Positions 1-64,000 of a stretch of 64,000 nt of DNA are shown one piece after another. Every line of letters begins with the position of its first letter. Position 1 is the stretch's first letter. The stretch is from Serripes groenlandicus. Its lineage: Eukaryota; Mollusca; Bivalvia; Cardiida; Cardiidae. A program made the position numbers and the translations under genes. The notes beneath the pieces were generated by a model. That model had not been told where the DNA came from. It ran no database searches and worked only from the letters and a program-made list of their open reading frames with translations. The stretch spans positions 202,200,390 through 202,264,389 of the forward strand of contig JASEVX010000001.1 of assembly GCA_031761405.1 (NCBI GenBank), given 5' to 3'.

Positions 1-80
1 GCAAAACAATTTTTGAAAAACAATCTGGCGGCAAAAGGAGAAGTTAGTCATTATGCTATTGGCTATTACGTACATGTATT

Positions 81-1550
81 TTTAGCTCACCTAAGCACGA
101 AGCACCTAAGCAAGGTGAGCTTTTGTGATCACTCACCGTCCGGCGTCGTCTGTCCGTCTGTTAACAATTTCCTACAAATGACTTCTCCTACTAAACCAAT
201 GACAGATTTCAAAATAATTTCACAGGAATGGTCCTTAGGTGGTCCTCTTTCAAAGTTGTTCAAAGAATTTAATTCTAAGTAGAACTTTGGTTGTTGCGGC
301 AACAGAAAAGGGGAAAATTGCCAAATCTTAAAAAATCTTCTTGTCCAAAAGTACTGGCCTGATTTGAAAATTATTTTTCACAAATGTTCCTTGGGGTATC
401 CTCTACCAAGATTGTTCAAATATTTCCGATCCGTTGAAAAACATGGCCACCAGGGGGGCGGAGCTTATTTTCCTTATATGTTCATTGTTAAAACTTTAAA
501 AAATCTCCTTGTCCAAAAGTACTGGCCCGATTTGAAAATTATTTTGCACAAATGTTCCTTGGGGCACCCTTTACCAAGATTGTTCAAATAATTCCAATCC
601 ATTGAAAAACATGGCTGCCAGGGGGTGGAGCTTGTTTTCCTTATATGTGCATTGTTAAAACTTTAAAAATCTTCTTGTCCAAAAGTACTGGCTCGATTTG
701 AAAATTATTTTGCACAAATGTTCCTTGGGGCTACCAAGATTGTTCAAATATTTCCGATCCGTTGAAAAACATGGCCGCCAGGGGGCAGAGCTTATTTTCC
801 TTATATGTTCATTGTTAAAACTTTAAAAATCTTCATGTCCAAAAGTACTGGCCTGATTTGAAAATTATTTTGCACAAATGTTTCTTGGGGCACCCTTTAC
901 CAGGATTGTTCAAATATTTCCGATCCTTCGAAAAACATGGCCGTCTGGAGGCGGAGCTTGTTTTCCTTATATGTGCATTGTTAAAACTTTAAAAATCTTC
1001 TTGTCCAAAAGAACTGGCCCGATTTGAAAATTATCTTGCACAAATGTTCCTTGGGGCACCCTTTATCAAGATTGTTCAAATATTTCCGATCCGTTGAAAA
1101 ACATGGCCGCCAGGAGGCGGAGCTTGTTTTCCTAATATGTGCATTGTAAAATCTTTAAAAATCTTCTTGTCCAAAAGTACTGGCCCGATTTAAAGATAAT
1201 TTGGCACAAATGTTCCTTGGGGGACCTTCTACCAAGAGTGTTCAAATTAATCCGATCCATTTAAAAACTTGACCTCCAGGGGCGGGGCTTGTTTTCCTAA
1301 TTTGTGCATTGTAATATCTTTAAAAAAAATCTTGTCCAAAAGCACCTGCCTGATTTAAAAATTATATGGCACAAATGTTCCTTGGGGGACCTTCTACCAA
1401 GGTTGTTCAAATAAATCCGATCCGTTGAAAAACATGACCACCAGGGAGGGTTGCTTGTTTTCCTTATATGTATAGAGTATAAAACTTTGAAAACTATTGA
1501 AGTTCTATTAAATCAGGTGAGCGATATAGGGCCATCATGGCCCTCTTGTT
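81..1550 (+). repeat. Pearl-like element with about seven 166-bp core units
   Basis: Starts TTTAGCTCACC, followed by an imperfect inverted repeat and a GTCC-rich stretch, then about seven tandem units of roughly 162-168 bp, each holding a variant of GTTGAAAAACATGGCCGCCA, and ends AGGTGAGCGATATAGGGCCA, then TCATGGCCCTCTTGTTTT. This matches the published layout of bivalve pearl/HINE elements. No transposase is encoded. Short reading frames inside it repeat with the unit and are not genes. The 80 bases before it look like part of the TTAACCC MITE. Confidence 0.75.
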
Positions 1551-1764
1551 TTATTTTTGCTTTTATATTTGCTATTACTTCAAAATAAATATGGATACCT
1601 ATATATAATATTTCATAATACCTTATATTATGTTACAAGACACTTGAAAAAAAAATAAAAAAATTGATGCTTATTTATTTTAACGTACCTGTGAGGAATG
1701 AACAGGTTGGTCTTTGTCTCTTCAAGATCTTTTAACTAAACAAAAAGCTTTCTTGTGCATTTCT
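1551..1764. other. AT-rich spacer, nothing recognised
   Basis: Low-complexity A/T-rich DNA between two repeats. No open frame with coding character, no splice-flanked exon, no structured RNA seen. Confidence 0.5.
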
Positions 1765-1991
1765 TTAACCCTTTCCCACATACAGCAAATCTGCAGCAGT
1801 CTTGTTGGAAAATATTTCGGCAAAAACACAGAAAATATCTATTTATAAATGAAGGTATAATTGACTAAAAAAGTTGAAAACATTGTGGCAAATGGAGAAA
1901 TTAAGAGCAATTTCTCCTATTGCCACAATCTTTTCAAGAGTCGTCTGCTGCAGAGGCGTCAGAAAGCTTCTATAATGTGGGAAAGGGTTAA
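1765..1991. mobile_element. TTAACCC MITE, full length
   Basis: Bounded by TTAACCCTTTCCCACAT and the inverted GGGAAAGGGTTAA. Contains the family marks: CTGCAGCAG near each end and a central hairpin (GTGGCAAATGGAGAAATT paired with its complement). The TTAA at both ends could be the target duplication, as in piggyBac-like transposition, though no transposase is in the window. Confidence 0.8.
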
Positions 1992-2195
1992 GTACACACA
2001 ACATTTGGTTTTGAGGCCATTGAAACGTTTTCCACTTGCACATGCATTGCGTTGCATCTGAAGCAGACACAACCTTTTCCTCAATGTTTCGCAACCCTGT
2101 CCAATACTTATACATGTACTTTAGTTTAAAGAGAATTTCCGTGTTTTTTACACTTCTGCGGTAGATTTGTTGTATGTAGGAAAGGATAAATTACC

Positions 2196-2419
2196 TGAGC
2201 TGTGGTCGAGTGGTTAGCGTCGGGGATTTCGAAAACCGAGTGTCCCGGGTTCGATCCCCAGTCGCGGCACTTCGGTCATGGTGGAGTGCCCTTGGGCAAG
2301 GCACATTTTCTAGCCTAGTACTGGTTTATTTACCCAGGGATCATGAATAATTAAATTTAATTGCGCGCTAAATGACCTTAGCTGTCGATGCGCCATAAAA
2401 CAATATACATTCATTCATA
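2196..2419 (+). mobile_element. tRNA-derived SINE (Ser/Leu-like head)
   Basis: The head reads GCTGTGGTCGAGTGGTTAGC (A box) and GGTTCGATCCCC (B box), like a class II tRNA promoter, followed by a non-tRNA body (AGTGCCCTTGGGCAAGGCAC) and a short repetitive tail. A second copy lies at 6391. It is a retroposon, not a functional tRNA gene. Confidence 0.8.
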
Positions 2420-2468
2420 AATGACCTGAAATATGACTTACATTATGCTTTGCATATCTTTAACACAG

Positions 2469-2579
2469 ACCGTGGATCAGATGATGGGGAGAACGTTGAC
2501 AGTGTAGTAGTCAAACCTGTCCACAAGCAAAATTCTCCTGTAAAACTGTCCTCGTACATAGAGTCAACAGAGGAAGAAG
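2469..2579 (+). CDS. Exon a of RING1-IBR-PARP gene (first visible)
   Basis: Acceptor TAACACAG, donor G|GTATGT; begins with two bases of a split codon, so an earlier exon must exist upstream of what I can see. Encodes a hydrophilic Asp/Glu/Ser segment (starts RGSDDGENVDSVVVKP). The DSVVVKP stretch, hydrophobic and acid-flanked, resembles a SUMO-interaction motif; that is only a suggestion. Confidence 0.6.
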
Positions 2580-5500
2580 GTATGTTATACAGTCAAACTT
2601 TTGTTAGGGGACGCTCTTGCTAACCATTAACAATCATTAACCATTAACAATAAATCTGCAGCAGACGACCTTTGAAAACATTCAGGCAAAAGCACAGAAC
2701 ATCCCTTTAAATGAAAGATTAATAATTGACTAGAGTTGAAAACATGGTGACAAAAGGAGAAATTGCTTGTTTTGAGCAATTTCTTCTTTTGTTGCCATGT
2801 TTTCAAAAAGCTGTCTGCTGCAGAGGTATCAGAATGCATCTGTATGTGGGAAAGGGTTAGGCAGCCAACTTGTATTAAGCAGCCACTTAAAGATTAACCA
2901 CTACAATAGTCTTTTCTTCATTTGACTTGTACTAAGCATTCACCTTTGTTCAGCAGCCACATTTTGACTCTCCCTTGGATTGCTGCCTCAGAAAGATTTG
3001 ACTGTATATTATATATTATATTTTGAGCATTTTGCCTTGAGCTGAAACTGGTAGTAACATTTTCATAAAAAGTTAAATGATGTTAATTGATGCCTTTGCA
3101 GATGACAAACATTGCTGGGGGGAAATGTAAAGCTTAAGTTAAAAAGGTTAGATTAAGCGGATGGGGGCATATAGTGTTTACCCTATCTGTTTGTCTATTG
3201 AATAAAACTTATCTTTGTAACAAGTCCTTTCCAGTTTAAATGAAATTTCGAATGTTGTGACCTGAACATTGACCTCTGACCCTCTTTTGTTTCTGACCTG
3301 GGACATTTGATGTTTCACAAATACATGTTGAATGTTATATTTTTAGAGAGCATTCCAGATTATGAAGAGATAGAAGATGATGTAAACGTGACCATAACTA
3401 GTCAAGCAGTCTCATCCGATGAATCACTCAATGTGGAACTAGACATTTATAAAGGTATTTCCTGATTTATCCGCTAGCACTGTTTGGAACATAAGGAGGC
3501 CATAACTTTGGGATATTTCCACGCAACACCGTGAAAGTACTGGTTATGTCTCCAGGAAGCAGACATTGAGCGAGATTTATATTAGCGTAAAGCTTGTTTC
3601 ACAATCAATTTAAAATATATAAGTTTAAACTGAACTTCACTAAACTACATATAACTTGATAAGATTTTGTCATTCAGCACGATTTTTGGTCTTGGCATCT
3701 GCCTCTACTCTTATTTTTCCAAACATATAAACCCTTTCACTTATACAACAAATCTCTAGAAGATGTCTTTAAAAATGTCTTGGCAAAAGTTTGAAAAATC
3801 CCAATTAAAGACATCTGCCTCTACCCTTATTTTTCCAAACATATTAACCCTTTCCCTTATACAACAAATCTCTAGAATATGTCTTTAAAAATGTCTTGGC
3901 AAAATTTTGAAAAATCCCAATTAAAGACATCTGCCTCTACCCTTATTTTTCCAAACATATTAACCCTTTCCCTTATACAACAAATCTCTAGAAGATGACT
4001 TTAAAAATGTCTTGGCAAAAGTTTGAAAAATCCCAATTAAAGACATCTGCCTCTACCCTTATTTTTCCAAACATATTAACCCTTTCCCTCATACAACAAA
4101 TCTCTAGCAGATGACTTTAAAAATGTCTTGGCAAAAGTTTGAAAAATCCCAATTAAAGTCAGTTCAATTATCAAATAGAGATGAGAAATTGCTCATCATG
4201 AGCAATTTCTTCTTTTGCCAGAGTGTTTTCAAAAATTGTTTGCTGCAGAGGCTTCAGAAAGCGTCTACATGTTGGAAAGTGTTAATCATTATCTTTAAAG
4301 TAGACAATCCAAAAATTATTTAAAACAATTATGGAAAAGTTTCTTAGCAACAGGAATCTGTGGCATAGTTAAAGGGATTTGATTAAAACTTCATAGAAAT
4401 GTTTTGCAGCAATAGAAAATATTACCCTTCAAATTTTGCTTTCAGTATTGCCCCTTTTAAGTGGGGATATCCATTCCGTAAATTATCTTGTTTCTTTTCT
4501 GATAGCTTGGTCTGAAGCAATGATGACTTTTGCTGAAGGAGTCATGAATTCGAATCCTGACTCTGTCCACCAATTGGTTAACCCTTTCCCTCATATAGAC
4601 GCTTTCTGACGCCTCTGCAGCAGACAGCTTTTTGAAAACATAGTGACAAAAGAAGAAATTGCAAAAAACGTGCGATTTCTCCTTTTGCCACAATGTTTTC
4701 CACTTATTGTCATAGGTTATCCTTTCAATTATGGAGATTTTCTATGTTTTAACAAAATACGTTCAAAGTCGTCTGCTGCAGAATTGTCGTATGAGGGAAA
4801 GGGTTAAAGCAGACGGCGTTTTGAAAACATAGTGACAAAAGAAGAAATTGCACAGAACATGCAATTTCTCCTTTTGTCACAATGTTTTCCACTTTTAGTC
4901 ATAGGTTATCCATCTGACAAAATACGTTCAAAGTCGTCTGCTGCAGAATTGTCGTATGAGGGAAAGGGTTAAAAAGGGTCAATGTGAGAAGGTAGCCGGT
5001 TGCCTGGCAAGAATGTTGTGTGGAGAGCTGATGCGAGAGTGCCAAAAAACACATGTTAGGTGAACTATTTGCCTTGATGTAATACCATTGAAAACAAGAT
5101 TTAAACTTCAATAAATCTTTTTTAGATGGAGAAGAAATAGAAGATGACATCGGCATTGAAGTGAAGCCTGGTTGTTCTAAATTTAATATTGACGAAACAT
5201 ACAGATACTCAGCAACTGACAAACAATATTCTGATAATTCGGAAGTGAAATCTTCCAGAAACACTTTGCCAGTATTCAAATACCTTCAACATGACTCAGA
5301 AATGTGTGATATTAACAACTCGATTGCAATGTACAGTGACAAATATGAGAATGTCAGTGATAGGGTAGATGGTGGCTCTCCTACTGTTGCTAACCTTGAA
5401 GCTTACAATGACGATGAGATGGGTGAATATCAAACAATGTCTGTGGATTCAGATCTACCTGCTGACCAGTTTGGTAAAGTACAGGTATGCATTTTTGTGA

Positions 5501-8500
5501 CACAAACAATCCTAATCCTTTCCCTCAATTACTACAATTCTGAAGCAGACAACTTTGAACATATTTTTTCAAAAAATAGAAAATCTCTTTAATTGAATGG
5601 ATGACAAAAAGTGGAAAACATTGTGGCAAAAGGAGAAATTAAAACGAGCAATTTCTTCTTTTGTCACTATGTTTTTAAAAAGCCGTCCGCTGCAGAGGCG
5701 TCAGAAAGCGTCCATATGAAAGGGTTAATATTGTCATTGATTTATTTCCCTACGGAATATAATTTTTCAAATCGTTTTTGTATGTTGATTGTCAGACAAA
5801 CTTATTGATATGACATTCAGATAATGTCAGATCTAGAAACTGGATGCATTCTTTTGATACAGAATAAAAGAAAATAATTGTGGAGAATGGAAAAATAGTT
5901 CAATGTTTTACCCAATTTGTCTTCTCCAAAATCAACATAATCGCCTGTCTCGATGAAAATACTGTGACAAAAACATTGCGAATCTCTGCAAATGCAAGAG
6001 TTATTATTGAGCAGAGTTGAAGACATTGTGGAAAAATGAGAAATAGCTTCAGAGGTACAGATAAGGAGGGGTTTACAGCTTTTTTCCCCACCATATCTCT
6101 CTTATTATCCAACCAAACCCTAGGTTTTAGGTACTCATAAGAATTGTCTTGATTGATTCTTTGGTGTACCTTCAACATAGGGTTAGCGGATAAAATAAGG
6201 ATTTTAGAACAAGCAAAACACGCCTTATCTAAAGCTCTGAGCTTATGAGCAATATCCCTTTTTGCAACAATGTTTTCAACAGATGTCTTCTGCAAATGCA
6301 TCAAAATGCAGATGGGAAAGGGTTACGGATAAATTTCCATCCTCTCCAACATGCAGACACAGTTTGATTCATTTGCATCAGATAGGGGAATCTGCTGTGG
6401 TCGAGTGGTTAGCGTCGGGGATTTCAAAACCGGGTGTCCCGGGTTCGATCCCCAGTTGCGGAACTACGGTCATGGTGGAGTGCCCTTGGGCAAGGCACAT
6501 TTTCTAGCCTAGTACTGGTTTGTTTACCCAGGGATCATGAATAAGTGAACTGTCGCTGTGATATAACTGAAATATTGTTGAAAGCGGCGTAAAACCCCAA
6601 TAAATAAATAATTTGCATCAGATAGCCTATTTTAAGTTGTCATCAGATAGCCTATTTTAAGTTGTCATCAGATAGCCTATTTTAGATGTTCATTTTGCTG
6701 CAATGTTTTCAACTCTTTTCAATAACTATACTTTCATTAGCAGAGATTTTTGGATATGATTGCCTAAAATATTTTTAGCGTTTGCTGAAGATTTTGAGTA
6801 TGTTGGAAAGGATTAACCTTTTCCCATGTTATATAGATGCGGTTGCAGCAGACAGCTTTTGAAAACACTGTGTGCTCTTAATGAGTAATTTCCCCTTTAG
6901 CAAAAATATTTTCAACTCTACTAAAATATTATTTTTTCATTTATAATTTTTTTTTTTTTTTTACCTAAGTGTTTTCAAATCGTCTGCTGCAGATTTGTTA
7001 TAGGTTGGAAAAGCATTAAACAGTAATTTACGTGAGTTTTCTGTTGAAGATTTTAATTTTTAGTATGTGGGAAAGTGCTGATTGATTGATGGTTTGGTGT
7101 TTTGCTGCTTTCAAAACATGTTCAGTTATACCACAGTGTTTCCTTGGTAAGTAACCAGTACTACTGGTCCGTTTATTCTGACACAAGCCAGTCAGTCGTA
7201 TTACCAACCCCACAACCCTGAGCGCCAAGGAGAGCAGCCATTACTACCATTTTTATAAAGTCTTTGGTATGACCCGGCTGGGGATGGAACCCACAACCTC
7301 CTGCACCCGAGGCGGACATTCTACCACTACACCACCGATGCGGTCTGGGAAAGGATTGAACAGTCATTTACTTTGTTTTACAGACTGAAGGGGTGAAAAT
7401 GTCACGCCCACATCCATACAAGGGCCCTGTTGTAGGTAAAGGGAAACGCAGTACAATGGGAACGACAAGAATTAAATCATCAGGCAAAACTATACATCAA
7501 CAGGTAATGAATGTTTCTTATTTCAACCCTTTCCCACATACAGACACTTTCTGACGCACCTGCAGCAGACCACTTTTGAAAACATTGGGGCAAATAGAGA
7601 AATTGCTCATGATGAGCATTTTCTCCTTTTGCCACAATGTTTTCAACTCTGTTGAATAAGGATCCTTTACTTTATAGAAAGTTTCCATACTGTTACCTAG
7701 AAATTCTCAAAGTTGTTTGCTGCAGATTTACTGTAAGTGGGAAAGGGTAACCACTCTTCCTAATGCCTCTACAGCAGACATTGAGGCAAAACAACTTAAT
7801 GCTCAGATTATTGTATTTGGGAAGGATCAACTCTTTTCCATAAAGTGACACTTTTTGATTGCCTTGCAGCAGAGGACTTTGTAAAACAAAAAGGAGCAAT
7901 TTCTCCTTTACCTGCAATGTTTCTATTATCTTCTAGAACTGTATCAGTTAATTTTCACACAAAGATGAGATAACCAAATTTGTTGGTGATTGTATTACAA
8001 TCACCACAGCACCACCAGGACATAAAAAGAAATAACAACAACACACATATACACATTTTATATAGGGGGTTTGTGGCAGTCTTTTTCAAGCTGGTCAAGT
8101 ATTAGGGAAAACATGCGCCTTTATGTTTGTCACACTGCAAGCGGCTCCCAGATCCTTTGGCGCTTTGATTTCTATATGCATGAATTGACTGGCCTTCAGT
8201 TCCCTGATTTGTTATTTCTTTCATTGACTAATTGAAAAAAAATAAACATATGTGAAAACAGTGAAAGAACATGGGTTATTTGAAATACGTGTATCATGTA
8301 AGTTCAAAATTTAAATCTTTAGAGTAATTTTCCATTTTCCCACAACATTTTCAGTAGTTTACTCCTGTGAAGTCATATGTTACATATGGAGACAGTTGGA
8401 AGTGTGACTTTGTCAGTTTAAAACATTGCAATAAAAGGAAGAATTGTGTGTTTTAAGCAATTTCTTCTTTTGTCACTATGTTTTCCAAAAGATACCTGCT

Positions 8501-9069
8501 GTATAAGTGTCCAATGTCATGTGTATAAGGGAAAGAGTTAACCCTTTCCCTCATATAGATGCTTTCTGACGCCTCTGCAGCAGACAGCTTTTTGAAAACA
8601 TAGTGACAAAAGAAGAAATTGCTCAAAATGAGCATTTTCTCCTTTTGCCACAATGTTTTCCACTTTTAGTCATAGGTTATCCATTCAATTATAGAGATTT
8701 TCCATTTTTAGCTCACCTGTGCACGAAGTGCTCAGGGTGAGTTATTGTGATCGCCCTATGTCCGGCGTCCGGCGTCCGGCGTCCGTCGTCCGTCAACATT
8801 TTCTCCTCTGTAACCGGTGGGTCAACTGGGATGAAACTTCACAGAAAGCATCCTCGCAATGTCCTCACCAGAATTCCTTAAAATTTTTGGGATCCATGCA
8901 GAATTCTGGTTTCCATGGCAACGAAATGAAAAAAACTTTAAAATTCTTAAAAATCTTCTCCTCCCAAAGTGTCAGGCCGATTTTCAAATTATTTTGTAGA
9001 AATGATCCTTGGGTGACCCTCTATCAGATTCCTTCAAGCCATGTTGATTGGTCGAAAAACATGGCCTCC

Positions 9070-9100
<31 letters not shown>

Positions 9101-12100
9101 TATTTTGCCAATATGGCTATAGTGCAAACTTAAAAAATCTTCTCCTCCAAAAGTGTCAGGCCGATTTTCAAATAATTTTGTAGAAATGTTCCTTGGGTGA
9201 CCCTCTATCAGATTCCTTCAAGCCATGTTGATTGGTCGAAAAACATGGCCGCCAGGGGGCGGGGCTATTTTGCCTTATATGGCCAAAGTGAAAACTTAAA
9301 AAATCTTCTCCTCCGAAAGTGAGAAAGTAGTCAGTGGCTTCGAAAGAATGTTGTGTAAGTACTGGTGTGAGAAAGCCAGGAAAACATGGGAAGGTGCACT
9401 GACCGCCGTGATATGACCAAAGCTGTTGAAAGCGGCGTTAAACTCCAAACAAACAAACAAATCCTCCGAAAGTGTCAGGCTGATTTTCAAATAATTTTGT
9501 AGAAATGTTCCTTGGATGACCCTCTATCAGATTCCTTCAAGCCAAGTTGATTGGTTGAAAAACATGGCCGCCAGGGGGGCGGGGCTATTTTGCCTTATAT
9601 GGCTATAGTGAAAACTTAAAAAATCTTCTTCTCCGAAAGTGTCAGGCCGATTTTCAAATAATTTAGTAGAAATGTTCCTAGGGTGACCCACTTTCAGATT
9701 CCTTCAAGCCATGTTGATTGGTCAAAAAACATGGCCGCCAGTGGGCAGGGCTATTTTGCACTATATGGCTATAGTGAAAACTTAAAAAATCTTCTCCTCC
9801 AAAAGTGTCTGGCCGATTTTCAAATAATTTTGTAGAAATGTTCCTAGGGTGACCCTCTATCAGATTCCTTCAAGCCAAGTTGATTGGTCGGAAACTATGG
9901 CTGCCATGGGGCGGGGCTTATATAGGTAAAGTGAAAAAAAAAAATCAGGTGAGCGATTCCAGGGCCATCATGGCCCTCTTGTTTGACAAAATATGTTCAA
10001 AGTCGTCTGCTGCAGAATTATCGAATGAGGGAAAAGGTTAGCAGAAAGTATTATCTATATTTAAGGTTATTGCAGCAGATAAAGAACAGACCAGAGTTGA
10101 TGATGAAGTGTTAGGTTAGTATGCAACCAGATTCACCTAACATAGTAAATATTTGTTAATCTTTAAAACATTGGTGGATTGGTGGATTTGCTAACGTTAA
10201 GCTGTCAACATAAATTCTAGGTTGTCTAAATATATCGCTGGTACATTTATGAACATGTTAGCTGTGAACTGGGAGTCTTGATTTAACTGAATTACCATTA
10301 CAAGTATGTATACAGATTCACCTAACATAGGAAATGTTTGTTAAAAAACATGTGTGGTTTTGCTAACGTTAAGCTGTCAACATAAACTGTAGGTTGTCTA
10401 AATATACGGCTGGTACCTTTATGAACTGGGTGCCTTGATATAATTGAATTACCATTACAAGTATGTATACAGATTCATCTTATACAGTAAATGTCTGTTA
10501 ACAAATAATGGTGTAATTGCTAACGTTAATCTGTCAACATTAAATCTAGGTTGTCTATTATATACCCTTGGTACCTTTATAACATGCTAGCCAAACTGGG
10601 TGCCTTGATATAACTAAATATGAAAGTAAATGTATAATCATTGAATAGGGTTGAAAACATTGTTGCAAAAGGGAGAAATTGCTCATCCAGTATATGGGAA
10701 AGGATTAAACAATCAAAACTACATGCAAATTGGTTGTTCTGCTTATTTCTGTGAAACAGCATTTCTGAATTAGAATATTTCCCTTTATTTTCTGCTTTTA
10801 GCCTTTTCCCACAAGCAGAGGCAATTTGCACCAGACAGCTTTTAAAAACATTGTGGCTAAAAGAGAAATTGTTCATAATGAATACTGAAGCAATGAAGCA
10901 ATTTTTGAAAACATTTGGGCAAAAGAAAAAGTTGCTCATAATGAGCAATTTTTCATTTTGTTTCAATCTTTAAAATTTTATGCAATAATTGTTTATTTAT
11001 TTATATTGAAATTCCATAATTTTTGCTAAATGTTTTCCAAGTCATCTGCCGCAGATGTTATGCATGTAGGAAGGTGGTACACTGTGTTAACCCTTTCCCA
11101 CATTCAACAAATCTGTAGCAAACGACTTTTAGAACGTCTAAACAAAACAATGAAATGTCCCTGTAAATGAATGAAATATGACTGAAAAAAGTTGAAAACA
11201 TTGTGGCAAAAGGAGAAATTTCTCCATTTGCCACAATGTTTTCAAAAGTTTACTGCTGCAGAAACGTCAGAAAGCGTCTGTATAAGGGAAAGGTTTCATC
11301 AATAATATCTTGTACACTTTCAGCTGTACCTACTAAACCTGAACCGCCATTGTCAATGCCATGTGAGTCTTGTGCTGTGTTCCGGAGCCATAACAGCATG
11401 GTGCAGTGTTGCGATGGACACATGGTCTGTATGCTGTGTGTAGAGAAAGAAGCCAAACTAGTGATTACAGGGGCCAAAAAGGGATCTGTTGGGTGCTCCG
11501 TATCAGGGTGTAACAGTTCTATACCCCAGAGTGAGTTGAATTGTTGTTGCACTCCCCTTATTCAACCATTTTCCGCATACAGATGTACTTCTGAAGTCTT
11601 TATAGCTTGTCTGTTTTTCGAGGAAAAAAGTTAGGATATTGTGATGCCCTTGGCATCGTCACCGTCTGCGTCTTCTATGTCGACACATGACTTAAACCTT
11701 ACCTCATAACTCAAAACCCGTTCAACATTTTCGAATGAAACTTGCTACAAATGTTACTAGGAACAATACGCTATCTATACCAAGTTGTATCACTCGCTTT
11801 TATATTTTATATTCAGTAATTCCCCTTTTTCACAATGTTTTCAAAAATGTCTGCTGCAGAGGTGTCAGAAAGCTTCTGCATGTAGTAAAAAATGCTTCTG
11901 TAAGTGAGCACTGTCCCAGGAAAACTAACCATAGTGCAATAACGACTTGTTAACCATTTCCTACATATAACAAATCTGCAGCAGACAACTTTGAAAACAT
12001 TGATAAAAAAATATGAAAAATCTTTATAAATGAAGTTATAATTATTGAAAAAAGTTGAAAACATAATTATGAACAATTTCTCCTTTTGTCACAATGTTTT

Positions 12101-15100
12101 CAAAAGTCGTCGCTGCAGAGGCTTCAAAATGCATCAGCAAGTGGGAAATGGTTAAAGGGACTGAATCCCATATGAGAAAAAAGCGGAAAAAAAAGAAAAT
12201 TGTTAAAAATTGCTATTACCTTGATGTTTTTGCATGTAAGGCATTGAGATTTGCTGACTGATGTATAACAATATATGCACACTATTAATATTGTGGAGAT
12301 TTTTCGTTATTTTGCATTGTAAAATCTACTGGGTTAGTAACCCAGTAAATCTAAAAATATCGCTGTATATTTATCATGTGATCACTACAATCTCCTTCCC
12401 AGAGTTGTTGTTCCTTACACTCATGCATGCATGAATGTAATGAGTCGATAGTGTTAGAGAATGCCGAATTGAATCCACAAATTCAAATGAGCAAGAGGAA
12501 ATTCCACGGTATTTTTAAACGGGAAAACACGGAGCGGACGTTTTTTTAACTGCTTATTTCCTATGAAATAATGAAAAACAAGACTTGTACAACCTTCTAC
12601 AACATTCCGTTACATATATATCCAGGCCAATGATCTTCAAACTTGGTATGGACATACTTCATAGCAAGTTGGTGATGCCTACACAGTTTGGAGTCAGTAG
12701 GTCAAGGTTACTGTAACTTTCTATATAGAAACAGTTCATGGTTAAAGTTTTTGTGCAAGCTAGCATTTACCCTTATAACTAACATACACTTAGGCCTGTG
12801 ATCTTCAAGTTGGTTTTGCCTAGAGAGTTTAGAGTTACTAGGTCAAAGGTCAAGGTCACTGACCTTTCTGTAAATAAACAGTTAATGGTTAAAGTTTTTG
12901 TGAAAGCTAGCATTTACCCTTATAACTTACATACGCCTAGGCCTATGATCTTCAAACTTGGTATGGACATACATCATAGCAAGTTGGTGATGCCTATATA
13001 GTTTGGAGTCAATAGGTCAAAGGTCAAGTTCACTGTGACCTTCAATACAGAAACATTCCTTGCTTTAAAACTACTGATTGCTTAGGCCTATGACCCTGAA
13101 ACTTAGTTTGGGTAATGGTTATGATCAGCACTTGACTTATACAGGTCATGGAATCATAAGGTCAAAGGTCAAGGTCACTTTGACCTTTAATGAAAAAAAC
13201 ACTATTTTTTGCAATAACTTTGAACTAGTTGCATATGGTGCAAATTGTTGTGCAGTTACATTAAGAGTCCATATCTTAGTAACTACTTGATGCATTCCAT
13301 TGAAACGTTATAAAACCCTTCCCAACCATCACACCTATGAAAATAATCAAGTTAAATAACTCTATCCTGCATATAATGCAAATTATCACCCTTCACCCTT
13401 ATGTTTAGCATGCAACTACATTAGAGTCCATAATCTCAGTAATCAAATAAGAGGTGGAATAGTCGAACATGCTGTCCTCCGACAGCTCTTGTTTAGTTTC
13501 ATTGATTGCGAAACAAGCTTTCAGCTTATATAAATCACGCCCAATGTCCGATTCCTGGAGACATAACCAGTAATTGCGCTGTTTGTGGGGGAAAATCCCA
13601 AAGGCAGAACCCGCTCATCACAGGATTTGAATCCAGAACCTTTGGTACCTGAGGCCTTGTCTAAAGCTGCACCAATAGCTTCCATTGTACCTTATTTGTA
13701 AAACATCTGATTTGTGGAAAAACCAGATAAACTTAAATGTTTTTCACCTTTGTTTTCAAATGATCAATGAATTATTCAGGTGAATTACGGAAGGCTTTAC
13801 CAGGTATTGTGTTAGACCTTCTTGAAGAATCCTGGAAGAAAGAGACATTGGAGGCTCTAGAGAATATGAAAGATGGAGTCAAGTAAGTATTATACATTTG
13901 AGCCACTCTCTACTTTACACTTTTCTCACAGACAGGCGCTTTCTGACGCCTCTGCAGCAGACGACTTTTTCAAAAAGAGAAATTGCTAATAAATGAGCGA
14001 TTTCTCCATTTATCACAATGATTTTAACTTTATTCAATATTCATACTATCATTTTCTATATTTTTGCCTTGATAATTTTAAATTTGTCTGCTGCAGATTT
14101 ATTGTATTTTGGAAAGGCTTTTAAAATATTTAACAGTAAAGTTAAGGTTGTTTTTCCTGGAGCATTGCTCATTTGTTACAGCCCTTTCCAATATGCAGAG
14201 GCATTTTCTCGCATCTGCTGCAGACGACTTTTGAAGACATAGTGCTGTAATGAAAAACTGTTCATCATGATTCCACCTTTTCCCACAATGTTTTCAAGTG
14301 TGGTCTGCTGCAGAGGCAAATTTAAACGTTGTTTGTAATAAGTAATCTGTATGTTGTTAATCTTAATTGATAAAAATAACACATTTTTATTTAACTCTAT
14401 CCAAAAGTTAATTCTATTATTTATAAAGATTTTCGATATTTAACGAGTGTGCCATTATGACATAAAACTAACCCTTTGCTTTATATGCTTCTCTTACACG
14501 TTTTTAAATTGATATTTTTAGAGAAAAGGAACACATTTAGATTAGATTTACTTTTCAACAATGTTTCAAAAGTCTTCTGCTACAGATTGCAAAACTTATC
14601 TCGGCCATAATGATTTTTTAGCTCGACTTTTGAAAAAACGAGAGCTATTGTCATGACCCTGGCGTCGGCGGCGTGATCGTCCGGTTAAGGTTTTTTGTTT
14701 AGCTCATTTTTTTTTTTTTTCTGTTTTCTCCTTTTCAGTCGAGCGTATGTGCCGTACGCGGTGCTCTTGTTTATATTTCTGGCCATCCATCAACGATTCC
14801 TTTCAGTCAAAATCCAACAATTTAACCCCCCCCCCTTTCCAACATACAACAATTCTGCAGCAGACAACTTTGAAAACATACAGGCAAACATGTTGAAAAC
14901 CTCTACGAATGAAGGTTTACTTATTGGATAGAAGTGTCTATATATGGCTAGGACTAAAGCATGGCCAGATGGATTTAATTGAATCTTCAAATCTTCAAAG
15001 AAAGATTAGCCATTGCATTTAATGTTATTCTCTAGCTTTCATTAAGATTGCTAAGAGGAAAACAGGAGTTATGACCCGTTTCATTAGTTATTACCAATAT

Positions 15101-18100
15101 CAGTTGTCAACTTTTAAAAACATTGTAGCAAAAGGTGAAATTGCTCATGTAGAGCAATTTCCCCTTTTGCCACAGTGTTTGCAACTTTATTTAACAATTC
15201 AGCTATCTTTTATGGAGAATTTACATATTTTAGTCACCATGTATTCAAAGTCGTCTGCTGCAGATTTGCTGCATGTGGGAAGGGTTAATTTTCTTATTTA
15301 TATCTGTAGGTGTCCAGGATGTGGATATTCTGGTGTTCTTGAAGCTGCCATTAAAAATTTCAAATGCAGTAAATGTAAAAAGGTATGTGTAATAGAATGT
15401 TTCTTATTTACTTGTTTTTATTGTGTCACCCTACGTAGCATGGTAGGCACTTAGGGATTTTTTTTTTTGTCTGGCGTCTGTCTGTCTGTCTGTCCGTCAC
15501 ACTTTTTCGTCACATTTTTTCGTCACACTTTCAATGAGCAGTGCAGGTGACACACGTGCTCCGCGGAGCACTCCATTCTAGTTTTAATATGGGGATGCTT
15601 ATTCATACTATGGATACCTTGCCGGGTTATCCAATTGACTTGAAAATGGTAGTAATGGCTGCCCTCCTTGGCACTCAGGGTTTCAAGGTAAGCCTTACGA
15701 CTGACTGACTGGTGTCAGGATAATTGGACCATTTCTTAACCCTTTCCGACATACAACAATTCTGCAGCAGACGACTTTGAACATATTTTGTCAAAAAATA
15801 GAAAATCTCTATAATTGAATGGATAACCTATGTCTAAAAGTGGAAAACATTGTGGCAAAAGGAGAAATTGCTCGTTTTGAGCAATTTCTTCTTTTGTCAC
15901 TATGTTTTCAAAAAGCCGTCTGCTGCAGAGGCGTCAGAAAGTGTCTATATGTGGGAAAGGGTTAACTTACAGAGGAAACACCTGGATAAAACTGAAAAAC
16001 TGTAGAATGCGGCGTAAAACACCAAACAATCAATTAATCAATGCTTATTATATACTGCCCTGCTACTGAGCTAGCTTTTGTAGTAACATGATTTGGTTCA
16101 CCTTGAGGACAAGAGGTCCCGAGTTCAAGCCCCGGTTGGGTCAGACTTTTTCAGATGGGTTACATAATTATATTGTAATTCTACATCTTTCCAAATTTGA
16201 TGATTTAGAATGAGTAAATAGGGTGTCTGGTTTATATGACCCCTTCCCTGATGTATAAATTACATGATGCCTCTGATGCAGGTCAATATTCAAAACAATG
16301 TTGGAAAAGGAGAAATAGCTCATTATGAGCATTTCTCCTTTTTCCTTCAGTTAATACTGTTTTTCAGATGTTTATTGAAACCTTCTGTGACTAGTAAGAT
16401 GAACAGGTTGATCTGGATTGTCACTGGTCACAAATGCCCAAATATTGCTTTTATAAACCCTTTCCCACATACAGCAAATCAGCAGAAGATGACTTTAAAA
16501 ACGTAATGGGCAAAACATTTGAAAAATCTCCGTACATGAAAGTACAATAATTTGTCACAATGTTTTCAGAATTCGTCTTCTGCAGCGGCATCAGTAATCA
16601 GCTATATGTTGGAAAGGGTTAACCCTTTCCCTTTCCCTCATACGTTAATTCTGCAGCAGACGACTTCAAACATATTTTGTCAAAATATGGAAAAATCTCT
16701 ATAACTGAATGGATAACCTATGACTAAAAGTGGAAAACATTGTGTCAAAAGGAGAAATTGCACGTTTTGTGCAATTTCTTCTTTTGTCACTATGTTTTCA
16801 AAAAGCCGTCTGCTGCAGAGGCGTCAGAAAGCGTCTATATGAGGGAAAGGGTTAAGCCACCATTATTATATTGTTTTGTCATTAACAGAATTATTGTCGA
16901 CTGTGTGGGATGGAATGGTCCCAAAAACAACATGACCTCTGTGTTAAGATGACCAAGAAAGTCTCGGAGGCGACAGGACATACTATAAATATACCAGCTC
17001 ATTGGGTCATAGATCCAAACACGGAGATAGAAATGGTTTGGAATTTTTGTTTATTCTGAGCTGTCCTGTTTTGCCTGATATGGCTATATTGGAAAACTAA
17101 AAAAAAATTATCTTCAGAACATATTGTTCCATTTTAAATTAAATTTGTCCAATTTATTTCTTCAAAAAAAATAAATCATGGACATAACTGGTTGGACAAA
17201 AACCATGGACATAAGTGGTTTGACACAAACTATGGACATAAGTGGTTGGTGCTCTTAATCCTCATATTTGAAAACTTACATGGTATCAGCTAATCTTTAG
17301 CCGGATTGCTCTAGCAATTCCGGTCTATAGATTGGCGATGTCCATCCGTCTGTCTGTCCGTCAACATTTTGGTTAAAGTTTCAGGTTGAGGCAAAATCTC
17401 AGCACTGGAAAGGGTTACAAACTGGAAACTTTGCCTGAAGGTAACCAGTAACAAGTTCTATTGATTTCTATGGTTACTTTGAATTCCGGTCTATAGATTT
17501 GCGATGTCCGTCCGTCTGTCTGTCTGTCCGTCAACATTTTGGTTAAAGTTTCAGGTTGAGGCAAAATCTCAGCACTGGAAAGGGTTACAAACTTGAAACA
17601 TTGCCTAAAGGTAACCAGTAACAAGTTCTATTGATTTCTATGGTTACTTTGACCTTGACCTTGGTTTGTCGATTTTCAAGGTCAAATTGCCGACAATCCG
17701 GCCTTACCGTCTTCAGCGGTTTCTTGTTTAATATATGTAACTTGAATGTTCATAGGGTGATCGTCTAACAGATTATGCAATGTTGATTGGTAAAGAAACA
17801 TATCTGCCTGGGGGGGTGGTCTATTTTGTTTAACCATTATGCCTATAGTGAAAACATTAAATATTTTCTTCTCAGAATATATCTTGTGTAAATGGATCAT
17901 TGGTCCATATAGTCGCCAGCCAGGGGGTGGGTTTCTTTTGCCCAAAGTGTAAACTTTTAGAATGTTATCTCATAACAAAACCCCAGTCTGATTTGAGATC
18001 GTTTATCATAAATATCTATCTTGACCCATTGGTTTTCTGAAGTCACATTAAACCTTTCCCAAGTATAATATAGAAAATCTTCCAAAATGAAGACTTACTT

Positions 18101-21100
18101 ATTTCTATTAGAAACTTTCTGACGCCTCTGCAGCAGACGGCTTTTTGAAAACATAGTGACAAAAGAAGAAATTGCTCAAAACGAGCAATTTCTCCTTTTG
18201 ACACAATGATTTCCAACTAAGAGTGATAGGTTATCCATTTAATTATAGAGATTTTCTATTTTTTGACAAAATATGTTCAAAGTCATCTGCTTCAGAATTG
18301 TCGTATGAGGGAAAGAGTTAAATAGAGTTGAAAACATTGTGTCAAAAGGAGAAATTGCTTGTTTTGAGCAATTTCTTCTTTTGTCACCAAGTTTTCAAAA
18401 GTAGTCTGCTGCAACATTTAAGTCAAACATATGTAAGCTCTCTATTAAAGATAGAACAATTACTGAATTAAGTTGAAAACATTGTGGCAATAGGAGAAAT
18501 TGCTTGTTTCGAGCAATTTCTTCTTTTTGCCACAATCTTTTTATAAGTGGTCTGCTACAGATCATGTGTCAGAATGCGTCTGTAGGTGGGAAAGTGTTAA
18601 ACTCTTTCCAACCTACAGCAAAACTACAGCAGATGACTGGAAATAATTTTATGGTTTCATGCAAATCGGTTGTAACTTCATCTTGAATAAGATGTAGTTA
18701 CAACTGTTTTGCATGAAGCCCTCGAATTGAGGAAAAAAGCAGAAATCCACTACTGATGACTGTTTAATTTCAATATAGAGTAGAAAACATTATGGCAAAT
18801 GGAGAAATTGCTCATGATGAGCAATTTATCCATTTGCCATACTGTTTCCAAAAGTCGTCAGCTGCAGAAACGTCAAAATGCTTCTACAATTGGGAAAGGG
18901 AAATAACTAAACAATTATAATTATATCTGACAGGGTTACTCCATAGTAGAACTGGACCAAATGTGTGACGAGTCTTTAGATGTAATGGCGGCGTTTTCCC
19001 AATCTCTAACAGCTGACCCTTGCACTGTAAGCAAAATCTATAGAATACAGAACCAGAGGCTCTGGGAGAAATATAGCTTGTAAGTCAAATTTTAGTGCAT
19101 ACACTTTAAACCTTTCCCTCTTGCTGACTTTAGGAGTAATAAAGCTTGTAAGTCAAATTTGAGTCTGTACACTTTAGCTCTATCCCGCACACAACAAACC
19201 TGCAGCAGACCACTTTGAAAACACATAGGCTTAAAAATGGAAAATCTCTTTAAATGACAGTATAATTACTGAACAAAAATGAAAACAGTGTGGCAAATGG
19301 ATAAATTGCTCATTTTGACCAATTTCTCCTTTTGTCACTATGTTTTCAGACATCATCTGCTTCATAGAAGTCAGAATTCGTCTATATGTGAGAAAGGGTT
19401 AACACTTTCCCTCTTGCAGGCCCTGGGAAAAATAAAGCTTCTAAGTCATAGTTTAGTCTTTACACCCTAACCCTTTCCTACAAACAGATGATTTCTGATG
19501 CCTCTGTAGTAGAGGCGTCAGAAAGTGTCTTTATGTTGATAAAAAGGTAGATTTGTTAATAGAAAAATGATGGGAATTTTAAGCGTTTATTCACAGCACA
19601 TATTATATATGAAGTTACAAACAAAATATTTATCATGTAACAATTTTTGTCTCGTTGGGTAAAGAAGTGAAAGCGATACTAAGCTGTTGCTTTGTTGGTG
19701 ACTTCGTCAAACATTTTCGTTAAGCTCAAAGTTAAAAGTTTGGATGTTTTATATTTCCCCAAAGAGTACAAGTACTAACCCTTTCAAACTTGGATCATAG
19801 TTACATCTTATATCCTTCATTATGCCTTCAATGCTGGGTGACTGCTTCACTGTTTTCTAGATTAACCTATTCCCACCTAGACCATGGACGCATTTTGACA
19901 CATTTTGATACATTTGCAGCGGATGACTTATGAAAACATTGTGACGAAATTGCGCATAATGAGCAATTTTTCCTTTTGCCACAATGTTTTCAACTCTATT
20001 CATTAATTATAGTTTATTTTAAAGAGATTTTCCATATTTTTGCCAAGTAATTTCCAGATTTACTCTGTATGTGGGAAAGGGTTAACTTGATTTTAACACT
20101 TGCAGTTAGATTACAATAGGTGACAGGAAAAACGTATAATTACACATAATTCTGTTTAAGATTTAAATTGCTAGTGACCAAAGGAGCTTTTTATGCCTTT
20201 CCAACAATAATCAAATCTTCAGCAGATGACTTGTAAAAATAAGTGAAAAGTACATAAAGTCTACATGAATTATGATATAGCTTTTGAGCAATTTTACCTT
20301 TATTGAGCAATTTTACCTTTTTGAGCAATGTTTTCAAGAACTGTTTGTTAACCCTTTCCCTCATACGACAATTCTGCAGCAGACGACTTTGAACATATTT
20401 TGTCAAAAAATAGAAAATCTCTATAATTGAATGGAAAACCTACGACTAAAAGTGGGAAACATTGTGGCAAAAGGAGAAATTGCTTGCTTTGAGCAATTTC
20501 TTCATTTGTCACTATGTTTTCAAAAAGCAGTCTGCTGCAGAGGCATCAGAAAGCGTCTATATGAGGGAAAGGGTTAATGATAAATCAAGTGTGAAACTAA
20601 TTATTATTTATCACGACCTACAGGTTCAGAACTCACATGACTCAGGATATTGGGGAACTTCAGATAAATGAGAGGAGATTGTTTCATGGCACACACAATG
20701 ATGTAATAGACAGTATATGTAAGGAGGGTTTTGATTGGAGGCTGAGTGGTAAACATGGAACAGTTTTTGGACATGGTATGTATAATGATACTAGGTCAAA
20801 ATAGGTATAATAGGGCACAGTACACAATGATTATATGGATATGCCTTGGTGTTGTAGTGGTAGAGCTTCTTCCGTGGTTGCGAGGGGTCACAGGTTTGAT
20901 GACAGACTCGTTGGTGTCAGGATAATGGACCAGAAGTACTGGCATTGCAGTGATATTTACAACTGAGTTATTGTTGAAAGTGGGGTGAAATACCGTGCAA
21001 ACTATTTGATTAGAGGGTTTTGATTGCAGGTGCATTGGTTTATGTGGTAAATATGGAACTGTTTTGGAAATAATATGTATAATAATAGGTCACAGGGGTG

Positions 21101-24100
21101 TTATAATAGGGCACAGGACACAGTGATGTAATTGACAGTAAGATTGTTTTTATTGGAGAATGTATTTGTAAGGAGGGTTTTGATTGGAGGTTCAACGGTT
21201 TATGTGGTAAACATTAAACTGTTTTGGAAACAATATGTGTAATAATAGGTCACATGGGTGTTATAATAGGGCACAGTACACAGTGATATAATTGACAGTA
21301 AGATTGTTTTGATTGGAGATTGTATTTGTAAGGAGGGTTTTGATTGGAGGTTCAACAGTTTATGTGGTAAACATTGAACTGCTTTGGAAACAATATGTGT
21401 AATAATAGGTCACAGGGACGTTATAATAGGGCACAGAACACAGTGATGTAATTGACAGTAACATTGTTTTGATTGGAGATTGTATTTGTAAGGAGGATTT
21501 TGATAGAAGATAAACTTGTTTATGTGGTAAACATAACCACCAGGGACTGTATTTGGACACAATATGAGCCGTTCCTTGAGAAAACCAACATTATGGAATC
21601 TGCGTAATGTATCGACCCAGATCAGCCTGCACAGTCCATGCAGGCTAATCTGGGCCGACACATTCCGTCTCAGAGGTATAGAGTAATGATTCCTGAAACA
21701 GAAATTCCACAGGAGGCGAAAATTGTCTGTCCGGGTTAGCCTGCACGGCATACTTAGGCTAATCTGGCTCGATGCTTTACGCAGAGTCAACAATGTTGGT
21801 TTTCTCGATAGAGGGCTCATATGTATAATAATAGGGCATAGTACATACTGACGTTATAGACAGAAGGAAAGTTTTGATTGGCATTTATATGGTATGTGGA
21901 ACTGTATATGGGCATGTTATGTATACATCACTGTACCAGGAATATACATTTATATGGTATGTGGAACTGTGTATGGGCATGTTATGTATATGTCACGGTA
22001 CCAGGAATATACATTTATATGGGCATGTTATGTATATATCACGGTACCAGGAATATACATTTATATGGTATGTGGAACTGTGTATGGGCATGTTATGTAT
22101 ATATCACGGTAGGTACCAGGAATATACATTTATATGGTATGTGGAACTGTATATGGGCATGTTATGTATACATCACGGTACCAGGAATATACATATTATC
22201 TATGTCTCTGATGAATGATAAATACCCCTTCGTAGCTGTTTGATCGCTTCGAGCCGAGAGCTCTCGTAAAATGTCTTCTGAGAACCTGATATATAAGTTT
22301 GGAACCGAAGGCTAGTCAAGTTAGACGCACAGGTTTTTAGCTTGTCTATTCAAAGAATAAGAAGGGCTTTTGCAGATAAAAATTGTGAAATCTTGAATGT
22401 CAACTTTTTATAAAAAAAGATCAAAATCATGGTTGGAAAAAGATGAATTACTCTTCTGAGCAATTTATCTTTTTCCCACAAAGTTTTCAAAAGTCTTCTG
22501 CTGAAGAGTCTTTTAAAGTTGTCCGTATGAAAGAAACATTATTATATTCATCAAGATTGAATGTTATGAAAGTTGTGATGATTTTTTTTTTCCCATTGAT
22601 TTTAAGCTCTCAGAATATTTTTTTCCAGGAACTTATTTTGCTAAAGATGCAAGATATTCCACAAAATATTCCTCAAAAAATGGTTTACAATGGTTACCGC
22701 CTAAGAGCAATGATGCAGGTAGGAAAATGTTACACTTGCAGATACATATTGACACAATCATAAAACTTTTGAAAATAATTTACCAATGAGATACTGTGAT
22801 ATTGGTAATTTACCAAGTGAATACCATTCTATAAGTAATTTACCAATGGAATACAGTGATTTTGGTAATTTGCCATGTGAATACCATGTTATAAGTAATT
22901 ATAGGAGTCGCGCTTGTCGGTTTGTCGGTCCGTTGGTCTGTAGACATTTCTTGTGAACACTATTTCTCAGCAACCCTTGGTCAGAATTCAATATAACTTC
23001 ACAAGAATAATTGATACCAAGCCTAATTGTGCATATTGTCGGCGTGTTGCACTGGAATTATTTTTAAATAAGTTATGGCCCCTTGAATTTTTCATACATA
23101 AGTATATTGTCAGGCACCAGCTGGGGGTATTCATCACCTTCAGTGATATTTCTAGTGAATACCATGCTTTAAGTAATTTACCAATGGGATACTTTGATGT
23201 TGGTTATTTACCAATGGGATACTGTGATATTGGCTTTAAGTAATTTACCAATTGGATACCAATTGGATACTGTGATATTGGCAATTTTCCAAGTGAATAC
23301 TAGGATATAAGTAATTTACCAAGGGAATACTGTGATATTGGCAATTTGCCAGGTAAACACTAAGATATAAGTAATTTACCAATGGAATACTTTGATGTTG
23401 GTAATTTACCAATGGTATACTGTGATAATGGTAATTTACAAATGGAATACTGTTCTATAAGTTATTTACCGAGGGAATACTGTGATATTGGTAATTTACA
23501 AATGGAATACTGTTCTATAAGTTATTTACCGAGGAAATACTGTGCTATTGGTAATTTACCAATGGGATACTTTGATGTTGTTTATTGTCTCGCCCACGAT
23601 AGTGGAGTGAGACATAACAGTCACTTTTCCGGCGACGGCGACGGCGGCCGCTTTTACAAATAGCTATATCTCGGCAACCCCTGCTTGAATTTTTCTGAAG
23701 TCAAGGTCATAATTGTGCAGAACTTGACCTTTGTTAGGTAACTTAACCTCAAAACTTAACCTTTCTTATATCTCAGCAACCCCTGCTTGAATTTTTCTGA
23801 AACTTTGTCAGATGTATTGTTTGATCATGGGACATCTGTCAGCGTCAAAATGTTCAGGGTCAAGGTCATAATTGTGCAGAACTTGACCTTTGTTAGGTAA
23901 CTTAACCTTTCTTATATCTCAGCAACCTCTGCTTGAATTTTTCTGAAACTTTGTCAGATGTATTGTTTGGTCATGGGACATCTGTCAACGTCAAACTTTT
24001 CAGGGTCAAGGTCATAATTGTGCAGCACTTGACCTTTGTTAGGTAACTTAACCTCAAAACTTAACCTTTCTTATATCTCAGCAACCTCTGCTTGAATTTT

Positions 24101-27100
24101 TCTGAAACTTTGTCAGATGTATTGTTTGGTCATGATAATCTGTCAACGTCATAATTTTCAGGGTCAAGGTCATAATTGTGCAGAACTTGACCCTTTCTTA
24201 TATCTCGGCAACCCCTGCTGGAATTTTTCTGAAACTTTGTCAGATGTATTGTTTGGTCATGGGACATCTGTCAACGTCAACATTTTCAGGGTCAAGGTCA
24301 TAATTGTGCAGAACTTGACCTTTGTTAGGTAACTTAACCTCAAAACTTAACCTTTCTTATATCTCAGCAACCCCTGCTTGGATTTTTCTGAAACTTTGTC
24401 AGATGTATTGTTTGGTAATGGGACATCTGTCAACGTCATAATTTTTAGGGTCAAGGTCATAATTGTGCAGAACTTGACCCTTTCTTATATCTCAGCAACC
24501 CCTGCTGGAATTTTTCTGAAACTTTGTCAGATGTATTGTTTGGTCATGGGACATCCATCAACGTCAAAATTTTCAGGGTCAAGGTCATAATTGTGCAGAA
24601 CTTGACCTTTGTTAGGTAACTTAACCTCAAAACTTAAAACTTTCTTATATCTCAGCAACCCCTGCTGGAATTCTTCTGAAACTTTGTCAGATGTTATGTT
24701 TGGTCACACTTACATCAAACTTTTCAGGGTCAAGGTCATAATTGTGCAGCACTTGACCTTTGTTAGGTAACTTAACCTCAAAACTTAACCTTTCTTATAT
24801 CTCAGCAACCTCTGCTTGAATTTTTCTGAAACTTTGTCAGATGTATTGTTTGGTCATGATAATCTGTCAACGTCATAATTTTCAGGGTCAAGGTCATAAT
24901 TGTGCAGAACTTGACCCTTTCTTATATCTCGGCAACCCCTGCTGGAATTTTTCTGAAACTTTGTCAGATGTATTGTTTGGTCATGGGACATCTGTCAACG
25001 TCAACATTTTCAGGGTCAAGGTCATAATTGTGCAGAACTTGACCTTTGTTAGGTAACTTAACCTCAAAACTTAAAACTTTCTTATATCTCAGCAACCCCT
25101 GCTGGAATTCTTCTGAAACTTTGTCAGATGTTATGTTTGGTCACACTTACATTTTATCAACTTTACTTTCTTTTTGCATAGTGATACCATTTAATATCTG
25201 ATTTTCTTAGAAGGGCGAGACACCCTCAGCCCGAGGTCTTGTTTAGCAATGGAATACTTTGATGTTGGTAATTTACCAATGGAATACTTTGTTGTTGGTA
25301 ATTTACCAATGGAATACTGGGATGTTGGTAATTTACCAATGGAATACTTTGATGTTGGTAATTTACAAATGGAATACTGTGATGTTGGTAAGTTACAAAT
25401 GGAATACTGTGACATTGGTAATTTACCAAGTGAATACCTTTCTATAAGTTATTTACCAATGGAATACTTTGATGTTGGTAATTTACCAATGGAATACTGT
25501 GATGTTGGTAATTTACCAATGGAATACTGTGATGTTGGTAATTCACAAATGGAATACTGTGATACTGGTAATTTACCAAGTGAATACCATTCTATAAGTT
25601 ATTTACCAATTGAATACTTTACAAATGGAATACTGTGATGTTGGTAATTTAAAAATGGAATACTGTGATGTTGGTAATTTACAAATGGAATACTGTTCTA
25701 TAAGTTATTTACCCAGGGAATACTGTGCTATTGGTAATTTACCAATGGGATACTTTGATGTTGGTTATTTACCAATGGAATACTTTGATGTTGGTAATTT
25801 ACCAATGGAATACTGTGATGTTGGTAATTTACAAATGGAATACTGTGATACTGGTAATTTACCAAGTGAATACCTTTCTATAAGTTATTTACAAATGGAA
25901 TACTTTGATGTTGGTAAATTACCATGGAATGCTGTGATATTTGTTACTTTACCAATGTAATACTGTGATATTGGTGGTTATTTACCAATGTAATACTGTG
26001 ATATTGGTGGTAATTTCCAATGTAATACTGTGATCTTGGTTATTTACCAATGTAGTGATATTGGTGGTAATTTACCAATGTAATACTGTGATATTGGTGG
26101 TAATTTCCAATGTAATACTGTGATATTGGTTATTTTCCAATGTAATACTGTGATATTGGTGGTAATTCACCAAGTGAATACTAAGCTATTAGAAATTTGC
26201 CAACTCACTATCATGCTATTTGTCATTAATGATTAAGAAAGGGCATTCCATGCTCTATATAAAATAGTGTTGGGAGCCGCATGAAACACCATTCAAAGTA
26301 TCTTACTAGCATTGATCAAAACAATCCTAGAAAAAAAAACTTTCTCAAATGCAAACACACTTGCAGAACATGACTATTGAATACATTGTGGCAAAAGGAG
26401 AAAGTGCTAATTTTTATTTTCAACTCTTATCAATAATTATACTTTCATCCATAGAGACTTTTCCTAAATTTGCTTTTTTTTTACAGTCATGCCACAATGG
26501 ACCAGTGAGGGCGCTTCAAGAAAATCAGGACCAAGCTTTCCTCCCAGTTACACTCAGTCGATGCAATTTAATGTTTTAACAGGGCAAGCCCCGGGCGTAA
26601 CTCACACATTTACAGGAACCCCACAGCCCGTATTCCCACCCTCATCGATCTCCTCACAATCGTCGCAACAATCAACTTTCAATTCTAGTAACACTTTCGC
26701 AAGTGGTTGTTGGAGTAGTTTACCAGTGTCCAGTACACCAGTGACTTCAGTGTTGCCTCACAACTTGTCCAACATTAATCCTAGTGTTTATGTCTTTTCT
26801 GCTAATCCAAGCACAGCCACAAAGAAGATGAAAACAAGAGTTGTTGATCCATCTATTATTTCTTTACGACGAAAACCCCCAGGTAAATCAATGTCTTCTT
26901 CGACATCCGCCACAGCTGCGTTTAACAGTGCTGTAGGATTATCTGTGACTTTGCCCTCTTTTAATCCTGCATTGAGTACCTCAAGTTCAACCTCCACTAA
27001 TGCATCAGTTTGGCCTCCTGTGCCTTCTTTAATGACTTCAACTAGCTCTTCCATAAATATCAATACATTCAATCCTGGTTCTAATCAGGGTTTTGTCTAT

Positions 27101-27376
27101 AGACCGAAATCAACATTTTCGTTGGATCCTTCAATGCAGTCAAGCCTTTTGGTACAACCTTTTATCAACAGTTGGCCCTCTGGTGGCAGTTACATGTACA
27201 TGTTTGTTGCGCGAGTATTGGTGGGTAAAAAGTGTGTTGGTAAAGGTGAAATGAGGCGCCCGGATGGAGATGCTCATACGGCTGTCGATCATGTGAGACA
27301 TTCGCGAATTTATGTGGTCTTTGAGAAGGGGCAGTGTTATCCTGAATACCTTATTGAATATTCAAAGAACAAATGA
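2469..27376 (+). CDS. RING1-IBR-PARP chimeric protein, 13 exons, 5' partial
   Basis: Joined exons: 2469-2579, 3347-3454, 5126-5484, 7384-7435 (or 7384-7503), 10076-10114, 11324-11530, 13780-13882, 15310-15382, 16889-17035, 18934-19079, 20624-20775, 22629-22718, 26487-27376. All junctions are GT-AG and the phases agree, giving 824 visible residues. Order: acidic disordered N-terminus (1-220), RING1 of RNF216/TRIAD3 type (236-283), IBR (327-368), then a PARP catalytic domain from about 385 to the end with H469, Y501 and I803 as the H-Y-I triad, which in known PARPs goes with mono-ADP-ribosylation. No RING2/Rcat is present. Residues 530-760 are a Ser/Thr/Pro-rich insert within the PARP fold. Inferred role: ADP-ribosylation coupled to ubiquitin-pathway binding, perhaps in stress or antiviral response as for PARP9-DTX3L; this is not shown by sequence. 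The upstream start lies outside the window. Confidence 0.85.
2640..2860. mobile_element. TTAACCC MITE, diverged left end
   Basis: The left end is degenerate (CCATTAACAATAAATCTGCAG). The internal hairpin is well preserved and the right end is GTGGGAAAGGGTTAG. It lies in the intron between exons a and b. Confidence 0.65.
3347..3454 (+). CDS. Exon b of RING1-IBR-PARP gene
   Basis: Acceptor ATATTTTTAG, donor AAAG|GTATTT, phase 1 on both sides. Encodes an acidic segment (ESIPDYEEIEDDVNVTITS and onward). The same phase and similar composition as the exons on each side suggest short acidic repeats (EEIEDD recurs at the start of the next exon). Confidence 0.65.
3729..4285. repeat. Tandemly amplified MITE left half plus one full MITE
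   Basis: AACCCTTTC recurs at about 3729, 3845, 3961 and 4077 (roughly 116-bp period); each unit holds only the left half of the MITE plus a short unrelated piece (CATCTGCCTCTACCC). The last unit continues into the hairpin and right end. Intronic. Confidence 0.75.
4578..4972. mobile_element. TTAACCC MITE, full copy followed by a truncated copy
   Basis: The full copy (4578-4807) has intact TTAACCCTTTCCCTCAT ends and the long hairpin. The second (4808-4972) lacks its left end and starts at AGCAGACGGCG, so the two share or overlap a boundary. A SINE tail (CAAGAATGTTGTGTGGAGAG) follows to about 5060. Confidence 0.75.
5126..5484 (+). CDS. Exon c of RING1-IBR-PARP gene
   Basis: Acceptor CTTTTTTAG, donor CAG|GTATGC, phase 1 in and 0 out. 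About 120 residues, hydrophilic and probably disordered, opening with DGEEIEDDIGIEV, a near repeat of the previous exon's EEIEDD block. No recognised domain. The open frame over 359 bp in AT-rich DNA is good evidence for coding. Confidence 0.7.
5514..5728. mobile_element. TTAACCC MITE directly after exon c
   Basis: Starts about 30 bp after the exon c donor with degraded TAATCCTTTCCC and ends AAAGGGTTAA. The hairpin GTGGCAAAAGGAGAAATT pairs with AATTTCTTCTTTTGTCAC. Confidence 0.7.
6391..6684 (+). mobile_element. tRNA-derived SINE, second copy, with 24-bp tail repeats
   Basis: Same A box (TGGTCGAGTGGTTAGC), B box and CTTGGGCAAGGCAC body as the copy at 2196. The 3' part has the AAAGCGGCGTAAAACCCCAA module seen in other SINEs here. 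It is followed by three copies of a CAGATAGCCTATTTTAAGTT unit (6617-6684). Confidence 0.75.
6813..7018. mobile_element. TTAACCC MITE with poly-T insertion
   Basis: TTAACCTTTTCCC left end, CTGCAG boxes, and a right end degraded to GGAAAAGCATTAA. A run of about 17 T interrupts the right half. Confidence 0.6.
7078..7345 (-). mobile_element. tRNA-derived SINE (second family), reverse orientation
   Basis: Read on the minus strand: ATGGTGTAGTGGTAGAATGT (A box), GGAGG, GGTTCCATCCCC (B box), then the shared tail module ATGGTAGTAATGGCTGCTCT, GACTGACTGGCT and a CACCAAACCATCAATCAATC end. Related copies are at 15590, 20842, 40490, 49127 and 59365. Confidence 0.8.
7384..7503 (+). CDS. Exon d of RING1-IBR-PARP gene (two possible donors)
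   Basis: Acceptor TGTTTTACAG. The short form ends at 7435 (TAG|GTAAAG), leaves phase 1 and joins in frame to the exon at 10076. The long form ends at 7503 (CAG|GTAATG), leaves phase 0 and adds a basic stretch (GKGKRSTMGTTRIKSSGKT); it would need a further exon that I do not see, or would end early. Confidence 0.55.
7524..7920. mobile_element. TTAACCC MITE plus partial second copy
   Basis: The full copy spans 7524-7750 (AACCCTTTCCCACAT to GGGAAAGGGTAA). From 7765 to 7920 there are fragments of a further copy (GCAGCAGAGGAC, CAATTTCTCCTTTACC). Lies 20 bp after the long donor of exon d. Confidence 0.65.
7921..8537. other. Intronic DNA with MITE fragments, no gene seen
   Basis: Includes a CA-rich stretch near 8035 and a degraded MITE right half (8430-8540). 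I see no exon-like segment with matching phase, although one would be needed here if the long form of exon d is used. Confidence 0.4.
8538..10040. mobile_element. Composite: MITE interrupted by pearl-like element
   Basis: The MITE left part (8538-8709) runs through the hairpin to GAGATTTTCCATTTTT; the pearl-like element fills 8710-9981 (AGCTCACCTG... to GGCCCTCTTGT); the MITE resumes TTTGACAAAATATGTTC and ends GGGAAAAGGTTA. The pearl core has about six units of roughly 166-170 bp. A SINE tail (9315-9462) is inserted in one core unit. A run of 29 G lies at 9071-9099. Confidence 0.8.
10076..10114 (+). CDS. Micro-exon e of RING1-IBR-PARP gene
   Basis: A 39-bp exon with acceptor TTATTGCAG and donor TTAG|GTTAGT, phase 1 on both sides, encoding ADKEQTRVDDEVL. 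It fits exactly between the short form of exon d and the RING1 exon. Because it is a multiple of three with equal phases it could be skipped without breaking the frame. Support is splice sites and phase only. Confidence 0.4.
   Translation, partial: QIKNRPELMMKC
10115..10620. repeat. Three intronic tandem copies, about 160-185 bp
   Basis: ATTCACCTAACATAG-type blocks start near 10131, 10316 and 10475, each followed by GCTAACGTTAAGCTGTCAAC and AGGTTGTCTAAATATA. The array begins at the donor site of micro-exon e. No coding character. Confidence 0.7.
10800..11300. mobile_element. Cluster of TTAACCC MITE copies before the RING1 exon
   Basis: Two or three nested partial copies (10800-11080) and one short full copy (11091-11300, TTAACCCTTTCCCACATTC to GGGAAAGGTTT). 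The last ends about 24 bp upstream of the RING1 exon, so its right end forms part of that intron's branch-point region. Confidence 0.65.
11324..11530 (+). CDS. Exon f: RING1 domain (RNF216-like)
   Basis: Acceptor ACACTTTCAG, donor CAGA|GTGAGT. Encodes a RING1 with C-x2-C near residue 236, then MVQCCDGHMVCMLC (Cys, His and Cys-x2-Cys ligands), then a later C-x4-C pair and NSSIPQSEL. Order and spacing follow human RNF216 (TRIAD3), whose RING1 has a C-x-DAH-x2-C-x2-C core and the same SIP/SFP-x-SEL ending. In RBR ligases RING1 binds the E2-ubiquitin conjugate. Confidence 0.85.
11600..12160. mobile_element. Element fragment and two MITEs after the RING1 exon
   Basis: 11620-11760 holds a GATGCCCTTGGCATCGTCAC palindrome followed by the usual 'GAAACTTGCTACAAATGTT' core of short pearl-like elements. 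11815-11900 is a MITE right half; 11950-12156 is a diverged full MITE with AACCATTTCCTACAT and GGGAAATGGTTAA ends. Confidence 0.55.
12161..12599. other. AT-rich intron with a degraded fold-back element
   Basis: 12388-12440 carries CTTCCCAGAGTTGTTGTTCC then CTTACACTCATGCATGCATG, a decayed relative of the perfect palindrome at 49161. Otherwise no gene or repeat recognised. Confidence 0.4.
12600..13495 (+). repeat. Pearl-like element with 'AGGTCAAAGGTCAAGGTCAC' cores
   Basis: Three to five degenerate core units of about 130-190 bp, each with TGATCTTCAAACTTGGTATG and a GTCAAGGTCACTGTGACC-like stretch; the right end is AACATGCTGTCCTCCGACAG then CTCTTGTTTA. Same architecture as other elements here, different core. 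Small open frames inside are repeat shadows. Confidence 0.65.
13780..13882 (+). CDS. Exon g: RING1-IBR linker helix
   Basis: Acceptor AATTATTCAG, donor GTCAA|GTAAGT. Encodes ELRKALPGIVLDLLEES and a further Glu/Lys-rich helix, matching the SELEKVLP-type helix that follows RING1 in RNF216. Phase 1 in and 2 out. The next exon completes the lysine codon immediately before the IBR. Confidence 0.8.
13911..14330. mobile_element. Two TTAACCC MITEs after exon g
   Basis: First copy about 13911-14120, with CTTTCTGACGCCTCTGCAGC and a decayed right end. Second copy about 14178-14330, truncated on the right after TGGTCTGCTGCAGAGGC. Confidence 0.6.
14621..14772 (+). repeat. Short pearl-like element remnant
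   Basis: Begins TAGCTCGACTTTTGAAAAAA, then ACGAGAGCTATTGTCATGAC, GTCC-rich, and ends CGGTGCTCTTGTTTA. Ends typical of the family, almost no core. Confidence 0.5.
14826..15290. mobile_element. TTAACCC MITE with internal insertion, ending at exon h
   Basis: Left end CCCTTTCCAACATACAAC after a C run; the hairpin (15121-15180) is well preserved; right end GTGGGAAGGGTTAA, ending 20 bp before the IBR exon. About 200 bp of unrelated DNA lies within. Confidence 0.6.
15310..15382 (+). CDS. Exon h: first half of IBR
   Basis: Acceptor TATCTGTAG, donor AAG|GTATGT. Encodes CPGCGYSGVL and FKCSKCKK, the first two Cys pairs of an IBR; RNF216 has CPSC and FSCPNPHC in the corresponding places. Confidence 0.85.
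15440..15733 (+). mobile_element. Short GTCTGTCTGTCC element and SINE 3' fragment
   Basis: 15440-15585: TACGTAGCATGGTAGGCAC..., GTCTGTCTGTCCGTC, ending CGTGCTCCGCGGAGCACTCC, a short element of pearl-like form. 15600-15733: tail of the second SINE family (ATGGTAGTAATGGCTGCCCT, GACTGACTGGTGTCAGG) without its tRNA head. Confidence 0.55.
15736..15965. mobile_element. TTAACCC MITE, well preserved
   Basis: A 230-bp copy with intact TTAACCCTTTCCGACAT and GTGGGAAAGGGTTAA ends and a near-perfect hairpin around GCTCGTTTTGAGC. One of the cleanest copies and a good reference for the family. Confidence 0.85.
16075..16145 (+). mobile_element. Partial tRNA-like SINE head
   Basis: GTCCCGAGTTCAAGCCCCGG is a B-box-like block with weak A-box remains upstream. 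Too diverged for a functional tRNA. Confidence 0.4.
16456..16855. mobile_element. Two abutting TTAACCC MITEs before exon i
   Basis: The first (16456-16620) lacks the hairpin's left arm. The second (16618-16855) is complete with TTAACCCTTTCC and GAGGGAAAGGGTTAA ends. They share the TTAA between them. The pair ends 33 bp before the fusion exon. Confidence 0.75.
16889..17035 (+). CDS. Exon i: end of IBR joined to start of PARP domain
   Basis: Acceptor CATTAACAG; donor ATG|GTTTGG is the weakest in the gene. The exon completes the IBR (NYCRLCGMEW, then QKQHDLC supplies the last Cys-Cys-His-Cys ligands) and, after about 15 residues, reads NIPAHWVIDPN, which resembles the LPAHW entry into PARP14-type catalytic domains. 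IBR and ART lie in one exon, so the fusion is direct. In RNF216 this position leads to RING2, which is absent here. Confidence 0.85.
17298..17960 (+). repeat. Pearl-like element (CCGGATTG ends) and a core fragment
   Basis: 17298-17731 starts TAGCCGGATTGCTCTAGCAA and ends CAATCCGGCCTTACCG then GGTTTCTTGTTTA; it has two core units of about 165 bp with CTGTCCGTCAACATTTTGG. 17740-17960 holds diverged 'TGATTGGTAAAGAAACAT' core DNA of the 166-bp family. Intronic. Confidence 0.6.
18051..18905. mobile_element. Run of TTAACCC MITE copies before exon j
   Basis: At least three copies: about 18051-18321 (good hairpin), 18327-18600 (with a second hairpin embedded) and 18597-18905 (hairpin GCAAATGGAGAAATTGCTCA with its complement). 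The last ends about 30 bp before exon j. Confidence 0.65.
18934..19079 (+). CDS. Exon j: PARP domain N-terminal part
   Basis: Acceptor TATCTGACAG, donor AGCTT|GTAAGT. Encodes GYSIVELDQM and later KIYRIQNQRLWEKYSL, the conserved segment of PARP7/11/12/14 catalytic domains (typical form: I-x-R-I/V-Q-N-x2-L-W-x2-Y) that precedes the donor-binding strand. Confidence 0.9.
19110..20085. mobile_element. MITE copies and fragments between exons j and k
   Basis: 19110-19400 contains a MITE whose left flank (AATAAAGCTTGTAAGTCA) copies the donor region of exon j, so exon-end sequence was duplicated with it (again near 19430). A further copy lies at 19862-20085. 19550-19860 is AT-rich with nothing recognised. 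Confidence 0.55.
20348..20577. mobile_element. TTAACCC MITE, intact, next to PARP exon k
   Basis: TTAACCCTTTCCCTCATACG to GAGGGAAAGGGTTAA, 230 bp, with TTAA at both ends. It ends 46 bp before the catalytic-histidine exon. Confidence 0.85.
20624..20775 (+). CDS. Exon k: PARP domain with catalytic histidine
   Basis: Acceptor GACCTACAG, donor CATG|GTATGT. Encodes NERRLFHGTHNDVIDSIC, containing the NAD-binding H-G-T histidine (H469), and GFDWRLSGKHGTVFGHG, the G-K-x-G-T-x-[FY]-G block before the catalytic tyrosine. Degenerate copies of its last roughly 85 bp plus the donor site recur in the following intron. Confidence 0.93.
20842..20995 (+). mobile_element. Degenerate tRNA-derived SINE (second family)
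   Basis: GTTGTAGTGGTAGAGCTTCT keeps the A box; the B box is eroded (AGGTTTGATGA). The tail GGTGTCAGGATAATGGACCA and GTTGAAAGTGGGGTGAAATA is recognisable. Confidence 0.6.
20996..21561 (+). repeat. Intronic tandem repeats derived from PARP exon k
   Basis: Three to four units of about 160 bp share long blocks with the end of exon k and its following intron: GGAGGGTTTTGATTGGAGG, GGTAAACAT..GAACTGTTTT, ATAATAGGGCACAGTACACA. They contain stops and no longer encode the PARP motif. They arose by local duplication of exon plus donor. Confidence 0.7.
21562..21822. mobile_element. MITE of a second family, TIR ATATGAGCC
   Basis: Left end ATATGAGCCGTTCCTTGAG, continuing AAAACCAACAT, repeats inverted at the right end with only a few mismatches over about 30 bp. 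Inside are palindromes around GCCTGCA...TGCAGGC. Length 261 bp, no coding. 27620-27700 holds a possible fragment of the same family. Confidence 0.75.
21840..22200 (+). repeat. 65-bp tandem array, likely derived from exon k
   Basis: Five units with TATATGGTATGTGGAACTGT, GGGCATGTTATGTAT and CACGGTACCAGGAATATACA. The first unit follows GATTGG and aligns with the exon k end (GATTGGAGG... TGGTAAACATGGAACAG ... GACATGGTATGTA). Open in several frames only because the unit lacks stops; not a gene. Confidence 0.65.
22629..22718 (+). CDS. Exon l: PARP domain with catalytic tyrosine
   Basis: Acceptor TTTTTTTCCAG, donor GCAG|GTAGGA. Encodes GTYFAKDARYS; Y501 is the second triad residue and matches GSYFARDASYS of PARP12-type enzymes. 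It continues TKYSSKNGLQWLPPKSNDA, where family members soon enter the [MF]-F-[LV]-A-[RK]-V-L strand; here that strand is postponed to late in the last exon. Confidence 0.92.
22899..23155 (+). repeat. Short pearl-like element inside the minisatellite
   Basis: ATAGGAGTCGCGCTTGTCGG to CTTCAGTGATATTTCTAG. A second copy at 42154-42477 has a fuller left end (ATACCCCCAGATACATAG) and a longer GGTCGGTCGGT run, so this copy is truncated on the left. Confidence 0.7.
23587..25246 (+). repeat. Pearl-like element with eight or more 'TCAGCAACCCCTG' cores
   Basis: Starts GTCTCGCCCACGATAGTGG and ends GGCGAGACACCCTCAGCCCG then GTCTTGTTTAG, with GTCTCGCC/GGCGAGAC as inverted ends. Core units of about 120-180 bp hold TTGAATTTTTCTGAAACTTT and TCAAGGTCATAATTGTGCAG. 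Inserted into the 30-bp minisatellite. No gene. Confidence 0.8.
26340..26460. mobile_element. TTAACCC MITE fragment before last exon
   Basis: GACTATTGAATACATTGTGG and CAAAAGGAGAAAGTGCTAAT are the hairpin's left arm; both ends are gone. Confidence 0.5.
26487..27376 (+). CDS. Last exon m: Ser/Thr/Pro-rich insert, then PARP C-terminus
   Basis: Acceptor is a T-run followed by ACAG, and the frame is open for 296 codons to TGA. Residues about 530-760 are low-complexity, rich in Ser, Thr, Pro, Asn and Gln, with a basic patch (KKMKTR, LRRKPPGK) that could act as a nuclear signal. Then the PARP fold resumes with YMFVARVLVGKKCVG, RIYVVFEKGQCYPEYLIEY and the stop. I803 in RIYVVF stands where PARP1 has its catalytic Glu, giving H-Y-I. 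An AATAAA at 27507-27512, inside a MITE, is a possible poly(A) signal. Confidence 0.92.
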
Positions 27377-27408
27377 TTCAGATTTGTTTGGATAAGTGAT
27401 CAAATGCG

Positions 27409-27585
27409 TTAACCTTTTCCCACATACAACAATTCAGCAGCAGACGACTTTGAAAACATCTACTCAAGATACCTAAAGTCTCTAGAAATGATGTTATAAT
27501 TACTGAAATAAAAGTTGACACAATGTTTTCAAAAGTCGTCTGCTGCAGATGCGTCAAAATGCATTTATAGGTGGGAAAGGGTTAA
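27409..27585. mobile_element. TTAACCC MITE in the 3' flank of the PARP gene
   Basis: A 177-bp copy lacking the hairpin, with good TTAACCTTTTCCCACAT and GTGGGAAAGGGTTAA ends. It starts 33 bp after the stop codon and carries the only AATAAA near the gene (27507-27512), so it may supply the poly(A) signal. Confidence 0.7.
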
Positions 27586-27739
27586 GTTAATTTAGTGTAA
27601 CATGTTAAATAACTGGAGGGCATTTGAGACTGGTGTATATCCAGATCACCCTGTGAATCAGTACAGTCTGATCTGGATCTGCACTGTCTCCCTAATAAGT
27701 CAAAGAAACATTCAAAAAGCCTCTTACATGTAATGTACA

Positions 27740-28104
27740 TTTAACCTTGACCCATGTATAGACACATTTTGATGCATCTACTGCAGTTGACTTTTGAAAA
27801 CATTGTGGCAAAAAGACAACGTTTGCAACTTGATTGAATGAAAATACTCCTATTTATAGAGATTCTCTTTATTTTTGCCATAACCGTCTCCCACATGTAT
27901 ACAACATATCTGCAAGAGACAATTTGACAAAATACTCGCAAAATTTGGAAAATATCTTTAAATGAAATAATTATTGATAGAGTTGAACCTTATGCCAAAT
28001 GGAAAATATGCTCAATATATGCAATTTCTCCATTCGCCATGATGTTTTCAAATGTCATCTGCTGCAGAGGCATCAGAAAGCGTCTTTATGTGGGAAAGGG
28101 TTAA
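27740..28104. mobile_element. Two decayed TTAACCC MITEs
   Basis: About 27740-27860 (left half with CTACTGCAGTTGAC) and about 27885-28104 (right end TGTGGGAAAGGGTTAA, hairpin of CAAATGGAAAATATGC type). Both diverged. Confidence 0.55.
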
Positions 28105-28150
28105 TGTTTTCAAAGTTGTCTGCTTTAGGTTTGTTGTATGTCGGAAAGGG

Positions 28151-28911
28151 TTAACCCTATCCTTATGTAGATGCTTTCTGACGCCTTCGTAGCAGACAGC
28201 TTTTTGAAAACATAATGAAAAAAGAAGAAATTGCTCAAAACAATGTCTTCCACTTTTAGTCACAGGTTATCCATTCAATTATAGAGATTTTCTATTTTTA
28301 GCTTGCCTATGCACGAAGTGCAGGGTGAGCTATTGTGATCACATTTTGTCCGTCGTCTGGCGTGCCCCGTGCGTCGTCAACATTTGCTCTTGTTAACACT
28401 CTACAGGCTACATTTTGCATCCAATCTTCATGAAAGTTTATCAGAACATTCATCTTTATCAAAACTGGGCCATATGAGGTCAAAAACTAGGTCACTAGGT
28501 AAAATTGAAGGGAAATCTTGTTAACACGCTGGAGGCCACATTTTCAACTTGAGCATATTGAAACTTTATCAGAATGTTTGTCTTGATTATATGTAAGTCA
28601 AGTTCTAACATGGGTCATGTTGGGTCAAGAAGTAGGTCACAAGGTCAAATTGAAGGAAAGTCTTGTTAACACTAGAGGCCGCAATGTTTCCTTCATAAGT
28701 TTGAATTTTTATCAGAATGTTTGTCTTAAAAATGTCTAGGTCAAGTACGAATATGGGTCATATTGGGTCAGAAACTAGGTCACTAGGTGTTTTGCATTGC
28801 AGTACATTGTATAATTAAGGTGAGCGATCTAGGGCCATCATGGCCCTCTTGTTTGATAAAATATGTTCAAAGTCGTCGGCTGCAGGATTGTTATATAAGG
28901 GAATGTGTTAA
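28151..28911. mobile_element. Composite: MITE interrupted by a different pearl-like element
   Basis: The MITE left part (28151-28298) ends GAGATTTTCTATTTTT; the pearl-like element is 28299-28851 (AGCTTGCCTATGCACGAAGT to GGCCCTCTTGT); the MITE resumes TTTGATAAAATATGTTC and ends AATGTGTTAA. The core (GTTAACAC...GAGGCC, AAACTAGGTCACTAGGT; about 130-bp units) differs from that of the composite at 8538, yet the insertion point is the same. Confidence 0.8.
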
Positions 28912-29147
28912 CAGGAATGTATTATGGGTGGACCTTTATAAAAATTGCTCAATCAATCTCGATTTGTCTGTAAATTTTGCTTCCAGGGGGAGCAGGTAGT
29001 TGGCTTGAAGTAAAAACTTTGAAAGTTTTTCACAGACCATTTCGCACTGCTTCAAACAACTCAAAACATTTCGGAAAAAGTAGGAATTTCTGTATTTAAC
29101 TATTTCTTTCATTCATAGAGAATCTAAATGACCCTTGTTTTATTATA

Positions 29148-29693
29148 AGCTCACCTGACCATGAAGTGCTCAAGGTGAGTTATTGTGATCGCCCCTTGTC
29201 CGGTATCTGCTGGATGTTGTTAGTATATCAACATCTTCTTCTCTGTAACCAGTAGGTCAATTGGGACAAAACTTCACAGAAAGCATCCTCTTAATGTCCT
29301 CACTAAAATTCCTTTAATTTCTTTTGATCCATGTAGAACTCTGGTTTACATGGCAACCATAAGAAAAAAAAATAAAAAAAAATATCTCCCAATCCGCTAT
29401 GCTGATTTTCAAATAATTTTGTAGAAATGTTTCTTTAGTAACCCTCTATCAGATTCCTTCAAGCCATAATGATTGGTTGAAACACATGGCCGCCAGGGGG
29501 CGGGGCTTTTTTGCATTATTTAGCTATAGTGAAAACTTTAAAAATCTTCTTTTCTGGCCAGTTTCTAAATAATTTTGTACAAGATTACTTCAAGGTATGT
29601 TGGTTGGTAAAAAAATAAGTTATTGTGGTATGGCATGACAAATTACATTGCATAATTCAGGTGAGCGATCCAGGGCCATCATGGCCCTCTTGT
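29148..29693 (+). repeat. Pearl-like element, 166-bp core family, short
   Basis: AGCTCACCTGACCATGAAGT to CAGGTGAGCGATCCAGGGCC, then CTCTTGT. Two core units with ACATGGCCGCCAGGGGGCGG. Not inside a MITE. Confidence 0.7.
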
Positions 29694-29706
29694 ATATTGT
29701 TACTTA

Positions 29707-30318
29707 TAACTCTTTCCCACATACAAAAGATCTGCAGCAGACGGGTTTGAAAGAAAATAATCGTAAAAATTATGGAAAATAAAAGTATAAATATTGAAAT
29801 AACGTTGAAAACATTGTGGCAAAGAGAAATTGCACTTTATATGTTGTTTGCTGCAGAGGTGTCTCATGTGTGCGTGTGGGAGGATGTTAAACAGTTTACA
29901 AATATCTTTTATTATTTTTAGAGATAAAGCAAAGCAGTTTTATTGTTAAATGTTATTTTTTCAGCAAATATCATTAAATATTATTATGAAATTTATATAC
30001 ATGTTTTATTTTTGTTAATTGCATAATTTTATGAGGGTAAATGAAGATGAACACTTCAATAAAAGTAGAAGGAATAATCAACAGCAGGCAAAGTTTAACC
30101 CTATCCCACATACAACAGGATTGCACCAGACGATTCTGAATACATCTTGGCACAAATAGGAAAAATCTCGGCAAATGAAATTATTGTATAGAGCTGAAAA
30201 CATTGTGGCAAAAGGGGGAAATTGCTCATTATGAGCAATTTCTCCTTTTGCCACAATGTTTTCAGAAGTTGTCTGCTGCAGAGATGTCGGAAAGGGTCTG
30301 TATGTAGGATAGGGTTAA
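29707..30318. mobile_element. Two TTAACCC MITEs flanking AT-rich DNA
   Basis: 29707-29891 is short and diverged (ends GAGGATGTTAAA). 30095-30318 is full length with a strong hairpin (CATTGTGGCAAAAGGGGGAA and complement). Between them is AT-rich DNA in which I see nothing. Confidence 0.65.
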
Positions 30319-30885
30319 ACTACCTTTTCCCATACGCTGATGTTTTCCAATGCATCTGCAACAGATGACTTTTGACATCATTGTGGATAAAGTAGAACTT
30401 TCTGAACATGAGCATTTTCTCCTTTGGCCACAATATTTTCACCTCTTTTCAATGTTTGCTTTTGTTTATAGAGATTTTCTATTTTGATGTTTTAGCCAAG
30501 ATGTTTTCTAAGTCATCTGCTGCAGTTGTGTTGTTTGAGTGATTTCTAAAGTCGTCCACTGCAGAAGCTTCAAAATGCGCCTTCACATCACATACTAATA
30601 ATAAGAATAAAGACTTTATTTACAGAGGCTGCACAGTTGGGCATGCCCAGTCTTCCCTGTGGGCCTCTGTTAGAAGATTTACAAATATTTACATATATAA
30701 GGTATCATACACATACATGTATTTATGTAGACAACTGTTGCATTGAAGATACCAGCACTGTTATGGGGCATAATTAATTCGAGTAAAAGATGTCCACCAC
30801 TATGCCACCATGAAAGAAATGTTGATTTCAATTTCTTTAAATTTTCACAGTTTTTGACAGTTGTGGAACATCGGAAGTGTTATTT

Positions 30886-31445
30886 TTATGCCCCGGCATA
30901 CAAAGTATGAGGGGCATATAGTTTTCCGGTCTGTTAGTCCGTCCGTCCGTTCGTCCGTTCGTCCGTCCCGCTCAGGTTAAAGTTTTTGGTCAAGTTAGAT
31001 TTTAGTGAACCTGATGTCCTATCATTATGAAACTTCACACAAATGACAATCAACATATCATTGTTTAAAAAGTTGTATCAATTTGAGGTTGGACCAACTG
31101 TTCGTCCGTCCGTTCGTCTGTCTGTTCGTCCATTCCATTCTCAGGTTAAAGTTTCTGGTTAAGTTAGATTTTAGTGAACCTGATGTCCTATCATTATGAA
31201 ACTTCACACAAATGACAATCAACATATCATTGTTTAAAAAATTGTATCAATTTGAGGTTGGACCAACTGTTCGTCCGTCCGTTCGTCTGTCTGTTCGTCC
31301 ATTCCATTCTCAGGTTAAAGTTTTTGGTCAAGTTAGATTTTAGTGAACCTGATGTCCTATCATTATGAAACTTCACATAATTTTTTGTTTTAAAATATAG
31401 TTAACAACCGGGGCATCCGTGTTCCATGGACACATTTTCTTGTTT
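30886..31445 (+). repeat. Pearl-like element with ATGCCCCGGCAT ends, three cores
   Basis: Starts ATGCCCCGGCATACAAAG, ends AACAACCGGGGCATCCGTG then TTTTCTTGTTTTT. Core units of about 178 bp contain TAGTGAACCTGATGTCCTAT and GAAACTTCACACAAATG, with GTCCGTTCGTC microsatellite between. The region 30330-30885 before it holds MITE fragments and an AT-rich stretch with no gene seen. Confidence 0.75.
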
Positions 31446-31692
31446 TTAATTGATATGGCATCTTTATGGTTATCTGCTTTAAAATCCTGGCAAGTTAATT
31501 TTAGACTTGCAAAGTGAAAACATGTAGAAACAGGGTGTTACATTCTAGATAAATTATATTTTGCTTTTTTTGTGAAGCCAGCTTTTGCAGGTCAACAAAC
31601 AGAAATCACATGTCTGGTGTCCATTTGTCTGTCTGTCTGTCGTGCTTTGGTTGGTAATATGGACACAAACATTCCTTTAAAGAAAAAAATGT

Positions 31693-33420
31693 TTAACCCT
31701 TTCCGACTTGTAGACACTTTCTGATGCCTCTGCAGCAGACAACTTTTGAAAACATAGTAGTAAAAAAAGAAAAAAAACAAGCAATTTTTAGCTCCACTGT
31801 CGAGCTTATGTCATGGCGAATTGTCCGTCGTGCGTGCGTGCGTGCGTTAACTTTTTCCTTTAAACGACTTCTTCTCCCTAACCACTTGGCCAATTTGGTT
31901 GAAACTTCATGGGAAGCATCCTCTCAATGTCCTCTACTAAATTCCTTCAATTTTTTTTTATCCATTCTGGTTTCCATGGCAACCGAAAGAAAAAAATAGT
32001 GAGAACTTAAAAAATCTTCTTCTCCAAAAGTGTCAGGCCGATTTTCAAATAATTTTGTAGAAATGTTCCTTGGGTGACTCTTTATTAGATTCCTTCAAGA
32101 AATGTTGATTGGTTGAAAAACATGGCCGCCAGGGGGGGCGGGGCTATTTTGCCTTATATTGCAATAGTGAAAACTTAAAAAATCTTCTTCTCCAAAAGTG
32201 TTCAGCAGATTTTCAAAATTTTTTGTAGAAATGTTCCATGGGTGACCCTCTATCAGATTCCTTCAAGCCATGTTGATTGGTAAAAAAACATGACCGTCAC
32301 AGGGCGGGGCTATTTTGCCTATATGGCTAAAGAGAAAACTTAAAAAATCTTCTCCTCCAAAAGTGTGAGGCCGATTTTCAAATAATTTTGTAGAAATGTT
32401 CCTTGGGTGACCCTTTATTAGATTCCTTCAAGAAATGTTGATTGGTTGAAAAACATGGCCGCCAGAGGGGCGGGGCTATTTTGCCTTATATTGCAATAGT
32501 GAAAACTTAAAAAATCTTCTTCTTCAAAAGTGTTCAGCAGATTTTCAAAAAAAATTGTAGAAATGTTCCATGGGTGACCCTCTATCAGATTCCTTCAAGC
32601 CATGTTGATTGGTAAAAAAACATGGCCATCACAGGGCGGGGCTATTTTGCCTATATGGCTAAAGAGAAAACTTAAAAAATCTTCTCCTCCAAAAGTGTGA
32701 GGCCGATTTTCAAATAATTTTGTAGAAATGTTCCTTGGGTGACCCTTTATTAGATTCCTTCAAGAAATGTTGATTGGTTGAAAAACATGGCCGCCAGGGG
32801 GCGGGGCTATTTTGCCTTATATAGCTATAGTGAAAACTTAAAAAATCTTCTTCTTCAAAAGTGTTTAGCCGATTTTCAAATAATTTTGTAGAAATGTTCA
32901 TTGGGTGACCCTCTATCAGATTCCTTCAAGCCATGTTGATTGGTCGAAAAACATGACAGCCAGAGGGCGGGGCAATTTTGCCTTATATGACCATAGTGAA
33001 AACTTAAAAAATCTTCTCCTCCGAAAGTGTTTGGCTGATATTCAAATAGTTTTGTAGAAATGTTTCTAGGCTTACCCTCTATCATATTCCTTCAAGCCAT
33101 GTTGATTGGTTGAAAAATATGGCTGCCAGGGGGTGGGGCTATTTTGCCTTATATGGCTATAGTGAAAACTTAAAATATCCTCTCCTCCGAAAGTGTCAGG
33201 CGGATTTTCAAATAATTTTGCAGAAACATTCCTTTAAGCCATGGTGGTTGGTAAAAAAAATAGCCACCAGGGGGCAGTGCTGTTTGGAGATTTTATTTTT
33301 GCCTTATGGCCGTGGAGCGATACTGGCCCTCTTGGGCCTCTTGTTCCTTTTGCCACAATCTTTCAACATTGTTTTCAAAGTCGTCTGCTGCAGATTTGTT
33401 GTATGTGGGAAAGGATTAAT
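31693..33420. mobile_element. Composite: MITE with pearl-like element in its hairpin loop
   Basis: MITE left half 31693-31799 (TTAACCCTTTCCGACTTG ... AAACAAGCAATTTTT); pearl-like element 31800-33344 (AGCTCCACTGTCGAGCTTAT ... GGGCCTCTTGT); MITE right half to 33420 (CCTTTTGCCACAATC ... GGAAAGGATTAA). About eight 166-bp core units. Confidence 0.75.
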
Positions 33421-33524
33421 ACCCACATCAGCGTCTGTTTGGAAGTGGTAAGTGTCCACTTCAGTTCGATCCCCAGTCTGATCATGACAAAGTATTTGAC
33501 TCTTTCCAACATATAGACCACATA

Positions 33525-34433
33525 AGCCAGTCGAGCTTATGTCATGGCGTATTGTCCGGCGTGTGTGCGTGCGTTAACTTTTTCCTTTAAACGACTTCTT
33601 TTCCCTAACCACCATTCATAGGAAGCATCCTCTCAATGTCCTCTCTTAAATTCCTTCAATTTTTTTTTGATCCATCCATAATTCTGGTTTCCATGGCAAA
33701 CAAAAGAAAAAAATAGAGAAAACTTAAAAAATCTTCTTCTACAAAAGTGTCAGGCCGATTTTCAAATAATTTTGTAGAAATGTTCCTTGGGTGACCCTTT
33801 ATTAGATTCCTTCAAGAAATGTTGATTGGGTGAAAAACATGGCCGCCAGGGGGCGGGGCTATTTTGCCTTATATAGCTATAGTGAAAACTTAAAAAATCT
33901 TCACAACATAGTTCAGCCGATTTTCAAATAATTTTGTAGAAATGTTCATTGGGTGACCCTCTATCAGATTCCTTCAAGCCATGTTGATTGGTAAAAAAAC
34001 ATGGCCGCCAGAGGGCGGGGCTATTTTGCCTATATGGCTATAGTGAAAACTTAAAAAATCTTCTCCTCCGAAGTATCCAGTCGATTTTCAAATAATTTTG
34101 TAGAAATGTTCCTTGGGTGACCCTTTATTAGATTCCTTCAAGAAATGTTGATTTGTTGAAAAACATGGCCGCTAGGGGGAGGGGCTATTTTGCCTTATAT
34201 AGCTTATAATAGTGAAAACTTAAACAATCTTCTTCTCCGATTTTCAAATAATTTTGTAGAGATGTTCCTTGGCTGACCCTCTATCAGATTCCTTCAAGCC
34301 ATGTTGATTGGTAAAAAAAACATGGCCGCAAGAGGGCGGGGCTATTTTGCCTTATATGGCTAAAGAGAAAACTTAAAAAATCTTCTTCTCCGAAAGTGTG
34401 GCTGATATTCAAATAATTTTGTAGAATTTTGTG
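33525..34433 (+). repeat. Pearl-like element, right end missing
   Basis: AGCCAGTCGAGCTTATGTCA start, five to six 166-bp cores with ACATGGCCGCCAGGGGGCGG, then cut by the SINE at 34434 instead of the usual GGCCCTCTTGT end. Confidence 0.7.
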
Positions 34434-34650
34434 TTTCCTAGCTTGCACACACCAGTACTCCACACAGCATACTTTCCAAGCAACTGACTGCTTTTCAACA
34501 TAGACTGTTAGCCCATTGGCGAAAGACGAATGACCCTTGTCACAGTGACTTTTGTCAAATATGAGAAAGAATAATGGCCGGGATTCAAACTCAAAACCCC
34601 TGGATTGACAGCTCACATCGCTACCGACTGAGCTACGATGGGCTCGGCTA
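34434..34650 (-). mobile_element. tRNA-derived SINE (third family), reverse
   Basis: On the minus strand: TCGTAGCTCAGTCGGTAGCG (A box), GAGTTTGAATCCCGGCC (B box), a body with GACAAAAGTCACTGTGACAA, and a tail GCTTGGAAAGTATGCTGTGT as in the SINE tails at 9315 and 4975. Non-functional as a tRNA; the acceptor stem does not close. Confidence 0.75.
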
Positions 34651-34784
34651 AGTCTTCAGTAATTACACTCATTTTAAGAGGTATTCTTTATTTTAGCCTA
34701 GAAGTTTTCAAAGTCGTTTGCTGTAGATTCGTTGTATGTTGGAAAGGGTTAAAAATGATTGATGTGCTTGGTGCTCTGGGTTAT

Positions 34785-35022
34785 ACCATTCCCACTTGAA
34801 GACGCATTCTGACACATCTGTTTTCACATCTGCAATAGACGACTTTTGAAAACATTGCGGCAAAAGAAGACATTGCTCATGATGAACAATATCTCCTCTT
34901 GCCACAATGTTTTCAACTATATTCAATGATTTCACTCATATAAATTGATGTTTCCCATATTTTTGCAAAGATAATTCCCAAGTCGACTGCAGCAGATTTA
35001 TTGTATGTGAGAAAGGCTAAAG
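34785..35022. mobile_element. TTAACCC MITE, diverged
   Basis: The hairpin ACATTGCGGCAAAAGAAGAC and its complement is clear; the ends are eroded (ACCATTCCCACTTGAAG; GAGAAAGGCTAA). A MITE right end also lies at about 34700-34752. Confidence 0.6.
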
Positions 35023-35039
35023 AGATAACGACTCGAGCA

Positions 35040-35590
35040 TAACTCTAACTGCAGTCCTGGTGGTTTACCCAGGGAAAGCTGTGATATAACTGATGACATT
35101 GGGGGTAAGTCACCATTCAAATGAGTCAAATACAATGGAACCTGTGTAGAAAGACCACCCATGGCAAGGCAACAATATGGTCTTTTTCCACAGGTGTTCT
35201 ATTAGTGCAGGATATGGATAACCCTTACTGCAGTGCTGGTGGTTTACCCAGTGAAAGCTGTGATATAACTGTTAAACAGTTTGGGGGTAAGACACCATTC
35301 AAATGAGTCAAATACCATGGAACCTGTATAGAAGGACCACCCATGGCAAGGCAACAATATGGTATTTTTCCACAGGTGTTCTATTAGTGCAGGATCTGGA
35401 TAACCCTTACTGCAGTGCTGGTGGTTTACCCAGTGAAAGCTGTGATATAACTGTTGAAAGTGGGGTAAGTCGCCGTACAATCAAGTCAAATACAATAGAA
35501 CCTGTGTATTAAGACCACCCATGGCAAAGCAACAATTTGGTCTTTGTCCACAGGTGTTCTTTAATTGCAGTGTATTTTGTGTAGAATATG
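35040..35590 (+). repeat. Three tandem units of about 182 bp
   Basis: Units hold GCTGGTGGTTTACCCAGTGA, AGCTGTGATATAACTGTT, AGACCACCCATGGCAA and CCACAGGTGTTCT. A single diverged unit recurs at about 43210-43390, marking the left edge of the next segmental unit. Confidence 0.75.
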
Positions 35591-35844
35591 AGTAATACGG
35601 AAACTAAAAGTGGCTGTTAGACAGGGGATTGCTTCCAATGTGTTCATTACACAGGTTTGACTGTATTGAGCTGATGTACCAAATCATCTACATAAACCAG
35701 TTTCCTCGTACAAAAAAAAAATAAAGCAGACGACTGGGAAATCCAATAGGTAAAAAAATATAAGTGAAAGTCCAATTATTGAAAAGGGGTGAAAGCATTG
35801 TGGGGAAGGAAGAAATTACTTATTACCCAAGCTGTTGTCTAGAT

Positions 35845-36074
35845 TTAACCCTTTCCCACATATAAAAGCTTTCTGACGCCGCTGCAGCAGACAGCTTTTT
35901 GAAAACATGTCCACAAAAGTCGAAATTGCTCAAAACGAGCAATTTCTCGTTTTGTCACCATGTTTTCAACTCTATTCAATTAGTGTACTTTCATTTAAAG
36001 GGAGTTCTTCATTTTTTCCGGTTATATTTTAAAAGTTGTCTGATGCAGATGTGTTGTATGAAGGACAGGGTTAA
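35845..36074. mobile_element. TTAACCC MITE at the left of unit 1
   Basis: TTAACCCTTTCCCACATATA to GACAGGGTTAAA, good hairpin. The orthologous copy in unit 2 is 43674-43902, so this MITE predates the segmental duplication. Confidence 0.75.
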
Positions 36075-37515
36075 ATGAAACACTGACTATCATGGGGCAA
36101 ACGAAGAAACAAGAGCTCTTTGAATTTTAAAAATAGCACAGTTTATTTACATATATTTAACATGTCGTAATAGCACATTTGATATACACATAACAGCGAC
36201 AACTGAATTTACTTGCATACATCATATTCGAGTATAAATGTTATATTTCTTTTAACAGGTTCATGATCGTATAAATAGGAAGTCTTCTGCTTTGTAAATG
36301 TCTGACAGTTACATGGACACTTATAAATGTTACAACTTTAGATACCGAGCTGGAAACATTGCAAGAAAAGAAGAAATTGCTCATTATGAGCATAGCATAA
36401 AGTAATCTGCAAACGGCATCGGAAGTTGTCTGCTTCAGGGAAAGTTTAATTTGAAGTCGTTTCTAAGATAAGATATTGTGACAAAAGGAGAATTTCCTTG
36501 TTTTGAGAAATTTCTCCTTTTGCCACGATGTTATCAAAAGATGATTTCAAAAGTTGTCTGCTGCAGAGTTGTCAGAAAGCATCTGTATGTGGAGGGAACG
36601 CGTTATTAATAAAGAAAGAAATTCAACCTTAAAGGGACATTTAGCATTTCTCTGTTGAAACGAAATGCAGAGAAACGCTTATCCACTACGTTACATTTTA
36701 TGAATACTATTTATGGAGAATGAAGTATATCTCTATAGAATCGAAAATATATAGAGAAACACTTATCCATATAAATGTCGTCTGCTTCAGAGGCGTCAGA
36801 AAGCGTTGCATGTGGTTTGGGGTTAACGTTTTCTTCCTGCTACATTCACATGCTATCTCCAATAAACATTTACAGTTACGGATGGTGACCAAATACACTT
36901 TTTTAATGTAACTGCTTGACCAGACGCAGACGACTTTATAGACTTTTGCAGAGGTTGACCTTTTTTTTTGGCAAACAGTGTTGGAAAAGGAGAAATTACT
37001 CAAAACAAATGCTTCTTTTTAAAAGTTTCAATTATGTAACAAATAACATTTCCATATTGTATAGCTTTTCAGGAGTCATTTTCCAAGCAGGGGGGTAAAA
37101 AATGAAATATCAAGATTTAGAGGGTGTTTATTATACAGTAATACTATTGCATCCTTTCTTTGTAACTTCACACGTGGAGCAAATCTTGAACAGACGACGT
37201 TGAAAACATAGGTATTTTTTTTAAAGGACAGTACCATTTTAAAAGAAAGAAAATAAATTAAGCAAAAGGAGATGTTGCTCATTATGAGTAAATTCTCCTT
37301 TTACCACAACGTTTTCAAGATGTCTATTACAGATGCCTCAGAAAACGCCTGTGTGTTGGAAAGGGATAATATTTATGTAGAGACTTGAAAGCATTTTAGA
37401 AAATGGAGACTTCGTTTTGAGCAGGTTTTCCCTTTTCCAGGATGTTTTCATTGGCATCAGCACTTTTTTTTTTATCTGTATCATGTAAAGAGATAATAAC
37501 AACTGAATACAACAA
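36075..37515. other. 3' flank of homeobox gene 1
   Basis: No coding exon seen. Contains ATAGCACAGTTTATTTACAT, in which TTTATT (36142-36147) is AATAAA on the gene's strand and recurs in units 2 and 3, several diverged MITE pieces (for example 36478-36604, 37190-37370), and DNA shared with 43903-45308 and 54300-56352. Confidence 0.5.
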
Positions 37516-38712
37516 CTACTCACAATCCTCCAAAAGACTTTTCTTCAATTTACTGTTTCTAGATCGATTTCTCTTATTTGCGAACCACTTTCGAATCTGC
37601 TCTACAGTTATCCCACCTTCTGAAGCCATTGAAAGGGTTACGTCCCTTGATGGGTACGGGTTCTCCAGATTTTCCTGATACCATGATTCAAGAATTTTCA
37701 CAGCGTGTTTTGGAAGCAGTCTACTTTTCTTCTGATTCATTACACATCGTTTTCCGGTTCCGGGTTTTGACTTGTTCTCTGACTCAATAGCACTAAGTTT
37801 ATGTTCAACACTTCCTAGAAGGGTAACCAGCTTCCTATTGTAGTATGTGTTGATAGAGGCGGTACTTTCTCTATCGTAAGCCCTCTGACAGTGTACGTTA
37901 TGGCGTTCTAGGTCGATCATAGACGTCTGAAATTGGTAGTAATGTTCAACTTCATCAGCGGCATCTTTGTTGGTTTCCATAGCGATGAATAATCTGTGAC
38001 TGATGTCTTTTTCTCTCAAAGCGAGTTTCATATCTTTGTCGTCTGTTTCATTTCTTACGGGTGAACTGTTCGTCACTTCCGGTCTGATTTGACACTGATT
38101 ATATCCATAGTTGCACTGAGAGTAAAACCACTGATCGACATAAGAATCTGAATTCATATTTTGAAACAATGACTGCTGTGGTGTTATGTCTCGTAATTTG
38201 CTGAAATCTTCGGCTGTTTGGGAGTAGAGTGGTGACGATGATGCAGATGACGTCATCGGAACAGGAAGTTGTCGATGGTGGTTAATGGATGGACTGTTGT
38301 ATCCAGAGTCGTCGAGGAACTGGTTCATGTTGAAATGATCAGGTTTTGACACGTGGTTTGTTGAGAAGGGTGAAGTTGACTGGTGGAACTTCGGCGATGA
38401 CGTACATTCTATGTTAGTGGGATCGTGAGAATTTCTCGGCGCGCCAGTCTGGTTTGTCGATCTGAAGCCTCTATAGTCAATTGGTTGTGGATAACCTTCA
38501 AAATCGCACTGAGATCTGGTTGGCGTGTTTTGACCATTTGAATAGTATGTCTGGCAATGGGTTGAAGGCTGGTTGGTTGGTTGCCTGGTTTGGTTTGGAT
38601 GAGCAAACATGGTGGAATATTCTGCGACGTTCTTGGCTGCTACGTTGAACTGACACTGTATGGTAACGTCTAATACGTTTGATTGTTCGTACGAAGCCTT
38701 CTGCTGCCACAT
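37516..38712 (-). CDS. TALE homeobox protein, tandem copy 1 (398 aa)
   Basis: Single open frame. Residues 1-310 are hydrophilic and rich in Gln, Asn, Ser, Pro and Tyr, probably disordered, with no second domain recognised. The homeodomain is at the C-terminus (about 326-388): helix 1 ends QENLENPYPS, where P-Y-P is the three-residue loop extension of the TALE superclass, and helix 3 reads ITVEQIRKWFANKRNRSRN, with the W-F-x-N-x-R core. The ITV-Q and NKR are like PBC members, but there is no PBC or MEIS domain. Such orphan TALE genes are known to be expanded in spiralians (SPILE genes, acting in early blastomere fate). Predicted role: DNA-binding developmental regulator. The frame ends TAG; a GTGAGT at the end (GGATTGTGAGTAG) could also be a splice donor. 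Start chosen as the first Met of MWQQKASYEQ, conserved in all copies. Confidence 0.9.
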   Translation of the reverse strand: MWQQKASYEQSNVLDVTIQCQFNVAAKNVAEYSTMFAHPNQTRQPTNQPSTHCQTYYSNGQNTPTRSQCDFEGYPQPIDYRGFRSTNQTGAPRNSHDPTNIECTSSPKFHQSTSPFSTNHVSKPDHFNMNQFLDDSGYNSPSINHHRQLPVPMTSSASSSPLYSQTAEDFSKLRDITPQQSLFQNMNSDSYVDQWFYSQCNYGYNQCQIRPEVTNSSPVRNETDDKDMKLALREKDISHRLFIAMETNKDAADEVEHYYQFQTSMIDLERHNVHCQRAYDRESTASINTYYNRKLVTLLGSVEHKLSAIESENKSKPGTGKRCVMNQKKSRLLPKHAVKILESWYQENLENPYPSRDVTLSMASEGGITVEQIRKWFANKRNRSRNSKLKKSLLEDCE

Positions 38713-39420
38713 TGTTGTACAATTTAGTACAATATTCGTTTTCTTATGATCGAACTGAAGATTTATTGACCAGTTAAAGTAAGTAAAATGTATCCGACGT
38801 TCTAAGAGTACACTTTGTTAATAATGACGTATTAATCCAAGATTTGGAATTTTCACAGCACACACAGTTTATATCCAGTCAAAAATCCAATTATATATTA
38901 AATATCACTGATATATATATTCCTCAAGTATCCATATGATTTAACAAGTAATTGAAATATGACTTATCAAATGTTTGTAATCTTACTTTTATATCCATAT
39001 CAAATGTTTGTAATCTTACTTTTATATCCATATCAAATGTGGATAGAAGTTCTAATTATTAAACATTCATTGGACTATAAAAAGAAATGGGCGGAGTTTT
39101 CAAACAATTAATTTGGGTATGCTGCAAGTTTGAGCAAACAAGGATTTATTAGGTAATTCAAATTGCAAGGGATACTTCAACCAAACTGGTAATTTTGTCA
39201 ATAGTACAAAGCTATTGATGAAATAGCAGGAATAAAACACGGCCGAACTATCTTTTATAAGTGATTATTACTCTTAATTGATTGACGTTTGAAGTGTTCC
39301 CGACTTTGTAACACCTAGGACGGTTTTCTTTGTTAATTAGTTAATTAACCAATCAATCAAAGATAGCGTGAAACCCTTACAGATTATCAATTTGGCTTAG
39401 CTGCTTCAATTTGAATGCGC
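38713..39420 (-). promoter_or_regulatory. Conserved upstream region of homeobox gene 1
   Basis: Strongly similar to 46422-47110 and 57559-58250. Shared blocks include a GGGCGGAGTTTTCAAACAAT stretch next to CATTGGACTATAAA, and AATTAGTTAATTAACCAATC, an AT palindrome suited to homeodomain binding. Conservation could be due to recent duplication alone. Confidence 0.45.
38985..39029 (-). promoter_or_regulatory. Duplicated TATA-like box of homeobox gene 1
   Basis: GGATATAAAAGT on the minus strand at 38985-38996 and again at 39018-39029, because a 33-bp piece (ATCAAATGTTTGTAATCTTA and onward) is tandemly doubled. Copies 2 and 3 have one box each at the same distance (about 275 bp) from the ATG. The conserved position supports a core promoter; the start of transcription is not determined. 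Confidence 0.45.
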
Positions 39421-40489
39421 AGTTATACTTTAGTTTATTATTACCCTTTTTATGATAATCTTCATTTGCAAATTAATATTTACTGTAAGAAGAGAGATAA
39501 AAAACAAAAGACATATCTACTAACATCAGCGACAAATAAACTGAACCCCCACAACATATTTAACCCTTTTACACAAACGCATGTTAACGCACCTGGTACA
39601 TAAATTGTTTACAGACGTTTAATTGTCACAATTCTACCAATATGTTTTAGCTGATACTGGTTACTTTTAGCAAGACGTTTTGTCCCAACAGAAAGATTAT
39701 ATATTGATAGGCCTGCTTCAAATGGAAAAGAAGAACACCGAACATATTACGTTTAACAAACAGTTGTAATTTAAAAGTTCAAATTTTCACCCTGTTGTAT
39801 GTGGGAAAGGTTCGGACAATAGAAAGTTTCTTATTGATTTATATATTTTTTTAATTGAGTGGAATTAAAATTGTTGACAACATTGTTTCGAAAAATGTCT
39901 CGTTAGATAGTTTGGATATTTATCCGTAAGCTGATCCGAATCCATACAAGGGTAATATGTTATCCCTTTACTTCGGCACCACACACGTATACGGGACCAA
40001 GGGTTGATAAGTTATTAATCTTACATATTGATTAGAAAGAATTGAAAACGATCAAATTCTCTTTCATACTTGATTATTACTCCTATCCGAATTACGTATC
40101 AAGTGTTCCCGACTTTGTAGCACCAACACGGTCACTCTTTGTTTATTAGTTAATTGACCAATCAATCCACGTAAAAGGATAAGTGAAACCACATATAGAT
40201 TATCACTTGCCATCAATTGGGATCATCTGCTTCACAATTTTGATATTCGGTTACCCTTTAGTTTATTTTTTAACCCATTTCTAATCCTGTTTTAACAAAA
40301 TCTTATTAACCTCCCATTCCCTACAAAAACATCAGCAGTAAGCGATGTCGAAAATATTGAAGTACTTTATTATAATAATTGAATAGAAAATGAGAGAAAC
40401 TTGTTATCTTTTCACAGATTCAAAAAGATGTAGAAGCGGTATGAGTTTCATTCCAATGCTGGTAGTAATGGCTTTCCGTCTTGGTACTC
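39421..40489. repeat. Degenerate repeats upstream of homeobox gene 1
   Basis: Contains a second, diverged copy of the upstream module (39960-40290: GGGACCAAGGGTTGATAAGT, GTGTTCCCGACTTTGTAGCA, TTGACCAATCAATCC). No coding exon seen. Confidence 0.5.
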
Positions 40490-40745
40490 AGGACCGCCTC
40501 CATGGTGTAGTAGTAGAGCGTCCGCCTCGGGTGAGGGAGGTCCGAGTTCGATCTCCGTCCCGGTTATACCAATAACTTACCAAAATGGTAGTAATGGCTG
40601 TCCTCCTTGGCGCTCGGGTTGCCGGGATATCATTACGACTGACTGGCTGGTGTCAGGATATTCGGACCAGTACAGATAACTAACGCAGGAAACGCCGTGC
40701 TATAAATGAAAAATTGTTGAAAGCGGCGATAAACACCAAACCATA
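40490..40745 (+). mobile_element. tRNA-derived SINE (second family), near full length
   Basis: CATGGTGTAGTAGTAGAGCG (A box), AGTTCGATCTCCGTCC (B box), tail ATGGTAGTAATGGCTGTCCT, GACTGACTGGCTGGTGTCAG and GTTGAAAGCGGCGATAAACA. Counterparts in the other units: 49127 and 59365. A further tail piece follows to about 40940. Confidence 0.8.
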
Positions 40746-40989
40746 AATCATACCAATGATGGTAGCGTGGCTTCCCTTCTTGGTCCTCAGGATTCAGTGG
40801 ACAGCATTGTGACTGACGCTATGATGTCAGGATAAACCAGAAACATATAAATATGTATCGGCATAACTAACCAGCCACGCTGGTCATTTACCTAGGATAT
40901 GCCGTGATAAGACATTAAGGCATTAATCACCATTCAAGTAAACGGATACAAAACTTTTGTGAGCCTTTTGTTTTTATAAATTTAAGATG

Positions 40990-41156
40990 CGTCAACACTT
41001 GCCCACATGCAACACATATGCAGCAGTCAACTTTGAAAACATCTGGGTAAAACTTTTATATATAAAAGTTTAATTATTGAATAATGAGCAATTTCGCCAA
41101 CATGTTAACAAAAGCCGTCTGCTATAGAAGCGTCTGTATGTGGGAAAGGGTTAAGA
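40990..41156. mobile_element. Truncated TTAACCC MITE in unit 1
   Basis: CACTTGCCCACATGCAACAC to TGTGGGAAAGGGTTAA. The copy in unit 2 (49615-49775) matches. In unit 3 the corresponding site (after 59870) is occupied by the CpG-rich satellite. Confidence 0.6.
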
Positions 41157-41651
41157 AACACTTCATATACTGAAATAAATATTCATCGCTGTGAAAGTGA
41201 AAAATATGAAATTTACGCCAATGTTTGAAACGACACACCGTCCTAAATAAAGACATAAGCATAATCATTTTTTCCCATACAGTTATTTAGAATTGACATG
41301 GTTAATTATCATTTCAAAAACCTTATTTCATATATCTGTTTAGACAATTAAATAAATAACTGTTAGTAATTGAAAGTTTAGAACTCGTAAAACTGCATTA
41401 AATGATTTTGGATGTTAACCAAGTTAATCTGACTCCACGCAAGGTCATATTTTACTTTAAGGAATGTTATTTACTTCCTCCCAAAACATGCAAAAGGGAC
41501 TAAGGGTGTAATGCTATATTAATTATACATGTGAAATAGCTGGTATAAAACACGGTCAAATTATCTTTTATACGTGATTATTACTCTTGATTGACTTACG
41601 TTTGAAGTCTAGCCGATGTTGTAACACCTGAGACGGTTTCTTTCTATTAAT

Positions 41652-42150
41652 TATGCCCCCTTCGAAGAAGAGGGGTATATTGCTTTGCACATGTCGGTCG
41701 GTTGGTCCATCGGTAGACCAAAGCTTGTCCGAGTGATAACTCAACAATGCCTGGACCTATGGTTTTCAAACTTAACTTGTAAGTTGGGCCTGCCAGTAGA
41801 TGACCCCTATTGATTTTGAAGTCATTGGGTCAAGGGCACAGTGACATTTAACCCGAAAAGCTTGTCCGATAAATCGACATTACCTGCACCATTGGCCTTC
41901 AAACTTGACATTGAGGCTCGTGGTGACCAGTAGATGATCGCTTTTGATTTTGAGGTCATCGGGTCAATTGTCAAGGTTACAGTGACCTTGAACGCGAAAA
42001 GGTTGTTCGAGTGATAACTCGACATTGCCTGCAGCCACGTCCCTCAAACGTGACATGGAAACTGGGGGCAACCAGTAGATGACCCCCTATTGATTTTGAG
42101 GTCATCGGGTAAAATGGGGCCTACACCCATGACCCTCAAACATCTCTTGT
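41652..42150 (+). repeat. Pearl-like element (GAAGAAGAGGGG) in unit 1
   Basis: ATGCCCCCTTCGAAGAAGAG start; three to four core units of about 135 bp with CGAGTGATAACTCGACATTG and TTGATTTTGAGGTCATCGGG; ends CATCTCTTGTTATTATA. The longer version in unit 2 is at 50240-51095. Confidence 0.75.
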
Positions 42151-42153
42151 TAT

Positions 42154-42477
42154 TATACCCCCAGATACATAGTAAATGGGGGTTATATAGGAGTCACGCT
42201 TGTCGGTCGGTTGGTCAGTTGGTCGGTCGGTCGGTCGGTCGGTCGGTCGGTCCGTTGGTCTGTAGACATTTCTTGTGAACACTATTTCACAGCAACCCTT
42301 GGTCAGAATTCAATATAACTTCACAAGAAATATTGATAGCAAGCCTTGTTGTGCATCTTGTCGGCGTGTTGCAGTGGAATGATTTTTAAATGAGTTATGG
42401 TCCCTTGAATTTCTCATACATATGTATATTGTCAGGCACCAGCTGGGGGTATTCATCACCTTCAGTGATATTTCTAG
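42154..42477 (+). repeat. Pearl-like element with GGTCGGTCGG microsatellite
   Basis: ATACCCCCAGATACATAGTA to CTTCAGTGATATTTCTAG, with a run of about ten GGTC/GGTT units in front of a single core. The same family as 22899-23155. It interrupts the upstream module of unit 1. Confidence 0.7.
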
Positions 42478-42904
42478 TTTTATAAACCAATCAATCAAAC
42501 AGATAAATCGAAACCATTTATTGATTACCAATTGTCAACAATTCTGATTAGCAGCTTCAATTTACATATTCGGTTGCTTTTTTAGTTTTTAACCCATTTT
42601 ATGATTATCATCTATAGTCACTAATAAATAAAGAGGAGAATCTATATATTCTTCATTTAACAATATATATGAAATCTGCACCAGATGACGTTGAAATCAT
42701 CTATAATATACAGAACAGAAAATAAAGTTTAATTTCATTTTAGGCATATTCAGCTCCTGATTGGTATACACAAATATATATTCAGAAATGATTAAGACAA
42801 TGGTATCTAAGTTATGTAAAATAAATTAGACTAAGTCTTGTAGAAAATGGAAACTTGCTCGTTCCCGTTTTGCCTCATTCAGTTTCAATAATTCTCTATA
42901 AATA

Positions 42905-43133
42905 AAAACAAGAAGGCAATGATGGCCCTGGATCGCTCACCTAAGTTATGAAATGTGATTGGGATGCCTAACATAGGCAATGATGGCCCTGGTTGCTCTT
43001 CTAAATTATGAAATGTGATTGGGATGCATAACACAATAACTTTTTTAGTAATGGAGAAGATCTCTAAAGATTTCAATATAACCATATACAGCAAAACTAA
43101 AAGACCCCCCCCCCCCCCCCCCCCCCGCCCCCC
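42905..43133 (-). repeat. Pearl-like remnants and a poly-C run
   Basis: ACAAGAAGGCAATGATGGCC then CTGGATCGCTCACCTAAGTT is the element's right end in reverse, present twice (42905 and about 42978), followed by core remains. A C run with one G occupies 43105-43133. Confidence 0.6.
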
Positions 43134-43902
43134 GTCGTTTTCTGTAGATTTGTTGTATTTGGGAAAGGCTTAAACAAGCTTGATGTGCTTGGTGCTTACG
43201 GTTATACTGCACTGCAGTGCTGGTGGTTTACCCAGGGAAAGCTGTGATCTAACTGTTGAAAGTAGGGTAAGTCACCGTACAATCAAGTCAAATACAATGG
43301 CACCTGTGTACAAAGACCACCCATGGCAAAGCAACACTATGGTCTTTGTCCACAGGTGTTCTTTAATTGCAGTGTATTTTGTGTAGAATATGAGTAATAC
43401 GGAAACTAAAAGTGTGGTTGTTAGACAGGTGATTGCTTCCAATGTGCTGATTACACAGGTTTGACTGTATCTGCCATATCAAAATTGAGCTGATGTACCA
43501 AATCATCTACATAAACCAGTTTCCTCGTACAAAAGAAAATAAAGCAGACGACTGGGAAATCCCATAGGCAAACATATGGAAAATCTATATAAATGAAAGT
43601 TCAATTATTGAAAAGGGGTGAAAGCATTGTGGGGAAGGGAGAAATTGCTTGTTACCCAAGCTGTTGTCTAGATTTAACCCTTTCCCACATATAGAAGCTT
43701 TCTGACGCCGCTGCAGCAGACAGCTTTTAGAAAACATGTCCACAAAAGAAGAAATTGCTCAAAACGAGCAATTCTCGTTTTGTCACCATGTTTTCAACTC
43801 TATTCAATTATTGTACTTTCATTTAAAGGGAGTTCCCCATGTTTTCCGGTTATATTTTAAAAGTTGTCTGCTGCAGATTTGTTGTATGAGGGATAGGGTT
43901 AA

Positions 43903-45308
43903 ATAAAAAACTGACTATCTTGGGGCGAACTAAGAACAAGACATCTTTGATTTTTAAAAATAGCACAGTTTATTTACATATATTTAACATGTCGTAATAG
44001 CACATTTGATATACACATAACAGCGATAACTGAATTTACTTACATACATCATATTCGAGTATAAATGTTATATTTCTTTTAACAGGTTTATGACCGGATA
44101 AATAGGAAGTCTTCTCCTTTGTAAATGTCTGACAGTTACATGAACACTTATACATGTTACAACTTTAGATACAGAGCTGGAAACCTTGCAAGAAAAGAAG
44201 AAATTGCTCATTATGAGCACAGCACATAGTTATCTGCAAACGGCATCTGAAGTTGTCTGCTTCAGGAAAGTTTAATTTGAAGTAATTTCTAATATAAGAT
44301 ATTGTGACAAAAGGAGAATTTGCTTGTTTTGAGAAATTTCTCCTTTTGCCACGATGTTATCAAAAGATAATTTCAAAAGTTGTGTGCTGCTGAGTTGTCA
44401 GAAAGCATCTGTATGTGGAGGGCACATGTTATTAATAAAGAACGAAATTCAACCTTAAAGGGACATTTAGCATTTCTCTGTTGAAACGAAATGCAGAGAA
44501 ATGCTTATCCACTGAAAGCAGCAATACATTACATTTTATGAATGCTATTTATGGAGAATGAAGTATATCTCTATAGAATCGAAAATATATAGAGACACAC
44601 TTATCCATATATATGTCGTCTGCTTCAGAGGCGTCAGAAAGCGTTGCATGCGGTTTGGGGTTAACGTTTTCTTCCTGCTACATTCACATGCTATCTCCAA
44701 TAAACATTTACAGTTACGCAGACGACATTTTGCACCAGTTGACCTGTTTTTTTTGGCAAACAGTGTTGGAAAAAGAGAAATTACTCAAAACAAATGATGC
44801 TTTTTCAAAGTTTCAATTATGTATCAAATAACATTTTCATATTGTACAGCTTTTCATGAGTCATTTTCCAAGCAGGGGTGTAAAAAACGAAATATCAAGT
44901 TTTAGAGGGTGTTTTTTTATACAGTATTACTATTGCAACCTTTTTTTGTTACCTCACACATAGAACAAATCTTCAACAGACGACTTTGAAAACATAGGTA
45001 ATTTGTTTAAATGACAGTACCATTTTAGAATAAAGAAAATAAATTAAGCAATTGGAGATATTGCTCATTATGAGCAAATTCTCCTTTTATCACAACGTTT
45101 TCAAGATGTCTATTACAGATACCTCAGAAAACGCCTGTGTGTTGGAAAGGGATAATATTCATGTAGAGAGTTGACAGCATTGTAGAAAATGGAGACTGTT
45201 CGTTTTGCACATGTTTTCCCTTTGTCCTTTTCCAAGATGTTTTCATTGGCATCAGAACTTTGTTTTATCTGTATCATGTAAATGGATAATAACAACAGAA
45301 TACAACAA
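43903..45308. other. 3' flank of homeobox gene 2
   Basis: Same order of blocks as 36075-37515, with TTTATT at 43969-43974. No exon recognised. Confidence 0.5.
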
Positions 45309-46421
45309 CTACTCACAATCCTCCAAAAGACTTTTCTTCAATTTACTGTTTCTAGATCGATTTCTCTTATTTGCGAACCACTTTCGAATCTGCTCTACAG
45401 TTATTCCCCCTTCTGAAGCCATGGAAAGAGTAACGTCCCTTGATGGGTACGGGTTCTCGAGATTTTCCTGATACCATGATTCAAGAATGTTCACAGCGTG
45501 TTTTGGAAGCAGTCTACTTTTCTTCTGATTCATTACACATCGTTTTCCGGTTCCAGGTTTTGACTTGTTATCTGACTTAATAGCACTAAGTTTATGTTCA
45601 ACACTTCCTAGAAGGGTAACCAGCTTCCTACTGTAGTATGTGTTGATGGAGGCGGTACTTTCTCTATCGTAAGCCCTCTGACACAGTACGTTATGGCGTT
45701 CTAGGTCGATCATAGATGTCTGTGATTGGTAGTAATGTTCAACTTCATCAGCGGCATCTTTGTTGGTTTCCATAGCGAGGAATAATCTGTGACTGATGTC
45801 TTTTTCTCTCAAAGCGAGTTTCATATCTTCACATGTGTCGTCTGTTTCATTTCTTACAGGTGAACTGTTCGTCACTTCCGGTCTGATTTGACACTGATTA
45901 TATCCATAGTTGCACTGAGAGTAAAACCACTGATCGACATAAGAATCTGAATTTGTATTTTGAAACAATGACTGCTGTGGTGTTATGTCTCGTAACTTGC
46001 TGAAATCTTCGGCTGTTTGGGAGTAGAGTGGTGACGATGATGCAGATGACGTCATCGGAACAGGAAATTGTCGATGGTGGTTAATGGATGGACTGTTGTA
46101 TCCAGAGTCGTCCAGGAACTGGTTCATGTTGAAATGATCAGGTTGTGACACGTTGTTTGTTGAGAAGGGTGAAGTTGAATGATGGAACTTCGGTTGTTGA
46201 TAACCTTCAAAATCGCACTGAGATCTGGTTGGCGTGTTTTGACCATTGGTATAGTATGTCTGACAGTCGTTTGAAGGCTGGTTGGTTGGTTGCCTGGTTT
46301 GGTTTGGATGAGCAAACATGGTGGAATATTCTGCGACGTTCTTGGCTGCTATGTTGAACTGACACTGTATGGTAACGTCTAATACGTTTGATTGTTCGTA
46401 CGAAGTCTTCTGCTGCCACAT
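45309..46421 (-). CDS. TALE homeobox protein, tandem copy 2 (370 aa)
   Basis: Paralogue of the gene at 37516 with the same MWQQKTSYEQ start and a homeodomain identical from QKKSRLLPKHAV onward except one residue (VNILES for VKILES). It lacks 30 residues present in copies 1 and 3 (the stretch PIDYRGF... to ...ECTSS), an in-frame 90-bp deletion in the disordered region at about 46192, and has two extra residues (DDTCEDMK for DDKDMK), shared with copy 3. The frame is intact, which argues for function. TALE P-Y-P loop and WFANKRNR helix 3 as in copy 1. Probable homeodomain transcription factor of the spiralian TALE expansion; whether it binds alone or with a PBC/MEIS partner cannot be told from sequence. 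Confidence 0.9.
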   Translation of the reverse strand: MWQQKTSYEQSNVLDVTIQCQFNIAAKNVAEYSTMFAHPNQTRQPTNQPSNDCQTYYTNGQNTPTRSQCDFEGYQQPKFHHSTSPFSTNNVSQPDHFNMNQFLDDSGYNSPSINHHRQFPVPMTSSASSSPLYSQTAEDFSKLRDITPQQSLFQNTNSDSYVDQWFYSQCNYGYNQCQIRPEVTNSSPVRNETDDTCEDMKLALREKDISHRLFLAMETNKDAADEVEHYYQSQTSMIDLERHNVLCQRAYDRESTASINTYYSRKLVTLLGSVEHKLSAIKSDNKSKPGTGKRCVMNQKKSRLLPKHAVNILESWYQENLENPYPSRDVTLSMASEGGITVEQIRKWFANKRNRSRNSKLKKSLLEDCE

Positions 46422-47410
46422 CGTTGTACAATTTAGTAGAAGATTCGTTTTCTTATGATCGAACTGAAGATTTATTCACCAGTTAAAGTAAGTAAAAGAT
46501 ATCCCACGTTCTAAGAGTACACTGTGTTAATAATGACGTATTAATCCAAGATATGGAATGTTCACAGCACACACAGTTTATATCCAGTCAAAAATCCAAT
46601 TATATTTTAAATATCACTGATATATATTCCTCAAGTATCCATATGATTTAACAAGTTATTGAAATATGACTTATCAAATGTTTGTAATCTTACTTTTATA
46701 TCCATATCAAATATGGATAGAAATTCTAATTATTAAACATTCATTGGACTATAAAAAGAAATGGGCGGAGTTTTCAAACAATTAATTTGGGTATGCTGCA
46801 AACAAGGAATTATTAGGTAATTGAAATTGCAAGGGATACTTCAACCAAACTGGTAATTTTGTCAATAGTACAAAGCTATCGATGAAATAGCTGGAATAAA
46901 ACACGGTCAAACTATCTTTTATAAGTGATTATTACTCCTAATTGATTTTCGTTTGAAGTGTTCCCGACCTTGTAACACCTAGGACGCGTTTTCTTTGTTA
47001 ATTAGTTAATTAACCAATCAATCAAAGATAGTGTGAAACCCTTACAGATTATTAATTTGGCTTAGCTGCTTCAATTTTAATACGCCGTTATCCTTTAGTT
47101 TATTCTTACCCATTACATGATAATCTTCATTTGCAAATTAATATTAACTTGAAGAAGAGAATTAAAAAGACATATCTACTAAAATAAGCGACAAATAAAC
47201 TGAACCCAACAACATATTTTACCCTTTTCCTTAAACGCATTTTGACGCACAATATATGGTATAATATTTTTTAAACATGTTTTCACTAATTCTACCAATA
47301 TCTTTTATTGATAGGCCTGCTTCAATGATAAAAAAAACCCGAACATTTTACGTTTAACATACATTTGTTATTTAAATTTATATTGTTTCATCCAGTTGGT
47401 TACTTTGTAT
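46422..47410 (-). promoter_or_regulatory. Conserved upstream region of homeobox gene 2
   Basis: Matches the upstream DNA of copies 1 and 3 up to TGATAGGCCTGCTTCA; lacks the doubled box of copy 1. Confidence 0.4.
46692..46703 (-). promoter_or_regulatory. TATA-like box of homeobox gene 2
   Basis: GGATATAAAAGT on the minus strand, about 271 bp before the ATG, single copy. Confidence 0.45.
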
Positions 47411-47578
47411 TTACATATCTTGTATGGTTTGTATTAGACGTGTATGTTCCTGTAGAAATAAACATAACATACACTTTATTCACGCAGTAATGGTTACATT
47501 ATACATGCGGATTTGATAAAGAAAATCACGGTTTAATAATTTAACATAAACATTAAATAGCAAATATGATAACACAGA

Positions 47579-47684
47579 TTAAATGTTGTAGTAATGATGT
47601 TTGGAATCGGCCGCATTCTTATCAGCATCATTAGTAAGCAAATTGAAGGAGTTGCTGAAGCTATTAAGTCTTCTGTTGTTATAA
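47579..47684 (-). CDS. Candidate terminal exon of an unidentified minus-strand transcript
   Basis: On the minus strand a good acceptor (TTATTTTTCAG) is followed by one base and 34 open codons reading YNNRRLNSFSNSFNLL, then TNDADKNAADSKHHYYNI and TAA. An AATAAA (47475-47480 on this strand) lies about 100 bp after the stop, a normal distance for a last exon. Asn/Ser-rich, no domain. It sits in a 650-bp block present only in unit 2. I do not know its upstream exons. It could belong to a transcript from homeobox copy 3, 8.7 kb upstream, or be chance. Confidence 0.3.
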
Positions 47685-48062
47685 CTGAAAAATAATGTCA
47701 ATGGTTTAAGTACAATATACTAACTTTGAACAGGTCTACGTGCTTGGCATTGCGGATCTATGTGTATATTGGATTTGAAGACAATTGCTTAGTGACCACT
47801 ATTTTCTTTTCAACGGAGTTTCCAATGTTTACAATTTTACGTTCTTATCACTGTTTTCTTTTCAACAATATTTTCAGTGTTTACACATTTACGTTCTTGC
47901 TGAAAATTCAAAGAATGGGCTGTTTATTACGGGTGAGTACCCAATGCATATATATAGTATAAGGTAACAGTATCTTTATCTTCTTCAGTACAATTATTGT
48001 ACAGAATGATCGAGGAACAACAATAAATACAATGTCAATTCAGTCCCGTGAATATATGTTAT

Positions 48063-48235
48063 CTATTTCCCACCTGCTGCAAAAGAAGAAATTGCAAATG
48101 AGCAATATCTCCTTTTGTTTCTATTTATCAACTTTATTTAATAATCCGACACCTTGAACTATGGACCTTTGTTAAATTTGAGCCTAGAAAGAAGTCTTCT
48201 GCTGCCAAAGTGTTGTATGTGGGAAAGGGTTAAAA
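48063..48235. mobile_element. Short TTAACCC MITE
   Basis: CTATTTCCCACCTGCTGCAA, hairpin remnant, and TGTATGTGGGAAAGGGTTAA. Inside unit 2 after the unit-specific insertion. The following 48236-49020 repeats the GGGACCAAGGGTTGATAAGT module of unit 1. Confidence 0.55.
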
Positions 48236-49126
48236 TAACCATGATTCAGAAAATAGAGAGTTCCTTATTTGTTTCTTTATTTTTAAGTTTGAGAAGAATT
48301 ATAAATTTTAAAAACATTGTCTCGAAACATGTCTCGTCAGATTGTGTGGATATTGATCGGTAATCTGATCCGAGTCATTACAATGTTAATATGTTGTGAT
48401 AAGTTTACCCTTTACTCCGGCACCAAACATGTAGAAGGGACCAAGGGTTGATAAGTTATTAATCTTTCATATTAATTAGAAAGAATTGAAAACGATCAAA
48501 CTCCCTTTCATACGTGATTATTACTCCTGTCCGATTTACGTCTGAAGTGTTCCCGACTTTGTAGCACCTACGACGGTTAGACTTTATTTATTAGTTAATT
48601 GACCAATCAATCAACGTAAAAGAACAAATGAAACCACATCAAAATTATCACTTGCCATCAATTGGGTTCATCTGCTTCACACTTTTAATATTCGGGTTTC
48701 CCTTTAGTTTATTTTTAACCCATTTATAATCCTGTTTTTATTATTAACGCCCCCTTGCCTTTAATAAAAAATTCAGCAGACTATAATTGAATATAAACTG
48801 TGAGAAGCTTGTTATCTTTTCACAGATTCAAAAAGATGGAAGAACAGAACATAACTTTATTACATCTCTCCGTACATACAGTACAACATGAGGAAATGGT
48901 ATAATTACAAGAAATCTATTTAAATGCGATCATGTGATCACATATTTCCTTTTTGCTTAAAGGGGGATTGTACTCAGTCATCCATGGATACTCTGCTTAT
49001 GAGAGGCAGGGTATTCATGGCTAACCGTGTACACAAAAACAAATTTAAGTCGGGGTTTCCATTGTAGGGAAAGTAACATGGAGAAGCGATATGAGCTTCA
49101 TAACAATGATGTAAGTAGTTCTCAGG

Positions 49127-49420
49127 ACCGCCTCGATGGTGTAGTGGTAGAACGGGTCATACCCAATCTCCTACGCAGAGTTGTCGTTCCTTACACTCAC
49201 CATACATGTATGGTGAGTGTAAGGAACGACAACTCTGCGTAGGAGATTGGGTCATACCCAGTACTTAACAAAATGGTAGTAATGGCTGCCCTCCTTTGCT
49301 TTCATTACGACTGACTGGTTTGGTGTCGGGATATTTGGACCAGTAGAACTGATAACAAGAAACGCCGTACTATAACTGAGAAATTGTTGAAAGCGGCGTA
49401 AAGCACCAAACCATAAATCA
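49127..49420 (+). mobile_element. tRNA-derived SINE broken by a palindromic insertion
   Basis: The A box (CGATGGTGTAGTGGTAGAAC) is kept; the B box region is replaced by the palindrome at 49161-49252; the tail resumes AAAATGGTAGTAATGGCTGC. Confidence 0.75.
49161..49252. mobile_element. Perfect 92-bp palindrome (fold-back insertion)
   Basis: Two 46-bp arms, exactly complementary by my reading, meet at TACATGTA with no spacer. Arm ends read CCCAATCTCC / GGAGATTGGG. The direct repeat GGGTCATAC flanks it (49154 and 49249), consistent with a short target duplication; TCATA is the minimal form. A decayed relative is at 12388-12440. Confidence 0.85.
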
Positions 49421-49614
49421 TACCAATGATAGTGTTGCTTCCCTTCTTGGTCCACAGGATTCAGTGGACAGCATTACGACTGATGCTCTGGTATCAGGAT
49501 AAACCAGAAACATATAAATATGTATCGGTATAACTAATCGACATAAAACAGATGCAAAACTTTTCTCTGCCAGTTCTTTTTTATATATGTTAGACGCGTC
49601 AATATTAGTATGTT

Positions 49615-49778
49615 GTTTTAACCTACATCACGTATGCAGCGGTCAACTTTGAAAACATCTGGGTAAAACTTTGGAAAACTTCTATATAAAAAATTGAATA
49701 ATTAGCAATTTCTCCTTTTACCAACATGTTAACAAAAGCCGTATGCTACAGAGGCGTTTGTATATGGGAAAGGGTTAA
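49615..49778. mobile_element. Truncated TTAACCC MITE, unit 2
   Basis: TTTTAACCTACATCACGTAT to TATGGGAAAGGGTTAA; counterpart of 40990-41156. Confidence 0.55.
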
Positions 49779-50239
49779 GAAACACTTCATATACCGAAAT
49801 CAATATTCATGAAAGTGAAAAATATGTAATTTACGCCCATGTTTGAAACGATAAAACGTCCTAAAATAAAGACATGCATATCCATAAACTTTCTTTCTCC
49901 GGTTATTTAGAATTGACATGAACTCTCATTTAAAATACCTTGTTTTATAAATCTGTTTATGTAATTAAATCAATAACTGTTAGTAATTGAACGTTTAGAT
50001 GTCGTAAAACTACATTAAATGTTTTTGGATGTTAACCAAGCTAATCTGACTCCACACAAGATCATATCTTACTTTTAGGAATGTTATAAACTTCATCCCT
50101 AAACATGCAAAAGGGACTAAGGGTGTAACGTATATAAACATGGTCAAATTATCTTTTATACGTGATTATTACTCTTGATTGACTTACGTTTGAAGTTTAG
50201 CCGATGTTGTAACACCTAAGACGGTTTCTTTCTATTAAT

Positions 50240-51095
50240 TATGCCTCCCTCGAAGAAGAGGGGTATATTGCTTTGCACATGTTGGTCGGTTGGTCCGTCG
50301 GTAGACCAAAGCTTGTCCGAGTGATAACTCAACAATATCTGGACCTATGGTCCTTAAACTTAACTTGGAAGTTGGGCTCGCCAGTAGATGACCCTATTGA
50401 TTTTGAGGTCATTGGGTCAAAGGTCAAGGTCACAGTGGCATTGAACGCGAAAAGCTTGTCCGAGTGATAACTCGCCATTGCCTGCACCCATGGCCCTCAA
50501 ACTTGACATTGAGGCTGGGGGTGAACAGTAGATGATCGATTTTGATTTTGAGGTCATATGGTCAATGTCAAGTCACGGTCACCTTGAACACGAAAAGCCT
50601 GTCCGAGTGTTAACTCGACATTGCCTGCACCCATGGCCCCCACACTTGACTTGGAGGCTGGGCCTGACCAGCGGATGACTCCTATTCATTTGGAGGTCAT
50701 CAGGTCAAGGGTCATAGTGACCTTGAACGCGAAAAGCTTGTTTGAGTGATAACTCAACACTGCCTGTACCAATGGCCCTCAAACTTGGCATGGAAACTGG
50801 GGGTGACCAGTAGATGACCCCTGTTGATTTGAAGGTCATCGGGTCAAATGTCAAGGTCCCAGTGACCTTGAACGTGAAAAGCTTGTCCGAGTGATAACTC
50901 GACATTGCCTACACCCTTGCCCTCAAACTTGACATGGAGGCTGGTGGTGACCAGTAGATCAAAACTATTGATTTTGAGGTCATCGGGTCATCGGGTCAAA
51001 GGTCACAGTGACATTGAACGCGAAAAGCTTGTCCGAGTGATATCTCGACATTGCCTGCACCCATGGCCCTCCAACTTAACATGAAGGCTGGGGGT
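50240..51095 (+). repeat. Pearl-like element (GAAGAAGAGGGG) in unit 2, six cores
   Basis: Same ends as 41652 but more core units of about 135 bp (TCCGAGTGATAACTCGACAT; AACTTGACATGGAGGCTGG). Copy number differs between units, showing change after duplication. Ends directly at GATTACCAATTGTCAAC of the host module. Confidence 0.75.
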
Positions 51096-51479
51096 GATTA
51101 CCAATTGTCAACAATTGAGATTACCAGCTTCAATTTACATATTCGGTTGCTTTTTAGTTTTTAACCCATTTTATGATAATCATCTTTAGCAAGTCACTAA
51201 TCAATAAAGAGGAGAATCTATATATTCTTCATTTAACATTATATATGAAATCTGCACCAGATGACGTTGAAATCATCTATACTATACAGAACAGAATATA
51301 AATTTTAATTTCATTTTAAGCATATTCTGCTCCTGATTGGTATACACACATATATATGCAGAAATGGTTATGACAATGGTATCTAAGTTATGTAAAATAA
51401 ATTAGACTTGTAGAAAAGGTAAACTTGCGTTCCCGTTTTGCCTCATTCAGTTTCAATAATTCTCTAATAATAATCAAAG

Positions 51480-52240
51480 TACTGAAAGTACTGAAATGCG
51501 GGTGATGTTGGCTCTAGAGTGTTAACACGATTTTCCTTCAATATGACCTAGTGACCTAATATTTGACCCAACATGACCCATGTGAGAACTTGACCTAGAT
51601 ATCATCAAGAAAAACATTCTGATAAAGTTTCAACATGCTCAAGCTAAAAATGCAGTATCCAGAGTGTTACCAATATTTTCCTTCAATTTGGCCTAGTGAC
51701 CTAGTTTTTAACCCGGCATGACCCATATTCAAACTTGACCTAGATATCATTTAGATAGAATTCTGACCAAATTTCAAGCTGCTGTAGCCAAAAAAGAGTT
51801 GACAAGATTTTCCTTCAATTTGGCCTAGTGACCTAGTTTCTAACCCAATGTGACCCATATTCGAACTTGACCTGGATATCATTAATACAAACATTCTGAC
51901 AATATTTCAACTGTTTAAGCGGCCGCTAGAGTGTTTACAAGCGTTTCCTTTAATTTGACCTAGTGACCTACTTTTTGACCCGACATGACTCATCTTCGAA
52001 CTTGACTTACATCATCAAGACAAACATTCTGATAACATTTCAACATGATCAAGTTGAAAATGTGACCATCAGAGTGTTAACAAGATTTTCCTTCAAATTG
52101 ACCTAGTGACCTTGTTTTTGACCTCAAATGGCCCAGTTTCGAACTTGTCCAAGATTCGATGGAGAAGAATGTTCTAATAAACTGTCATGAAGATCCGATG
52201 CAAAATTTAGCCTGTAGAGTGTTAACAAGGGAAATTTTGA
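51480..52240 (-). repeat. Pearl-like core array, reverse, GACCTAGTGACCTA type
   Basis: Four to five units of about 130 bp with GAGTGTTAACA, TTTTCCTTCAATTTGGCC and TAGTGACCTAGTTT; this is the same core as the element at 28299 in the opposite direction. Conserved ends not found. Confidence 0.6.
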
Positions 52241-52610
52241 CGACAGCCGTATTTCCGTATTTCTCATTGCAGGGGTTTTCTCAAAAGGTTTTTGAGCTAC
52301 CCGCTTTCAAGCTACTCGTTTTCCATATATCTAAAAGAAACATTTACGATCCTTATGTCTAACTTAAATTTCTAAATTATGTATACAACTTCATGGATTC
52401 AATTTTTACATTGTGTACGTTTACTTTGTATAATGTGCATACTGTTTAGCTTGTTGTGAAACGTATTTAACTGATCCCTGGACAATAAAAAAAAAATGTC
52501 CATTTTGAAAAAATCAGTGCAGCACAAACAATTTACAAATTTACACTTCCTGAAAGATGGGCATGACAATGTACGGAGGTATTCAGCAAAGCTGAACCCC
52601 CCGCATAAAA
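52241..52610. other. Unassigned AT-rich DNA
   Basis: No exon, repeat or RNA recognised. Ends shortly before a pearl-like element. Confidence 0.35.
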
Positions 52611-53431
52611 ACAAGAGGGCAATGATGGCTCTGGATCGCTCACCTAAATTAGGAAATGTGATTGGGATGCCTTTTTTTAACCAACCAACATGCCTAGAAA
52701 AAATCTAAAATTGTAGAGGGTCAAGAAGGGATAATTTCATCAAAAGTATTTGCAAATTGGCCAGATAGTTTTGGAGAAGATTTTTAAAGTTTCAATATAA
52801 CCATATAAGGCAAAACTAAAACTAACCCCCCTTTCCCGTACCTTAGCTATAACCATATATGGCAAAACATCCATGTTTTCCAACCAATCATCATAGCTTG
52901 AAGGAATATGATTGAGGGGCACCTTAGAAACATTCCTACAAAAATGATTTGGAAATCAGCCGGACACTTTCGACTATATACATATAAGGCAAACTAGCCC
53001 CGTCCTCTGATATTCTTTTACCAGTCAACATAGCTTGAAGGTATCTTAAAGAGCTAAGGTACATTTTTACAAAATTATTAAGAAATCGGCCAGACACTTT
53101 CGGAGAAGAAGATTTTTAAAGTTTCCACTATAACCATATCTACCAATGAACATGGCTTCTGATGGAGGGGAACCTTTCTCCAGAACTATTTGGACATCGG
53201 CCAACCACTTTTTTTCAAACCCGAATTCTGCATCGATCCAAACATTTGAAGGAATTCTGGTTAGGTCATTGAGAGGATGCTTTCAGTGAAGTTTCACCCA
53301 TAATTGTCCCGCTGGTTACTGAGGATGACATGTTGACGGACGCACAACGCACAACGCACAACGGACGACGGCTGCCGGACATAGGGCGATCACAATAACT
53401 CACCTTGATCATTTCGAGCTCAGGTGAGCTA
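52611..53431 (-). repeat. Pearl-like element, complete, reverse
   Basis: Starts ACAAGAGGGCAATGATGGCT (reverse of GGCCATC...CTCTTGT) and ends ATCATTTCGAGCTCAGGTGA then GCTAAC. Three to four 166-bp cores. Confidence 0.75.
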
Positions 53432-54199
53432 ACAAATATTTCCGAATGAGGGAATTGTCAAAAACCCAAACAATTATTTACCCAAGAAAATAAATATGGA
53501 CTATCTTCGGACAAACTAAGAAACAGGGCCTATTAGAATGTTGAAAATAGCACAGTTATTTACATATATTTAACATGTCGTAAGAGCACATTGTAATTGA
53601 ATTACTTACATATATCATAGTCTAGAATAAATATTCTATTTCTTTTAACGTTTCATGATCTGATAAATAGGAAGTCTTCTGCTTTATAAATGTCTGATAG
53701 TTATATTGAACATTAACAATGTACTGTTAATACCTAGTTGAAAACATTGCAAGAAACGAACAATTGCTCAAACTGAGCATATGGCTTCAGAACTAAAATA
53801 CTTCCTATTTGTTTGACATATCTTCATCTGGCTACTTAGAAAAAAACCACTAACAAAGCATTGGAAAATGAGAAAGTATTTTCTATTAGAAATCCTGTCG
53901 ATCATGTTTTTTGACCAATCAACATGGCTTGAAGGAATCTGACAGAGAGGGTAACATTTCTACAGAATTATTTGAAAAGCGGCCAACCATTTTTTTCGTT
54001 TGGTTGCCATGGAAGCCAGAATTCTGCATGGATCCCAAACATTTGAAGGAATTCTGGTGAGGTCATTCAGATGATGATTTCTTTGAAGTTTTACCCCAAT
54101 TGACCAATTGACTGAGGAGGAGATGTTGACGGACGCACAACGGATATAGGGCGATCACAATAACTGACCACTTCGTGCTCAGGTGAGCTAACACAATTT

Positions 54200-56352
54200 T
54201 GCATGTGGGAATGGTAAAAAAAAAATATTTACCCGAGAAAACAAATTGTCGGGATTAATAAAACCGGTAGTTCTGATGCTTGTTCAAAACGCCTATGGAC
54301 TATCTTGGGACAAACTAAGAAACAAGGGCTCTTTGAATTTTGGAAATAGCACAGTTTATTTACATATATTTAACATGTCGTAACAGCACATTGTATATAC
54401 ACATAACATCAACAACTGAATGTACTTGCATACATCGTATTCAAGAATAAAGTATTCTATTTCTTTTAACAGGTTCAGGATCTGATAAATAGGAAGTCTG
54501 ACAGTTACATGGAAAATTAAAATGTTCTTTTGATACCTAGTTAAAAACTTTTGCTAAAAATGAGTATATGGCTTCAGAAGTCGTCTACTTCATGGAAGGG
54601 TTAATTTGAAAGCGTTTCTAATAGTCGATTAAAATTAAAATATTTAATATTTGTTTGACATATCTTCATTCGACTACTTTAAAAAAAGAAACGCTAACAA
54701 AGCATTGGACAAGCAGAAAGTATTTGCTACGAGCAATTTTATCTTTTTCTGTAATTTGTTGCATATTTTATAACTTTCTCTGAAGAATTTACTTCAAATA
54801 CTTTCGTTGGATAGTCTTACTTAGACTCACATACATAAATTTAAGAAGTAAATGATGAATTTCATTGAATGTTGCTCCTTTACCAAAATGAAAGAAACAC
54901 AAATGAAAGTTTAACAATATGATATATGTGTTAGAAAAACAGTTCTTTTAGTATCCATTGCATTTTAGGTCAATCTACAGCAGACAACATTTTAGAAACA
55001 TTTTGACTAAAGGGAAAATTATTCATAAAGAGCAATTTCTCCACATGCCCCAATGTTTGCAATTCTGTTCTATAGATGTTCTGTAACTTCACTTTCATAT
55101 ATAGATAATTTTCCATAGTTTTGCCTTAAGGTTTTCTGCTTTTAATAAGAGCAGGTTAACAAATTCCACATTCACCTATGAAATAGTGTTCAATGTCATA
55201 TCTTACTCTCTTAACCCTATCCCACACACATAGGCTTTCTGGTGCCTCTGCAGCAGACGACTTTTGAAAACATTGTGAAAAATTAAGAAATTGCTCAAAA
55301 CGAGCAATATCTTCTTTTGCCACAATGTTTTCACCTCTTTTCAGTAATCATCCTACATTTCTGAGTTTTTACCAAGATGTTTTTGTTGTATATGGAAAAA
55401 GGTGGTTTAGCACTAATTCACATAGAAAACATATGTAACAGAAGACATTGCAAACATCATTGAAGAAATATGAAATGCTCCATGAATGAAAGTGTAAATA
55501 TTAGATAAGAGTTGAATATATTGTGACAAAAGGAGAATTTGCTTGTTTTGAGAAATTTCTCCTTTTGCCATGATGTTATCATGTGATGTTTTCAAAAGTT
55601 GTCTGCTGTAGAGGCGTCAGAAAGCATATGTATGTTGGAAAGTGTTATTAATAAGAAATCAACCCAACTTAAAATGGACATTTAGCATTTCTCTGTTGAA
55701 ACGAAATGCAGAGAAATGCTCATCCACTGAAAGCAGCAATACATTATATTGTATGAATACTATTTATGGAGAATGAAGTATATCTCTATTGAATCGATAT
55801 ATATAGAGACACACTTATCCATAAATACCATTGAACAAATAGAGTTGGTCATATTCAAATTGTTGTTCAACTTTTTGTCACGTGCAGACACATTTTTATT
55901 CATCTCTAGCAGACGACTTTTCAAAACGAATTGTGGCGAATGGGGAAATTGTTTGTTTATGGGTAATGTCTCCTTTTGCTAAAATGTTTTCAAATGTCGT
56001 CTGCTTCAGATGCGTCAGAAAGCGTTGATTGTGGTAAGGTTTTAACGTTTTCTTCCTGCTATAATCACAAGCTATCTCCAAAAGACATTTACTGATGATG
56101 ACCAAAGCCACTTTTGTAATGTAACGCCTTGACCAGAGGCATTTGTAGCAGTTGACCTGTTTTGTTTTGCAAAAAGTGTTGGAAAAGGGGATATTTCTCA
56201 AAACAAATGCTTCTTTTCCAAAGTTTCAATTCTTAAATAACATTTCTAGATTGCGTAACTTTTCAATAGTCATTTTCAAACCGGTTTACATAGGAATCAG
56301 AACTTTTTTTATCTGTATCATGTAAAGGGATAATAACAACAGAATACAACTA
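54200..56352. other. 3' flank of homeobox gene 3
   Basis: TTTATT at 54355-54360 (AATAAA on the gene's strand), several MITE copies (for example 55212-55400 with TTAACCCTATCCCACACAC, and 55520-55655), and DNA collinear with the flanks of genes 1 and 2. No exon seen. Confidence 0.5.
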
Positions 56353-57558
56353 CTACTCACAATCTTCCAAAAGACTCTTCTTCAATTTACTATTTCTAGA
56401 TCGGTTTCTCTTATTTGCGAACCACTTTCGAATCTGCTCTACAGTTATTCCCCCTTCTGAAGCCAAGGAAAGAGTAACATCCCTTGAGGGGTATGGGTTC
56501 TCGAGATTTTCCTGGTACCACGATTCCAGAATGTTTACAGCATGTTTGGGAAGCAGTCTACTTTTCTTCTGATTCATAACACATCGTTTTCCGGTTCCGG
56601 GTTTTGACTTGTTCTCTGATTCAATAGCACTAAGTTTTTGTTCAACACTTCCTAGAAGGGTAACCAGCTTCCTATTGTAGTATGTGTTGATGGAGGCGGT
56701 ACTTTCTCTATCGTACGCCATCTGACACAGTACGTTATGGCGTTCTAGGTCGATCATAGACGTCTGTGATTGGTAGTAATGTTCAACTTCATCAGCGGCG
56801 CCTTTGTTGGTGTCCATAACGAAGAATAATCTGTGACTGATGTCTTTTTCTCTCAAAGCGAGTTTCATATCTTCACATGTGTCGTCTGTTTCATTTCTTA
56901 CGGGTGAACTGATCGTCACTTCCGGTCTGATTTGACACTGATTATATCCATAGTTACACTGAGAGTAAAACCACTGATCGACACAAGAATCTGAATTTGT
57001 ATTTTGATACAATGACTGCTGTGGTGTTATGTCTCGTAACTTGCTGAAATCTTCGGCTGTTTGGGAGTAGAGCGGTGATGAGGTTGCAGATGACGTCAGC
57101 GGTACAGGAAGTTGACGATGGTGGTTAATGGATGGACTGTTGTATCCAGAGTCGTCGAGGAACTGGTTCATGTTGAAATGATCAGGTTTTGACACGAGGT
57201 TTGTTGAGAAGGGTGAAGTTGAATGATGGAACTTCGGCGATAATGTACATTCTATGCTACCGTTGGGATCGTGAGTATTTCTCGGCACGGCAGGCTGGTT
57301 CGACGATCTGAAGCCTCTATAGTCAATTGGTTGTTGATGACCTTCAAAATCGCACTGAGATCTGGTTGGCGTGTTTTGACCATTGGAATAGTAATTCTGG
57401 CAGTCGGTTGAAGACTGGTTTGTTGGTTGCCTGGTTTGCTTTGAATGAGCAAACATGGGTGAATATTCTGCGACGTTCTTGGCTGCTATGTTGAACTGAC
57501 ACTGTATGGTAACGTCTAATACGTTTGATTGTTCGTACGAAGCCTTCTGCTGCCACAT
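56353..57558 (-). CDS. TALE homeobox protein, tandem copy 3 (401 aa)
   Basis: Third intact paralogue: same start (MWQQKASYEQ), same composition, C-terminal TALE homeodomain (about 329-391) with ENPYPS and ITVEQIRKWFANKRNRSRN; one change in the loop after helix 1 (SLASEGG for SMASEGG). It is the most diverged of the three in the N-terminal part (for example DTNKGAADE for ETNKDAADE, NGSIECTLS for TNIECTSS), and all length changes are in frame. Together the three copies suggest a young, selected tandem family. Stop TAG lies in the same GATTGTGAGTAG context as in the others. Confidence 0.9.
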   Translation of the reverse strand: MWQQKASYEQSNVLDVTIQCQFNIAAKNVAEYSPMFAHSKQTRQPTNQSSTDCQNYYSNGQNTPTRSQCDFEGHQQPIDYRGFRSSNQPAVPRNTHDPNGSIECTLSPKFHHSTSPFSTNLVSKPDHFNMNQFLDDSGYNSPSINHHRQLPVPLTSSATSSPLYSQTAEDFSKLRDITPQQSLYQNTNSDSCVDQWFYSQCNYGYNQCQIRPEVTISSPVRNETDDTCEDMKLALREKDISHRLFFVMDTNKGAADEVEHYYQSQTSMIDLERHNVLCQMAYDRESTASINTYYNRKLVTLLGSVEQKLSAIESENKSKPGTGKRCVMNQKKSRLLPKHAVNILESWYQENLENPYPSRDVTLSLASEGGITVEQIRKWFANKRNRSRNSKLKKSLLEDCE

Positions 57559-58375
57559 TATTGTACAATTTAGCTCACGATTCGTTTGTTTGTGATCGAA
57601 CTTTAGACCGTTTTAACGGTTAAAGGTTTTTTCGTAAGTAAAATGTATCCCACGTTCTAAGAGTACACTTTCTTAATTATGAGTACTAATCCAAGATTTG
57701 GAATTTTCACAGCACACACAGTTTATATCCAGTCAGAAATCCAATTATATTTTAAAATAACACTGATATATATTCCTCAAGTATCCATATCATTTAACAA
57801 GTTATTGAAATATGACTTATCAAATGTTTGTAATCTTACTTTTATATCCATATTAAACATGGATAGAAATTCTAATTATTAAACATTCATTGGACTATAA
57901 AAACAAATGGGCGGAGTTTTCAAACAATTAATTTTGGTATGCTGCAAGTTTGAGCAAACAAGGAATTATTAGGTAATTGAAATTGCAAGGGATACTTCAA
58001 CCAAACTGGTAATTTTGTCAATAGTACAAAGCTATCGATGAAATAGCTGGATTAATCACGGTCAAACTATCTTTCATATGTGATTATTACTCCTAATTGA
58101 TTTTCGTTGGAAGTGTTCCCGACCGTGTAACACCTAGGACGCGTTTTCTTTGTTAATTAGTTAATTAACCAATCAATCAAAGTTAGCGTGAAACCCTTAC
58201 AGATTATCAATTTGGATTAGCTGCTTCAATTTAAATACGCGGATATCCTTTATTTTTTTCTGACCCATTTTATGAAAATCTTCATTTGCAATTTAATATT
58301 AACGTAAGAAGAGAGATAACAAAAACATATCTACTAAAATAAGCGACACATAAACTGAACCCACACAACATATTT
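57559..58375 (-). promoter_or_regulatory. Conserved upstream region of homeobox gene 3
   Basis: Shares AATGGGCGGAGTTTTCAAAC, AAGGGATACTTCAACCAAAC and TTAGTTAATTAACCAATCAA with the other two. The first 60 bp before the ATG (CGTTTGTTTGTGATCGAACT) have diverged more than the rest. Confidence 0.4.
57838..57849 (-). promoter_or_regulatory. TATA-like box of homeobox gene 3
   Basis: GGATATAAAAGT on the minus strand, about 280 bp before the ATG, single copy. Confidence 0.45.
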
Positions 58376-58665
58376 AACCCTTTCTCACAAGCGCCCTTTG
58401 ACGCATCTGCAGCATTTTGGAAAACATCGTGAGCAATTTCTCCTCTTGTCACAACGTTTCCAACTCTATTCAATTACTTGAACTATCATAATATAAAGAG
58501 GTTTTTCGGGATTCTACCAATATAACATAATATATAGTTTATTGGCTTTACATTCACACAATTTGTCGCCATTAACAAATATAGATTTGAGGGAATGGTG
58601 AGGATATTTTACATATTTTCAAAGTCGTCTGCTGCAGAAGTATTGTATGTAGGAAAGGGTTAAAA
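58376..58665. mobile_element. TTAACCC MITE in unit 3
   Basis: TTTAACCCTTTCTCACAAGC to TATGTAGGAAAGGGTTAAA, with an inserted AT-rich piece. 58666-59360 continues with the GGGACCAAGGGTTGATAAGT module. Confidence 0.6.
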
Positions 58666-59364
58666 TAACCATGATTCGGGCAATAGTGAGTTTTTAATTG
58701 ATTATTTTTAAGTGGAGTATATTTACAATTTTTAAAAATGTTGTCTTGAAAAATATCTCGTCAGATTGTTTTGATAATGCGCCACAAACTGGTCCGAGTC
58801 TCTACAAGGTTTAAATGTTATGATAAGTTTACCCTTTACTCCGGCACCACACACGTAGAAGGGACCAAGGGTTGATAAGTTATTAATCTTACATATTAAT
58901 TAAAAATAATTGAAAACGATCAAACTCTCTTTCATACGTGATTATTACTCCAATCCGATTTACGTTTGTAGTGTTCCCGACTTTGTAGCACCTAGGACGA
59001 TCACTCTTTGTTTTTAGTTAATTGATCAGTCAATTCACGTAAAAGGATAAGTGAAACCACATATATATAGATTATCAAGTCACTTGCCATCAATTGGGAT
59101 CATCTGCTTCACAATTTTGATATTTGGTTTTCCCTATAGTTTATTTTTAACCCATTTTTTAATCCTATTTTATAACATCTTATTAACACCCCATTTCCTA
59201 CAAAAATATCAGCAGCAGACGAGGTCGAAAATATTGAAGTAATATGTTTTTTATTATTGAATAGAAAATGGGAGAAACTTGTTACCAGATTCAAAATGTT
59301 TGAGAATTGATGCGAGCTTCAAACCAATGCTGATAGTACCGGTTCCCCTTCCCGGTATTTAGGA

Positions 59365-59560
59365 CCGCTTCCATGGTGTAGTAGTAGTAGTAGAGCGTCC
59401 GCCTCGGTAGCGGGAGGTCGCGGGTTCGATCTCCGACCTGGTAATACACATAACTTACCAAAATGGTAGGAATGTCTGCCCTCCTACGGCTGACTGGTTG
59501 TAGTCAGACCAGTATATAACCGAAAAAATGTTGAAAGCGGCGTAAAGCACCAAACAATAA
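59365..59560 (+). mobile_element. tRNA-derived SINE (second family), unit 3
   Basis: CCATGGTGTAGTAGTAGTAG then AGCGTCCGCC (A-box region with a TAG expansion), GGGTTCGATCTCC (B box), tail ATGGTAGGAATGTCTGCC and AAAGCGGCGTAAAGCACC. Confidence 0.8.
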
Positions 59561-59870
59561 ATCATATCAATTATGGTAGTTTGGCTTCCGTTCTTAGTCC
59601 TTAGTCCTCAGAATTGAGTGGGTGGCACTATGACTGATGCTCTGGTGTCAGGATAAACCAGAAACATATAAATATGTATCTGTATAACTAACTAGCCATG
59701 CTGGTCATTTCCCCAGGAAATGTTGTGATATGACTGAAATACTGCAGGAAAGTGGTATTAAACACCATTCAAGAAAACAGGTAGAAAAACAATCTGAGCC
59801 ATTTTTTTTAAATTGTAAGACGCGTCAATATTGGTATGTTTTAACCCTTTTCCCATATGCAACAAATATG

Positions 59871-60366
59871 CACGACAAAGCGACACGACGGAAGGGACAT
59901 TATGTCGTCCGTCGAGCGTCGCCCTTGTACTGTCGGGCGTCGTGTCAGTTTGTCGTGCGTCGTGTCGCATTGTCGTGCGTCGTGTCGCTTTGTCGCACGT
60001 CGACTTGGAAGAATATAAGGTCGACGGACGACGCACGGCATTACGATCCGACCGTCGTGTCGCTTTGTCGTCCGTCGTGTCGCTTTGTCGAGCGTCGTGT
60101 CGCTTTGTCGTCCGTCGTGTCGCATTATCGTGTTGTAAATTATTTAGGTCGCCGCACGACAATGCGACACGACGGACGACATTGCGACACGACAAAGCGA
60201 CACGACTGACGACAAAGCGACAAGACGCACGACAAAGCGACACGACGGACGACAAAGCGACACGACATCGCGACAAAGCGACACGACATAACGACAGTCC
60301 GTCGTGTCGCTTTGTCGTGCGTCGTGTCGCTTTCTCGCGCGTCGACCTAAGGCACGACGGACGACA
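59871..60366. repeat. CpG-rich 20-bp satellite, both orientations
   Basis: Built from CGACAAAGCGACACGACGCA-type units. The first stretch and the middle change orientation several times (TCGTGTCGCTTTGTCG versus CGACAAAGCGACACGA), making large inverted repeats. Stop-free in several frames, so long Arg/Val/Cys-rich frames appear here; they are artefacts of the unit. It is inserted in a MITE remnant (after ACAAATATG). Confidence 0.85.
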
Positions 60367-61489
60367 TGAGCCAAACAGGATTCCGTAGGAATCTGATGGT
60401 GGGTCACCCATGGATAATTTCTACAAAATTATTTGAAAATCGGCCTTACATTTTTGAAGGAGAAGATTTTTTAAGATTCCACTATAGCCATATAAGGAAA
60501 AAAAGCCCCTTCGCCCGTCGGTCATCTTCTTTGACCAATCAACATGGCTTGAAGGAATCTGACAGAGGGGAACCTTTCTACAGAATTATTTGAAAATCGG
60601 TCAACCACTTATTTTCGTTCGTTGCCATGGAAACCCGAATTCTACATGGATCCCAAACATCTGAAGGAATTCTGGTTAGGTCATTGAAAGGATGCTTTCT
60701 GTGAAGTTTCACCCCCAATTGACCCGCTGGTTACTGAAGAGGAGATGTTGACGGACGCACGGCGCACAACGGACGACGACCGACGGACATAGGGCGATCA
60801 CAATAACTCACTTTGAGCTAACAGATATTTCTGCATGTAGGAATGGTCAAAAACCCAAACAATTATTTACCAGAGAAAACAAATAGTCGGTATTCCGTCG
60901 TGTCGCTTTGTCGTGCGTCGTGTCGCTTTGTCGCGCGTCGACCTAAGGCACGACGGACGACTTGAGCCAAACAGGATTCCGTAGGAATCTGATGGAGGGT
61001 CACCCATGGATAATTTCTACAAAATTATTTGAAAATCGGCCTTACATTTTTGAAGGAGAAGATTTTTTAAGATTCCACTATAGCCATATAAGGAAAAAAG
61101 CCCCTTCGCCCGTCGGTCATCTTCTTTGACCAATCAACATGGCTTGAAGGAATCTGACAGAGGGGAACCTTTCTACAGAATTATTTGAAAATCGGTCAAC
61201 CACTTATTTTCGTTCGTTGCCATGGAAACCCGAATTCTACATGGATCCCAAACATCTGAAGGAATTCTGGTTAGTTCATTGAAAGGATGCTTTCTGTGAA
61301 GTTTCACCCCCAATTGACCCGCTGGTTACTGAAGAGGAGATGTTGACGGACGCACGGCGCACAACGGACGACGACCGACGGACATAGGGCGATCACAATA
61401 ACTCACTTTGAGCTAACAGATATTTCTGCATGTGGGAATGGTCAAAAACCCAAACAATTATTTACCAGAGAAAACAAATAGTCGGTATT
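60299..61489. repeat. 595-bp tandem duplication of satellite end plus reverse pearl-like element
   Basis: 60299-60894 and 60895-61489 are almost identical: satellite units, GTCGACCTAAGGCACGACGG, AGCCAAACAGGATTCC, a reverse 166-bp core, and the element end ATAGGGCGATCACAATAACT. The satellite portion is short in the second copy. Confidence 0.85.
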
Positions 61490-62346
61490 AATAGAACCAA
61501 TTGTTCTGATGCTTCTTCAGAAAACGCCTATGGACTATCTTCGGACAAACTAAGAAACCAGGTCTATTTGAATTTTGAAAATAGCACAGTTTATTTACAT
61601 ATATTTAACATGTCGTAACAGCACATTGTATATACCCATAACAGCAACAACTGAATTGACTTGCATATATCATAGTCTAGAATAAATATTCTATTCATTT
61701 AATGGGTTCATGATCTGATAAATAGGAAGTCTTCTGCTTTATAAATGTCTGACCGTTATATTGAATATTAACAATGTACTTTTGATACCTAGTTCAAAAC
61801 ATTGCAAGAAACGAACGATTGTTCAAAATGAGCATATGGCTTCAGAAATAAAATATTTCCTATTTGTTTGACATATCTTCATACTTTAAAAAAACCCCAA
61901 TAACAAAGCATTGGAAAATGAGAAAGTATTTGCTATGAGAAATCCAGGAGGTCATGTTTGTTGACCAATCAACATGGCTTGAAGGAATCTGACAGAGAGG
62001 GTAACATTTCTACAGAATTATTTGAAAAGCGGCCAACTAGTTGTTTTTTCCGTTTGGTTGCCATGGAAACCAGAACTCTGCATGGATCCCACACATTTGA
62101 AGAAATTCTGGTAAGGTCATTGAGATGATGTTTTACCCCAATTGACTGAGGAGAAGTTTAAGGACGCATAACGGACGACGCCGCCGGACATAGGGCGAAC
62201 ACAATAACTCACATTGAGCTAACACATTTCTGCATGTGTGAATGATAGAAAACAAAAAACAATTATTTACCCGAGAAAACAAATTGTCGGAATTAATAAA
62301 ACCGGTAGTTCTGATGCTTATTCAGAAAACGCCTATGGAGTTCCTT

Positions 62347-62526
62347 GGGACAAACTAGTCGATATTTAAATGAAATATGGACTATCACGGGACAAACAAG
62401 TCGAGATTTAAATGAAATATGGACTATCTTTGGACAAACTAGTCGAGATTTAAATGAAATATGGACTATCTCGGGACAATCTAGTCGAGATTTAAATGAA
62501 ATATGGACTATCACGGGATAAACTAA
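62347..62526 (+). repeat. 42-bp tandem repeat, four units
   Basis: Units of GGACAAACTAGTCGAGATTT plus AAATGAAATATGGACTATC. Only in unit 4. Confidence 0.8.
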
Positions 62527-62721
62527 GAAATAAGGTCTCTTTGAATTTTGAAAATAGCACAGATTATTTACATATATTTAACAGGTCGTAATAGCACATT
62601 GTATATACACATAACAGCCCCAATTGAATGTACTTGCATACATCATATTCAAGAATAAATTTTTGATTTCTTTTAACGCTTTCCCACATATAACAAACCT
62701 GCATATATATATCAACAGTTT

Positions 62722-62783
62722 AATTTACTGTTTCTAGATCGGTTTCTCTTATTTGCGAACCACTTTCGAATCTGCTCTACAAT
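62722..62783 (-). pseudogene. Isolated homeodomain helix-3 fragment
   Basis: A 62-bp stretch nearly identical to the part of the homeobox genes encoding VEQIRKWFANKRNRSRNSK. Both sides are unrelated AT-rich DNA, so no protein can be made from it. It is not at the collinear place for a homeobox gene in this unit. Confidence 0.8.
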
Positions 62784-63742
62784 TAACGGCTTATTATTAG
62801 ATAAGTATTGAACATATTGTGACAAAAGGAGAATGTGCTTGTTTTGAGAAATTTCTCATTTTGCCACAATGTTTTCAAAAGATGTTTTCAAAAGTTGTAA
62901 GCTGCAGATCTTTATGTGGGAAAGTGTTATTAATAAAAAATAAAACTTAACCTTAAATGGACATATTAGCATTACTCTGTTGAAACGAAATGCAGAGAAA
63001 TGCTTATCCATTGAAAGCTGCAATACATTATAGTTAATGAATACCATGAATGAAGTATATCTCTATAGAATTGAAATATATAGAGACACACTTATCCATA
63101 TATTCCATTGAACAAACAGAGTTGGTCATTTTTAATTGTTGGTTAACCCTATTTCAAATTCGTTTTTATTCTTCTCCATCAGACGACTTTTTAAAAAAAT
63201 AGTCCGAAAGCGTGGCATGTAGTTGCATGTGTCCAAAAGACATTTACATTTTGTAATGTTACTTCTTGACCAGACGCAGACGACTTTATATACCTGTGTA
63301 GCAATTGACATATTTTCTTTTTCAAACAGTGTTGGGAAAGGAGAAATTGCTCGAAACAAATGCTTCTTTTCCAAAGTTTCAATCATGTATCAAATAACAT
63401 TTCTATATGGTATAACTTGTGAAGAATCATTTGCCAAGCAGGCGGTTAAAAAATGAAATATCAAGCTATTGCAACCTTTTTTTGTTACTTCACACATCGG
63501 AACAAATCTTCAACAGACGACTTTGAAAACATAGGTAATTTTTACAATGACAGTACCATTTGAAAAGAAAGAACATAAATTAAGCAAAAGGAGATGTTGC
63601 TCATTATGAGCAATTTATCTTTTTACCACAACGTTTTCAAGATGTCTATTACAGATGCCTCAGAAAACGCCTGTGTGTTGGAAAGGGATAATATTTATGT
63701 AGACAGTTGGAAGCATTTTAGAAAAGGAAGACTATTCGTTTT

Positions 63743-64000
63743 GTGCCGTAGGTCGACGCGCGACAAAGCGACACGACGCACGACAAAGCGGCACGACAAA
63801 GCGACACGACGCATGATAAAGCGACACGACGCACGACAAAGCGACACGACGCACGATAAAGCGACACGACGCACGACAAAGCGACACGACGCACGACAAA
63901 GCGACACGACGCACGACAAAGCGACACGACGCACGACAAAGCGACACGACGGAGGGACATTATGTCGTCCGTCGAGCGTCGCCCTTGTACTGTCGTGCGT
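63743..64000. repeat. CpG-rich 20-bp satellite, second array
   Basis: About ten direct CGACAAAGCGACACGACGCA units, then GGAGGGACATTATGTCGTCC and GTCGAGCGTCGCCCTTGTAC exactly as in the array at 59871, running off the window. Same element, same internal order. Confidence 0.85.

What the first reader, a model, noticed from the sequence alone, without database searches (positions are those of the whole stretch)
11324..27376. RING1-IBR-PARP chimera: an RBR ligase whose catalytic RING2 is replaced by an ADP-ribosyltransferase
Seen: RNF216-like RING1, linker helix and complete IBR ligands, followed by a PARP7/11/12/14-type catalytic domain, with all exon phases matching. Known: RBR ligases need RING2/Rcat for thioester transfer, and PARP9-DTX3L pairs an ART with a RING ligase in two proteins. 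Inference: a single protein that binds E2-ubiquitin or ubiquitin through RING1-IBR and modifies ubiquitin, the E2 or a bound target with ADP-ribose. I know of no described animal PARP with this architecture.
Basis: partly seen in the sequence, partly recalled or inferred. Interest (0 to 1): 0.93.

Follow-up and report, generated by a model that had tools for sequence, protein, structure and literature searches.

The report
Ubiquitin-ligase half fused to ADP-ribosyltransferase
This bivalve-type genome carries a conserved gene in which the front half of a ubiquitin ligase (RNF216) lacks its catalytic end and is joined instead to an enzyme domain that attaches ADP-ribose, tying two major protein-marking systems together in one predicted protein.

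Summary
Confirmed and strengthened. Eight GT-AG exons (11324-27376, +) join in one frame: complete RNF216-type RING1, linker and IBR, then a PARP12-like catalytic domain (His246, Tyr278, hydrophobic third residue) with a Ser/Thr/Asn-rich loop insert. Exon 16889-17035 alone encodes both the last IBR ligands and the start of the PARP region, so no RING2 lies between them; none was found in the window. Predicted proteins of this architecture are held from Ruditapes (partial), Mercenaria, Mizuhopecten, Sinanodonta, Potamilus, Gigantopelta and the brachiopod Lingula. The same genome has an RNF216 with RING2. The chimera shares three intron sites with it (one seen from both sides, two from one side) and one with another PARP gene: a gene fusion, at least as old as the mollusc-brachiopod split if of single origin. 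It cannot work as an RBR ligase. Activity is untested. New variant of a known kind; not found in the papers searched.

The parts
2469..2579 (+). upstream exon E1 (acidic N-terminal region), membership of this gene likely, not proven
   Evidence: AG/GT ends, open frame with E2-E4; match to Ruditapes residues 46-92 not significant (E 41)
3347..3454 (+). upstream exon E2
   Evidence: phase matches E1 and E3
5126..5484 (+). upstream exon E3
   Evidence: phase matches E2 and E4
7384..7503 (+). upstream exon E4, KGKGK motif
   Evidence: aligns to a KGKGK stretch about 50-65 residues before RING1 in Ruditapes/Mercenaria (E 2.3 and 3.2)
10066..10114 (+). candidate (unproven) exon linking E4 to E5
   Evidence: 49 nt gives the needed phase 0 to 1; second of 85 candidates ranked by splice-site likeness; no homology support
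11324..11530 (+). E5: RING1, all 8 zinc ligands
13780..13882 (+). E6: RING1-IBR linker helix
   Evidence: 88% identical to Mercenaria, the highest of the window pieces aligned to it
15310..15382 (+). E7: first half of IBR (4 Cys)
   Evidence: end phase 0 as in own RNF216
16889..17035 (+). E8: second half of IBR (CxxC, HxxC) AND start of PARP region; excludes RING2
   Evidence: one open exon; one alignment to Ruditapes 383-429 across the join, 40% identity, one single-residue gap on each side
18934..19079 (+). E9: PARP catalytic domain, N part
   Evidence: end phase 2 as in another PARP gene, L006
20624..20775 (+). E10: PARP, catalytic His (LFHGT)
   Evidence: 75% identical to Mercenaria and Ruditapes
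22629..22718 (+). E11: PARP, catalytic Tyr (GTYFA)
26487..27199 (+). E12 first part: Ser/Thr/Asn-rich insert inside the PARP domain
   Evidence: an insert lies at the same place in Mercenaria, Mizuhopecten, unionids, Lingula and the own-genome paralogue
27200..27376 (+). E12 end: PARP C-terminal strands, YPEYLIEY, stop codon
   Evidence: aligns to PARP12 QVYPEYVIQY

Best explanation
SHOWN by sequence: one gene whose predicted protein joins an RNF216-derived RING1-linker-IBR to a PARP12-like ADP-ribosyltransferase, RING2 being absent; the architecture recurs in bivalves, a gastropod and a brachiopod, and the gene structure points to fusion of an RNF216 copy to PARP exons. INFERRED: it is a mono-ADP-ribosyltransferase (H-Y-hydrophobic), not a ubiquitin ligase. 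The RNF216-derived half acts as a reader: the linker helix plus IBR, which in RNF216 bind an allosteric ubiquitin, dock ubiquitin or ubiquitylated partners, so that the ART domain, tethered in place of RING2, marks the ubiquitin, the ubiquitylated target or the protein itself with single ADP-ribose units.
Against: No activity, binding or transcript data for this species. The paralogue in the same genome and P0006 show RING1 and PARP without a detected IBR, so a full ubiquitin site is not kept in every family member. Gigantopelta P0003 lacks the IBR His ligand. The ubiquitin-contact residues of RNF216 could not be mapped onto the chimera. CUE-like, SIM-like and RanBP2-type zinc-finger matches in homologues are sub-threshold or weak.
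Confidence: 0.55

Rival explanations
1. The RING1-IBR is now only a fold-keeping or target-binding module without ubiquitin or E2 function; the protein is simply a PARP12-type mono-ART with an unusual N-terminal half.
For: E2-contact places C517/Y519 not kept in chimeras while own RNF216 has C and F there; IBR not detected in paralogue and P0006.
Against: All RING1 ligands kept in 9 of 9 rows and all IBR ligands in 8 of 9; linker helix 88% identical between window and Mercenaria, the highest of the aligned pieces.
Confidence: 0.2
2. RING1 still recruits E2-ubiquitin and the protein makes ADP-ribose-linked ubiquitin in cis: the ART writes ADP-ribose and the E2 discharges ubiquitin onto it, a one-chain version of what separate ligases do on PARPs.
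For: RING1 ligands and a hydrophobic helix residue V/I kept; ubiquitin esters on ADP-ribose, in cells on PARP7, are described (starts of abstracts of PMC12000418 and PMC12583694 in listing).
Against: RBR RING1 holds E2-ubiquitin open and blocks direct discharge (PMC9834252 section 9); zinc loop II of the chimera is as long (4) as in RNF216; no DTC domain match; E2-contact residues changed.
Confidence: 0.12
3. Decoy: a catalytically dead RNF216 paralogue that competes for E2-ubiquitin, K63 chains or RNF216 substrates, the ART adding a second activity.
For: An RNF216 with RING2 co-exists in the genome; RING2 lost here.
Against: E2-contact residues changed, so E2 competition is unlikely.
Confidence: 0.1
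4. Artefact: two neighbouring genes or a pseudogene read as one.
For: No transcript of this species seen; the 5' link E4 to E5 is unproven.
Against: The join lies inside one exon; no stops in 601 codons; homologous proteins in 7 species; short contigs of unnamed origin carry uninterrupted coding across several of the window's exon borders (P0006 on 2023 bp, P0013 on 962 bp), which looks like spliced RNA (inference).
Confidence: 0.02

Closest known systems
RNF216/TRIAD3 (RBR E3 ligase)
   Same: RING1, linker, IBR; intron sites around and inside the IBR
   Different: no RING2, no catalytic Cys; E2-contact places C517/Y519 not kept; PARP in place of RING2; one RING1 intron absent
PARP12/PARP15/PARP14/PARP11-type mono-ARTs
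   Same: PF00644 domain, H-Y-hydrophobic residues, fold (on a homologue)
   Different: no WWE, CCCH or macrodomain match; large low-complexity insert after the catalytic Tyr; RING1-IBR in front
PARP9-DTX3L
   Same: couples an ART fold with a RING-type domain
   Different: two proteins, RING plus DTC, ART of PARP9 inactive (passage of PMC13224862); here one chain, RBR-type RING1-IBR
Dictyostelium U-box-macro-PARP (DDB0232928) and fungal/moss/algal UBCc-PARPs
   Same: ubiquitin machinery and PARP in one chain
   Different: U-box or E2 domain, other PARP clades or layouts, no RBR parts (passages of PMC2964712 and PMC4245714)
PARP10
   Same: PARP with ubiquitin-binding elements (UIMs)
   Different: no RING or IBR; said to be vertebrate only (passage of PMC4245714)

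Membership tests
RBR E3 ligase | RING1 | tested here: met
   8 ligands, RNF216 match
RBR E3 ligase | IBR | tested here: met
   8 ligands; PF01485 over cut-off on the isolated half only, IBR models miss on the whole chain
RBR E3 ligase | RING2/Rcat with catalytic Cys | tested here: not met
   E8 joins IBR to PARP; own-genome RNF216 RING2 finds nothing above chance in the window
RNF216 subfamily | closest by RING1-IBR sequence | tested here: met
   E 1.8e-26 vs 7.4e-07 next, among solved structures
RNF216 subfamily | shared gene structure | tested here: met
   IBR-internal intron same place and phase, both sides seen; two more from one side only, as the RNF216 linker exon was not found; one RING1 intron absent from the chimera
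RNF216 subfamily | CUE domain and SIM upstream | tested here: inconclusive
   CUE-like stretch picked by eye in scallop, unionids, Lingula; best PDB hit TOLLIP CUE E 0.055; SIM-like pattern in 5 of 7 homologues, reached by 11-34 of 500 shuffles in three and by 126-176 in two; none in E1-E4
PARP/ARTD | PF00644 over cut-off | tested here: met
   79 vs 26.7 bits
PARP/ARTD | ART fold | tested here: met
mono-ART subclass | H-Y with non-Glu third residue | tested here: met
   place of the third residue recalled; activity not testable
PARP7/11/12 subfamily | WWE domain | tested here: not met
   no PF02825 hit in window core, E1-E4, P0001, P0002, P0003, P0005, P0006, P0009-P0012
Deltex ligases | DTC domain | tested here: not met
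   no Pfam hit in the same proteins
E3 ligase activity | E2-ubiquitin discharge | not testable with these tools
   bench assay needed

The most novel reading that the evidence does not exclude
An ancient catalytic-domain swap: a ligase scaffold that in RNF216 positions ubiquitin over a RING2 Cys now positions ubiquitin (or a ubiquitylated target) over an ART active site, making a dedicated, single-chain writer of ADP-ribose on ubiquitin or ubiquitylated proteins in lophotrochozoans.
Probability: 0.3. Interest if true: 0.9.

Novelty: new variant of a known kind. Interest (0 to 1): 0.74.

Why it matters
Cross-talk between ubiquitin and ADP-ribose is an active field in which the known animal partners (PARP9-DTX3L; PARP7 and the ligases that ubiquitylate its ADP-ribose) are separate proteins. 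Here evolution joined the two at least once in a defined layout, by replacing the catalytic domain of a ligase with another enzyme. That makes two questions directly testable: whether the RING1-IBR ubiquitin site works apart from ligase chemistry, and whether ubiquitin or ubiquitylated proteins are natural substrates of mono-ARTs.

Tried and rejected
Rejected: a RING2 spliced in (E8 spans the join; no RING2 signature on either strand by the pattern used). Direct joining of E4 to E5 is excluded by phase; aligning the corresponding stretch of P0001/P0002 to 7504-11323 gave scores no better than a control stretch 28000-40000 (25 vs 37, 33 vs 33; the strict splice-site filter there returned none; the relaxed one gave 85 candidates). 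The first exon was not found: homologue searches of the 10 kb upstream (L017) gave no match at E 0.1. First fold (A2, 8 rows) too poor to use, pLDDT 44; second (A3, 16 rows) pLDDT 68, pTM 0.47: domain arrangement not interpretable. RNF216 chains are not among the rows printed by the fold searches, where the PARP domain fills the lists; that part was hardly tested. Third homologue search (RING1-IBR of P0012 alone, 414 candidates) found only itself, so RNF216 relatives in that database and further phyla were not mapped. Rfam: nothing at gathering cut-offs. The own RNF216's linker exon was sought and not found. IBR count of the own genome (PF22191) did not complete. Hit C2:10528992 looked at by eye: RING/B-box-like frame, not RBR (part of that locus is masked). 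Hit C1:89963358 not resolved. Nuclear-pore idea (FG-like insert, GLEBS in P0006) left as noticed.

Tree: 18 rows; P0001 and P0006 dropped for missing C-termini; P0004, P0017-P0019 and P0023 not used; the tail of P0020 was cut at a wrong YP-motif (48% filled); P0022 had no C-terminal match. Chimeras plus fragment P0013 group at 88/91, the paralogue next at 80/91 (no starred support), so single origin is favoured, not proven.

Full report
1. The observation. I rebuilt the gene from the DNA. Eight + strand exons, 11324-11530, 13780-13882, 15310-15382, 16889-17035, 18934-19079, 20624-20775, 22629-22718 and 26487-27376, join at 7 of 7 junctions with GT-AG ends and matching phases into 601 codons and a stop. 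The chain holds a RING1 (CESC, C-DGH, CMLC, C-C), a linker helix, an IBR (CPGC, CSKC, CRLC, HDLC) and a PARP catalytic domain. Pfam finds PARP at 79 bits against a cut-off of 26.7, and the IBR near its cut-offs: on the RING1-IBR half alone IBR passes (25.6 vs 24.3) and IBR_1 just misses (26.9 vs 27); on the whole chain both miss. Against solved structures the first half matches RNF216 (E 1.1e-15, residues 12-151) and the second PARP12 (E 4.9e-30), then PARP15, PARP14, PARP13 and PARP10. A profile of eight family members raises RNF216 to E 1.8e-26, with ARIH2 next at 7.4e-07.

2. Why it is one protein. Exon 16889-17035 encodes the second half of the IBR and runs on into the P..W start of the PARP region. 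It aligns to Ruditapes residues 383-429 (40% identity, one single-residue gap on each side) across the join. A RING2 therefore cannot be spliced between IBR and PARP. The RING2 exon of the genome's own RNF216 finds only chance-level matches in the window (best 16.9 bits), and a Cys-spacing pattern for RING2 finds none on either strand. No transcript of this species was available.

3. Relatives. Two searches returned predicted proteins with RING1-IBR plus PARP from Ruditapes philippinarum (P0001, partial, PARP cut short), Mercenaria mercenaria (P0002, 986 aa), Mizuhopecten yessoensis (P0009), Sinanodonta woodiana (P0010), Potamilus streckersoni (P0011), the gastropod Gigantopelta aegis (P0003; P0005 lacks RING1) and the brachiopod Lingula anatina (P0012). 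In one search, 8 proteins passed E 0.001 of 1108 candidates, 19 of 7992 scored (capped); the other rows of those lists are PARPs of other layouts or fragments. Pfam scores IBR_1 over cut-off in P0001, P0002 and P0009, below it in P0003, P0005, P0010 and P0011, and gives no IBR match in P0012, but the aligned ligands are there: all eight RING1 ligands in 9 of 9 rows that reach it (with P0006), all eight IBR ligands in 8 of 9 (Gigantopelta P0003 has Tyr for His). P0006, from a 2023-base contig of unnamed origin, has RING1 and PARP without an IBR, behind a Nup98 GLEBS match of two stretches. So the fusion is at least as old as the split of molluscs and brachiopods, if single in origin; the PARP tree groups the chimeras at 88/91, short of firm support.

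4. Origin, from gene structure. The genome (1.76 Gb) holds an RNF216 on contig C1074 (about 31,218,2xx-31,247,3xx, minus strand) with RING1, IBR and RING2 exons; its joined exon peptides match solved RNF216 at E 5e-51, RING2 included, with ARIH1 next at 3e-4. The intron inside the IBR lies at the same place and in the same phase (0) in both genes, seen from both sides. Two more sites agree as far as one side shows: the RING1 exon's donor after P-[KQ], phase 1, and the acceptor just before the first IBR Cys, phase 2; the RNF216 linker exon between them was not found. One RNF216 intron inside RING1 is absent from the chimera. The intron after W-E-K-Y-S-L in the PARP half (phase 2) is shared with another PARP gene of the same genome (L006). 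Both halves thus keep traits of their parents' gene structure, as expected if the 3' end of an RNF216 copy was replaced by PARP exons.

5. A second copy. At C1:242.794-242.815 Mb lies a relative with a 602-codon open frame holding a RING1 start, a linker-helix exon that begins like window exon 13780 but carries an acidic stretch where the IBR would be and then P-D-N-W, PARP exons, and the same kind of Ser/Asn-rich insert. Its RING1 donor would have to be a GC site or an unusual GT; I did not settle that, nor where its last two RING1 ligands lie. Among the 42 matches (best candidates only) no other place gave RING1 or IBR.

7. Upstream. Four exons, 2469-7503, form one frame of 232 residues. They resemble the acidic N-termini of the venerid proteins in order and in a KGKGK motif, but no single match is significant (best E 1.4). 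E4 ends in phase 0 and E5 starts in phase 1, so one exon is missing if they belong together; 10066-10114 would fit by phase but has no other support. The start codon was not found.

8. Novelty. Paper searches aimed at this (also 37 on ADP-ribose and ubiquitin) showed no RING1-IBR-PARP protein in what they listed: one search found no paper, three (two listed), and of the 65 papers the 25 listed all have zero uses of 'IBR domain'. Passages were seen of PMC2964712, PMC4245714, PMC11354881, PMC12687431 and PMC13224862; in all but PMC11354881, where the term was not asked, 'IBR' has zero occurrences. The two PARP surveys do report U-box-PARP in Dictyostelium and UBCc-PARP in fungi, moss and alga. 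Subscription papers and supplements were not searched. The proteins sit in public databases as uncharacterised, hypothetical or PARP-like, so the sequences are public and the architecture, as far as I searched, undescribed. I file it as a new variant: two known families in a new union with a lost catalytic domain.

Noticed in passing
20989-21555: Degenerate tandem copies of part of exon 20624-20775 (CKEGFDWR...GKH), four found by tblastn, each with an in-frame stop; the array is 3.3 copies of a 160-base unit at 21013-21534.
   Followed up: partly
37519-38817, 45312-46475, 56356-57612 (minus): Three similar long open frames each with a KN-type homeodomain near the end (Pfam Homeobox_KN E 7e-12 to 9e-13): a tandem homeobox cluster downstream.
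   Followed up: partly
22776-26160: The intron before the last exon is largely tandem arrays: a ~30-base unit (TTTACCAATGGAATACTGTGATGTTGGTAA) and a ~127-437-base unit.
   Followed up: partly
whole window: By eye, a dispersed element around TTTTCAAAAGTCGTCTGCTGCAGAGGCGTCAGAAAGCGTC recurs many times, mostly between the exons.
   Followed up: no
P0002 and P0011 insert: The insert inside the PARP domain has 10 FG pairs in Mercenaria and 10 in Potamilus, 8 and 4 of FxFG/GLFG kind, more than in shuffles (FG reached by 4 and 0 of 1000, FxFG/GLFG by 0 and 0); the window's own insert has none. P0006 carries a Nup98 GLEBS match. A nuclear-pore link is possible.
   Followed up: partly
G000: 58 exon-level PARP matches in the genome, several in clusters (C1074:125.5 Mb, C113:33.4 Mb): a large PARP repertoire; lower bound.
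   Followed up: no
P0010, P0011: Unionid homologues carry sub-cut-off RanBP2-type zinc fingers (22.9 and 21.8 vs 27 bits) and a CUE-like stretch upstream of RING1.
   Followed up: partly
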